From an uncultured Flavobacteriales bacterium (GTDB lineage: Bacteria > Bacteroidota > Bacteroidia > Flavobacteriales_D > Sanyastnellaceae), in NCBI GenBank assembly GCA_937881575.1, contig CALGEI010000144.1, forward strand, positions 1-42,713: a DNA stretch of 42,713 nt, in the 5' to 3' direction. Each line of letters begins with the position of its first letter. Position 1 is the first letter of the stretch. Below the pieces are notes generated by a model that was not told where the DNA came from, ran no database searches, and saw only the letters and a program-made list of their open reading frames with translations. A program made the translations under genes and the position numbers. Shown here one piece after another: positions 1 through 42,713 of this stretch.

Positions 1-896
1 AGCGTATCACCGTAGGACGTGCCCGAAGCATTGGTCGCATATGCACTGAAGTAACCAGCCGTTCCTCCTGTCAATCCGGTCAGTACGTATTCAATCGCTG
101 TGCTGCCGCCCGTTGTGTCCGCAGGAACGCTCGCTCCGTCGCTCAAGTTCGCCTGCTCTCCCCATACAAATCCTTGCGCTGTGATCGAATCTGCGGAGAA
201 TGTTGCATTCAGGGTAACAGAAGTATCTGTCGCAGCATCCGCTGCGTCCGTCGTGATGCCTGGCCTTGTCAGCAGAGAAAGCGTGTCGCCGTATAAGTCT
301 TCATTGTCCTTGGTAGCAAACGCCGTGAAATAATAAGTCTTTCCGGGATCCAAGGTTGTTAAGGTGTCCACAATCGGGCTGGTTCCCCCTGTAGCGTTGC
401 CATCATTCGAAGAAGACATGTCGGCATCCGAAGACCATTTAAAACCTGAGGCAGATATTCCACTTCCAGAGAAACTTGCACTCAATGCAGCGCTAATGTC
501 TGAAAGAATAACGGCAGCGTCAACGGTAACCCGAGGCGCCAAAGCCTCATCATAGATCACTTGCAACGCCTCAATGGAATCACGCAAAACAAGGCAATCA
601 TGCCACATGCGTATGGAAGTACCGACCACCGCACCGGAAACATAAACACCGTAGACGGTATCCGTCTCTGTTTCCCCGGCAATTCGATCTTCTAAATCGC
701 GGATCATGGACATCATCGTCGGCCAATCGCAGTCCATCAGGACATCACCGTCAGCTGTTTCCCGAGCTTGATTGGGATTGATTAAAAGCGTGTTCCCTTG
801 GTAGGGAACTTGTTCGTCCAGTTCGACCTGGGCTGTGCCCATTTGGAATCCAACAAGGAGGAAAACTGCTGTGAAATATTGTTTTGTGTAAGACAT
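1..896 (-). CDS. Secreted repeat protein, N-terminal part (cut by window edge)
   Basis: Open reading frame from an ATG at 896 that runs without a stop off the left edge (298 residues visible). Residues 1-23 look like a signal peptide (YFTAVFLLVGFQMGTAQ). Residues 24-120 have no recognisable domain. Residues about 121-211 and 212-298 are two fibronectin-III-like repeats of the sort with GFxW near the middle and a closing YFxAxAT...YGDT strand (FTAFATKDNEDLYGDT, FSAYATNASGTSYGDT). Such repeats commonly precede FISUMP or T9SS sorting domains in Bacteroidota, so an exported surface protein is likely, but the C-terminus is outside the window. It diverges from the TPR/LuxR regulator; about 108 bases separate the two starts. 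Function unknown. Confidence 0.85.
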   Translation of the reverse strand, partial: MSYTKQYFTAVFLLVGFQMGTAQVELDEQVPYQGNTLLINPNQARETADGDVLMDCDWPTMMSMIRDLEDRIAGETETDTVYGVYVSGAVVGTSIRMWHDCLVLRDSIEALQVIYDEALAPRVTVDAAVILSDISAALSASFSGSGISASGFKWSSDADMSSSNDGNATGGTSPIVDTLTTLDPGKTYYFTAFATKDNEDLYGDTLSLLTRPGITTDAADAATDTSVTLNATFSADSITAQGFVWGEQANLSDGASVPADTTGGSTAIEYVLTGLTGGTAGYFSAYATNASGTSYGDT

Positions 897-945
897 CGTT
901 CTTCTTCGTTTAAACAATTTAAATGCTCGTTGATTGTATGAATTT

Positions 946-963
946 ACCACATAAAAACGTGGT
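946..963. promoter_or_regulatory. Inverted repeat in the divergent promoter region
   Basis: ACCAC-N8-GTGGT lies midway between the divergent starts at 896 and 1005. The dyad is perfect over 5 bases per arm with an A-rich spacer, a plausible operator for a dimeric regulator. The adjacent LuxR-type protein is an obvious candidate, but only the symmetry is seen. Confidence 0.3.
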
Positions 964-1004
964 GTAGGGCGTTTACATCTTCATAATGTTTATCATCTTT
1001 TATC

Positions 1005-2681
1005 ATGTGGATTCACATTCAGCGCGTCAACGACAGAAGCCCCCTTAACTTTCACATCATGTTGACATCACATCGTCCAAAAATGGCACGAAGCCCTTGG
1101 ACACTTCTCTTCACCCTCCTCATCGCACTGAATGCAAGCGCGAGCAGCGACACGAAAAATCAGCAAATTGCGGAGCGGATCAAACACATCGTTTCCCTCC
1201 CGCCAATCTCGCAGGAACAGCTAGATTCACTCTCTGACCGTCTCGTTTATCTGAACAATTTGACCAGCGAAATGAGCGACGACGTTTGCCACGAAATCGC
1301 ACTGCTCAAAACAGAAATTGCACATGGCTGCATGAACGGAGGGAAAACTGTCCACATCACCAATATTTTGGACGATATGTCCTCATGCACCCCTCATCAC
1401 GGATTGTACGATTTCTGGCTTGGGAACATTGCCTACGACGCGCGTCAATATGCGACTTCAGTCATTTGGTATCAACGTGCGCTCAATACACTGGGCATTC
1501 AAGACCGGGAATCGGTAATGATTCAACTCAACTTATCGGCAGCACTTCACGCTGACGAACGATGGACCGAGGCAATAGATTCGCTGACAATAATCCTAAC
1601 TGGAGAGCATTGGAAGACAGCGCCGGCCGTATTATCCGACATTTACAACCATCAAATCACAATCAATGCTGCCGCAATGTTAATTGATGATCAACGTTTC
1701 GAGGAAGCATTGGATTGGCTACAGACACTCAACGAATCGAATCTTTCCGAATATTGGAAGATTGTAAAGGTCAGCAATGAATACAACGCAAATTTGAGAT
1801 CAGCGCATTTCAGTGCGTGCGACTCCCTGTGGGTCAAAACGCTTCAACACATCCCATTCGCCGATCTTCCACTGCCGCTTTTCAAATTTACGCTCAGCTC
1901 TTGGCTTGCAACTGATGCGTATGACTACTTGCAGGAATTAGTCGATGAAAAGAACACTGCCAACTTATTGCGAACCAATGAGGAGTCACTGCTCTCCGCT
2001 TTGCTTAATCCCCAAATCACCGATTCCAACCGAAAGCAACAATGGAAGATCTTGAAGGCCACGAACCAGTTGGAACGCGAGCGGATGGAGCTGCTTGCAA
2101 CTTCCTACGAAAAAAGGGCAACGAATAGCGATGCCTTCTCAGGCCTCAAAGCAAAGCTCGGCCTTCAGCAAAAGATGACGAGTAAGTGGCAATGGATCAG
2201 CCTTCTCATGGCCTTGAGCCTTCTCATTTATGCATTGACCAGGCTCTACTACAAGCAGCAAGCCATAACCAAAATTAAAACTGCCGTGCAGCATGCAGAG
2301 GCGAACAGAAAACGCATGTACAATACTTCCAAGCTTCAAGTCACGAGCACAGATATCCGGAAAATCCACATGGGCTTGGCAAAAGGGCATCAAATCAGCG
2401 AAGCTTTGCTATCCCTTCAAAAAATAGAAATCCTCGCCAAGGACAGATCTGCTTTTGCCGGAACTGAAGCCTTCCAAACGCTGGAAGGCGCAGATGCCTT
2501 GAGCGAAATCGAATTGACCATCTTGAAGATGACAATGGAGGGCATTCCCACTAAAGAAATCGCGCACCAACTTAAGGTCAGTTCGGGATACCTGTACAAT
2601 TCGCGAAGCGCCATTCGTAAGAAGCTCAATATCCCCAAGGAATCGTCCATCAAGCTATGGGTCCAGCGATCAAAAGATTGA
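1005..2681 (+). CDS. Membrane-anchored TPR / LuxR-type transcriptional regulator
   Basis: 558 residues from the first ATG. An internal ATG at 1083 gives a cleaner signal sequence (MARSPWTLLFTLLIALNASA) and may be the real start. The order is an export signal, a helical TPR-like region (clearest at about residues 130-200), a transmembrane segment at about 395-415 (WISLLMALSLLIYALTRLYY), a short coiled stretch, and a C-terminal LuxR-type helix-turn-helix at about 500-558 (LSEIELTILKMTMEGIPTKE, then EIAHQLKVSSGYLYNSRSAI). This puts the TPR sensor outside the inner membrane and the DNA-binding domain in the cytoplasm, an architecture known in Bacteroidota. No phosphoacceptor domain is visible. 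Its target is unknown; the divergent gene at 1-896 is the nearest candidate. Confidence 0.85.
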   Translation: MWIHIQRVNDRSPLNFHIMLTSHRPKMARSPWTLLFTLLIALNASASSDTKNQQIAERIKHIVSLPPISQEQLDSLSDRLVYLNNLTSEMSDDVCHEIALLKTEIAHGCMNGGKTVHITNILDDMSSCTPHHGLYDFWLGNIAYDARQYATSVIWYQRALNTLGIQDRESVMIQLNLSAALHADERWTEAIDSLTIILTGEHWKTAPAVLSDIYNHQITINAAAMLIDDQRFEEALDWLQTLNESNLSEYWKIVKVSNEYNANLRSAHFSACDSLWVKTLQHIPFADLPLPLFKFTLSSWLATDAYDYLQELVDEKNTANLLRTNEESLLSALLNPQITDSNRKQQWKILKATNQLERERMELLATSYEKRATNSDAFSGLKAKLGLQQKMTSKWQWISLLMALSLLIYALTRLYYKQQAITKIKTAVQHAEANRKRMYNTSKLQVTSTDIRKIHMGLAKGHQISEALLSLQKIEILAKDRSAFAGTEAFQTLEGADALSEIELTILKMTMEGIPTKEIAHQLKVSSGYLYNSRSAIRKKLNIPKESSIKLWVQRSKD

Positions 2682-2697
2682 CATGAGAAAACCGCTC

Positions 2698-2725
2698 CTC
2701 GCGTAATTGCGAGAAAATCTTTTTT
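2698..2725 (+). terminator. Weak intrinsic terminator after the LuxR-type gene
   Basis: CTCGC-gtaatt-GCGAG (2698-2713) is followed after five bases by a run of seven T (2719-2725), starting 17 bases after the stop codon. The stem is only 5 bp, so termination may be weak. Confidence 0.4.
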
Positions 2726-2787
2726 GCACATCATCTTTAGTTTCAAACGCCTCAACGATGATGCATTGAACATGCGCTCCCCAATCG

Positions 2788-2815
2788 ATTGAGCGCGGGT
2801 AAGCCGCGCATCAAT
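2788..2815. other. Stable stem-loop of unknown role
   Basis: ATTGA+GCGCGG, a five-base loop GTAAG, then CCGCGC and, after one bulged A, TCAAT. This gives 11 base pairs with a GC-rich core. No T-run follows on either strand, so it is not a standard terminator. The surrounding 2726-2948 shows no coding sequence that I can support. Confidence 0.4.
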
Positions 2816-2948
2816 TTAACCTTGCGGCGGATCCTCAGCGTTTGAGAGGTTTTGGTAGAAAAACAAATCGGCCGCCCCCTCGAAGGTAGCGGCAGATTGT
2901 CATTTCCTTAAAGAATCAAAGGATCAAGCCCCCTAAACGCCCACGCTT

Positions 2949-3080
2949 TTAATCCTGAACGCAACGAACTGAAATACCGAACCGTTGGTTGTCATAGGCC
3001 CGATAGACTTCAGTGTCACCACCCAGTAAACTGCGCCAAGTGTTTGTACCGGCCGCCGAAGCCGACCAGAAAAAACCAAA
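2949..3080 (-). pseudogene. C-terminal remnant of a FISUMP-domain protein
   Basis: Reading on the minus strand towards the stop at 2949, the last 43 codons encode FFWSASAAGTNTWRSLLGGD and then TEVYRAYDNQRFGISVRCVQD. This is the recognisable end of the FISUMP domain (G[FY]xWS...RxxGFSVRCxxD). Upstream, the same frame runs straight into the tRNA terminator and tRNA-Leu, so the rest of the domain and any start are gone. The remnant is intact up to its natural stop, which suggests truncation rather than slow frameshift decay. The partial gene at 1-896, on the same strand, has repeats of the kind often joined to FISUMP domains and could be a relative. Confidence 0.7.
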
Positions 3081-3113
3081 AACGGGAGACCGCATCGCTG
3101 CAATCTCCCGTTT
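3079..3113 (-). terminator. Rho-independent terminator of the tRNA operon
   Basis: Read on the minus strand, directly after the encoded CCA of tRNA-Leu(CAG): AAACGGGAGA, a 14-base loop, TCTCCCGTTT and then more T residues. This is a 10-bp stem with a classic A-tract and T-tract, and ends the Lys-Leu-Leu transcript. Confidence 0.85.
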
Positions 3114-3115
3114 GG

Positions 3116-3197
3116 TACCCGGAGCGGGACTCGAACCCGCACGCCCGAAGGCACAGCCACCTGAAGACTGCGCGTCTACCAATTTCGCCACCCGGGT
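3116..3197 (-). tRNA. tRNA-Leu (anticodon CAG)
   Basis: 82 nt on the minus strand. Acceptor ACCCGGG pairs with TCCGGGT with one G-T; the discriminator is A. The anticodon stem CAGTC/GGCTG encloses the loop TTCAGGT, giving anticodon CAG. There is a long variable arm (GTGCCTTCGGGCGT region), typical of class II tRNA, and the T arm carries GTTCGAGTC. The 3' CCA is encoded (3113-3115), unlike in the two upstream tRNAs. Last gene of the tRNA operon. Confidence 0.97.
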
Positions 3198-3220
3198 GGA
3201 ACTCAATAAATCTGACAAAG

Positions 3221-3304
3221 TGCCCAGAGCGGGACTCGAACCCGCACGCCCTAACGGACACATGGCCCTCAACCATGCCTGTCTACCAATTTCAGCACCT
3301 GGGC
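3221..3304 (-). tRNA. tRNA-Leu (anticodon GAG)
   Basis: 84 nt on the minus strand. Acceptor GCCCAGG/TCTGGGC; anticodon stem CATGG/CCATG with loop TTGAGGG gives anticodon GAG. It has a long class II variable arm and a standard T arm. CCA is not encoded. Middle gene of the tRNA operon. Confidence 0.97.
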
Positions 3305-3339
3305 GGTGCAACCAATGGACGTCAAAGACGTCTTTTTTG

Positions 3340-3413
3340 TGACCCCTCTGGGACTCGAACCCAGGACCCTCTCATTAAAAGTGAGATGCTCTAACCAGCT
3401 GAGCTAAGAGGTC
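3340..3413 (-). tRNA. tRNA-Lys (anticodon TTT)
   Basis: 74 nt on the minus strand. Acceptor GACCTCT/AGGGGTC, D arm AGCTCAGCTGGTTAGAGC, anticodon stem TCTCA/TGAGA around CTTTTAA gives anticodon TTT; the T arm is GTTCGAGTC. The discriminator is A; CCA is not encoded. First gene of the operon. Confidence 0.97.
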
Positions 3414-3434
3414 TATTTCCCTCGTTTGGGGGGG

Positions 3435-3442
3435 CAAAGATA
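3435..3442 (-). promoter_or_regulatory. -7 element of the tRNA operon promoter
   Basis: TATCTTTG on the minus strand is a perfect match to the Bacteroidota -7 consensus TAnnTTTG. It ends 21 bases before the 5' end of tRNA-Lys. A weak -33 match (TATG) lies 18 bases upstream. Confidence 0.6.
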
Positions 3443-3583
3443 GACAGATTTCCCATCGTTCATAAGCTATCCATGAAAAAGTCAAAATCGGATGGCAATT
3501 CAGGTGAATTTCAGGTTCCGAATGACCATGCAACTATCGAGCAAGCTAGGTTGTTTATCTTGCAGCCATAAACCTGCTAGACC

Positions 3584-3976
3584 ATGTTGCTTTCTTTGCT
3601 AATCAGCCTCTTTTGGGGGTTTGTCCCGAGCCAGCCTATTCAACCTTCCATCCAGTATTGCGTGGCTCCGGCTGAAGTTCCGAGTGATTGGAATACGTGG
3701 CTTCAAGACGAATCGCGGTTGAGTTGGTGGAAATTGAATGGATGGGTGAAATTGGATGAACTCAAGTCGGATATGCCCTTGTGGACAGGGTCTGATCCAA
3801 TTCAAGGCACCGTGGATCCGTTTATTTGTGGGATGCAACCAGATCCTCAGAAGTCCATGCAATGGGCGTTTTCAAATGGCACGGGGATTCATCTCCATGG
3901 CTTAGAACGTTGCGAGGTGCTGTACCAGCGATTTTTGATCAACCAATCGGCTGAAGCCAAAAGAATCAAGCAATGA
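3584..3976 (+). CDS. Small secreted protein of unknown function
   Basis: 130 residues with an N-terminal hydrophobic segment (LLSLLISLFWGFV) that looks like a signal peptide. The rest is Trp-rich and acidic and resembles no domain that I know; two internal cysteines (CGMQ, RCEV) could form a disulfide outside the cytoplasm. Its stop overlaps the start of the following T9SS adhesin (ATGA at 3973-3976), so the two are probably translationally coupled. A -7-like TATCTTGC lies about 20 bases before the ATG. I cannot assign a function. Confidence 0.7.
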   Translation: MLLSLLISLFWGFVPSQPIQPSIQYCVAPAEVPSDWNTWLQDESRLSWWKLNGWVKLDELKSDMPLWTGSDPIQGTVDPFICGMQPDPQKSMQWAFSNGTGIHLHGLERCEVLYQRFLINQSAEAKRIKQ

Positions 3977-6369
3977 GTATGTTCAACACCTCCATAAAGC
4001 TCACCGCGGCATTGGTCTCTTTGTTCTTATTCGGAGTTTCGAATGGTGAAGCGCAGGAGACGAGCATTTCCAGCACAACACTGGAAACATGCGAAGGATT
4101 TTTGGTGGATACCGGACTGAGTGCCGGTGATTATGGTCCCAATGAGGACATCACCATGACCATCTGTCCAGAAGCACCGGAAACCATCGTTACGCTTTAT
4201 TTTGCTCTGGCTTCGTTCGGCTCAGGGGACATGTTGCAGATTTACGATGGCACCGATACAAGCGGACCGCTTCTCGGTACTTACATTGAATTTGATGCCC
4301 AAGGATTGGAGATCTTTGCCACGGAAGACAATCCGGGCGGTTGTTTGACATTGCATTGGACGACGGATAACACGGGCAATGGAAATTTCGTTGCTGAGAT
4401 GAGTTGCGGCTATCCATGTGATCGTCCATTGGCCATCGTGTCCAGCGGAGAACCGGTGCCACATTTGGCTTGTCCTGGAGAGGAGATCACATTTGACGCT
4501 ACAGGTTCTACAGTGGCCGATGGCTTTGAAATCGTCACTTGGGATTGGGATTTTGGCGATGAGACCACATCCTCTGAAGGCGCTGTGGTGATCCATTCAT
4601 TTGACCAACCAGGGGCGTACAAAGTCCAATTGGGCATTGCAGATGATAACATCTCTGACGACGACCCCGACGGTTGTTCGAACAACAACCTCATTGACCA
4701 TTTGGTATTGATTTCAACGGAGCCTGATTGGTCAGGAACTTCTTTGGATGCGACCATTTGTTCTGGACAACTGTTTCCTTTGGATGGCATGGTAAACGGA
4801 GTGACCTATGATTCCGAGCCAACGGCAGACTTTGGCGGGGGCTTGTTCATTCCAGATGATCAATCCCAATGCTTCAATGCCGAGTTGACTTTCACGTCCT
4901 TTTCACCGGGCCAAATCGTTGAAAATGCGGCAACAGATATTATCGATTTGTTCATCAATTTTGAGCACAGTTTTATGGGAGACTTGACGGTCACCTTCAT
5001 TTGCCCCAACGGCCAAAGCTTGGCGGTCCACCAGCAAGGTGGAGGGGGGACGCAACTCGGCGTACCAGACCAGCTAGACGGAACGGGCCCAGGCGTTGGG
5101 TGGGATTATTACTGGTCTCCGACAGCAACCAATGGCACCTGGGCGGACAATGGAGGAGGTACGCTGCCAGCGGGAATTTATGAATCGGCACAGCCTTTTA
5201 CGCTGTTAGAGGGGTGCCCATTGAATGGGACTTGGGAAGTGGAAGTGTGTGATGCGTGGGGTGCAGATGACGGTTATATTTTCGATTGGACCGTCCACTT
5301 CGACCCAGAACTGTATCCTGAACCGGTGGTGTTTACCCCGGTATTCGGAATGGAATGTGACAGTACCTCATGGGAGGGTTTGAACATCTATGACGAAAGT
5401 GATGACTGCAATGAAATCACGGTGATTGCGACAGAAACAGGGACATACACGTATACCGCGACCAATAATTTTGGTTGTACGTACAGTACAGATGTGGAAT
5501 TGACTGTGGTTCCAGGGCCGACATTGGAAATCAATGATCCTGTAGGCTTTTGCGGTTCTCCTGTTTCACTTTCAGGCAATGTGACCAACCAAGAGACGGG
5601 CTTCAATTACAATTACGATTGGACGCCAGCGGATCTGGTTTCGGGCAACGGCGCCAATGTGACAGTCGATGGTTTGACCCAAGACACCATCATGACCCTA
5701 ACAGTGACAGTTTCTGGAGGCGACTTGGACAATTGCGAAGTCGCTCAAAATGTGGAAGTGAACTACGTTCCTGAGCCTACCGGTGTTGATTTCAGCGGTG
5801 CGATTTGTCCTGATGAGGATTTTGACTTGGTGGCTCTGAATTTTTCGATGGAAGGCACCAGTGAGAGTGATTACACCTATGAGTGGACCGACGAAAGCGG
5901 CGACATAGTCGGAACTTCGGCCGTATATCAGGCTAGTGGAGACGGGTTGTATGAGGTGCTAGTTACGATGGCCGCTCCCTGCACGTGGTCAACAACAAGC
6001 TTCTTCGATATAGAAGAGGACATTTGCGAGTTGACCATACCCAATGTGATTTCTCCCAATGGGTCAGGGCAGTGGGACTCGATGAACGATGCGTTTATCA
6101 TTCAAGGGTTGGACAGTGATCGATACGATGGAAGCACATTGAGGATTTACAATCGTTGGGGTTTGCTCATGTTTTCGAGCAATGATTTTGGCAAGTCTGC
6201 GGGTTGGAGTCCTGAGCCTGACGAGGCCGCTGAGGGAACGTATTATTATGTTCTTGGCATCGCAAGGACCGACTCCGAATTGGTCATCAATGATGCGAAT
6301 GGTCAGACGGTGGACGAGGGAGAGGGCTACAAATACTTGAGCGGTTCATTTACTTTGGTCCGCGATTAG
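3973..6369 (+). CDS. Secreted multidomain adhesin with T9SS type B sorting domain
   Basis: 798 residues. A signal peptide (about 1-27) is followed by a CUB-like domain (about 40-145; LQIYDGTDTSGPLLGTY and GCLTLHWTTD), a PKD domain (about 141-243; WDWDFGDETTSSEG), a proprotein-convertase P-domain-like region (about 289-445; SFMGDLTVTFICPNGQS, WEVEVCDAWGADDG), Ig-like segments, and a C-terminal gliding-motility/CHU_C domain (about 689-798; IPNVISPNGSGQWDSMNDAF, LRIYNRWGLLMFSS). The last is the T9SS type B sorting signal, so the protein is exported through the outer membrane and held at the surface or released. No enzymatic site is visible; adhesion or matrix binding is inferred. It overlaps the 130-residue gene upstream by 4 bases and is 11 bases before the helicase. 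Confidence 0.9.
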   Translation: MSMFNTSIKLTAALVSLFLFGVSNGEAQETSISSTTLETCEGFLVDTGLSAGDYGPNEDITMTICPEAPETIVTLYFALASFGSGDMLQIYDGTDTSGPLLGTYIEFDAQGLEIFATEDNPGGCLTLHWTTDNTGNGNFVAEMSCGYPCDRPLAIVSSGEPVPHLACPGEEITFDATGSTVADGFEIVTWDWDFGDETTSSEGAVVIHSFDQPGAYKVQLGIADDNISDDDPDGCSNNNLIDHLVLISTEPDWSGTSLDATICSGQLFPLDGMVNGVTYDSEPTADFGGGLFIPDDQSQCFNAELTFTSFSPGQIVENAATDIIDLFINFEHSFMGDLTVTFICPNGQSLAVHQQGGGGTQLGVPDQLDGTGPGVGWDYYWSPTATNGTWADNGGGTLPAGIYESAQPFTLLEGCPLNGTWEVEVCDAWGADDGYIFDWTVHFDPELYPEPVVFTPVFGMECDSTSWEGLNIYDESDDCNEITVIATETGTYTYTATNNFGCTYSTDVELTVVPGPTLEINDPVGFCGSPVSLSGNVTNQETGFNYNYDWTPADLVSGNGANVTVDGLTQDTIMTLTVTVSGGDLDNCEVAQNVEVNYVPEPTGVDFSGAICPDEDFDLVALNFSMEGTSESDYTYEWTDESGDIVGTSAVYQASGDGLYEVLVTMAAPCTWSTTSFFDIEEDICELTIPNVISPNGSGQWDSMNDAFIIQGLDSDRYDGSTLRIYNRWGLLMFSSNDFGKSAGWSPEPDEAAEGTYYYVLGIARTDSELVINDANGQTVDEGEGYKYLSGSFTLVRD

Positions 6370-6380
6370 ACCCGCATGAC

Positions 6381-8315
6381 ATGATGAAGTCTGCAGCGGA
6401 GGAGCTGGGGGCGCTGGCACAGGCAGTTGTCTGGGAGCAGCGTGAGGAGGAAGGTCGATTGGCAGAAGGGTTGGAAGGGCAGTCGCTGCGCTTTCGGAAG
6501 CGTGAGGGATTGACTTGGTCACCCGTTACGCTGGAATCCCAATCCACAACTTTTGGAGGTCGTGCCTGCGTCGTTCTGTCCAAGCCGCCACACGGCGGAG
6601 AGGTTGGAGCTTTTCGCACGGGGTCACCGGTTTCGCTTTACCAAGCGAATGATGCGGGGAAGCCAGATCCAGGAGGGCCGCCACCTCGGCGTGGCTTGGT
6701 CAGAAAAGTGCGCAACCATCAATTGGAGGTCGTTTTGGATGGCGATCCGCTGATCGCGCAAGATTTCCATGAACGATGGACGTTGGATGTTCGTGGGGAC
6801 GATCGAACCTATCGGCTGATGGCCGAGGCGTTGAGCCATTGGCTCAATACAGAACGTCCTTTGGAACGGTCATTTCGCGATGGCCTGCTCGGTTATTCAG
6901 AACAGGAGGTTTTGTCTGAAGTAGAATTTGAGGAGGTCGTAGGAATCGAAAGTCAGTTAAAAACGCTCAATGCCCTCCAAAGTGCTTGGGTGGAAACCGT
7001 TTGGAAAGGACGTCCTTTTGCGCTGTTGCACGGTCCTCCCGGAACAGGCAAAACGACAACACTGCTCACCCTCATTGAAGGATTGGTGTCCACAGGAAAG
7101 CGGGTGCTCGTGACAGCTCAAAGCAATGCTGCTGTCGACTGGTTGTTAATCGGTTGCGCAAATCGCGCTTTGGAAGCCGTCCGAATTGGCCACCCTATGC
7201 GCGTGGATCCTCTGGTGTGGTCCATGAGTCTGGAGTCGCGGGTTGAAACAGAACCCGAGTTCAAACAAGTTCGAGATTTTCGAAAGCGCTCTGCTCAGGC
7301 TTGGAAGGAGGTGGACCGCTTTCGCCGCAACTTTGGTCCGGCTGAACGCAAGGAACGAGCTGAAGCGAAGCGCGAAGCGCTTGATTTGAATCGAGAAGCC
7401 CGTGATTTGGAAGCGTATATCGCAGAGAAGGTCATCCGAAAAAGCGCCATCGTGGGAGCCACTCTAGCTGGCGCATCGGATTACATGTTACGAGGAGAGA
7501 CTTTTGATTATGTCATTGTGGATGAGGCAGGCCAGGCCATGGAACCTGCGGTGTGGATTGCCATGCGGAAAGCTCCGCGTGTCGTGCTTGCGGGGGATCC
7601 GCAGCAACTCCCGCCTATTGTCAAAAGCCACAAGGCCGTGGCGGCTGGACTGGAGAAAAGTTTGCTGGAAAAACTCCTTGAACGGCATCCTTCTTCGGAT
7701 TGGAACGTCATGCTGGAGGAGCAGTATCGCATGCATGAAGCCATCATGCAGCCATCCTCTGATTGGTTTTATGAGGGGCGCTTGAAGGCCGCTCCGAATG
7801 CTGCCCAGCGCCTGCTGGAAGGCATTCCACCGTGGACTTGGATTGACACGGCGGGTTGTGGTTTCGTGGAGCAACGCGAATCGGAGAGCAGCAGCACGTC
7901 AAACAAAGAAGAGGCCCAATTTGTACTTGATCGCTTGGTAGAATTGATGGAACAAGCTCCCATGGCGACGGTAGGTGTCGTTGCCCCGTACCGCGCTCAG
8001 TTGGAAGTCTTGGAAACGCTGTGGATTGATCGTCAACTAAAATCCAATGATCGAATTGAATTTGCCACGGTCGATGCTTTTCAAGGCCAGGAACGCGACA
8101 TCATGGTCCTCTCGCTCACGCGATGCAATGAAGAAGGAGCCATCGGATTTTTGAAAGAATACCGGCGGACCAACGTAGCCATGACACGCGCACGTTCTCA
8201 CCTGCTGGTGGTTGGTGATGGCGCAACCTTGGGCGCGGATCCGTTTTTTGCTCGGATGATGGAGTTGGCGGAACAGTCAGGAGCGTATCGCAGCGCCTGG
8301 GAGTGGATGTCTTAA
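6381..8315 (+). CDS. Superfamily 1 (Upf1/IGHMBP2-like) DNA/RNA helicase
   Basis: 644 residues. The N-terminal 180 residues resemble the stalk/OB region of SF1B helicases. Helicase motifs follow in order: Walker A GPPGTGKTTT (218-227), motif Ia VLVTAQSNAAVDWLL, Walker B VIVDEAGQAME (D381, E382), motif III AGDPQQLPPIV, motif IV EEQYRMHEAIM, motif V TVDAFQGQERDIMVLSLTR, and motif VI RRTNVAMTRARSHLLVVGD. The AAA_11/AAA_12 pattern and length fit ATP-dependent 5'-3' helicases of the Upf1-like group. Which nucleic acid it acts on cannot be told. Starts at ATG 6381 or the adjacent 6384. It follows the adhesin by 11 bases, an unexpected operon partner. It converges on the DUF4494 gene. Confidence 0.93.
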   Translation: MMKSAAEELGALAQAVVWEQREEEGRLAEGLEGQSLRFRKREGLTWSPVTLESQSTTFGGRACVVLSKPPHGGEVGAFRTGSPVSLYQANDAGKPDPGGPPPRRGLVRKVRNHQLEVVLDGDPLIAQDFHERWTLDVRGDDRTYRLMAEALSHWLNTERPLERSFRDGLLGYSEQEVLSEVEFEEVVGIESQLKTLNALQSAWVETVWKGRPFALLHGPPGTGKTTTLLTLIEGLVSTGKRVLVTAQSNAAVDWLLIGCANRALEAVRIGHPMRVDPLVWSMSLESRVETEPEFKQVRDFRKRSAQAWKEVDRFRRNFGPAERKERAEAKREALDLNREARDLEAYIAEKVIRKSAIVGATLAGASDYMLRGETFDYVIVDEAGQAMEPAVWIAMRKAPRVVLAGDPQQLPPIVKSHKAVAAGLEKSLLEKLLERHPSSDWNVMLEEQYRMHEAIMQPSSDWFYEGRLKAAPNAAQRLLEGIPPWTWIDTAGCGFVEQRESESSSTSNKEEAQFVLDRLVELMEQAPMATVGVVAPYRAQLEVLETLWIDRQLKSNDRIEFATVDAFQGQERDIMVLSLTRCNEEGAIGFLKEYRRTNVAMTRARSHLLVVGDGATLGADPFFARMMELAEQSGAYRSAWEWMS

Positions 8316-8330
8316 GTCGCTTGGATGGCT

Positions 8331-8876
8331 TTAGGCGAGAACCTCACCCGTAGACTCATCGATAACTTCTGATTCAACCATTTGCTCGGACTCCGAGTGG
8401 TGTGCAGGCGTCTCGACACTGGATGCCAGGGGATTGGACCCTCCCACTTCGTCCAACGGAAACACCTCTGTAATCTTTTGGTACGCGACAGAAGGGATCA
8501 CATAACCGAGTCCAACCTTGGACATGTGTTGCGCCACCTTGTCGTATGCGTCACGGACGTCATTTGCTGAGAGCAAAATGAATTCGTTGGTTTCCTTTTC
8601 TGTGCCGCGCTGTTCGTCCATTGAAGTCAACGCAATCTTCACTTTAAACCACTTGTCTGCGTCCTCAAAGCGAATGACTTCGGAAAGCACAGATTTGGTG
8701 ATTTGAACAATTTCAAAAGGTCGAATGCCCTCTTGTTCACAGATTTCCGTCATGCGGGTTTCCGCTTCTGTGTAATTGTAGGCATCCAAAACAAACGATT
8801 CAGTGGCCTTGATTTCAGCACCATCGTTGTCGTGTCGGACGTACTTGACCTTGCAAGTAAACCAATGTTTTGTCAT
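8331..8876 (-). CDS. DUF4494 domain-containing protein
   Basis: 181 residues, cytoplasmic, starting MTKHWFTCKVKY, which is the usual beginning of the Bacteroidota DUF4494 family. The frame is open further upstream, but that extension would overlap the divergent pcm gene and lies before a -7 element, so the ATG at 8876 is preferred. The family core (about 1-140) includes ESFVLDAYNYTEAETRMTEI and a conserved KWFKVKIAL strand. The last 40 residues are acidic and low in complexity. Biochemical function is unknown. The gene stands alone between convergent helicase and divergent pcm. Confidence 0.88.
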   Translation of the reverse strand: MTKHWFTCKVKYVRHDNDGAEIKATESFVLDAYNYTEAETRMTEICEQEGIRPFEIVQITKSVLSEVIRFEDADKWFKVKIALTSMDEQRGTEKETNEFILLSANDVRDAYDKVAQHMSKVGLGYVIPSVAYQKITEVFPLDEVGGSNPLASSVETPAHHSESEQMVESEVIDESTGEVLA

Positions 8877-8880
8877 GCCT

Positions 8881-8888
8881 GAAAGATA
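8881..8888 (-). promoter_or_regulatory. -7 element four bases from the DUF4494 start codon
   Basis: TATCTTTC on the minus strand matches five of the six fixed bases of TAnnTTTG and is followed by AGGC-ATG. If used, the transcript would begin at or beside the ATG. Confidence 0.5.
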
Positions 8889-9018
8889 GGTCCCTCGTTT
8901 TTCTGTCGAGGTCTGAGGAACCGTTATTCCATGAACAAGCAATTCACAATTGACGTTCCAAAAGCTCATTCGAATTGAAAGCGAACGTGTCTTGGAGCGT
9001 GCTATCTTGACCCTGAAG

Positions 9019-9669
9019 ATGATGAAAGACGAATACCGCCATAAAGGCTTGAGAAGGAAGATGCTGGACGAATTGCGTACGCTGGGCATCGTCAATGAGG
9101 ACGTGTTGGATGCCATTGATCGCGTGCCGCGGCATTTCTTTTTGTCATCAGCGTTCGAGCAGTTTGCTTATCAAAACAAAGCATTTCAAATCGGTGCCGG
9201 CCAGACCATTAGCAAACCCCATACAGTGGCACGCCAGACGGAATTGTTGGGGTTAGTTCCTGGGCAAAAAGTACTCGAAATTGGAACGGGAAGTGGATTC
9301 CAATGTGCTGTACTCTGCGCCATGGGGTACAAAGTTTACTCCATAGAACGACAGCGCTCACTTTACGATAAGGCACGGCCTTTGCTTTCTTCGATGGGAT
9401 TCAAGCCGCAACTCTTTTATGGGGATGGGTACAAAGGCAAAAAGACGTTTGCTCCTTTTGATGGCATCATAGTCACTTGCGGGGCTCCAGAGGTTCCCGA
9501 GGCCTTGCTTCAGCAATTGGCGATCGGCGGCAAGTTGGTCATTCCTGTTGGAGAAGGCGATACGCAGCTGATGTACAGTTTTGAGCGCCTTGGCGAAAAA
9601 GAATTTACCCGGCAGAAACACGGTGAATTTGCCTTTGTGCCCATGCTTTCCAACCGAGCGCAAGGCTGA
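9019..9669 (+). CDS. pcm: Protein-L-isoaspartate O-methyltransferase
   Basis: 216 residues from ATG 9019 (ATG 9022 is equally possible). It methylates L-isoaspartyl residues in damaged proteins using S-adenosylmethionine, starting their repair. The family start MKDEYRHKGLR sets the initiation site; an earlier in-frame ATG at 8950 would lie in the divergent promoter region. Visible motifs: the substrate-binding region RVPRHFFL, QTISKPHTVARQTELL, the SAM-binding motif VLEIGTGSGFQCAVL, and the post-motifs GDGYKGKK and GGKLVIPVGEG. Length is normal for the family. A -7-like TATCTTGA ends 8 bases before the start. It converges with the YrdC/Sua5-family gene, 5 bases away. Confidence 0.95.
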   Translation: MMKDEYRHKGLRRKMLDELRTLGIVNEDVLDAIDRVPRHFFLSSAFEQFAYQNKAFQIGAGQTISKPHTVARQTELLGLVPGQKVLEIGTGSGFQCAVLCAMGYKVYSIERQRSLYDKARPLLSSMGFKPQLFYGDGYKGKKTFAPFDGIIVTCGAPEVPEALLQQLAIGGKLVIPVGEGDTQLMYSFERLGEKEFTRQKHGEFAFVPMLSNRAQG

Positions 9670-9674
9670 AGCAA

Positions 9675-10301
9675 TTAGAAGTTGAAAACGCCTTCGGTTT
9701 CTCCTAAGCCCTGACGAACCAATACAATTTCCTTCCCCGTGCAATCGATCACTGTGGAGGCATGTAGTTGTCCCATTCCCCCATCCACGATGGCATCCAC
9801 ACGATCGGTGAAGCGTTCTGCAATCAACTCAGGGTCCGTGGTGTACTCTACAACCTCGTCTTCATCGCGAACGGAAGAAACGATCAATGGACGGTCAATC
9901 TCGTTGAGAAGAGCTCGTGTGACCGGATGATTCGGCACCCGAATTCCAATGGTTTTCCGTTTCCCCATGAACCACTTGGGCACCATGCTGCTCGCGGGAA
10001 GGATGAATGTATAGGGACCAGGCAGTGCCTTGCGCATGATTTTAAACAACGCATTGTCCAGCGGCATGGTGTAGGAAGAGAGTTGGCTCAAGTCCGCACA
10101 GGCAATGCTAAACTGCGCCCGGTTCAACGGAATGTCCTTCAGTCGTGCCAGACGCTCCAATCCCTTCGCAGAACCCAATTCACAGGCAAAACTGTAGACC
10201 GTATCCGTCGGGATAATGACCAAGCCATCTCGATTTAAGATCTTGGCGGTCTGTCGAATCTTACGTTCATCCGGATTGTCCGGGTGAATTTTTAAGAGCA
10301 T
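9675..10301 (-). CDS. YrdC/Sua5/YciO-family protein (threonylcarbamoyl-AMP synthase-like)
   Basis: 208 residues covering a single YrdC domain without the C-terminal Sua5 domain. Motifs: the start [14 protein letters not shown] and [15 protein letters not shown], the nucleotide-binding KR-type region ([19 protein letters not shown]), [21 protein letters not shown], and the end [19 protein letters not shown]. The family makes L-threonylcarbamoyl-AMP for the tRNA t6A37 modification. The N-terminus ([11 protein letters not shown]) is more like the YciO branch, whose role is less certain, so I give no symbol. Its ATG overlaps the end of the transaldolase gene by 10 bases, so the two are probably cotranscribed. 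Confidence 0.9.
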
Positions 10302-10957
10302 TCGTTTTTCGCTTTGGCGTGATCCGCCAAAAATTGCGCTAGACCGGAATCTGTCAATGGATGCTTCATCAACCCAAGGATCGCACTCAAAGGACCGGTC
10401 ATGATGTCGGCTCCAATTTCAGCACATTCAATGACGTGCATGGAATGGCGCACGCTTGCAGCGAGGATTTCCGTTCCGAAATCGTAGTTGTCATAAATGG
10501 TGCGAATCTTCTCAATTAACTGCAGTCCATCAGAGCTGATGTCATCCAATCGGCCTACGAATGGGCTGACGTAGGACGCACCGGCTTTCGCGGCCAAAAG
10601 AGCCTGTCCTGGAGAGAAGATGAGCGTGCAGTTGGTGCGAATGCCGTTGTCGGTAAACCAGCGGATCGCCCGAATTCCGTCTACGATGGCCGGGACTTTG
10701 ACCACAATGTTCGGGTGCAATGCAGCCAGGGCTTCGCCTTCCGCGATCATGCCATCGAAATCCGTAGCGATCACCTCGGCGCTAACATCACCGTCAACAA
10801 TTTCACAAATAGCGATGTAATGTGCCTTCACAGCATCTTCGCCGGTAATCCCTTCCTTCGCCATCAGCGAGGGGTTGGTGGTTACACCGTCGAGGATTCC
10901 GAGTTCTTGGGCTTGGCGAATCTGATCGAGGTTCGCAGTGTCGATGAAAAATTTCAT
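10292..10957 (-). CDS. fsa: Fructose-6-phosphate aldolase / TalC-type transaldolase
   Basis: 221 residues. The start [13 protein letters not shown] is the family start; a longer frame upstream would run through the promoter. It carries [13 protein letters not shown], the Schiff-base lysine in [27 protein letters not shown] and SPFVGRLDD, all typical of the short transaldolase/FSA subfamily (about 215-220 residues). These enzymes transfer or cleave dihydroxyacetone units in the pentose phosphate network; sequence alone does not separate transaldolase from fructose-6-phosphate aldolase activity. It heads a two-gene transcript with the YrdC-family gene and is divergent from the DksA-like gene. 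Confidence 0.94.
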
Positions 10958-10961
10958 GCCG

Positions 10962-10991
10962 CGAAAGTACCACTTCCTTTGGTTTGCCAAA
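10962..10991 (-). promoter_or_regulatory. fsa promoter, -33 and -7 elements
   Basis: TTTG (10991-10988), 18 bases, then TACTTTCG (10969-10962), which is followed by CGGC and the ATG. This is the best two-element match seen in the window to TTTG-N19-TAnnTTTG; the -7 element ends only four bases from the start codon. Confidence 0.6.
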
Positions 10992-11014
10992 CCTTGAAAG
11001 GAGGCGTATCTTGT
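10983..11014 (+). promoter_or_regulatory. Possible promoter of the DksA-like gene
   Basis: TTTG (10983-10986), 20 bases, then TATCTTGT (11007-11014), 16 bases before the ATG at 11031. The -33 element overlaps the region used by the divergent fsa promoter. The -7 match is imperfect. Confidence 0.4.
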
Positions 11015-11030
11015 TTACAACACACCGGTT

Positions 11031-11372
11031 ATGTCGAATTGGACCCCAGAAGAGAAGGAACAGATGAAGCAGCGAATGGAAATTCGCATGGCGGAATTGC
11101 GAACCCGGGTGTTGGAGTATCGGGAATTGACGAAGCCAATTCCTCCAGAAAACGCCATTGGTCGCGTGAGCCGAATGGATGCGATCAATAACCGCAGTGT
11201 CAGTGAGGCGGCATTGCGTCAAGTTGAAAAGCAGTTAGCAGGATTGGTTCGCGCGATGGAACGACTCCAAGATGATCGATTTGGATTGTGTCATCGTTGC
11301 GGGGAACCGATTCCTTTTGGCCGAATTCTGTTGTTGCCCGGGGCGACTTCGTGCGTTCGCTGCTCGGATTGA
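11031..11372 (+). CDS. DksA/TraR-type C4 zinc finger protein
   Basis: 113 residues. The N-terminal two-thirds is a charged coiled coil (RMEIRMAELRTRVLEYREL, VSEAALRQVEKQLAGLVRAM). The C-terminal zinc finger has CHRCGEPIPFGRILLLPG and then CVRC, four cysteines in the DksA pattern. Bacteroidota members of this size are thought to act at the RNA polymerase secondary channel, like DksA, but the target is not shown by sequence. The usual acidic tip (DxxDxA) is not clear here, so DksA-like activity with ppGpp is uncertain. Divergent from fsa; nothing downstream appears coupled to it. Confidence 0.9.
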   Translation: MSNWTPEEKEQMKQRMEIRMAELRTRVLEYRELTKPIPPENAIGRVSRMDAINNRSVSEAALRQVEKQLAGLVRAMERLQDDRFGLCHRCGEPIPFGRILLLPGATSCVRCSD

Positions 11373-11467
11373 GGGCATTGTTAAAAAAAGTTCTTTTTTG
11401 TTGGCAAGGTTGAATACGAAAGGGCAAATCACTCCGTTAAGGTCGATGTGAACCACGAGGGATGCGG

Positions 11468-11475
11468 TATTTTTG
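11468..11475 (+). promoter_or_regulatory. -7 element of the lipoprotein-wcaJ transcript
   Basis: TATTTTTG is a perfect match to TAnnTTTG, followed by CAC. It lies 33 bases before the preferred GTG start at 11509, and argues against a longer reading that would begin inside this element. Confidence 0.55.
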
Positions 11476-11508
11476 CACTCCTCACGAGCTCACCACCAAA
11501 TCAAATCT

Positions 11509-12384
11509 GTGCGTTTATTCGACTCCTTGCGTTCAATTTGCATTGTGATAATCGGTTTGGCTTGCCTTACGGGCTGCATCGATTCTTGGGAGGGCCCCCC
11601 ACACTTTTTACACGTGGCCTCCATGGAGGTGGCGACTGAAGGGGATGAGGGGTCGGACTCCCATCGCATTGAAGAAGTTTGGGTCTATACCGAAACGGAT
11701 GTGCTGGGCGCTTTTCCCTTGCCTGCGGACATTCCTCTTTCACCGGAGCAATTGGGATCAACAGCAACGTTGACCTTACTCGGCGGCATTCGGGCGAATG
11801 CTGTTTCGGCCACACGTCAGCCCTATCCTTTTTACGAGGCCCTCCCTACAACAATGACATTGGAGTATGGAGGAAGGGACACCTTGAATTTGACCGTGGG
11901 GTACACCGATCAAACGCAAGTCATTCTGGCGGAAGATTTTGAGAGTGCCAATCGATTTGAAGTGGGGAGCACGAGCACGGCCGAAGTCGTGCGGACAGAA
12001 GATCCAGAGTGGATTTTTGAGGGGGAGGGCAGCGGACTGATCGAGCTGTCGAGTGAACAGCAAGTACTCATCGCCTCCACGAATGAGCAGCAATATGACT
12101 TGTCATCATCTGGGCCCGTCTGGCTCGAGATGAATTACAGCTGCACACAGGCTTTTGCTGTGGGATTGGCTGCTGCGAATGCATCCAATTCGAGCCGCAT
12201 TCCGATCTTGGTGCTCAACCCAACAGATGGAGATTGGAAGAAGATTTATTTGGATTTGAGTCCGGTTATTCGGACCACACCTGATGCGACACATTATGAG
12301 CTGATTCTTGAGGCTTTTTATGACAATTCTCAAGAGGTAACCCACATTGCGCTTGACAACTTCAAGCTGCTTCGGTATCCATGA
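11509..12384 (+). CDS. Lipoprotein of unknown function, partner of the WcaJ-type transferase
   Basis: 291 residues from a GTG start. That start gives a textbook lipoprotein signal (MRLFDSLRSICIVIIGLACL then TGC, with lipidated Cys23). The mature protein is rich in beta-strand and acidic. Its second half (about 150-291) looks like a carbohydrate-binding-type beta-sandwich: VILAEDFESANRFEVGST near the start, the final strand DNFKLLRYP, and WKKIYLDLSPVI between. No catalytic motif is seen. Its stop overlaps the start of the glycosyl-1-phosphate transferase gene by 4 bases (ATGA), which suggests a joint role in envelope or polysaccharide assembly, but this is inference. Confidence 0.78.
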   Translation: MRLFDSLRSICIVIIGLACLTGCIDSWEGPPHFLHVASMEVATEGDEGSDSHRIEEVWVYTETDVLGAFPLPADIPLSPEQLGSTATLTLLGGIRANAVSATRQPYPFYEALPTTMTLEYGGRDTLNLTVGYTDQTQVILAEDFESANRFEVGSTSTAEVVRTEDPEWIFEGEGSGLIELSSEQQVLIASTNEQQYDLSSSGPVWLEMNYSCTQAFAVGLAAANASNSSRIPILVLNPTDGDWKKIYLDLSPVIRTTPDATHYELILEAFYDNSQEVTHIALDNFKLLRYP

Positions 12385-13793
12385 ATAAGCGCATACTCAT
12401 ATCGGCGTATGTGCTCTCTGATTGGTTGACAGGGGCGGTGGCATGGACGGTATTGTTTGCCTACCGGAAGGTGTACATTGAGTTAGCGGAAGAAACGATT
12501 CCAATGGATTTGATGAGCGACTTTCGCTATCAATTGGGGTTGTTTGTCATTCCATTGTTCTGGATATTCGTCCATGGGATGGCGGGCATGTATTTGCGAC
12601 CTATCAAACGCCACCGAATTTTGGAAATCGGTCAAGTGACCTGGACGTCGTTGATTGGGGGGTTGGTTTTGTTCTTCGGTTTGCTGTTGGATGATGCCAT
12701 ATCCAGTTACCAGCAGTACTATGCGTCCCTGAGCGTGTTGATTTTAAGCCATTGGTCCCTGACCTTGGTCGGCCGTTTGTGGATTACCACGCGCACAGTC
12801 AAGCGGATTCACACGGGGCAGTGGAGTTTTCCAACTCTGGTCATCGGTGGCAACGAGCGTGCCGTCAGAATGGTTGAAGAAATTCGATCGCTGCGAAAAG
12901 ATCCGGGTTACCGCTTTGTCGGCTTTATTCAAGTCAATGGTTCGGATACCCATCTGGATGATTTTATGCCCAATCTGGGAAAAGTCCAGGACATCCAGCA
13001 GGTAATTGATGAACACAACATTGAAGAGGTCATCATCGCGATTGGGTCGAGTGATCATGAAGTGCTTGAACGAATTCTCAATGCCCTTGAGGGGTTGAAT
13101 ACAGAGATCCGAATCATACCAGATATCTATGACATTTTGAGTGGTTCTGTCCGAATGTCGAGCATATACGGGGCTCCGTTAATTGAAATAGATCGTCAGA
13201 TCATTCCGCAATGGCAGGTTTCCATCAAACGTATAATGGACTGGAGCGTAAGCATCATTGCGCTTGTTGTGTTGTTCCCTCTTCTTTTCTTGATTGGACT
13301 GTTGGTTTTTGCGACATCAAAGGGCCCGGTATTTTACAGACAAGAGCGCATCGGTCGACACGGTGAGCCCTTCCGTATCATTAAGTTCAGGACCATGTTT
13401 GTTGATGCTGAGCGGTCAGGACCTCAGCTCAGCCGGGATGATGACCCGAGAATTACACCCCTTGGCCGGTATTTACGCAAATCCCGATTGGACGAGTTCC
13501 CTCAGTTTCTTAACGTGTTACGTGGCGATATGGCGTTGGTTGGACCGCGTCCAGAGCGGGCACATTTCATCCATCAAATCATGGACCGCGCACCGCACTA
13601 TCGGCATTTGCAAAAAGTACGTCCGGGCATTACCTCATGGGGTCAGGTAAAATATGGATATGCTCAAAATGTAGACGAAATGGTTCAGCGATTGCGTTTT
13701 GACTTGATCTACATCGAGAACATGAGCATAGCTCTGGATTTTAAAATCTTGTTTTACACGATTATAACTGTCCTTAGAGGAAGCGGTAAGTAG
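12381..13793 (+). CDS. WcaJ-type polyprenyl glycosyl-1-phosphate transferase
   Basis: 470 residues. Several transmembrane segments in the first 140 residues are followed by a Rossmann-like central domain (LVIGGNERAVRMVEEIRSL from about 153), another membrane helix (about 291-310) and the catalytic bacterial sugar transferase domain. Catalytic-domain motifs: GPVFYRQERIGRHGEPF, KFRTMFVDAE, LRKSRLDEFPQFLNVLRGD, LVGPRPER and KVRPGITSWGQVKYGYA. These enzymes load the first sugar phosphate onto undecaprenyl phosphate to begin capsule, exopolysaccharide or O-antigen synthesis. The sugar (often glucose or galactose) cannot be told. No other glycosyltransferases lie beside it, so it is an isolated initiating enzyme paired with a lipoprotein. 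Confidence 0.95.
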   Translation: MNKRILISAYVLSDWLTGAVAWTVLFAYRKVYIELAEETIPMDLMSDFRYQLGLFVIPLFWIFVHGMAGMYLRPIKRHRILEIGQVTWTSLIGGLVLFFGLLLDDAISSYQQYYASLSVLILSHWSLTLVGRLWITTRTVKRIHTGQWSFPTLVIGGNERAVRMVEEIRSLRKDPGYRFVGFIQVNGSDTHLDDFMPNLGKVQDIQQVIDEHNIEEVIIAIGSSDHEVLERILNALEGLNTEIRIIPDIYDILSGSVRMSSIYGAPLIEIDRQIIPQWQVSIKRIMDWSVSIIALVVLFPLLFLIGLLVFATSKGPVFYRQERIGRHGEPFRIIKFRTMFVDAERSGPQLSRDDDPRITPLGRYLRKSRLDEFPQFLNVLRGDMALVGPRPERAHFIHQIMDRAPHYRHLQKVRPGITSWGQVKYGYAQNVDEMVQRLRFDLIYIENMSIALDFKILFYTIITVLRGSGK

Positions 13794-13821
13794 GCTCGTC
13801 TATACTTAAGTGTATTTAGGC

Positions 13822-13829
13822 GATATTTG
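13822..13829 (+). promoter_or_regulatory. -7 element three bases from the OmpA-family start codon
   Basis: GATATTTG matches five of six fixed bases of TAnnTTTG and is followed by CAC-ATG. It supports ATG 13833 as the start and a transcript with little or no leader. Confidence 0.5.
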
Positions 13830-13832
13830 CAC

Positions 13833-14984
13833 ATGTCTCCATTTGTGTCTCTAAAAGGTTTGTGCTCCATTGTGTGGGTCGCCTTCGTGTTTCATTTTGG
13901 AGGGGGAGCTTGGGCCCAAGAATTCAGCCCATTTTCTGGGGCCATGCAGCGCTCACACGAGCTCATGATGGACAATGTGAGCTTTTTTTTGGATGGAGCA
14001 GTGGAGGTTGATATTCCTTCGGGAGAGGTGAATTGGCGAATGAGCGAGCGCCAAGTTTTAACGCAACTGCAACGAACTGTCCAAGATGTTCATGCCCTAC
14101 AATCGCTCGATTTGCTGCCGTCATTCCGGACCTTTTCTCCAGAAGTCATCACCCTGATTGGACGGGTTGAGAAACTGACTTACCGGGATTTACGCCGATG
14201 GAGAATGGCCGAAGGTTTATCAGAAGCGCAGGAATGGTATGTCATGGTTCAAAGTGCTTTGGATGAACTGAAAATGCAAGTGGCTATGGAATTGAATGTG
14301 CATTATAACACGGCATTGAAACATGCTTTGGACGATGCAATTGACCTGCAGCAGAAGGAGGGAGGTATGTCCGTTGTTGCACTCGATTGGGATCCCAATT
14401 CGTTGCTGTCACCATTGGATTGGAGCGCCTCGACAATTACACAAGGTGAACTTTCATCCATCGATCGCTCAGAGTGGATTTCTCAACCGGCGTTGCGAGT
14501 GAATCAACTGGATGACCCGAGCGATTGGTTGGAGCGAATTCTTTCTTTATTAGAATCTCAAGATCAAAGATTGCGACGACTGGAGGGGGGTAGCTCTGCG
14601 ACGACGAGTGAAATGGAGCATTGGTCGCCCTTGGCCTCGGACCCTGCTCTGTCCCATCTTCATTTGCCGGAGGCGCTTGACATAGGGTTTCTCACAGGAT
14701 CCGCTCAATTGGGGCTCAACGCGAAGATGCAGCTCCATGAAATCATGGAGTTGATGGGGCGCTATCCCCAAATTCGCGCAGTTTGCACGGGCCATGCTGA
14801 TGCCACCGGAGAGCGGAATAGCAATTTACTGCTATCCAAACGACGGGCTCAAGCGGTCCAAGCATACCTCTTGGAAACAGGGGTGTCCAGTGACCGTGTT
14901 CTGCTCAATTATTTTGGTGAGGAAAGAGAACGCCAGTCAGGATCTCAGGATCGCCGTGTAGAGGTGGCTTTTTATTTGAAATAG
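13833..14984 (+). CDS. OmpA-family outer membrane/peptidoglycan-binding protein
   Basis: 383 residues. Signal peptide at about 1-29 (WVAFVFHFGGGAWAQ), then a helical central region of no known family (about 30-280; its end includes LERILSLLESQDQRLRRLEG, probably coiled coil), then a C-terminal OmpA-like domain (about 284-383). The OmpA domain has IGFLTGSAQLGLNAKMQLHE, VCTGHADATGERNSNLLLSK and RRAQAVQAYLLETGVSSDRV; the Asp and Arg usually needed to bind diaminopimelate are in the GHAD and LSKRRA segments. It is likely periplasmic and tied to peptidoglycan. It lies alone, 39 bases after wcaJ. Confidence 0.88.
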   Translation: MSPFVSLKGLCSIVWVAFVFHFGGGAWAQEFSPFSGAMQRSHELMMDNVSFFLDGAVEVDIPSGEVNWRMSERQVLTQLQRTVQDVHALQSLDLLPSFRTFSPEVITLIGRVEKLTYRDLRRWRMAEGLSEAQEWYVMVQSALDELKMQVAMELNVHYNTALKHALDDAIDLQQKEGGMSVVALDWDPNSLLSPLDWSASTITQGELSSIDRSEWISQPALRVNQLDDPSDWLERILSLLESQDQRLRRLEGGSSATTSEMEHWSPLASDPALSHLHLPEALDIGFLTGSAQLGLNAKMQLHEIMELMGRYPQIRAVCTGHADATGERNSNLLLSKRRAQAVQAYLLETGVSSDRVLLNYFGEERERQSGSQDRRVEVAFYLK

Positions 14985-15024
14985 CCGTCATTCCTTTGCG
15001 ACCTTTGTTTGGAATCGCAAGCAC

Positions 15025-15642
15025 ATGAAAATAATTTGTATTGGGCGGAACTATGCGGATCACGCTTCAGAATTGGGGAACGCAATACCCGTAGAGCCGC
15101 TATTTTTTTTAAAGCCTGACAGCGCTGTTCTTGCGCATCGTCACCCTTTTTACTTGCCGGACTGGTCGGACGATGTTCACTATGAGGTGGAGCTTTTGGT
15201 GCGCATCAGCAAATTGGGAAAGTCCATTGCGCCGGAATTTGCGCACCGCTACTACGATGCCATTTCACTGGGCATTGATTTTACTGCCCGTGATGTGCAA
15301 GCTGAAATCAAGTCCAAAGGCCATCCTTGGGAAAAGGCCAAGGCATTTGATGGGTCGGCTGTCATCAGTCGGGATTGGTTGCCCATCGATTCGTTCAAAG
15401 AAGGTGCTCAGAATATAGGCTTTCGGCTGGAACGGAATGGCCATGTTGTCCAGGAAGGACAGAGTCAGGACATGATTTTCGGCATCGACCAACTGATTGT
15501 GTATGTCTCGAAATTCATGACGCTCAAACTCGGAGATGTGCTCTTTACCGGCACTCCAGCAGGAGTGGGTCCGACACATCCAGGCGACACACTGGAAGGA
15601 TTTATCGCGGACCGTTCGATGTTTCGCGTGCCTGTTCGCTAA
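15025..15642 (+). CDS. Fumarylacetoacetate hydrolase family protein
   Basis: 205 residues, the short FAHD1-like form. It begins MKIICIGRNYADHASELGN and continues with PLFFLKPDSAV, VHYEVELLVRI (metal-binding glutamates), GIDFTARDVQ, KGHPWEKAKAFDGSA and the closing FTGTPAGVGPTHPGDTLEG. Relatives act as acylpyruvate hydrolases, oxaloacetate decarboxylases or isomerases in aromatic breakdown; the substrate is not fixed by sequence. Metal-binding and lid residues look intact. Shikimate kinase starts 5 bases after its stop, so both are likely on one transcript. Confidence 0.93.
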   Translation: MKIICIGRNYADHASELGNAIPVEPLFFLKPDSAVLAHRHPFYLPDWSDDVHYEVELLVRISKLGKSIAPEFAHRYYDAISLGIDFTARDVQAEIKSKGHPWEKAKAFDGSAVISRDWLPIDSFKEGAQNIGFRLERNGHVVQEGQSQDMIFGIDQLIVYVSKFMTLKLGDVLFTGTPAGVGPTHPGDTLEGFIADRSMFRVPVR

Positions 15643-15647
15643 GTGCC

Positions 15648-16148
15648 ATGAAGCGCCTGTTTTTCATTGGATACATGGGAGCTGGGAAAAGCCATGCGGC
15701 CAAGCAATTTGCCCAGGCTTCAGGCCGGCCATACGTCGACCTCGATGACGCTGTTGAATTGGCGATGGGCCAGACCATTCAGGCGGCTTTTCTTGAGCAT
15801 GGAGAGGCGTATTTCCGAAGACATGAGGCGAAGGTTTTAGCCCAAGTGATCGGCGACACGACCATCCAGATCGTGGCATGCGGAGGGGGGGCGACCTGCG
15901 CCAGTGGAGTGGATCAGATGCTGATCCGTGCGGGTCATGTTGTGCACCTCGACCCCGCGATTGAGGTGCTGATTTCTCGTCTTTTGAAACAACAGCACCG
16001 TCCAGTTTTGACTCGACGAGGAAAGCCTTTTGATGCTCAGGGAATTCAGAATCACTGGTTGGAAAGGCACGCGTGCTACGCCTTTGCCCATGAACGTTTG
16101 AGCGAGACTGTATCGGAAGAGGACTTCCGCCGTTGGATGGAGCTATAA
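15648..16148 (+). CDS. aroK: Shikimate kinase
   Basis: 166 residues from ATG 15648, starting MKRLFFIGYMGAGKSHAAKQ, which holds the P-loop GYMGAGKS. Also seen: the substrate- and Mg-binding YVDLDDAVE, FRRHEAKVL, the shikimate-binding ACGGGA, and the lid region with HRPVLTRRGKP. It phosphorylates shikimate with ATP at the fifth step of aromatic amino acid synthesis. The frame is open far upstream but overlaps the FAH gene, so that extension is rejected. The pathway enzyme AroQ is also in this window, about 4.4 kb away in another transcript. It converges with the phosphoribosyltransferase, 7 bases apart. Confidence 0.94.
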   Translation: MKRLFFIGYMGAGKSHAAKQFAQASGRPYVDLDDAVELAMGQTIQAAFLEHGEAYFRRHEAKVLAQVIGDTTIQIVACGGGATCASGVDQMLIRAGHVVHLDPAIEVLISRLLKQQHRPVLTRRGKPFDAQGIQNHWLERHACYAFAHERLSETVSEEDFRRWMEL

Positions 16149-16155
16149 GCTCGTG

Positions 16156-16668
16156 TCAATCCATCAAATCAGCCGTGTCCTTTTCTGAAGGAATGGCATC
16201 AATTTCAATGACGATGTTTTCTTTTAAATTGGTGCTCAAGGAGAGACCACAGAAATCAGCCCGCACCGGAAATTGTCTGTGAATGCGGTCAATCATGACT
16301 GCGGTTGCCACCCTTTTGGGTCCAGAATTGAGCAAGTGATTCACGCCATAAATTAGCGTCTTTCCGCTGTTAAGAACGTCGTCTATGAGCACCATGTTTT
16401 GGTCCTTGAACACGCTCAAATCCACACTGCATGTAACCGGGGAACTCAAAGGATTTGCCTTGTTAAGTCGCACGGTGGCTTCATGCAACGGCATATCGCA
16501 AATGGAGCCTAAAATGCCAATGAGTCGTCGTCCCATGATTTCTCCATTTCCAGCGATACTGACAATGTGCAGTGAAGGCGAAGCAAAAAACTCCTCTGCA
16601 ATTTGACGGGCAATTCGCTGCAATTTGCGTTCGATTTGGTCTGCGGTCAAAATTTGAGTGCGTGCCAT
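16156..16668 (-). CDS. PyrR-like phosphoribosyltransferase
   Basis: 170 residues from the ATG at 16668, beginning MARTQILTADQIERKLQRIA, as in PyrR relatives. The PRPP-binding loop VLIDDVLNSGKTL is at 93-105, and SIAGNGEIMGRRL and VMIDRIHRQFPVRADFCGL match the family. PyrR proteins are UMP-binding regulators of pyrimidine genes with some uracil phosphoribosyltransferase activity. No pyr operon or attenuator is nearby, so its role here is uncertain; a general nucleobase salvage function is the alternative. The ATG follows the rlmD stop by 34 bases on the same strand, so it may be cotranscribed with it. Confidence 0.88.
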   Translation of the reverse strand: MARTQILTADQIERKLQRIARQIAEEFFASPSLHIVSIAGNGEIMGRRLIGILGSICDMPLHEATVRLNKANPLSSPVTCSVDLSVFKDQNMVLIDDVLNSGKTLIYGVNHLLNSGPKRVATAVMIDRIHRQFPVRADFCGLSLSTNLKENIVIEIDAIPSEKDTADLMD

Positions 16669-16702
16669 GGGGTCAATTAAGCGGGTGATATGCGAGCTCT
16701 TC

Positions 16703-18172
16703 TTAGAGAGATTTTTCAAATACGGCGACTGCTTCAACGTGTGCAGTATGTGGAAATTGATCTACAAATTTGAGGGAAGTCATGGCATAGCCGTATTCAC
16801 TCAAAGTCGTGATGTCGCGCGCTTGAGTAGCGGGATTGCAGGAGACGTATACCAATTTTGGCGCGCCCAAGCGAATCACCTTTCTCAGCGTTCGTGGAGA
16901 AATGCCACTGCGGGGAGGATCCAAAACGATCGTTCGGATGCGCCCGGCATACTCCGGAAATTCCAAAAGAAATTTTCCGACATCCGCTGCATGGAATTGA
17001 ATTCCGGTGGTTCCGTTCCTCTCAGCGCTTTTCTTGGCGTCTGCGATGGCCTCTTCGACAATGTCCACACCGACGACGTCCATGCCCGTGTGACGAACGA
17101 GCATCTGCGCAATGGTGCCGGTGCCGCAAAAAAGGTCCATCACAACGTCCTGTTTTGCTCGCGTGGCCGTGCCTAGCTGCAGACTATCATTGGCGGGGTC
17201 AATCGCCGCAATCACCTCGGCATAGAGTCGTTCTGCGCAAGATGGATTGGTTTGGAAAAAACTCGACATGCTGATGTCGAATTGCAAGCCATGCATCGAT
17301 TCAGTGATGGTGCTTTTCCCGAAAATAAGTTCGCTACTTCCTTCACGCGATTCAACGCGTTCGCCCGTATTGTCATTGACGCTGTGCAAAATCCCCGCAA
17401 TGCGTTCGCCAAACAGCTCTTGCATTTTCACGATGAATGCTTCCCGAGGGAATTGATCAATATCGGCTGAACTTGTCACGAGATTGAAGAGCAGTGTGTT
17501 ATCAGCAATGCTTTTTCGAACGACGAGAAAGCGATAAAATCCAACACGCTGTGGCGGATGCCATGGAGGAAGACCGGAATCTTCAAACCATTGCCGCAAG
17601 AGGTGGAGTTGATTTTCAACCGCCTCATCAAACAATCCTGAATCGGCGTCAAGATTCTCAACGGCCCACCACGTCCCGCGTCGTTTGAATCCGAGCCCAA
17701 AACCATCGATCTTCTCGCCGGTCTCGGGGTCGTGAAGGATGGCAGAGAAGCTGTACTCCATTTTATTGCGGTAGTGCCAATGCTTTGGAGAGTCAACGAA
17801 TCCTCGATAAACCGATTGGACATCTTCAATGCCGCCGATGCGTTTGTAGAGATCCATTGCCGTGGATTCTTTCAACTTTTTTTGCAGGTCGATGGGAACG
17901 TGCGTGTAGGGAGCACCTGAAATGTCTTGGAATCCCGATTGAACCTCTTCCGGCGCCCGTTCGAGGACATCCTCCAAGCGGCATTCGGCGTATTTCGATT
18001 TGCATTTGACTACGCGACATCGAACCAATTGACCTGGAAAGGTGTTTTGAACGAAAATAACGAAAGGCCCTTTTTCGGTCGGTATGCGCGCGATACCCTG
18101 TCCCCCGAAGGCGATGTCTTCAATCCGCAATTCAAGCGGATCGTTCTTTTTGAATCTTCTATCTCGTCCCAC
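16703..18172 (-). CDS. rlmD: RlmD/RumA-family 23S rRNA uracil-C5 methyltransferase, Fe-S ligands missing
   Basis: 489 residues from a GTG at 18172 (start MGRDRRFKKNDPLELRIEDI, the family pattern). ATGs at 18214 and 18256 are alternatives, but a perfect -7 element lies between them and the GTG. An N-terminal TRAM domain (about 1-70) is followed by the SAM-binding VMDLFCGTGTIAQML (about 344-358), TIVLDPPRSG and the catalytic cysteine in VYVSCNPATQARD (about 445). These methylate uracil in rRNA. Oddly, the region that normally carries the three clustered 4Fe-4S cysteines reads SGFQDISGAPYTH (about 79-91), and the fourth is also not seen. Three other cysteines sit earlier, in the TRAM domain. The methylation site could therefore differ from U1939. 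Confidence 0.9.
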   Translation of the reverse strand: MGRDRRFKKNDPLELRIEDIAFGGQGIARIPTEKGPFVIFVQNTFPGQLVRCRVVKCKSKYAECRLEDVLERAPEEVQSGFQDISGAPYTHVPIDLQKKLKESTAMDLYKRIGGIEDVQSVYRGFVDSPKHWHYRNKMEYSFSAILHDPETGEKIDGFGLGFKRRGTWWAVENLDADSGLFDEAVENQLHLLRQWFEDSGLPPWHPPQRVGFYRFLVVRKSIADNTLLFNLVTSSADIDQFPREAFIVKMQELFGERIAGILHSVNDNTGERVESREGSSELIFGKSTITESMHGLQFDISMSSFFQTNPSCAERLYAEVIAAIDPANDSLQLGTATRAKQDVVMDLFCGTGTIAQMLVRHTGMDVVGVDIVEEAIADAKKSAERNGTTGIQFHAADVGKFLLEFPEYAGRIRTIVLDPPRSGISPRTLRKVIRLGAPKLVYVSCNPATQARDITTLSEYGYAMTSLKFVDQFPHTAHVEAVAVFEKSL

Positions 18173-18177
18173 AATTG

Positions 18178-18208
18178 CAAATGTAATCCCCTGCTCGCGG
18201 TATCTTGC
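18178..18208. promoter_or_regulatory. Compact divergent promoters of rlmD and the EEP hydrolase
   Basis: On the minus strand TACATTTG (18185-18178) is a perfect -7 match, 5 bases before the rlmD GTG. On the plus strand TATCTTGC (18201-18208) is a weaker -7 match, 4 bases before ATG 18213. The two elements are only 15 bases apart, so the promoters would exclude each other. Confidence 0.45.
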
Positions 18209-18212
18209 GTAC

Positions 18213-19082
18213 ATGCAGAAATCAGCAAGAATTTTTTCCATCGCTTTGCCTTGCATGGCGCTTTTGGGCTTCTGGATGCCAGGTGGGGTGGCTATTTCAC
18301 AGGAGTCTTACGAAATGAGTGTGGCAACATTCAATATTCGCTATGCGAATCCGGATGATACGTTGCGTTGGGAGGATCGGAAGGATGAAGTGGCGAATGC
18401 AGTGCGGTACTTTGATGTGATTGGATTTCAAGAAGTGCTCCCACAACAAAAGAATGACTTGATAGCGCGGATGCCACGGCATGCTCATTACGGTGAAGGT
18501 CGTGATCGAGACGGAGCGGGTGAAGCATGTCCGATTTTTTGGAATCAAAAGAGGTTTGATTTTTTGCATGGTGAGATTCGTTGGCTTTCGGACACGCCTC
18601 TGGTGGCCGGAAGTATTGGTCCTGGAGCAGATTTGCCTCGCATTGTGACCATTGTTTTACTTCACGACAAAAAAACCAAGCAGACCGTGCGTGTCCTCAA
18701 TACGCACTGGTCTCATACCAGCGAAGAAGCGCGAGAGGCTGCAAGCAACTTGATGGCGGGCTGGACAGGTTGGGCAGGCGAAGCTGATTTGACCCTGGTA
18801 TGTGGTGATTTCAATGCCGAGCCGCAATCGCCGCCGATCTCGAGATTACTCGAGTCATCCGATCTCCAAGACACGTATGACAACGCAAACTTCAGGTGCC
18901 GGAAATCCTTCGGCACGTACTCGACTTTTTTCCCGACAAACCTGATGGGAGCGACGAGAATTGATGCGATTTTTTATCGTGGAAATGTAACAGTGGATTG
19001 GGTTTGCGCTGACGAGTTGATAAAATACGGGGTTTACATTTCGGATCACTTGCCTTACCACGCAGTTTTCAAAATCCCATAA
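18213..19082 (+). CDS. Exported endonuclease/exonuclease/phosphatase (EEP) family hydrolase
   Basis: 289 residues. Start at ATG 18213 gives a signal peptide (MQKSARIFSIALPCMALLGF then WMPGGVAIS). The EEP fold motifs are present: VATFNIRYANPDD (Asn), VIGFQEVLP (metal-binding Glu), VLNTHWSHTS, LVCGDFNAEPQS (Asp/Asn pair) and the final SDHLPYHAVF (catalytic His). The family contains nucleases, phosphoinositide and sphingomyelin phosphodiesterases, and sugar-phosphate hydrolases; this short, exported form cannot be placed more exactly. A longer frame to 18084 exists but overlaps rlmD. The SLC13 transporter starts 4 bases after the stop, so the hydrolase product might be its substrate, which is speculative. 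Confidence 0.9.
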   Translation: MQKSARIFSIALPCMALLGFWMPGGVAISQESYEMSVATFNIRYANPDDTLRWEDRKDEVANAVRYFDVIGFQEVLPQQKNDLIARMPRHAHYGEGRDRDGAGEACPIFWNQKRFDFLHGEIRWLSDTPLVAGSIGPGADLPRIVTIVLLHDKKTKQTVRVLNTHWSHTSEEAREAASNLMAGWTGWAGEADLTLVCGDFNAEPQSPPISRLLESSDLQDTYDNANFRCRKSFGTYSTFFPTNLMGATRIDAIFYRGNVTVDWVCADELIKYGVYISDHLPYHAVFKIP

Positions 19083-19086
19083 CCCC

Positions 19087-20508
19087 ATGATCCAGTCGCG
19101 TCTGTTAACCCAATTGGCTGGCCCTGTGTTGGCTTGTCTCGTGTATTTCTTAGCGCCTCATTGGGGTTGGTCTGATGCTGCGTCAGCGGTATTGGCGGCG
19201 AGCACTTGGATGCTGGTGTGGTGGATTTCTGAAGCGGTTCCGATTGGTGTGACTTCAATCCTGCCCATTGTGATTTTTCCACTTTTGGGAATATCCACAG
19301 TCGGAGAGACTACGGCTCCTTATGGCTCGCATTATGTGTTCTTGTTTATGGGGGGCTTTTTGGTGGCGATTGCATTGGAAAACTGGAATTTGCACCGTCG
19401 ATTTGCATTGAATATTCTGGCCGCCGCAGGTGGAAGTCCTCGCCGTTTAATTGGCGGGTTCATGCTTGCCACGGCGTTGTTGAGCATGTGGATTTCAAAC
19501 ACAGCGACGACCCTTATGATGCTGCCTATTGCCCTTTCCGTCATATCCAAATTGGAGTTGAAGCAACATCCCAACTTTGCCGTGGCCTTGCTTTTGGGTA
19601 CGGCGTATGCAGCGAACATTGGAGGCATGGCCACGTTGGTGGGAACTCCGCCCAACGTCGCTTTGGCAGGGATCATGGAGGAGCAGTACGGCGTCATCAT
19701 TCCGTTCATGGAATGGATGTTGCTCGCTGCACCGTTTTCTGCCATCTTGCTTTTCTTGGTCTATGTGGTGTTGACGCGCGTGCTGCTTCCGATTTCGAAA
19801 GAAACTGTTGGTGAGGGGCTACAGCCGATCCGCAAAGAGTTGAAGGCGCTTGGCAGCTGGTCAGCAGCAGAAAAACGCGTGGGGATGGTCTTCGGAACGA
19901 CCGCTTTGTTGTGGATTGGTCGGCGATTCATTGAGGATTGGACCGGTTGGTCGCTCAACGATACGACCATTGCCATGGCAGCGGGCATCAGCTTGTTTTT
20001 GATCCCTTCGGGAGAGCGCAACCGAACGCTGATGTCCTGGGACGAAGCCAGACGATTGCCTTGGGAAATCTTACTGCTATTCGGTGGAGGTTTGACATTG
20101 GCCGGTGCTCTCGGCCGTGCAGGGATTTTGGAGGTTGTTGCCGATACCCTCTCTGAACAAGGCGGGTGGCCATTGTGGCTGATGATCGCAGCATTTGCTT
20201 TTGTCGCCTTGATGCTGACTGAAGTCATGAGCAATCTCGCACTTACGGTCGTCATGGTTCCTGTCGTTGCTCAAGTGGCGTTGCAATTGGGATTGAACCC
20301 GCTGATGTTGGCCGTGCCAGTGGCACTGGCCAGTAGCTGTGCATTCATGCTGCCGATGGCGACGCCGCCCAATGCCATCATTTTCGGAAGCAATCAGATT
20401 CGCATGGGGCAAATGGCGCGCGTTGGATTTGTACTGAATCTCATCGCTGCATTTCTAGCAGTGGTTTGGTCGGCCTTTGTGCTTCCTGCATGGTTGGAGA
20501 TGCTGTAA
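19087..20508 (+). CDS. SLC13/DASS-family sodium-coupled anion transporter
   Basis: 473 residues, almost all hydrophobic with 11-12 predicted membrane segments. The two SLC13 signature motifs are present, each a Ser/Thr-rich turn followed by TPPN: SNTATTLMMLP with LVGTPPNVALAG in the first half, and LTEVMSNLALTVVM with MATPPNAIIFGSNQ in the second. Members import di- and tricarboxylates, or sulfate in some branches, with sodium. The substrate cannot be fixed from sequence. Its stop codon TAA is inside the -7 element that I propose for aroQ, 9 bases downstream. Likely cotranscribed with the EEP hydrolase. Confidence 0.95.
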   Translation: MIQSRLLTQLAGPVLACLVYFLAPHWGWSDAASAVLAASTWMLVWWISEAVPIGVTSILPIVIFPLLGISTVGETTAPYGSHYVFLFMGGFLVAIALENWNLHRRFALNILAAAGGSPRRLIGGFMLATALLSMWISNTATTLMMLPIALSVISKLELKQHPNFAVALLLGTAYAANIGGMATLVGTPPNVALAGIMEEQYGVIIPFMEWMLLAAPFSAILLFLVYVVLTRVLLPISKETVGEGLQPIRKELKALGSWSAAEKRVGMVFGTTALLWIGRRFIEDWTGWSLNDTTIAMAAGISLFLIPSGERNRTLMSWDEARRLPWEILLLFGGGLTLAGALGRAGILEVVADTLSEQGGWPLWLMIAAFAFVALMLTEVMSNLALTVVMVPVVAQVALQLGLNPLMLAVPVALASSCAFMLPMATPPNAIIFGSNQIRMGQMARVGFVLNLIAAFLAVVWSAFVLPAWLEML

Positions 20509-20513
20509 ATTCG
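20506..20513 (+). promoter_or_regulatory. -7 element four bases from the aroQ GTG
   Basis: TAAATTCG matches five of six fixed bases of TAnnTTTG and is followed by AGCC-GTG. It overlaps the stop codon of the SLC13 gene. Confidence 0.4.
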
Positions 20514-20517
20514 AGCC

Positions 20518-20952
20518 GTGAAGAAAATACTTGTACTCCACGGCCCGAATCTCAATTTGTTGGGCAGACGTGAACCGGTTTTGTATGGTGCCATGACGCT
20601 CGAACAATTGAATGCCTCGCTTCACTCCATGGCCAATTCAGGAGGTTTTGAATTGATCACGCTCCAAAACAACGTAGAGGGTGAGTTGATTAACTCTTTG
20701 CAAGAACATGGGTTCTCTGCTCATGGAATCGTGTTCAACCCGGGAGGATACACACATACCAGTGTGGCCATTCGCGACGCTGTGCTGGCCATTGATTCTC
20801 CGGTTATTGAAGTCCACCTCACGAACCCGGATGCCCGCGAAGAATTTCGAAAACCATCTCTTTTGCGAGAGGCTTGTCTAGGAAGTATCGGAGGGCTCGG
20901 AACAGAGAGCTATGTTGCGGCGCTTCGGTTTTTTATGGAGCATGGACGATGA
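20518..20952 (+). CDS. aroQ: Type II 3-dehydroquinate dehydratase
   Basis: 144 residues from a GTG start; the protein begins KKILVLHGPNLNLLGRREP (after fMet), the invariant family start, which carries the active-site Arg and the following Tyr (VLYGAM). Further motifs: LQNNVEGELINSLQ, FNPGGYTHTSVAIRDA with the catalytic His, and VIEVHLTNPDAREEFRKPS. It forms the dodecameric class II enzyme that dehydrates 3-dehydroquinate in the shikimate pathway. Length is normal. It lies 9 bases after the SLC13 gene and its 3' end overlaps the convergent lipase-like gene by 20 bases. Confidence 0.96.
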   Translation: MKKILVLHGPNLNLLGRREPVLYGAMTLEQLNASLHSMANSGGFELITLQNNVEGELINSLQEHGFSAHGIVFNPGGYTHTSVAIRDAVLAIDSPVIEVHLTNPDAREEFRKPSLLREACLGSIGGLGTESYVAALRFFMEHGR

Positions 20953-23900
20953 TTTGAATGGCTTGCGTGATTTCGTCAGTCGAGTCAATGTGCAGGCTGT
21001 ACCACCCGGGTTTCAGCGAACCGATTGAACATTGAATGGTTCCGTCAGCAGAGGGTCGTTCGGAGCGCGAAAGAACCAAATGACCGACAGCATCAAATAG
21101 CCTCAATTCAACCTGATTTGGATGAATCTGATTCGATGTCCAATGGATATCAAGATCCTGTAGAACGGGGTTGGGATAAACTTGCCATCTCGGAGATTCC
21201 GTGGGATTCTGAACAGCAGCCATTTTAGGGGAATCTTGATCAGGTTGCAATTCGCCAACATTCGGATCAGAGCAGTTGAGCAATGCCGGTGAGGCATCTT
21301 TGAGGAAAATCAGAGAGCCCTCGATGCTCGTTTCCAAATCAATGGGAGCGATCATGCACGGTGCGCTGCCAGAGCAGTGGTTCCAGTCGTTGCCGTTGCA
21401 AGCAAGAAGAATCGGTCCGCTTTGAGCAGCATCAAGACCCGCAATGGTGCCTTCGAAATATTGGTGATCTGCTTGGGCAAATGCATTTCCTCCATGCAAT
21501 AAATCAAGCCAAAAACCGTCTGTAAATCGCACATGCTGGTTGTTGTGAATGAATGTGTTTTTTCCATACGGAGGTGCCATGTTGAGTTGGCCCAAGGAGT
21601 CGAGATGAACGGCGTCGCTCAGATTCTCAAACTTGGTACAAGCGAGATTTACTTGCTGCTCCTTGAGCTTAAGTCCGGTTGAGTGATTCTTAAACTCGGA
21701 AGATTCAATCCGCAAAGCATGGCCGCTTGCAGCAACGAACAGCTGAGGAAAGTCAGAAAAGCCCGATTCAAAAGAGGTGTTTCGGATCCATGAATGCAAC
21801 GGGACTTGTTCCAGCGAAAACGTGCTGTGACTCCACGAGCAATGTTCCATGTGCAATCCAGATAATGTAGCACTCCATTCTGTGTTGACTAGCTCCAAGT
21901 CAGTCAATTGCATGGAAGCTGAACTCGGGTGTTGGTGAGAGATGTTGGCGTTGTGCAAAACTCCCTTGTCCCATTGGAGCCTATTGAAGAATGCGCATGC
22001 TGCCGTTGAATTGTCTCCTTGCAAGTTGACTTGTTGGAAGTTGGTTTTTACGTGCAACTCCAAGGTGCTGAACGCGTTCATGTCAATTTGAACGTTGGTC
22101 ATTTCAAGAACTCCAAGGCCATGCACACCCATCCCGGCATCATGCTGTAAAGTCAATGCGATGGGAGCGGAGTCTGGGCCGTGAATCTGCCAGCGACTGC
22201 CCGTTCCCAGTTGCACATAGGCTGTTATGCTGTCAATTTCAAGGAGTCCAGCGACCTGGTTGGTCGATGAAGAAATCTGAAAAGTCTTGCCGTCAGATAC
22301 AATTAAATCGCCATTGAACTCGAATTTGCCATCGGGTCCGTTGCAGGCGATTAGACTGTTTTCAGAGACTAGGATTTGCCCATCGCTGTGAATGTTCAAA
22401 ATGCCGCCAGGGTGAATGATAATCTGGCCGCCGTTCAAGATCAACTGGGCTTCTTCTTGAATGTGAAGTTGGCTGGACGGGCCGATGTGAACGGTGGATT
22501 CCGGTCCAAGAATCAATTGCGTGCCCGATGTGATGTGGAGGGTTCCAATGCCATTTCCGAGCGTATCTCCCAGAATCAATGTCCCAAATTGAGGAAGTTC
22601 GATGACGTCTGAACAAGGCGTGCTTTCAACGTGGAACGGCTGCTGCCATGCCATTCCATTGCCTTCAAGTCCGCCAATGGTTACTTTTCCAGCTGCCGGA
22701 ATGGAACAAGGGCCAATCCAATGCGCGTTCGGTTGATTCCATCCAAAGTGATGTTCGAAATTGATGTTTTCAATCGGTCTTCCATCAATAACCCAACCCA
22801 AAATCTGAGATGCATGGTGGCCGATTTCGGCGTGCATGCCGATCGGATCGGTGAGTGGTTGTGTCGATATCGCATCAAAGTCGATCGCTTCTGCGGACCA
22901 TTCAGAAGCCAATGGCAAGTCGAATGCGGAATGCACCGGAATGAATAGAGATTGTTCTTGGGACACGTCGACTTCAATGCCTGCAATCTCAAGGGCATTG
23001 CGTAAGAGCGTCAAATGTGAGGAGGCGCTGCCGGGAAGAGAGCCCCAATTTGGAAATGTAGGGGCACAATGTCCTTGTCCATTGAGAATGAAATCTTGGC
23101 CCCAATCCCAATCGGTATTGATTAACTGACCATCAAAGACGCACCAATTGTCATCATCTGAATCTGGATACTGCGGGTCACCAGGCGCAGCAAACAACCA
23201 CAGATTGACATAATCCCAGCCCAAGAAACTGGATGTCGCATGCAGTAGAGGAGAATTCGGAGTCGGAAATGGGATCTCCGGATGGCCGTTGGATAGGGCT
23301 GCGCAATAGGGAAGTTGAGGGAGTCCCCATTCCGCTTGCAGTGATTGAAGAGCAATGAACTCTGCCCGTGGTCCAGTGGGACTTTCAAACAGCAATTCAC
23401 GAGCCGCCGGAGAATTGAGCGCATCAAATAGATCGGCGGCATCCACAGAAACATCCGATAAAAACGCAACGGCATGGTGCACAGCTAGAGGGAGCCAAGC
23501 ACCTCGGAATGGACTGTCGATTGAAAGAAAAAGACGTGTGCAATGATCTTCTCCGTCGAGTTCCATTTTACGCAAGGCATGCCGTGCAATCAAGCCTCCC
23601 ATGCTCGCTCCTACGACCACCAGGGGTGAGGCCGTCTCAGCCTGCTGGTGACTTTTGCACAGTTGAATCAGATGTTGGAGCAAGGCAGCACTTTTTGCTA
23701 CGGATTGCGTGCCGTCTGCGAAGTCGAGAAAAACAAAATCCATACCGACTGCATTCAAAGAGTCGATGAACGCGGGCATGGCTTCGAATGCTGTGGAAGG
23801 ATTTGCACTGCAATTCCAGAGAGTCTCCCAATTCATGTCTCCATGCCCATGCAGTGGAATTTGACCACCGATGGCGGGGTCAAATCCTTCGCAGAGGATG

Positions 23901-24577
23901 ACGGGTTGGTCAAAAATCCCATCCGGACTTGTTTTGAGGAGCGCTTGGCCGCTGATGGGCTGGCCTTCATGGAAACAGCCGATCCACCAGGGGTCGCTGC
24001 TGTCATTGATAGGCCAAGGGGGCAAGTCTGGATCAGGACATGTGCTAACCAGAAACGTTGGAAATAGAAGATGCTGTTCGATGGATGTCCCATTGATTTC
24101 CAGTTTCAGTCCAAGGGAAGTCAATGAGGCATTTTCTGAGATATAAAGCGCAAGTGGTTCGTTGGGGGTGACATTGTGAGACTGTCCATCATGCATCAAT
24201 GTCCAAGAACCTTCGGCGTGTTCAGACGCAATAGCTGATTCAGGTAACACCACGTAATTCCATCCACGCGCTAACGTTCGTTTGCTCGCCATCAAGAGCG
24301 TTTCGTATTCCAAGGAATCGATGCCGGTGGAGAGCAATTGTTGGAGTAGGGGTTCTGTCCTTTGGTACAAGGCCAAGCAGATGGCCTGATGTTCGCGTGA
24401 ACTCTTTGCGAAAATGGATTGGAGTGAATCCCGATGCAAGCCTTCATACGAGACATTGAGTTTGTCCCAAATAAAATGAGCTTGTCGACTTTGGTCTGGA
24501 GATAAGGATTGAGACAATGCGCCATAGAAGTGGCCGGCTGCGCCCCAAATGAGCGCTGCATAGATGATGTTTTTCAT
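20933..24577 (-). CDS. Secreted lipase-like alpha/beta hydrolase with beta-helix and T9SS type A domain
   Basis: 1214 residues. Signal peptide at about 1-22. An alpha/beta hydrolase domain spans about 170-550, with VILCEGFDPAIGG, the nucleophile elbow VVGASMGGLIARHAL (Ser325) and a candidate catalytic His521 in SASSHLTLLRNAL. From about 640 to 1080 short repeats of the form LxLGxxSxLxI (GTLHITSGTQLILGPESTVH, QLILNGGQIIIHPGGILNIH) suggest a right-handed beta-helix or similar solenoid. The C-terminus (WQVYPNPVLQDLDI, ELRLFDAVGHLVLS, LKPGWYSLHI) is a T9SS type A sorting domain. So it is a surface or secreted serine hydrolase; PGAP1/lipase-like specificity is inferred. It lies 10 bases after the lipoprotein gene and is the last gene of the long minus-strand block. 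Confidence 0.88.
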   Translation of the reverse strand: MKNIIYAALIWGAAGHFYGALSQSLSPDQSRQAHFIWDKLNVSYEGLHRDSLQSIFAKSSREHQAICLALYQRTEPLLQQLLSTGIDSLEYETLLMASKRTLARGWNYVVLPESAIASEHAEGSWTLMHDGQSHNVTPNEPLALYISENASLTSLGLKLEINGTSIEQHLLFPTFLVSTCPDPDLPPWPINDSSDPWWIGCFHEGQPISGQALLKTSPDGIFDQPVILCEGFDPAIGGQIPLHGHGDMNWETLWNCSANPSTAFEAMPAFIDSLNAVGMDFVFLDFADGTQSVAKSAALLQHLIQLCKSHQQAETASPLVVVGASMGGLIARHALRKMELDGEDHCTRLFLSIDSPFRGAWLPLAVHHAVAFLSDVSVDAADLFDALNSPAARELLFESPTGPRAEFIALQSLQAEWGLPQLPYCAALSNGHPEIPFPTPNSPLLHATSSFLGWDYVNLWLFAAPGDPQYPDSDDDNWCVFDGQLINTDWDWGQDFILNGQGHCAPTFPNWGSLPGSASSHLTLLRNALEIAGIEVDVSQEQSLFIPVHSAFDLPLASEWSAEAIDFDAISTQPLTDPIGMHAEIGHHASQILGWVIDGRPIENINFEHHFGWNQPNAHWIGPCSIPAAGKVTIGGLEGNGMAWQQPFHVESTPCSDVIELPQFGTLILGDTLGNGIGTLHITSGTQLILGPESTVHIGPSSQLHIQEEAQLILNGGQIIIHPGGILNIHSDGQILVSENSLIACNGPDGKFEFNGDLIVSDGKTFQISSSTNQVAGLLEIDSITAYVQLGTGSRWQIHGPDSAPIALTLQHDAGMGVHGLGVLEMTNVQIDMNAFSTLELHVKTNFQQVNLQGDNSTAACAFFNRLQWDKGVLHNANISHQHPSSASMQLTDLELVNTEWSATLSGLHMEHCSWSHSTFSLEQVPLHSWIRNTSFESGFSDFPQLFVAASGHALRIESSEFKNHSTGLKLKEQQVNLACTKFENLSDAVHLDSLGQLNMAPPYGKNTFIHNNQHVRFTDGFWLDLLHGGNAFAQADHQYFEGTIAGLDAAQSGPILLACNGNDWNHCSGSAPCMIAPIDLETSIEGSLIFLKDASPALLNCSDPNVGELQPDQDSPKMAAVQNPTESPRWQVYPNPVLQDLDIHWTSNQIHPNQVELRLFDAVGHLVLSRSERPSADGTIQCSIGSLKPGWYSLHIDSTDEITQAIQIIVHAP

Positions 24578-24587
24578 GAAAGATGGT

Positions 24588-25295
24588 TTACCAGAATTGT
24601 TCGACGATCAGGGTGTCGATCAGGTGATGGCGTTCAATGGATAGAATCAATGAAGGCAGAGTGTCCCTTTGGCCCGAGGGCGATACCATGGCTGCATTCC
24701 ACATCCTCGAGGCGGGTAGCTCTTCCCAGGGGTGGATGAGCGTTTGAATTAAAAGCGAAGGATTGGGAGAGGCTCCAGGTGTGAAACTGAGACAAGATGC
24801 TTGCTCTGAAGGCCCTAGATCATATGGACTCCAAAGTTCGACCGTGTAGGGCTCACCGGATTGACAAGGCTTGCGACCGCCGATACACCGGATCCATGAG
24901 GGGGTAGGAAGTTGGATGCTCGCTGCTGCTTCTGCAGGAAGCGTCCACGTGCCTTCATAGTGTAAGGATGCGGTATTTGTTTGGTTTCCAGATCGACCTA
25001 TGTGCAAGTGGTACAATCCTTCGAGCCCTTGAATGGGGATGTGAGCGTTTCCAAAAGCATCGGTGTAAATGGTGTCTAGCACGGGCTCGAGCGTATAGCC
25101 ATCCTGCCAATTCCCTGAATGTTGGAGCTCTTCAAGGAGCACAATCCAAGCCGAATCGACGGGAGAGCCTTCGATGTACTCTGTGTGCACAGCCCACGAT
25201 GTTGGAAGGGGTTCTGGACGACAAGACAACAGCCCAATCCCGAGTACAGCGCAAGTCAAACCCCATAAGCTTAGATTGATTCCATTCCCCTTCAT
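24588..25295 (-). CDS. Lipoprotein of unknown function upstream of the lipase-like gene
   Basis: 235 residues from the ATG at 25295 (MKGNGINLSLWGL); the longer reading to 25310 would break the signal. The lipobox is GLLSC, with lipidated Cys25. The next stretch resembles a small carboxypeptidase-regulatory-like beta-sandwich (VDSAWIVLLEEL, YTDAFGNAHIPIQGLEGLYHLHIG). Two close cysteines follow (WIRCIGGRKPC). The C-terminal part is not recognisable. It precedes the T9SS lipase-like gene by 10 bases, so the two may be expressed together and act at the same surface; that link is inferred. Confidence 0.75.
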   Translation of the reverse strand: MKGNGINLSLWGLTCAVLGIGLLSCRPEPLPTSWAVHTEYIEGSPVDSAWIVLLEELQHSGNWQDGYTLEPVLDTIYTDAFGNAHIPIQGLEGLYHLHIGRSGNQTNTASLHYEGTWTLPAEAAASIQLPTPSWIRCIGGRKPCQSGEPYTVELWSPYDLGPSEQASCLSFTPGASPNPSLLIQTLIHPWEELPASRMWNAAMVSPSGQRDTLPSLILSIERHHLIDTLIVEQFW

Positions 25296-25299
25296 GGGG

Positions 25300-25307
25300 C
25301 AAAACTC
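25300..25307 (-). promoter_or_regulatory. -7 element four bases from the lipoprotein start
   Basis: GAGTTTTG on the minus strand, followed by CCCC-ATG, matches five of six fixed bases of TAnnTTTG. It would give the lipoprotein and lipase-like genes their own promoter within the minus-strand block. Confidence 0.4.
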
Positions 25308-25368
25308 CACAAAGAAGTAGAGCGTAGGAGTCGGAATGCAGCGATGCGCAGCAGCGATTTATAAGCGC

Positions 25369-25935
25369 TCAGTCAAACTTTCTGAGGGCCTTGTCAAGGA
25401 GTTTGGCCAAAGCGTGAGCGTCTTTCTCATTCAATTGTTTGCCGAGCACGAATGACTTGTTTTGGTGAGTAAATTGAATGGTATCACCCCCCATAATCCA
25501 AAAACTTTGATCCAAGTTGGCCAGAAAGGATGTGGATTCTCTCCGGATCACCTCCATTTTTTGAAGGTTTCCGGTTTGGAATAACTGGGCCCTTCCGGTC
25601 GTTCCAAAAGCATTTTTAACGGACATGCTACCGGCGTGAATCCGGATGGACTCATTGCCCTTGCGACGCCATAGAATCACCTTGCTCACACGGAAAGCGA
25701 AGAAGGTCCAAAATGCGAGTGAAATGCTATAGAACATCCGTTCATCACCGTCTGAATGTGTCAGGCTCCAAAAGAATGTTGCACCGACGAGGAGCCACGC
25801 TGTCATCCAACCCTCCAACGCGAGTTGCTGGCTTTTCGGGATTTTTTGATCAATGACAACAGTCAACGCATCTTCATGCCATGCATAGGTGATCCGCTTT
25901 CCGATTCTTTGAATAGGCGGTTGGCTTTGACTCAT
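25369..25935 (-). CDS. Two-TM membrane protein of unknown function
   Basis: 188 residues. A short N-terminal cytoplasmic or periplasmic part (ITYAWHEDALTVVID) is followed by two hydrophobic segments (about 43-60 and 68-90; AWLLVGATFFWSLTH, SISLAFWTFFAFRVSKVIL) and a soluble domain with a beta-rich PH-like feel (SVKNAFGTTGRAQLFQ, FLANLDQSFWIMGG, KSFVLGKQLNEKDAHALAKL). I do not recognise the family. Its start overlaps the bshA stop (ATGA), so it is translationally coupled to bacillithiol synthesis, though no functional link is evident. Confidence 0.75.
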   Translation of the reverse strand: MSQSQPPIQRIGKRITYAWHEDALTVVIDQKIPKSQQLALEGWMTAWLLVGATFFWSLTHSDGDERMFYSISLAFWTFFAFRVSKVILWRRKGNESIRIHAGSMSVKNAFGTTGRAQLFQTGNLQKMEVIRRESTSFLANLDQSFWIMGGDTIQFTHQNKSFVLGKQLNEKDAHALAKLLDKALRKFD

Positions 25936-27077
25936 GCGGGTGATTGCTTTTCAGTTGGAACCAATCGGGCATAAATGGCTTCGTATCGTGGTAAGATATT
26001 GGCGATGTTAAACCGTTCAGAATGTTGAATGGCTTGAGCTTTGAATTGCGCCAAATAGCTCGGGTTGTCAAGCACGGACATGGCGCTTTGTGCCATGCTC
26101 TCGATATCGCCTACGTCATGGAGAAACCCACTGACACCATGTTCAATCACTTCTGGCAATCCTCCTGTATTGGAAGCAACGACAGGCACGCCGCTGGCCA
26201 TTGCTTCCAGCGCGGCCAAGCCAAAACTCTCAGTGGCTGAAGGCAAGAGAAAGAGATCGCTTATGCGCAAAGGTTCAATGGGGTTCTTGATTTTTCCAAT
26301 GAAAATGACATCATCGCGGTATCCCATCTCTTCGGCTGCTTTCTCGACACGCGATCGTTCAGGGCCATCGCCAACCAATAAAAGTTTCGCCGGGATTTTC
26401 TTACGCACTTCAATGAATATTTTGAGCACGTCATCTAACCGCTTGACCGGTCTGAAGTTTGAGATGTGCGTCAAAATCGGCTGTCCTTGAGGAGCGATGT
26501 GCCGCCGCAACTCTTCGTCCGGAGTCCCCTTGTACTGGGCAGGGCAGATGAAATTGGGAATGAAATCAATGGTCTGATTTTGACATCCAAATAATTTCAA
26601 GGTATCCGACTTCAGGCTTTCAGAAACTGCTGTAACAGCATCGGATTGATTGATGGCATAGGAGATGACCGGTTCAAAGGCGGGGTCTTTACCGAGCAGT
26701 GTGATGTCTGTCCCGTGCAATGTCGTGACAATGGGGAGGTGGTGTCCTTTCGAGGCGAGAATTGCTCGAGCCATTACAGCCGCACTGGCGTGGGGAATGG
26801 CGTAATGCACATGCAATAAGTCCAAGCGGTGTTTGATGGCGACTTCGACCATTTTACTCGTCAAGACGAGTTCGTAAGGTTGGAAGTCAAAAAGCGGATA
26901 ATTGGATACTCTTACCTCGTGGAAGAACATGTTGCTCTTGAGACTGCCCATTCTGGCCGGCTCACTGTAGGTGATGAAATGCAATTCATGCCCTTTGGCG
27001 GCAAGTGCCTTTCCCAATTCGGTAGCAACGACTCCAGAACCACCAAAAGTGGGGTAACAAACAAATCCTATGCGCAT
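25932..27077 (-). CDS. bshA: N-acetyl-alpha-D-glucosaminyl L-malate synthase (bacillithiol step 1)
   Basis: 381 residues, a GT4-family GT-B glycosyltransferase. The N-terminal half has RIGFVCYPTFGGSGVVATEL, HEVRVSNYPLF, LHVHYAIPHASAAVMAR and VTTLHGTDITLLGKDP. The C-terminal half has LTHISNFRPVKRLDDVLKIF, LLLVGDGPERSRVE and LFLLPSATESFGLAALEAM with the EAMASGVPVVASNTGG donor loop. These match BshA closely, including the malate-binding N-terminal signature. It joins GlcNAc from UDP-GlcNAc to L-malate as the first step to bacillithiol, a low-molecular thiol common in Bacteroidota. BshB and BshC are not in the window. It lies 24 bases after the GH3 gene. Confidence 0.96.
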   Translation of the reverse strand: MRIGFVCYPTFGGSGVVATELGKALAAKGHELHFITYSEPARMGSLKSNMFFHEVRVSNYPLFDFQPYELVLTSKMVEVAIKHRLDLLHVHYAIPHASAAVMARAILASKGHHLPIVTTLHGTDITLLGKDPAFEPVISYAINQSDAVTAVSESLKSDTLKLFGCQNQTIDFIPNFICPAQYKGTPDEELRRHIAPQGQPILTHISNFRPVKRLDDVLKIFIEVRKKIPAKLLLVGDGPERSRVEKAAEEMGYRDDVIFIGKIKNPIEPLRISDLFLLPSATESFGLAALEAMASGVPVVASNTGGLPEVIEHGVSGFLHDVGDIESMAQSAMSVLDNPSYLAQFKAQAIQHSERFNIANILPRYEAIYARLVPTEKQSPA

Positions 27078-27081
27078 GGTA

Positions 27082-27089
27082 CAAAGTTC
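27082..27089 (-). promoter_or_regulatory. -7 element four bases from the bshA start
   Basis: GAACTTTG on the minus strand matches five of six fixed bases of TAnnTTTG and is followed by TACC-ATG. It would let bshA be transcribed apart from the upstream block. Confidence 0.4.
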
Positions 27090-27101
27090 GGTGTTCGAAT
27101 G

Positions 27102-30068
27102 TCAGTTCCTTTCAAAACGCGATGGAATTCCCAAGGACTCATAGACCACACGTTGCAGTTCTGTCCGCACATTGTTGTGAATCAATTTTCGGTTTTCGGC
27201 ATCGGGATAAGTCCGGTTGCTCAAAAAGACAAAAACCACGTCATGGTCTGGGTCCGCCCAAGCCAGTGTGCCGGTAAAGCCGGAATGACCAAAACTCGAC
27301 CAGCTGGCTTGATCACAGGTGGGGCCTTCACCGCTTTCACCATCTGGTCGGTCAAAACCCTGTGCTTTTCGGTAACGTGGGTCCTGCTCGAATTGCCGCG
27401 TCCAGTCATGGATGGTTTTCGCTTCGAGTAAGGCAGTTCTGCCATAAATCCCACCCATTCGGAGGCAGTACATGAGTCGGGTCAAATCATAGGCGTTGCT
27501 AAACAAACCGGCGTGCCCCGCGACCCCACCCAGCATGGCCGCACCCGGATCATGCACATGTCCATGGACGGTCGTTTTTCGAAAAACGGTATCCACTTCC
27601 GTTGGCGCAATTTGTTGCAGGGGAATCCGAGTTAGGGGGTGAAACCCCATGCTTGACCAACCCATGGGGTCATAGACTGTGGATTGCAACCACTCGTCAA
27701 GCGGGGTGTTGGTTAAGTTTTCAATGATACGTGCCAGTGCGTAATACCCCATGTCACTATAACGATGAGTGCCCAACGGATCGAGGGGTTCTTCTGTGAT
27801 CCGTTTCCAAATGGAGTCCTGCCAAGCCACACGCATGAAGCAATTTTCTGACATGCTGACCACATGATCTGAGCTCTGGACTGGAGAGAATGCAGTGGAG
27901 TCTTCGAGTGCGTAGAGATAAAAGGGGATCCAAGCTTTGAGGCCAGAACGATGGGCCAAAATGTCGTCAATGCGCCGATTCCCTATGGGCAATTCAGCCA
28001 ACTCTGGGAGGTAATGATTCAGGGGCTGAGTGCGGTCAAAAAGACCTTGCTCTTCAAGCCGCATCAGCGCCAATGATGTCGCGGCGATCTTGGTGATGCT
28101 CGCGAGATCGTAAACAGATGCTGTGGTAACGGGCTCAGAGCCGTCGAGCGTGCCGTAAGCGCCGTCATGGATGATTTGACCCGCATGGGCGACAACCAGT
28201 CGGCAGCCGGGCATGGCGCCATCTGCGATGGCAGATTGGACGATGCTATCCAATTGGTTTTTATGCTCAAAAGGAACAGGTGAAAACCCCAATCTTTGGC
28301 GCCCCATCCATGGAAGACCTGTCCCGGCTTGAAAAACGCCACTTGACACAGGCAGTTTTCCTCCAGCCGACCCCGCGCCGGTCAATGCCTTTGCCACCTG
28401 CTCCACTGTTCGCTGGTCATCTTGATATGCGACAATCGTTGCGGTGGAAAGCGCGGCGGTGATTTCCAAACGCTCGAGTAAGTATGGGCTGCCGTAAACG
28501 ATCACAGCCAAAGGAACTTCTGCCTCCATCGCTTGCGCTGCGCAGCGTTCAAGTTGACGAATGAGGTCGTCACTAACCCCATATTGCTTGCTGACTGAAT
28601 TGCTCGTTCCGCCCACGTGCAAGGCAATGCAATCGGGTTTAGGAGCTAGGAGTGAGCGAAATACGGCGGCTCCTTCTGAAATAAATCGACCCGCATTCAA
28701 TGCGTTGCTTGTCAGGTTCACATGAGGCCCCATGATTCCTTGAACGGTTGCATTGAAAGGCACTTCGGGTGATTTCTTCCATCCGATAAAAAGCGAGGAC
28801 AAAGAGTGGACGTGGGAACCAAAGGGAAGAGCGTTGCCTTTGTTTTTGACGGCCGTAATGCTGGAGGACAAGATGGCCCGGTGATTGCGTTCTGCATCCG
28901 GTGAAAACCCATAACCAGAAGGAGTCTCGTCAACACGGCACCAGGATTTTGCTTGCAAAACACGTTTGCATTTTGCAGCAATGAATAGCGAGTCTATTCT
29001 CCCTTCACTGACAGCCTTCTCCAGCTCAGTCAAAACGGTCAAGGGGTGGCCGGGGAAAAGCAAAATGTCATTCCCTGCCAAAAGCGCATCCACATGCGGG
29101 GTAGCAGTGGTCGCAAATGAAGCGAACCCTTTCATGGTCATGGCGTCGGTAAACACCAGCCCTTGGAAACCGATTTTTTGACGCAATAGGGTGTCAATAA
29201 TGCGCGGCGAAAGCGTCGAGGGTAGACCTGGAGTTGAGTCCAAAGCAGGGATGTACAGGTGGGCTGCCATCATGGCTCCAACTCCGGCATCGGTCAATGT
29301 TCGAAATGGAGCCAATTCCATGGAGTCGAGCCGTTCCGTGTCGTGCAATATGGAGGGAAGGGTGAGATGAGAGTCCGAATCGGAATCGCCATGTCCGGGA
29401 AAGTGTTTAGCGGTTGCGAGCACGCCTGCATCTTGCATGCCCAATGCATAAGCTGTCCCCAATTGTCCGACCCAATGGGGATCTTCACCGAAGGATCGAC
29501 TTCCGATGACAGGGTTGTTGGCGTTGCTATTGACATCAACAACCGGAGCAAAATTCACATGAACCCCGACGGATCGCAGCATGTGTCCCACTTCTTGTCC
29601 AAAACTTCGGGTCAAATCCACATCCCTTGTTGCTCCAAGCGTCAGGGCGCGTGGCCAAGAACGGGTGGAATCTAGCCGCATACCCAATCCCCATTCCCCA
29701 TCGGTAGAGACGAGCAATGGGACTTCGGAGTGGTCTTGTAATCGCCTCAATCGGTTGACTTGGCTCGAGGGGTTTCCTTGCATGCAGATAACACCTCCAA
29801 TGCCATATTCTTCGGCCCAAAGTTCCACTTCGGCCCAGTCAGAGGTGTCAGTGTATGCGTAAACGGGTGGCATTAACAACTGTGCCATTTGAGCCCTGAG
29901 GCTCAAAGTGACCATCACGGAGTCAGCCCAAGTGGCATGTTCTTCCGTTAGAAAAGGAGGGAGTTGGTCCTGTGTTTCGTAGCTGTCGACTTGCCCATAG
30001 GCGAGACTTGTAACCAACAGCGCCCAAGAAAAGACCCACGATTTTGAAAACGGGAAATGAGCGGTCAT
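27102..30068 (-). CDS. GH3 beta-N-acetylglucosaminidase fused to a beta-lactamase-like serine hydrolase
   Basis: 988 residues with a signal peptide (about 1-25). Part one is a glycoside hydrolase family 3 domain of the NagZ type: LLVSTDGEWGLGMRL, FAPVVDVNSNANNPVIGSRS, KHFPGHG (221-227) with the D-S-H dyad at 232-234, and the nucleophile D308 in VFTDAMTMKG. A GH3 C-terminal domain covers about 380-560. Part two (about 605-980) is a class C beta-lactamase/penicillin-binding-like domain with SITK (S657, K660), YSD (770-772) and HSG (928-930). The pair suggests periplasmic or surface peptidoglycan turnover: GlcNAc removal plus an amidase or peptidase step. This fusion is known in Bacteroidota. 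Its start overlaps the cmk stop by 4 bases. Confidence 0.93.
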   Translation of the reverse strand: MTAHFPFSKSWVFSWALLVTSLAYGQVDSYETQDQLPPFLTEEHATWADSVMVTLSLRAQMAQLLMPPVYAYTDTSDWAEVELWAEEYGIGGVICMQGNPSSQVNRLRRLQDHSEVPLLVSTDGEWGLGMRLDSTRSWPRALTLGATRDVDLTRSFGQEVGHMLRSVGVHVNFAPVVDVNSNANNPVIGSRSFGEDPHWVGQLGTAYALGMQDAGVLATAKHFPGHGDSDSDSHLTLPSILHDTERLDSMELAPFRTLTDAGVGAMMAAHLYIPALDSTPGLPSTLSPRIIDTLLRQKIGFQGLVFTDAMTMKGFASFATTATPHVDALLAGNDILLFPGHPLTVLTELEKAVSEGRIDSLFIAAKCKRVLQAKSWCRVDETPSGYGFSPDAERNHRAILSSSITAVKNKGNALPFGSHVHSLSSLFIGWKKSPEVPFNATVQGIMGPHVNLTSNALNAGRFISEGAAVFRSLLAPKPDCIALHVGGTSNSVSKQYGVSDDLIRQLERCAAQAMEAEVPLAVIVYGSPYLLERLEITAALSTATIVAYQDDQRTVEQVAKALTGAGSAGGKLPVSSGVFQAGTGLPWMGRQRLGFSPVPFEHKNQLDSIVQSAIADGAMPGCRLVVAHAGQIIHDGAYGTLDGSEPVTTASVYDLASITKIAATSLALMRLEEQGLFDRTQPLNHYLPELAELPIGNRRIDDILAHRSGLKAWIPFYLYALEDSTAFSPVQSSDHVVSMSENCFMRVAWQDSIWKRITEEPLDPLGTHRYSDMGYYALARIIENLTNTPLDEWLQSTVYDPMGWSSMGFHPLTRIPLQQIAPTEVDTVFRKTTVHGHVHDPGAAMLGGVAGHAGLFSNAYDLTRLMYCLRMGGIYGRTALLEAKTIHDWTRQFEQDPRYRKAQGFDRPDGESGEGPTCDQASWSSFGHSGFTGTLAWADPDHDVVFVFLSNRTYPDAENRKLIHNNVRTELQRVVYESLGIPSRFERN

Positions 30069-30766
30069 TGCTTGCCCGAAATGATTTTTTTCGCGTGGGA
30101 AAGTAAAAATTCGAACTGCTCTTCGATTGTCAAATTGCTATTGTCAAGGAGAATGGAGTTTTCAGCTTGGCGCAATGGAGCAACGGCCCGACTGGAATCA
30201 ATGCGATCCCTTTCGATGATGTTGTTTCTAATTTCTTCGAATGAGCTCACGACCCCTTGCTGATTCAATTCATCCAGCCTCCTATTCGCTCGAATGTCTG
30301 GGTCGGATGTGATGAAAAACTTCAGCTCGGCTTTCGGTAAAACCACCGTGCCAATATCACGGCCATCCATAACAACTCCGCCCATGCTCGCCATGCGTTG
30401 TTGCAATCGAACAAGTTTGTGACGCACCGACGGAATCGCTGCAATCAAACTCACTTTTCGGGCCACGTCCATCGATCGAATTTCTTTTTCGACGTTGATT
30501 CCTCCTAGATGGACTTCTGAAGCCTCACTGTGTGCATTGTATTTGAAGCTGATGAACATCCGATCCATGGATTGCTCGACGCGCGACTCATCAATTTCAT
30601 TTCCTTGAATCAGCCGCTCTCGCATGCAAAAAAGCGTAGCAGCTCTGTACATCGCTCCTGTATCGACATAAACAAAATTCAATTCCTTCGCCAATGACTT
30701 GGCCATGGTACTTTTCCCTGCCGAGGAATGTCCGTCTATGGCTATGTTAATCCTGCTCGAGCTCAT
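30065..30766 (-). CDS. cmk: Cytidylate kinase
   Basis: 233 residues. The P-loop is IDGHSSAGKST (about 10-20), followed by YVDTGAMYRAATLF, the CMP-binding DGRDIGTVVLPKAELKFFIT, RANRRLDELNQQG and RDRIDSSRAVAPL. It phosphorylates CMP and dCMP with ATP to supply CTP and dCTP. The length matches bacterial type I CMP kinases. It sits between porQ (29 bases upstream) and the GH3 fusion (4-base overlap), in a run that is probably cotranscribed. Confidence 0.95.
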   Translation of the reverse strand: MSSSRINIAIDGHSSAGKSTMAKSLAKELNFVYVDTGAMYRAATLFCMRERLIQGNEIDESRVEQSMDRMFISFKYNAHSEASEVHLGGINVEKEIRSMDVARKVSLIAAIPSVRHKLVRLQQRMASMGGVVMDGRDIGTVVLPKAELKFFITSDPDIRANRRLDELNQQGVVSSFEEIRNNIIERDRIDSSRAVAPLRQAENSILLDNSNLTIEEQFEFLLSHAKKIISGKQ

Positions 30767-30795
30767 GATTCCGCAAGTTATAGCGATTGTATGAG

Positions 30796-31851
30796 TTATT
30801 GATGACTAAAAACACCGGGATTGAAAGCAATTCCGAAATGCGTTGAAGACCCCGCAAAATGGTAGGTATTGCGACTGATTCGGAATCTGAATCGTTGGGA
30901 AGCGAAGTTTAGGCCCAATGCCAGTCCGTTGGTCCCCAAACGCCCAGAAGCTTGCATCTCTTTCCGTCTTCGGTAATCAAATCCAGCGAGAATACTCAAT
31001 GCTGGCCCGAGGCTGATGGAGGTCCCGATTCCCACGTGTCGCATGAGTTGATCTCCAAATTTGAAGGAGGAGTTTGGGAGGATTTCACCCGTCAAAGGAT
31101 CCACGAGATCATCATAGGTGCCGGCAGGAGCGAGGTCCCAATTTTCAAGGTGACCGGCCCTCAGATAGAGTGTGAACGGTGCGTTTCGAAATCCTTTGGT
31201 GATTCCAAATTGTAAATCTTTCGGGAGTACACCACTTGGTTGATTGCCCTTCAAACCGAACTGATGTCCGAGGCTCGTAATGGCTGCTCCAATCGCCAGG
31301 CTTCGTTGAGGCCAAACCCCGTGAATGCTGAAGTCCATCCCGAGGAGACCAGCGACTTCACGGTCCAAGGAACGCATGCCAAAAAATCCTTGAGCGCCCA
31401 GGGTCCAGGTTGAATCAAGGCGATACGACCAACCTGAAAAGAGGATGGACTCGCTTCCGCTGAACGTACCCAGATCACTGCCATCGGCATCCATTTCTTG
31501 AAACTTCCCAAAGCTTTGAAATCGAGCGCCCACCTGTCCGTTGATTTGGCCTCCCGGTTTGAAAGCGTAGTTGACGGTTGTCAAGCTGATGCCGGCGAAA
31601 TAATCCACGAAATCGATGGCCAAATTTCGTTCTGTAGCCGAATCAAGCAGGGCGACGTTATTGGATGCCGAATGCATGTCGGCCTGGAGGTCGGCGATGA
31701 TCCGTCCACCCAATGCAGCAGCCCGGGCGTCCGCAGGAATTTCAAAAAGCAATGATTCAGAAACTTGAGCGCTGACTTGAGCATGCGAAAAACCCAATGC
31801 CAAAACAAGGCTGAGAAAACAGGGGAGAATGCGTCGGGATTCAGGCATCAT
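30796..31851 (-). CDS. porQ: Type IX secretion system protein PorQ
   Basis: 351 residues. A signal peptide (ending near SHAQVSAQ) is followed by a predicted outer membrane beta-barrel: SLLFEIPADARAAALGGRII near the mature N-terminus, DFVDYFAGISLTTVNYAF, alternating strands to the end, and a C-terminal FGIAFNPGVFSHQ. This matches the PorP/SprF-like fold of PorQ and the early motif is characteristic. PorQ belongs to the T9SS attachment complex with PorU, PorV and PorZ, which processes and anchors cargo at the surface. It is 13 bases after lon and 29 before cmk. T9SS cargo genes of both sorting types lie in the same window. Confidence 0.92.
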   Translation of the reverse strand: MMPESRRILPCFLSLVLALGFSHAQVSAQVSESLLFEIPADARAAALGGRIIADLQADMHSASNNVALLDSATERNLAIDFVDYFAGISLTTVNYAFKPGGQINGQVGARFQSFGKFQEMDADGSDLGTFSGSESILFSGWSYRLDSTWTLGAQGFFGMRSLDREVAGLLGMDFSIHGVWPQRSLAIGAAITSLGHQFGLKGNQPSGVLPKDLQFGITKGFRNAPFTLYLRAGHLENWDLAPAGTYDDLVDPLTGEILPNSSFKFGDQLMRHVGIGTSISLGPALSILAGFDYRRRKEMQASGRLGTNGLALGLNFASQRFRFRISRNTYHFAGSSTHFGIAFNPGVFSHQ

Positions 31852-31864
31852 GATTCAACAAACG

Positions 31865-34423
31865 TTACTGGGTCGCTTTTTCTTGTAGCAAAGCGCGTTC
31901 AACGACTTCACTGATGTGCTTGACAAAGGTAAAAGTCAGTCCTTTGATGTAACGCTCGTCGATTTCATCAATGTCCTGCCGATTTCGCTCGCACAAGATG
32001 ATTTCCTTGATGCCTGCTCGTTTGGCGGCTAAAATCTTCTCCTTGATGCCTCCAACGGGCAACACTTGACCGCGCAATGTGATTTCACCCGTCATGGCGA
32101 GCGCTTTCCGCACCTTGCGGCCGGTAAAGGCGGATACCATCGCTGTGATCATGGTGATCCCTGCGCTGGGCCCATCTTTAGGGATCGCTCCCTGAGGAAC
32201 GTGCAAATGGACATTGCGTTCATTGAGTTCAGCCGCATTGAGTCCGATGGACTCAGCATGCGACTTGATCCACTCCAGCGCAATGATGGCGCTTTCTTTC
32301 ATGACATCTCCCAAGTTGCCCGTAAGGGTGAGCTTGCCTTTTCCAACGGTCAAAGATGTTTCAATGAACAAGATGTCGCCTCCGTTTGGCGTCCAGGCCA
32401 AACCTGTCACTACGCCGGCCACATCGTTTCCTTGGTATTGATCCTTGGCTCTTGAAGGACCCAAGATCTTCGGTAAGTCCTTGGACTTGACTTCCGCTTC
32501 GAAAACTTCATCCAATGCAATTTCCTTCGCCCGGTTGCGGATGATTTTGGCAATGCGTTTGTCCAATCCACGCACACCACTTTCATTGGTGTATTGCTCA
32601 ACAATGGACTCCAAGGTGGCCACGGGGATTTTGATTTGCTCTCTGGTCAAACCGGTTTCCGAGATGTGCTTGGGGGCGAGGTGGCGTTTGCCAATTTGGA
32701 CTTTTTCTTCCACTGTATACCCTGTGACCTCGATGATCTCCATTCGATCGCGCAAAGCGGGTTGGATGGAAGAGAGGTTGTTGCACGTGGCGATGAACAT
32801 CACTCTACTGAGATCATAATCCAGGTCGAGGTAGTTGTCGTGGAAGGTGCTGTTTTGTTCCGGGTCGAGTACTTCAAGCATTGCGCTCGAAGGGTCTCCA
32901 TGGTGGTCTCGTCCTAATTTGTCGATTTCATCCAAGACAAACAAGGGGTTGGATGTTCCGGCCTTTTTCAAATTCTGAAGGATGCGACCGGGCATCGCGC
33001 CGATGTACGTTTTGCGATGTCCTCTGATTTCAGCTTCATCCCTCAAACCACCTAAACTCATGCGGACATATTCCCGATTGAGGGCCTTGGCGACGCTTTT
33101 CCCAAGTGATGTTTTGCCGACTCCCGGAGGTCCATACAGACAGATGATGGGTGCCTTCAGATCTCCCTTGATCTTCAGTACAGCCAGGTGCTCAATGATG
33201 CGCTCCTTCACCTTGTCCAAGCCATAGTGGTCTTCGTCTAACGTGGATTGTGCATGGTGTAAATCAAAGTTGTCGACAGACGCTTTGTCCCAAGGTAGAT
33301 CTAGCATCAAGTCAACGTAGTTGGCTTGGACACTGTATTCCGCTGATTGGGAGTTCATGCGCTCCAACTTCTGAATTTCCTTGGCAAAAGCATCTTTGGC
33401 ATGATCTGGCCATTGCATGCTTTCCGCTCGCAACTTCCGTTCTGCGACCTCTTGGGCCTGCGGATTGTTGCCCAATTCTTCCTGAATCTGCTTCAGCTGC
33501 TGATTCAAAAAGTATTCCCGTTGCTGTTGGTCCAGTTCGCCTTTGACTTTGGTCTGAATATCTCGCTTTAAGGAGAGCATTTGCTTTTCCTTGTGCAGCA
33601 ATTCCAAAACTCGGCTCGCCCGCGCTTTGATTCCAGGAACTTCCAACAACGCTTGTTTCTCCTCGACAGGAGCGTTCATGTTGGAGCCAATGAAATTGAC
33701 CAAGAATGTCAGGCTCTCAATGCTCTTGATGGCAAAGCCTGCTTCTGAAGGGATGTTGGGGCTCAATTGGATGATCTCCAAGGCCAACTCCTTCAAGCTG
33801 TCCATCAGGGCCTTGTGTTCATCATCTTTCGGTGGAAGATTTTCGGCGTCGTATTCCAAAACGCTGGCCTTCATATAAGGCTCTTCCTGAACGATATGAG
33901 TCCACTTGAATCGCTTTTGGCCCTGGAGGATGACCGTGTTAGATCCGTCAGGCATGCGCAGCATTTTGATCACCTTCGCTACCGTTCCAACCTCATTGAG
34001 GTCCGTTCCTACTGGAATTTCAATGTCATCGTTTTTTTGACTCACCACTCCGATGCGTTGCTCGTTTTGGTGGGCCTTTTTGATGAGGCGAATGGATCGA
34101 TCGCGGCCAACCGTGATAGGAATGACAACCCCAGGAAATAGAACCGTGTTGCGCAGAGAGAGCAGAGGCAAGACCTCTGGTACTTCTTCTTTTTGCATGG
34201 CCTCCTCATCTTCCGATGAAATCAGCGGGATGAACTCGTGGTCCTGGGAGTCAGACAAAATCCAGGTTTCTTCTTCTTGCGCGTCTTCAAACATCTTCTC
34301 TTCGTTTCTGTGCTCCACTCCGTTCAAACCCCGTGCCACAGGCATTTCAGACATTGTGTCAGGCGAACTTGTCACGATTGGCTCGACCGTTGGTTCATTG
34401 TCGTTTGAAATTCTCGTCTCCAT
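31865..34423 (-). CDS. lon: ATP-dependent protease Lon (LonA type)
   Basis: 852 residues. An acidic N-terminal extension (about 1-80) precedes the Lon substrate-binding domain ([20 protein letters not shown]), a coiled-coil region, the AAA+ module with Walker [10 protein letters not shown] (431-439) and Walker B LFVLDEID (494-501), and the S16 protease domain with catalytic S753 in PKDGPSAG and K796 in GGIKEK. It degrades misfolded and regulatory proteins in the cytoplasm. The ATG at 34423 has an AGGAGG 8 bases upstream, unusual in this phylum; ATGs at 34354 and 34294 are alternatives. The chosen start overlaps the GlmU-like gene by 52 bases. Confidence 0.95.
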
Positions 34424-35547
34424 TGATCTTCCTCCTCATCGCTCAATTGATGCCGTCTTCTTTCCATGACCTTCGACGCGGTTTCGATGAATCGGTCAAA
34501 TCGATGTTCGGTCCAATGGCCATCGCCACCCCATGAAAATGGCGGGACATGTTGGGGTGGAAACGTACTGCCCACAATGACACTGCCCGGGCCGATTACC
34601 GTGCCGGTGTTGAACATGGTGTTGATGGCACATTTACTGTGGTCTCCCATGATGAGGCCGCAAAACTGAAGTTCCGTGTCTTGCATCGATGAGGTGACGG
34701 CGTCCCAAATTCGGACAGGGCTGTAGTTGTTTTTGAGGTTACTTGTGTTGGTGTCCGCTCCCAGATTACACCACTGTCCAATGACAGAATTCCCGACGAA
34801 TCCATCGTGCCCTTTGTTGCTGTATCCTAAAAAGACACTGTTTGACACCTCGCCACCAATTCGGCAATGCGGACCAACAGTCGTCGGACCGTAAACGCGA
34901 CTGCCCATTTTTATGATGCTCCCTTCATCCAATAAGAAGGGGCCGCGTATGTGGGAACCTTCTTGAACTTCAGCATCAGGCCCAATGAATATGGGGCCAT
35001 GTTCGGTGTTCAAAGTGCTGGCTAGTATGCGCGCTCCTGGCGCCACGAATACCAGATTGGCATCGCCAATCACAATGGAGTGATCGCCATGAACAGCCGG
35101 GTCCCAAGCACGCGCATTCCAATGGGTTCGAATCAGCTCCGCTTGGGATTCGATCGCCCACCCGCATTTCAAAAAGAAATCCGTCGGATGGTCAATCAAA
35201 AACGCTTCGGTGAGATTGATCGGAGCCTGCTGCTCTGGTTGCATTTCACGGGGGCGGAAAAGTTCCGTTTTACCAGAGTACAAGGACTGACCGGGTTGCA
35301 AGTTCAATAAAGCGATAGCAGCGTCTTCATTTGGAATCCAGCGGTCATTGATGGCGCCTTGACACCAGTATTGTTGAACATATGACAGGGGCAGGTGTTG
35401 TACTTGTTCCTGTGCTTTTTGCATGTAATAATTCCAGAGCTGCTCCAGTGTGAAAGCACCCCATCGCATCTTGCCATTTTGATGCGAGAAGCTGAAAGGA
35501 TAGAGTTGTTTCCAATGCTCGTCAGAGAAAAAGGTACATTGCGTCAT
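34372..35547 (-). CDS. GlmU-family protein with left-handed beta-helix (putative sugar nucleotidyltransferase)
   Basis: 391 residues from ATG 35547 (MTQCTFFSDEHWKQLYPFSF). The longer reading to 35631 lies in the divergent promoter region. The N-terminal part resembles the Bacteroidota GlmU-like family, in which a degenerate nucleotidyltransferase domain is joined to hexapeptide repeats. The repeats (about 160-370) include GPIFIGPDAEVQEGSHIRGP, VYGPTTVGPHCRIGGEVSNS, GNSVIGQWCNLGADTNTSNL and CAINTMFNTGTVIGPGSVIV. The end is FIETASKVMERRRHQ. It probably transfers an acetyl, or activates a sugar phosphate, in envelope sugar synthesis, but the classical GlmU uridylyltransferase signature is not seen, so the reaction is uncertain. 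Heads the long minus-strand block. Confidence 0.87.
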   Translation of the reverse strand: MTQCTFFSDEHWKQLYPFSFSHQNGKMRWGAFTLEQLWNYYMQKAQEQVQHLPLSYVQQYWCQGAINDRWIPNEDAAIALLNLQPGQSLYSGKTELFRPREMQPEQQAPINLTEAFLIDHPTDFFLKCGWAIESQAELIRTHWNARAWDPAVHGDHSIVIGDANLVFVAPGARILASTLNTEHGPIFIGPDAEVQEGSHIRGPFLLDEGSIIKMGSRVYGPTTVGPHCRIGGEVSNSVFLGYSNKGHDGFVGNSVIGQWCNLGADTNTSNLKNNYSPVRIWDAVTSSMQDTELQFCGLIMGDHSKCAINTMFNTGTVIGPGSVIVGSTFPPQHVPPFSWGGDGHWTEHRFDRFIETASKVMERRRHQLSDEEEDQWRREFQTTMNQRSSQS

Positions 35548-35551
35548 GGCA

Positions 35552-35559
35552 TAAAAGTA
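35552..35559 (-). promoter_or_regulatory. -7 element four bases from the GlmU-like start
   Basis: TACTTTTA on the minus strand matches five of six fixed bases of TAnnTTTG and is followed by TGCC-ATG. It is the likely promoter of the whole minus-strand block down to the lipase-like gene. Confidence 0.5.
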
Positions 35560-35609
35560 TGAAGCAATGGAGTGTTGATTTAAAATGAAGAACCCACAAT
35601 TGTGATCGC

Positions 35610-36506
35610 ATGAAAAACAGAGGAGCTGCACAACAATTTTCCATCAAAGATTTGGAGCACTTCGCGGGTGTGAAGGCGCATACCATTCGGATGTGGGAGC
35701 AGCGCTACGAACTCTTAGATCCACAGCGAACTTCGACCAATATTCGGCATTACACAGGCGAAGATTTGAAGAAGCTGCTGAACGTTCGGTTCCTTTTAGA
35801 TCAAGGTTTGAAGATTTCGAAAATCGCCAAATTGAATCCTGAGGAGTTGATTGGGCAAGTGGATGATTTGCAAACTCGCCAAGGACTGAAGTCAACCATT
35901 TATCATTCGCTCAAAATGAGCATGATTCACTATGACGAGGCGTTGTACCGATCTGTCGTAGAGGCATATACGCTCGAGCATGGCTTGGATCGAACCTTCC
36001 TAGATGTCTTTTTACCTTTCCTATCGGAAATTGGAGTGCTTTGGTTGACCAATGCAATTTGTCCGGCGCAAGAGCACTTCATCAGCAACTTGATGCGTCA
36101 AACTTTGAATGCCGGAGTGCAATCGTTGCCAGCTGCTTCAGGTGAGGATGCTGACGTAGTGGTTTTGTATTTGCCTGAAAGAGAAATTCACGATATCTCA
36201 TTGCTTTTTCTTCATTACTTGTGCTCGAAGCGCGGACTTCGCTCGATCTTTCTAGGGGCGAGTGTGCCATTTGAGGATCTAATCAACGTAGCGGCTCAAT
36301 TTCCAGAGGCGCGTTTTGTGTCTTATTGTACCACACACCCGTCGCCTTCGAATGCGCAGGATTACGTTCAAAAAGTGCAGCGCCAGTTTGCCGGATCTGC
36401 GAATTCATTTTGTCTCGGTGGGAAAATGTTCGAAGGGATCGAATCGACACCAGTTGTGCAATTGGCTTCAGATGGGGGGGGGTTGGTGAGTTTGATAGTT
36501 TCTTAA
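35610..36506 (+). CDS. MerR-family regulator with cobalamin-binding domain (CarH/LitR-like)
   Basis: 298 residues. N-terminal MerR helix-turn-helix (QFSIKDLEHFAGVKAHTIRM, WEQRYELLDPQRTSTNIRHY), a helical B12-cap domain (about 90-175) and a B12-binding Rossmann domain (about 180-298; SLLFLHYLCSKRGLRSIFLG). The light-sensing signature W-x9-E-H is intact (W145, E155, H156) and the predicted B12-ligand His is present in EREIHDIS (His194). In CarH the residue after the Trp is His132, which forms the photoproduct; here it is Leu146. Homologues in Bacteroidota sit near carotenoid genes and bind adenosylcobalamin in the dark. Here the neighbour is an ECF sigma factor, 122 bases downstream, not a carotenoid operon. 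Divergent from the GlmU-like gene. Confidence 0.88.
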   Translation: MKNRGAAQQFSIKDLEHFAGVKAHTIRMWEQRYELLDPQRTSTNIRHYTGEDLKKLLNVRFLLDQGLKISKIAKLNPEELIGQVDDLQTRQGLKSTIYHSLKMSMIHYDEALYRSVVEAYTLEHGLDRTFLDVFLPFLSEIGVLWLTNAICPAQEHFISNLMRQTLNAGVQSLPAASGEDADVVVLYLPEREIHDISLLFLHYLCSKRGLRSIFLGASVPFEDLINVAAQFPEARFVSYCTTHPSPSNAQDYVQKVQRQFAGSANSFCLGGKMFEGIESTPVVQLASDGGGLVSLIVS

Positions 36507-36535
36507 GAGACTGGTTTTCAGCTATTAGGGCTTAA

Positions 36536-36567
36536 TTGTTTAACCTTTAACAAAAAAAGTTCAACAA
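36536..36567. promoter_or_regulatory. Imperfect dyad between the MerR-type and sigma factor genes
   Basis: TTGTTTAAC-N14-GTTCAACAA, eight of nine bases symmetric; TTGTT also pairs with a nearer AACAA (36549-36553). It lies upstream of the sigma factor promoter region (a -7-like AATATTTG ends at 36603). A candidate operator for the MerR-type regulator; only the symmetry is seen. Confidence 0.3.
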
Positions 36568-36628
36568 TATCGTAGGTTCTGCGTGAGTTTTGTTTAATAT
36601 TTGCCTCGCAACGTCAAACAAAAACACC

Positions 36629-37135
36629 ATGAGCTCAATTGAATTCAATTCCCTCTTAATCGTAAATCGCGATTTCTTGAAAGGTTTCGCCCTTGGTTTC
36701 ACACGTGACATGCAAGATGCCGAAGACCTGATTCAGGATACCATGGTGAAAGCCTTGCGATACAAGAATAATTTCAAAGAGGGTACCAACATCAAAGGTT
36801 GGTTGTACACCATCATGCGAAATATCTTCATCAATAACTACAAGCGGAAGAAATTTCAAAATACCATTGTAGATAGCACCGAGAATCAATTCTTCATCAA
36901 TTCCAGTGTGGAGATGCAGGCGGATACGGTGACAACCGTGATCAATGAACAGGATATCCGGGATTCAATCGATGGGTTGAAAGATGAGTTTCGCATACCA
37001 TTCACCATGTTTGTTGAAGGATACCATTACGATGAAATAGCCGAAGAATTGGCCATTCCGATGGGCACCGTCAAAAGCCGAATTTTTCATGCACGAAAAA
37101 AATTAGGGGCACAACTTTCCGAATTTCGGAATTGA
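36629..37135 (+). CDS. ECF-type RNA polymerase sigma factor (sigma-70 family, RpoE-like)
   Basis: 168 residues from ATG 36629 (MSSIEFNSLLIVNRDFLKGF). Region 2 has DMQDAEDLIQDTMVKALRYK and GWLYTIMRNIFINNYKRKKF; region 4 has HYDEIAEELAIPMGTVKSRI and FHARKKLGAQL. This is the short Bacteroidota sigma factor often next to CarH-like MerR genes. An earlier TTG at 36590 would add residues inside a -7-like element and is rejected. No anti-sigma factor gene is adjacent; the next gene is the choice-of-anchor L adhesin. It may direct expression of surface or pigment genes, but no target is shown here. Confidence 0.94.
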   Translation: MSSIEFNSLLIVNRDFLKGFALGFTRDMQDAEDLIQDTMVKALRYKNNFKEGTNIKGWLYTIMRNIFINNYKRKKFQNTIVDSTENQFFINSSVEMQADTVTTVINEQDIRDSIDGLKDEFRIPFTMFVEGYHYDEIAEELAIPMGTVKSRIFHARKKLGAQLSEFRN

Positions 37136-37222
37136 ATGAGCAACAAGGTGTTGAATGCAACCCTTTAGCGTGACAGAAAGTTGTAGAAATGTGTTATCAT
37201 CGCACACTGCAGGTCTTCTTTA

Positions 37223-40200
37223 ATGCTCAGTTCCATGACTCCATCCATAGGTCGCTTTTTTATTCTATTTTCCATTGCGGTTTTTAGCTCTGTCGAGTCC
37301 CGATCCCAACTAGAGGTGGAGACGGACTTGACATTGGAGCAGTATGTGAACGATATTTTGCTCGGAAATGGGATTCAAGCATTCAACATCACTTACCAAG
37401 GTGGTACCAATCAGTTGGGTTACCTAACCAATGGAGAGGATTCCTTCTCGATCAATTCGGGACTTATACTCAGCTGTGACGTTTCGGAAAACTTAGAATG
37501 TCCAGAGGGTTTTCCAGTCTGCGACGGTTGCCTCGGGACTGGATTCAACGATCCTGATTTGCTCGAAATTGCCAACTCCGTCCCGGGAATGATTGGAGAA
37601 AATTTCAGTGTCTCGTCAGTGAATGACGGATGTGTATTGGAGTTTGACTTCATCGCCGCCGGCGACACCGTAAGTTTTGACTACGTGTTTGGCTCCGATG
37701 AATACGAAACGTGGATCAATACTCAGTATAACGATGTGTTTGCGTTTTTCTTGAGTGGTCCGGGCATTGTCGGCCCGTATGATAGCCCTGCGGGTTTTCC
37801 AGACGGTTCAGTGAATATCGCGGGGGTTCCGGATACGGACCCCATTTTGCCGGTTACCATTTCTTCGGTTAATTCAGGAACGAACTCAGAATACTATATT
37901 GACAATCAAGGAGGTGAGGATGTGTGTATCAATGGGTACACTGTGCCCTTCACGGCCATGCACGTCGTTGAATGCGGTGAGACGTATCACATCAAATTAG
38001 CGATTGCAGATGGAAGCGATACGGCTTTGGAATCCGTTGTTGTGATTGAAGAGGGGTCTTTTCAGTCCAACGCTGTTGTTCAAATTGATTTATCCATTGA
38101 TGTGGGCGGTCCGGATGCCAATATCATTTATGAGGATTGTGGCCAAGCGATTTTGACTTTTGAACGTCCTGTTGAAACGATCTTGGAAGTGCAAGAGATG
38201 GTTTACATCAACTACGGTAACAGCGAGGCGACCAATGGAGTTGATTACGGCCAGCCTCAATTGGATGGTTCGCTCTTGCCATTGCCGGATTCTGTTGTTT
38301 TTGAACCTTTCGTGAGCATTGTCTCCTTCATCTTGACAGCTGACATTGACATGATCGATGAAGGTCCAGAGCTGGTGGAAATGCAGATCGAAAATGTTGC
38401 GGCATGCAACGGGGGGGGCTTGACTACGTATTTTTCCTTTTATGTGGCGGAGAATCCACCGCCTTTTCTTGTGGAGGGGTATGAAACTGAAATGTGCATT
38501 GGGGATTTCTTAGAGATTGCTCCGATTGTAGAAGGGGGGTATGGGAATTACACGTACGAATGGCTTTGCAGTGGAGAAACGTATTCGCCATTGACCATCT
38601 CTCCAACGGAAGATTACAGTTGTGAAATCATTGTTGGTGATACATGTGGAATGCCCTCTCAAAGCGTCGTGATTGACGTGACGGTGTTGGATTTTCCTCC
38701 CTTGATTGCATCAATTGATCAGGACTTAATTACGTTGGAGTGCAATGACACCCAAGATGTAACGAGTTCCGTTGAAGGAGGTGACTCTTTTTACACGTAT
38801 GATTGGGAAGATGAAGAAGGCAACAACTTGTTTCCTTCGTGGTGGGACCCGAGTATTTTGAGTTTGAGCACGTGGACAGGTGCAGAAGAAGTCTTTCTGA
38901 CGGTGTCGGATGGATGTGGATTCGAATCAACGGACAGTGTGGAGGTGGAGTACAACATTCCTGAGATAGTGGTGGATGTCCCGTCGACTTTGGATGTCTT
39001 GTGCAACGATCCGTTCTCAATAACTGCCTCAGCAACAGGAAGCGGTCCGTTCAACTACAATTGGTTGAATGGCAATACGTGGTTGAACTGGGGGCAGACG
39101 TTGAATTGGACGACCAGCAATGATCTGAATCTCACGTTGGAAGTGTCCGATGGCTGCGGACAAATTGAAGATGTTGAAATCGCGATCGTTGTAGAGGCAC
39201 CAGATGTGGAATTCACGTTGCCTCAAGGCCTCATTGGTCCGTGTACGGAAGTGTTTGATATCGATTCTGATGTGACCAGCGGCTCAGGAGGCTATGCCTA
39301 CAATTGGAGTCAAGACGGAGCTTCTCTATCGGACAATGGTAGCACCCTAGATGTTCAGTCATTTGCAACCACGACCATTTCCTTGACGGTCAATGACGGG
39401 TGTGGACAAAGTGCCACAGAAAGCACGGTCATTGTGATTGACAACCCGCCACTGGTCATAGAGTTGGGCGTTGACCTTTATGCCAGCTGCGTTGACAACA
39501 CCAACATCCCTGTGGACATCATCAGTGGAGCAGGTGGCTACGATTACGCTTGGTTTGTGAGTGGTGAACCCTATGATTTGGGATCAAATATCATCCTGCA
39601 ATCCTTCGGCACGGTGCCGGTATTCGTGCAAGTGGAGGATGGTTGTGGCGGATCGGCTTCAGATTCACTGGTCTATCACATCCCAGACATTCCGCTTGAC
39701 ATTCAAGTCACGCCTTCCACCATTATTTGTGCAGGCGATGGGATTTCCTTGGAAGCTGCGGCGATGGGAGGAGAGGATGGCTTTGTGTACTATTGGCCAA
39801 CTTTGGATTCGTATGGTGCAACACAATACATTACGCCGGCACAATCGGCTACTTACCCGGTGGTCGCCACGGACATTTGTGGAGAAGACATAGATACGTA
39901 TTCAACGATTGAAGTGCAATACTTGTTCAGTGATTTCGTGGTAAGCGCATTGGAAAACAATGAGAATGCGTACCAATTTCGAGCAACGCCTAGCCCTGCT
40001 GAGCCGTATGAAGGTGCCTATGCTTACGATTGGGATTTCGGCGATGGTGTACACTCCGATGAAGCCATTGCAGAACACACGTTTGACGGATTAAGTGACT
40101 ATACGGTGTCTTTGGAAATCACAAGCTTCGCGGGTTGTGTGAATTCTTCATACACGGTTGTTCGCGGTCCTGTCCTGCTGTATGTCCCGACAGCGTTCAC

Positions 40201-40450
40201 TCCGAATAACGATGGTATCAATGATGCTTTCCAGGTTGTTGGAAGCCAAATCATGAACTATGAAATATGGATCATGAACCGCTGGGGAGAAATGGTCTTT
40301 CACAGTGAGTCATTGGAGGATGTGTGGTTGGGTGATGTTCAAGGCGGTTCGCATTATTCGGAAAATGGGATCTACAATTGGGTCATTCGATTGAAGGGTT
40401 TCAACACGGATGCAGAGGAGTTTTCAGGGACCTTGCAGTTGATGCGATGA
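37223..40450 (+). CDS. Large secreted adhesin with choice-of-anchor L and T9SS type B domains
   Basis: 1075 residues. Signal peptide at about 1-30. A choice-of-anchor L domain (about 33-281) has QAFNITYQGGTNQLGYLTNG, SINSGLILSCDVSENL, VSFDYVFGSDEYETWIN, and YHIKLAIADGSDTALESVVV. A string of about five Ig-like repeats (about 420-890) shares the tag xVxDGCG (LTVSDGCG, LEVSDGCG, LTVNDGCG, VQVEDGCG), suggesting recent duplication. A PKD domain follows (about 909-976; YDWDFGDGVHSDE), and a T9SS type B sorting domain ends it (about 986-1075; VPTAFTPNNDGINDAFQVVG). It is exported by the T9SS; adhesion is inferred. It lies 87 bases after the sigma factor gene. Confidence 0.92.
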   Translation: MLSSMTPSIGRFFILFSIAVFSSVESRSQLEVETDLTLEQYVNDILLGNGIQAFNITYQGGTNQLGYLTNGEDSFSINSGLILSCDVSENLECPEGFPVCDGCLGTGFNDPDLLEIANSVPGMIGENFSVSSVNDGCVLEFDFIAAGDTVSFDYVFGSDEYETWINTQYNDVFAFFLSGPGIVGPYDSPAGFPDGSVNIAGVPDTDPILPVTISSVNSGTNSEYYIDNQGGEDVCINGYTVPFTAMHVVECGETYHIKLAIADGSDTALESVVVIEEGSFQSNAVVQIDLSIDVGGPDANIIYEDCGQAILTFERPVETILEVQEMVYINYGNSEATNGVDYGQPQLDGSLLPLPDSVVFEPFVSIVSFILTADIDMIDEGPELVEMQIENVAACNGGGLTTYFSFYVAENPPPFLVEGYETEMCIGDFLEIAPIVEGGYGNYTYEWLCSGETYSPLTISPTEDYSCEIIVGDTCGMPSQSVVIDVTVLDFPPLIASIDQDLITLECNDTQDVTSSVEGGDSFYTYDWEDEEGNNLFPSWWDPSILSLSTWTGAEEVFLTVSDGCGFESTDSVEVEYNIPEIVVDVPSTLDVLCNDPFSITASATGSGPFNYNWLNGNTWLNWGQTLNWTTSNDLNLTLEVSDGCGQIEDVEIAIVVEAPDVEFTLPQGLIGPCTEVFDIDSDVTSGSGGYAYNWSQDGASLSDNGSTLDVQSFATTTISLTVNDGCGQSATESTVIVIDNPPLVIELGVDLYASCVDNTNIPVDIISGAGGYDYAWFVSGEPYDLGSNIILQSFGTVPVFVQVEDGCGGSASDSLVYHIPDIPLDIQVTPSTIICAGDGISLEAAAMGGEDGFVYYWPTLDSYGATQYITPAQSATYPVVATDICGEDIDTYSTIEVQYLFSDFVVSALENNENAYQFRATPSPAEPYEGAYAYDWDFGDGVHSDEAIAEHTFDGLSDYTVSLEITSFAGCVNSSYTVVRGPVLLYVPTAFTPNNDGINDAFQVVGSQIMNYEIWIMNRWGEMVFHSESLEDVWLGDVQGGSHYSENGIYNWVIRLKGFNTDAEEFSGTLQLMR

Positions 40451-40552
40451 GCAAAGGATAGAAGGGTATTATCTCGGCGATTGTTGAGCCCAGGTGTTTT
40501 TTAGGGATGCATGCCTCTCGGTTTGATGGATTCTTAAGTGTATTTTGCACAC

Positions 40553-41878
40553 ATGAATGCACAGATTAAAGGTTCAGGCGGGGCTTCGTATAGAGCTCCC
40601 TTTATTATCGTAACAAGTTTGTTTTTTATGTGGGGATTCATCACCGTGATGGTGGATGCCCTGATTCCAAGACTCAAGGATGTGTTTGAGCTCACCCTGC
40701 TTCAGGCCGGACTGGTTCAATTTGCATGGTTTGCCGCCTATGGTTTGATCAGTATTCCTGGTGGAAATCTCATTGAACGCATTGGATACAAGCGCGGTAT
40801 ACTAACGGGACTTGGTCTCGCATCGCTCGGTTGTTTGCTCTTTTATCCAGCCGCTGCGACGAGGATGTATCCGCTGTTCTTGATCGCATTGTTTGTTGTG
40901 GCTGGAGGCATTACGATTCTGCAAGTCGCTGCGAATCCCTATATCTCAGTTTTGGGTGAACCAGAGAAGGCTTCGAGCCGATTGAATTTGGCGCAAGCAT
41001 TCAATTCACTGGGAACCACAATCGCACCAATCGTTGCTGCAAGCTTCTTATTGAGTGATAAAATTCTCAATTCAGATCAACAAGGCCAATTGGATGAAGC
41101 GGCTTTGGATGCTTATCGATTGGCTGAGGCCTCAGCGGTGCAAGGCCCCTTTGTGTCTTTGGCAATCGCTTTCGGCGTTTTGGCCGTGCTCATGGGAGTG
41201 AGCAAATTGCCTCGGATTTTGGGTGGAACTTCCCAAGGAGGTTACCGCGCTGTATTGCAAAACAAACGATTGGTATACGGTGCCATTGGCATCTTTGTGT
41301 ATGTCGGCGCAGAAGTAGCGATTGGTTCCTATATGGTCAACTATGGCATTGAGCTGGGTGTAGACCAGGTGATTCGAGAAAGCGCTGTGCTTTCTTCCAT
41401 GGCTTCAATCGCAGCGAGCATAAGCGGAAAGTCATTGGCCGGAATGGACACCAAGGGACTCATTGGTGCATTGTTGACCTTCTATTGGGGTGGTGCTATG
41501 ATTGGACGTTTTATTGGTTCGTTCGTGATGAGTCGCATGGCGCCTCAGCGAATTTTAGGTTTTTTCGCACTTTGTGCTGCAGCTATGACCATTTTGAGTG
41601 TGTCGACTTCAGGAGTCATGGCGCTGCTGGCGTTATTGAGTGTAGGCTTCTTCAATAGCATCATGTTCCCAACCATATTTACGCTGGGGATTAGTGAGCT
41701 CGGTGATTTGAAACCCTTAGGAAGCGGAGTGCTGTGTACAGCGATTGTCGGGGGCGCGGTCATCCCACCAGCTGTTGGAGGATTGGCAGATCAGTTTGGC
41801 TTTTCATTGGCTTTGATTCTTCCGGTTCTTTGCTACTTCTACATCCAGTATTACGCCATGCGCGTCGCGCGGGACTGA
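40553..41878 (+). CDS. FucP-like sugar MFS transporter
   Basis: 441 residues with about 12 membrane segments. The motifs are those of the FucP/sugar:H+ symporter branch: FFMWGFITVMVDALIPRLKD, NLIERIGYKRGILTG, LQVAANPYISVLGEPEKASS, RLNLAQAFNSLGTTIAPIVA and FNSIMFPTIFTLGISELG. It probably imports a hexose (fucose, glucose, galactose or similar) with protons. The start chosen, ATG 40553, avoids a GTG at 40538 that lies upstream of a TATTTTG element. No catabolic genes are beside it, so the substrate is open. Confidence 0.94.
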   Translation: MNAQIKGSGGASYRAPFIIVTSLFFMWGFITVMVDALIPRLKDVFELTLLQAGLVQFAWFAAYGLISIPGGNLIERIGYKRGILTGLGLASLGCLLFYPAAATRMYPLFLIALFVVAGGITILQVAANPYISVLGEPEKASSRLNLAQAFNSLGTTIAPIVAASFLLSDKILNSDQQGQLDEAALDAYRLAEASAVQGPFVSLAIAFGVLAVLMGVSKLPRILGGTSQGGYRAVLQNKRLVYGAIGIFVYVGAEVAIGSYMVNYGIELGVDQVIRESAVLSSMASIAASISGKSLAGMDTKGLIGALLTFYWGGAMIGRFIGSFVMSRMAPQRILGFFALCAAAMTILSVSTSGVMALLALLSVGFFNSIMFPTIFTLGISELGDLKPLGSGVLCTAIVGGAVIPPAVGGLADQFGFSLALILPVLCYFYIQYYAMRVARD

Positions 41879-42014
41879 ATTATTGACGGTTGTGCACAAA
41901 TTTCCTTAACAAAAGCACTTTCTTTTCAAACAGACACAACTATTTCGTTTGTTTTGGTGTTCATTAGCTGAAGCAATGGTTCGAATGCTCGAGCCACAGA
42001 GAATATAGATTGTT

Positions 42015-42158
42015 ATGGCTCGAAAAAAGAGAGAGAAAGAGTTGCAGCCCAATATCAAAGTTCGTCTTGATCGGCGAACTGTGATTACTGTGCGTGACCA
42101 TGAGAAATTGGCGTTTTGGAAAGAGAAATACCCGCTTTTAGAGATCATTGAAGATTGA
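42015..42158 (+). CDS. Small basic protein, 47 residues
   Basis: Short frame starting MARKKREKELQPNIKVRLDR and continuing RTVITVRDHEKLAFWKEKYP LLEIIED in phase. It has a Lys/Arg-rich beginning and a mixed-charge end. The frame is in coding style (few rare codons, no cysteines), has its own 136-base leader region, and a strong terminator lies 36 bases after the stop. I do not recognise a family; it could be an RNA- or ribosome-associated small protein. Not overlapped by another gene. Confidence 0.6.
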   Translation: MARKKREKELQPNIKVRLDRRTVITVRDHEKLAFWKEKYPLLEIIED

Positions 42159-42194
42159 GTCCAGCGGTTTCCTCTTGCGCTAGTTCAACCTTAG

Positions 42195-42240
42195 CGGCAT
42201 AAAAAAGCCGGCCCTTTGAAAGGCCGGCTTTTTTATGCCG
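42195..42240. terminator. Bidirectional intrinsic terminator, perfect 19-bp stem
   Basis: CGGCATAAAAAAGCCGGCC (42195-42213), 8-base loop, then its exact reverse complement (42222-42240). GC-rich core flanked by A6 and T6 on the two sides, so it works for both strands. It separates the small plus-strand gene from the convergent minus-strand gene. Confidence 0.93.
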
Positions 42241-42260
42241 TAGAATCCGGTTCCGCGATT

Positions 42261-42530
42261 TTACGCGACCTCTTCCTTTTTCCAAGGGGCAAACGCCAGT
42301 TGCTCACGTCCTTTTTTAGTCAATGCGTACCCATTCTTGTTCTGAACCATCCCGTCCAAATACAAATTGGTTATGCGCTCGCCGATCCGAGCTTGGCCGA
42401 CGCTAAGGTCTGTATCGGCTTCAATGCGTTTCCAAAAATTCCTTTCCAAAACGGCCAATCGGATGTGTGCCTGCTGCTCTTGCTTGTACGTATGGACAAT
42501 GTCCAAAACCATAAAATCGTATTTATCCAT
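42261..42530 (-). CDS. Small winged-helix-like protein of unknown function
   Basis: 89 residues from ATG 42530 (MDKYDFMVLDIVHTYKQEQQ). The longer reading to 42704 would cross a -7-like TACTTTGC and the divergent gene start, so it is rejected. The layout is a helix, then LERNFWKRIEADTDLSVGQA, RIGERITNLYLDGMVQNKNG and YALTKKGREQLAFAP, like a winged helix with a C-terminal wing (NGYALTKKG). It may be a DNA-binding protein, but no family is recognised. Ends 21 bases from the bidirectional terminator. Confidence 0.72.
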   Translation of the reverse strand: MDKYDFMVLDIVHTYKQEQQAHIRLAVLERNFWKRIEADTDLSVGQARIGERITNLYLDGMVQNKNGYALTKKGREQLAFAPWKKEEVA

Positions 42531-42618
42531 CTGAAAGGCTTGTAGGGTGATAGTTGATTGTCGTGTGTGCAAAGTACCCGACGGTTTCGACTTCTGGGCT
42601 ACAAATGTTAAATGAAAT

Positions 42619-42713
42619 ATGAACGAATTGTTAACGAGTGAACGGCCTTTGTTGGAAACTTGTGAATTGCTATTTCCTGAGGAGTTTATGGGGATTGCAA
42701 CCATCTTTAAACC
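42619..42713 (+). CDS. Start of a gene cut by the right edge
   Basis: From ATG 42619 the frame reads MNELLTSERPLLETCELLFP EEFMGIATIFK and stays open to the end of the window (31 residues). It diverges from the small winged-helix-like gene, 88 bases away. Too short to assign. Confidence 0.5.
   Translation, partial: MNELLTSERPLLETCELLFPEEFMGIATIFK

Follow-up and report, generated by a model that had tools for sequence, protein, structure and literature searches.

A -7 promoter element ends 4 nt before the start codon at a set of genes in the uncultured flavobacterial lineage analysed here, and these sites are very probably Bacteroidota primary-sigma promoters that give rise to leaderless mRNAs, with the transcription start (+1) predicted at the A of ATG. 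The element shows a sharp spacing peak, a restriction to promoter-proximal genes, conservation, two spacing states among orthologues and a C at -1, as computed below. Shine-Dalgarno sequences are ignored by Bacteroidota, and the way in which their ribosomes find the start codon is understood only in part. The sites were noticed in a stretch of 42,713 nt (the window), for seven genes of which a preliminary description had quoted such elements and proposed leaderless transcripts. Direct reading of the sequence confirms the letters and coordinates of all seven sites, and each element matches five of the six fixed bases of TAnnTTTG (Table 1). A Pfam search of the window gives matches to DUF4494, TAL_FSA, OmpA, DHquinase_II, a family-4 glycosyltransferase (bshA) and NTP_transf_4 (the GlmU-like gene), and no match for the product of the gene called a lipoprotein gene.

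Table 1. Putative -7 elements next to start codons in the window
Gene	Position (strand)	Element	Spacer	Start codon	Whole site	Basis and remarks
DUF4494 gene	8331-8876 (-)	-7 element TATCTTTC, 8888-8881	AGGC	ATG, 8876-8874		direct reading and relatives
transaldolase/fsa gene	10292-10957 (-)	-7 element TACTTTCG, 10969-10962	CGGC	ATG, 10957-10955		direct reading and relatives
OmpA-family gene	13833-14984 (+)	-7-like GATATTTG	CAC	ATG	13822-13835	direct reading; spacing 3
aroQ	20518-20952 (+)	-7-like TAAATTCG	AGCC	GTG	20506-20520	direct reading
'lipoprotein' gene of the preliminary description	24588-25295 (-)	-7-like GAGTTTTG	CCCC	ATG	25293-25307	direct reading
bshA	25932-27077 (-)	-7-like GAACTTTG, 27089-27082	TACC	ATG	27075-27089	direct reading; weak
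GlmU-like gene	34372-35547 (-)	-7-like TACTTTTA	TGCC	ATG	35545-35559	direct reading; NTP_transf_4

When all plausible ATG and GTG starts are allowed, 9 of the 32 called genes of the window carry an element with at most one mismatch at a spacing of 3-5 nt, while twelve other three-base offset ranges give 1 to 7 genes of 32 (mean 2.5). The DUF4494 gene is missing from these nine because its coding-based start fell just outside the search range. The chance expectation of 0.5 cases given earlier is thus too low once the choice of start is free, and the motif count in the window is by itself suggestive, not decisive. Among 405 genes on contig C42 and 40 contigs chosen by number, 56 carry an element with at most one mismatch at spacing 3-5, compared with 15-30 at other offsets; the 196 genes on the 40 number-picked contigs alone give 11 at spacing 4 against about 2.6. 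Counting over the whole genome, which had been proposed as a check, reveals a motif peak that is sharp at 4 nt: exact TAnnTTTG-N4-ATG occurs at 79 sites, the reversed pattern at 17, and exact TAnnTTTG 8 nt before ATG at 21. A core promoter thus lies at a fixed spacing that would put +1 on the start codon. That the sites reflect chance or base composition, with starts picked to suit the motif, has next to no probability: although as many as 7 of 32 genes match at another offset within the window, this explanation is refuted by the genome-wide counts, the spacing profile, the operon contrast and the conservation.

The element is limited to genes that open a transcription unit. In a sample of 832 genes, an element with at most one mismatch at spacing 4 is found at 46 of 208 divergent genes, but at only 1 of 152 operon-internal genes; co-directional genes carry it in 26 of 240 cases when the upstream gap is at least 40 nt and in 8 of 84 when the gap is 15-39 nt. 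Much of this sample was drawn from contigs that first surfaced in the motif match list and is biased to that extent. A less biased subset gives 16/92 for divergent genes, 11/125 for gaps of at least 40 nt, 2/37 for gaps of 15-39 nt and 0/73 for operon-internal genes. These counts bear on the possibility that the TAnnTTTG-like motif is a translation signal, namely a non-Shine-Dalgarno ribosome-binding site, instead of a promoter. The lineage does have real start-proximal signals at operon-internal genes (A at -13/-12, A at -3 and C at -2/-1, with some G at -5), and such genes are where a translation signal would be expected to be strongest; the motif is nearly absent from precisely these genes, and the same element lies 14-37 nt upstream of the start in orthologues. 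The ribosome-binding reading was dropped upon the operon test, and we regard it as very improbable. Near-absence within operons, together with the upstream shift in relatives, therefore argues for a promoter.

Orthologues of def, DUF4494 and fsa, the last two being genes of the window, fall into two spacing states. Among 148 distinct loci, the element lies 3-6 nt before ATG in 62, which are predicted to be leaderless, and 14-37 nt before ATG in 67, which corresponds to a leader of about 10-33 nt. Two loci, both def, have it at 10-11 nt, none has it at 7-9 or 12-13 nt, and 17 are without any element. For def (103 distinct loci) the spacing is 3-6 in 48, 14-37 in 41 and 10-11 in 2, with no element in 12. 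For DUF4494 (18 distinct orthologues) it is 4 in 8, which are the eight closest, and 19-35 nt in 8, with none in 2; for fsa (27 distinct orthologues) it is 4 in 6 and 16-31 in 18, with none found in 3. The N-termini align at one and the same ATG in both states, and the start codons behind the element of def, fsa and DUF4494 are conserved starts. The rpsU gene served as a control. Its element lies 18-39 nt upstream in all 28 readable loci (exact in 22), and none of the 28 has an exact element at spacing 3-5. Three of them, including that of the window genome itself, also carry a one-mismatch element at spacing 5, and one-mismatch sites are therefore no proof of leaderlessness.

The examples in the window differ in standing. 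Those of DUF4494 and fsa hold, as they are kept in relatives, while that of bshA is a weak candidate. The closest relative of bshA has AAACTTTG-actcc-ATG before the start; in most other family members the element is absent there, and a few have it 4-5 nt before this ATG or before one slightly further upstream. The aroQ case is doubtful because its start is GTG: a biased 813-kb sample gives 39 ATG, 3 GTG and 2 TTG at spacing 4, and in the genome sample no peak is seen at this spacing when GTG starts are counted.

Base preferences were determined for 75 genes picked on the -7 element only. The set conforms to TAHHTTTG, the -7 element of the Bacteroidota primary sigma factor, with G in 1% at -9 and 13% at -10, and with T-6 replaced by C in 25%. 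A motif search of the sampled part of the genome for the cognate primary sigma factor, which would lack region 1.1, gave no match. No upstream position is enriched for a -33 element TTTG in this set, which agrees with the earlier observation of a -33 element only at fsa. C is present at -1 in 66 of the 75 genes (88%), compared with 60 of 120 operon-internal starts (50%; p=4e-8). A role of this C as promoter initiator was considered and rejected. Half of the operon-internal starts have it, and the leadered promoters of the lineage, with C at -1 in 37% of 46, show no such preference, so that it is no general initiator of the polymerase. The most fitting reading is a preference shared among start codons and strengthened at leaderless sites.

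It is unlikely, though less so than the alternatives above, that these promoters initiate at several neighbouring bases or at a point 1-3 nt before the A, yielding tiny leaders or mixed mRNAs of which part are leaderless. Cases with spacing 5 and spacing 3 do occur, and the -7 elements of F. johnsoniae lie 4 or 5 nt before mapped transcription start sites (TSSs), according to PMC6847099. However, the peak is sharp at 4, the preference for C-1/A+1 is strong, and a distance of 5 nt to the TSS at spacing 4 would deprive the AUG of its A. Initiation at the A itself is thus favoured, and the proposal of leaderless transcripts is largely borne out by the spacing-4 peak, the near-absence in operons and the upstream shift in relatives, from which we infer the 5' ends.

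The motif exceeds the reversed control 4.5-7.3-fold in all seven genomes of the window's own genus. Because the reversed-pattern control is crude in AT-rich genomes, sites at spacing 8 were also counted in 149 genomes of the class. On this basis the ratio is about 3-3.8 in the family and about 0.6-2.0 in other class members; since the latter reach about 2.0, the excess of the family is one of degree and not unique. Exact promoters lie at spacing 3-5 in 14 of 56 cases in three genomes of the family, compared with 1 of 28 in a cultured comparator, the latter based on 16 short loci that each hold def. 16S tails were recovered from 33 of 150 genomes of the order, 7 of them within the family; UCUCC is present in one of the seven, the congener G451, and CCUCC in the remaining six. 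A search for the 16S of the window genome gave no match at up to 3 mismatches. These tails give only a hint of a possible link to loss of the anti-Shine-Dalgarno sequence.

We propose that the -7 element TAHHTTTG (T-6 often C), with exactly 4 nt between its end and the start codon, would direct RNA polymerase to initiate at the A of ATG, aided by the C at -1. The resulting mRNA would start with 5'-AUG and have no leader, and the ribosome would have to load directly on the 5' AUG, presumably in the way known for leaderless mRNAs of other organisms. Other genes would use the usual leadered mode, with leaders of some 10-33 nt, and lengths in between would be avoided. Translation initiation in the family may run in two modes that are discrete and specific to the gene, either without a leader or with one of at least about 10 nt, short leaders being avoided; this generalization is tentative, and we rate it slightly below even. 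The leaderless mode is perhaps used at about 8-10% of the lineage's genes, housekeeping genes included, as estimated from sequence. If about a tenth of genes are indeed leaderless, the phylum has a second mode of start selection that its model species hardly show. Orthologous genes in both states would then be natural pairs for testing start selection, and gene finders could make use of TAHHTTYG-N3C-ATG to locate starts.

Leaderless mRNA is known from other organisms and has been measured as rare in TSS-mapped Bacteroidota. In the mapped species, 87% of F. johnsoniae leaders exceed 10 nt (PMC6847099), 5.5% of the F. psychrophilum TSS map is leaderless, and about 3.7% of 5' UTRs in the B. thetaiotaomicron map are shorter than 10 nt. 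In a 2011 genome survey that considered only Pribnow-like signals, 1 of 37 Bacteroidetes/Chlorobi genomes was found to have leaderless genes (PMC3160421). Leaderless mRNAs in Bacteroidetes were already suspected from an AT-rich bias, with reports of a high fraction cited (PMC5397173), and have been tied to Flavobacteriia without CCUCC (PMC10783764). The promoters of F. johnsoniae, F. psychrophilum and B. thetaiotaomicron (TTTG/TAnnTTTG) share with the lineage the -7 consensus, the avoidance of G at -9 and, for the most part, at -10, and a weak or absent -33 element, which is reported as weak in F. johnsoniae too (PMC6847099). These mapped species are mostly leadered, and they differ in this from the family with its 14 of 56 exact promoters at spacing 3-5. 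The Kozak-like initiation described for F. johnsoniae in PMC6847099 favours A at -13/-12 as well as at -3, as do operon-internal starts here, which additionally have C at -2 and at -1, with some G at -5; upstream signals of this kind would be of no use to leaderless genes. The leaderless genes of Actinobacteria, Deinococcus-Thermus and archaea resemble the predicted ones in their fixed short distance from promoter to start, lack of a leader, ATG start and first place in the unit, but the promoter here is the Bacteroidota -7 box and not a Pribnow box or an archaeal TATA box.

The preliminary description had claimed that elements resembling the Bacteroidota -7 element TAnnTTTG lie 3-5 nt before seven start codons (DUF4494, fsa, OmpA, aroQ, lipoprotein, bshA and GlmU-like) and had suggested that the transcripts are leaderless. 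All seven are present as quoted, with one mismatch each. When any plausible ATG or GTG start is allowed per gene call, an element with at most one mismatch is found at a spacing of 3-5 nt from the start in 9 of the 32 gene calls of the window, and control three-base offsets give 1-7 genes (mean 2.5). The predicted genome-wide peak at this offset is also observed. Over all 213 contigs of the genome, which total 2.59 Mb, the exact TAnnTTTG-N4-ATG sequence is found 79 times, as compared with 17 times for the reversed pattern and 21 times for the exact element with eight spacer bases before ATG. The spacing profile of an 813-kb sample gives 39 elements at spacing 4 and mostly 2-11 at other spacings, although this sample is biased, its contigs having been taken from the motif hit list. 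The less biased subset consists of 40 contigs chosen by number (196 genes), in which an element with at most one mismatch precedes 11 genes at spacing 4, as against a mean of about 2.6 genes over the remaining spacings between 0 and 30, and contig C42 (283 kb), in which it is found at spacing 4 before 21 of the 209 genes. A further one-mismatch element, at spacing 5, precedes a candidate start codon in the upstream part of the gene whose end is at 2681 (see the table).

The motif was also considered as a ribosome-binding site. The genes were sorted by upstream neighbour and scored for an element with at most one mismatch at spacing 4. This element is found in 46 of 208 divergent genes (16 of 92 in the less biased subset), 26 of 240 co-directional genes with a gap of at least 40 (11 of 125), 8 of 84 genes with a gap of 15-39 (2 of 37), and only 1 of 152 genes that overlap their upstream neighbour or have a gap below 15 (0 of 73). 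The operon-internal starts (n=120) carry other signals, namely A at -13, -12 and -3, C at -2 and -1, and some G at -5. A ribosome-binding site is made very improbable by this near-absence of the motif inside operons, where the translation signals differ, and the spacing-4 motif is therefore a promoter. With the counts at neighbouring spacings subtracted by hand, the less biased subset (327 genes) is predicted to contain about 8-10% leaderless genes. G is found at -5 in 31% of the operon-internal starts vs 13-18% at neighbouring positions, and an exact element lies just upstream of three consecutive tRNA genes of the window (see the table).

The exact element is located at spacing 4 before 35 genes of the sample, 20 of which are divergent from their upstream neighbour. 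These genes include ssb, lysS, carA, thiL, lpxD, truB, purK, mnmA, those for peptide deformylase (def) and a dihydrolipoamide-dehydrogenase-like protein, and ribBA. Judged from the sequence, def and ribBA are both predicted to be leaderless from one 50-base divergent gap. In F. johnsoniae, -7 elements are located 4-5 nt ahead of mapped transcription start sites (PMC6847099). In a set of 75 genes chosen on the element alone (at most one mismatch, spacing 4, own promoter), C is found at -1 in 88%, vs 50% of the 120 operon-internal starts. The corresponding value for the leadered promoters of the window's genome is 37% of 46, which include at least five leaderless cases with a mis-called start. 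We infer that C at -1 helps to position initiation on the A at sites that require precision.

Positions of the promoter-like elements and adjoining genes
Sequence	Position	Strand	Feature
Window	1046-1061	+	TAACTTTC-ACATC-ATG
Window	3116-3413	-	three consecutive tRNA genes
Window	3442	-	exact TAnnTTTG
Locus L034	1762-1813		divergent def and ribBA, about 50 bases between ATGs, exact -7 element 4 nt before each start

The regions of relatives before the conserved start codon were aligned, and the exact element nearest to the start was counted wherever one existed. Among 103 distinct def loci (110 read, seven duplicates dropped), the spacing is 3-6 in 48, 10-11 in 2 and 14-37 in 41, and no element is found within 40 nt in 12. 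The corresponding numbers are 8, 0, 8 and 2 for 18 distinct DUF4494 loci (19 read, one genome having a second copy, which was excluded) and 6, 0, 18 and 3 for 27 distinct fsa loci (29 read, a partial hit excluded). No element is found at spacings 7-9 and 12-13 among the loci of these three genes. The start codon is aligned in the short (predicted leaderless) and long (leadered) states alike, and gain or loss of a leader therefore leaves the protein start unchanged. The short state of def is found in all 14 rows of the clade containing the window's genome. The nearest def relatives share 91% identity (labelled uncultured Flavobacteriales) and 72% identity (labelled Crocinitomicaceae). A quick def tree requires at least 11 changes of state, this count being uncertain because support is poor for 43 of the 100 inner branches. 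The gene bshA is a poor example: a similar element is kept in the nearest relative only, with elements at spacing 4-5 in a few others. In the contrast gene rpsU, the element lies 18-39 nt upstream in all 28 readable loci (22 exact), none of which has an exact element at spacing 3-5; in three of them, that of the window's genome included, a one-mismatch element is present at spacing 5 as well.

All seven genomes of the window's own genus show a 4.5-7.3-fold excess over the reversed pattern, and some genera of the family (Sanyastnellaceae) exceed it (74 vs 2; 149 vs 32). The spacing-4/spacing-8 counts are 79/21 and 129/43 in the family and 128/57 in a second family from its order; the other genomes of the class for which both counts were compared give ratios of about 0.6 to 2.0 (e.g. 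142/119, 123/72, 89/45 and 41/70). A strong excess over the reversed control is also found in genera of a family of another class (f25; e.g. 56/8, 38/6 and 28/4 in G144, G136 and G113). Among promoter-proximal genes, exact promoters are at spacing 3-5 in 6 of 26 cases in the window's own genome (less biased), 4 of 15 in each of two relatives, and 1 of 28 in a comparator of 16 flavobacterial loci, most of them from cultured organisms. The pooled comparison gives p=0.016; the comparator is small, with def present in every locus. The short state of def is found in none of these 16 loci. The remaining loci from metagenome-assembled genomes, also a def-rich set, give 24 of 68.

A 16S tail was searched for in the window's genome and none was found. 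In the congener G451 (locus L261), the 16S rRNA 3' end is ...TTATCTCCTTT / ATTATCTCCTTT, with UCUCC in place of CCUCC, and its anti-SD core is therefore UCUCC; CCUCC is kept in six other family members. A GGAG-type motif is found upstream of rpsU in none of the 10 loci of the closest clade (L280-L289), unlike two other family members (L275 and L276), which have AGGAGG. PMC9976891 reports an altered anti-SD and a matching rpsU signal for Chryseobacteria-like Flavobacteriales, whereas no signal matching the changed anti-SD is seen here. This pattern in the family is a tentative lead.

The predicted leaderless promoter class in this uncultured flavobacterial family is real. Published reports indicate that mapped Bacteroidota are leadered for the most part: 87% of predicted leaders exceed 10 nt in F. 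johnsoniae (PMC6847099), the leaderless share is 5.5% in F. psychrophilum, and about 3.7% of 5' UTRs are shorter than 10 nt in B. thetaiotaomicron. A 2011 survey that considered Pribnow-like signals only reported leaderless genes for 1 of the 37 Bacteroidetes/Chlorobi genomes covered, and itself cautioned about undercounting (PMC3160421); leaderless mRNA was suspected from composition in PMC5397173. Among open-access papers judged by titles and abstract openings, none was found that deals with this lineage or with a two-state spacing. A leaderless promoter class, as a kind, is already known; what is new to us is its predicted extent in this family, together with the two-state switch and the fixed spacing of the -7 element.
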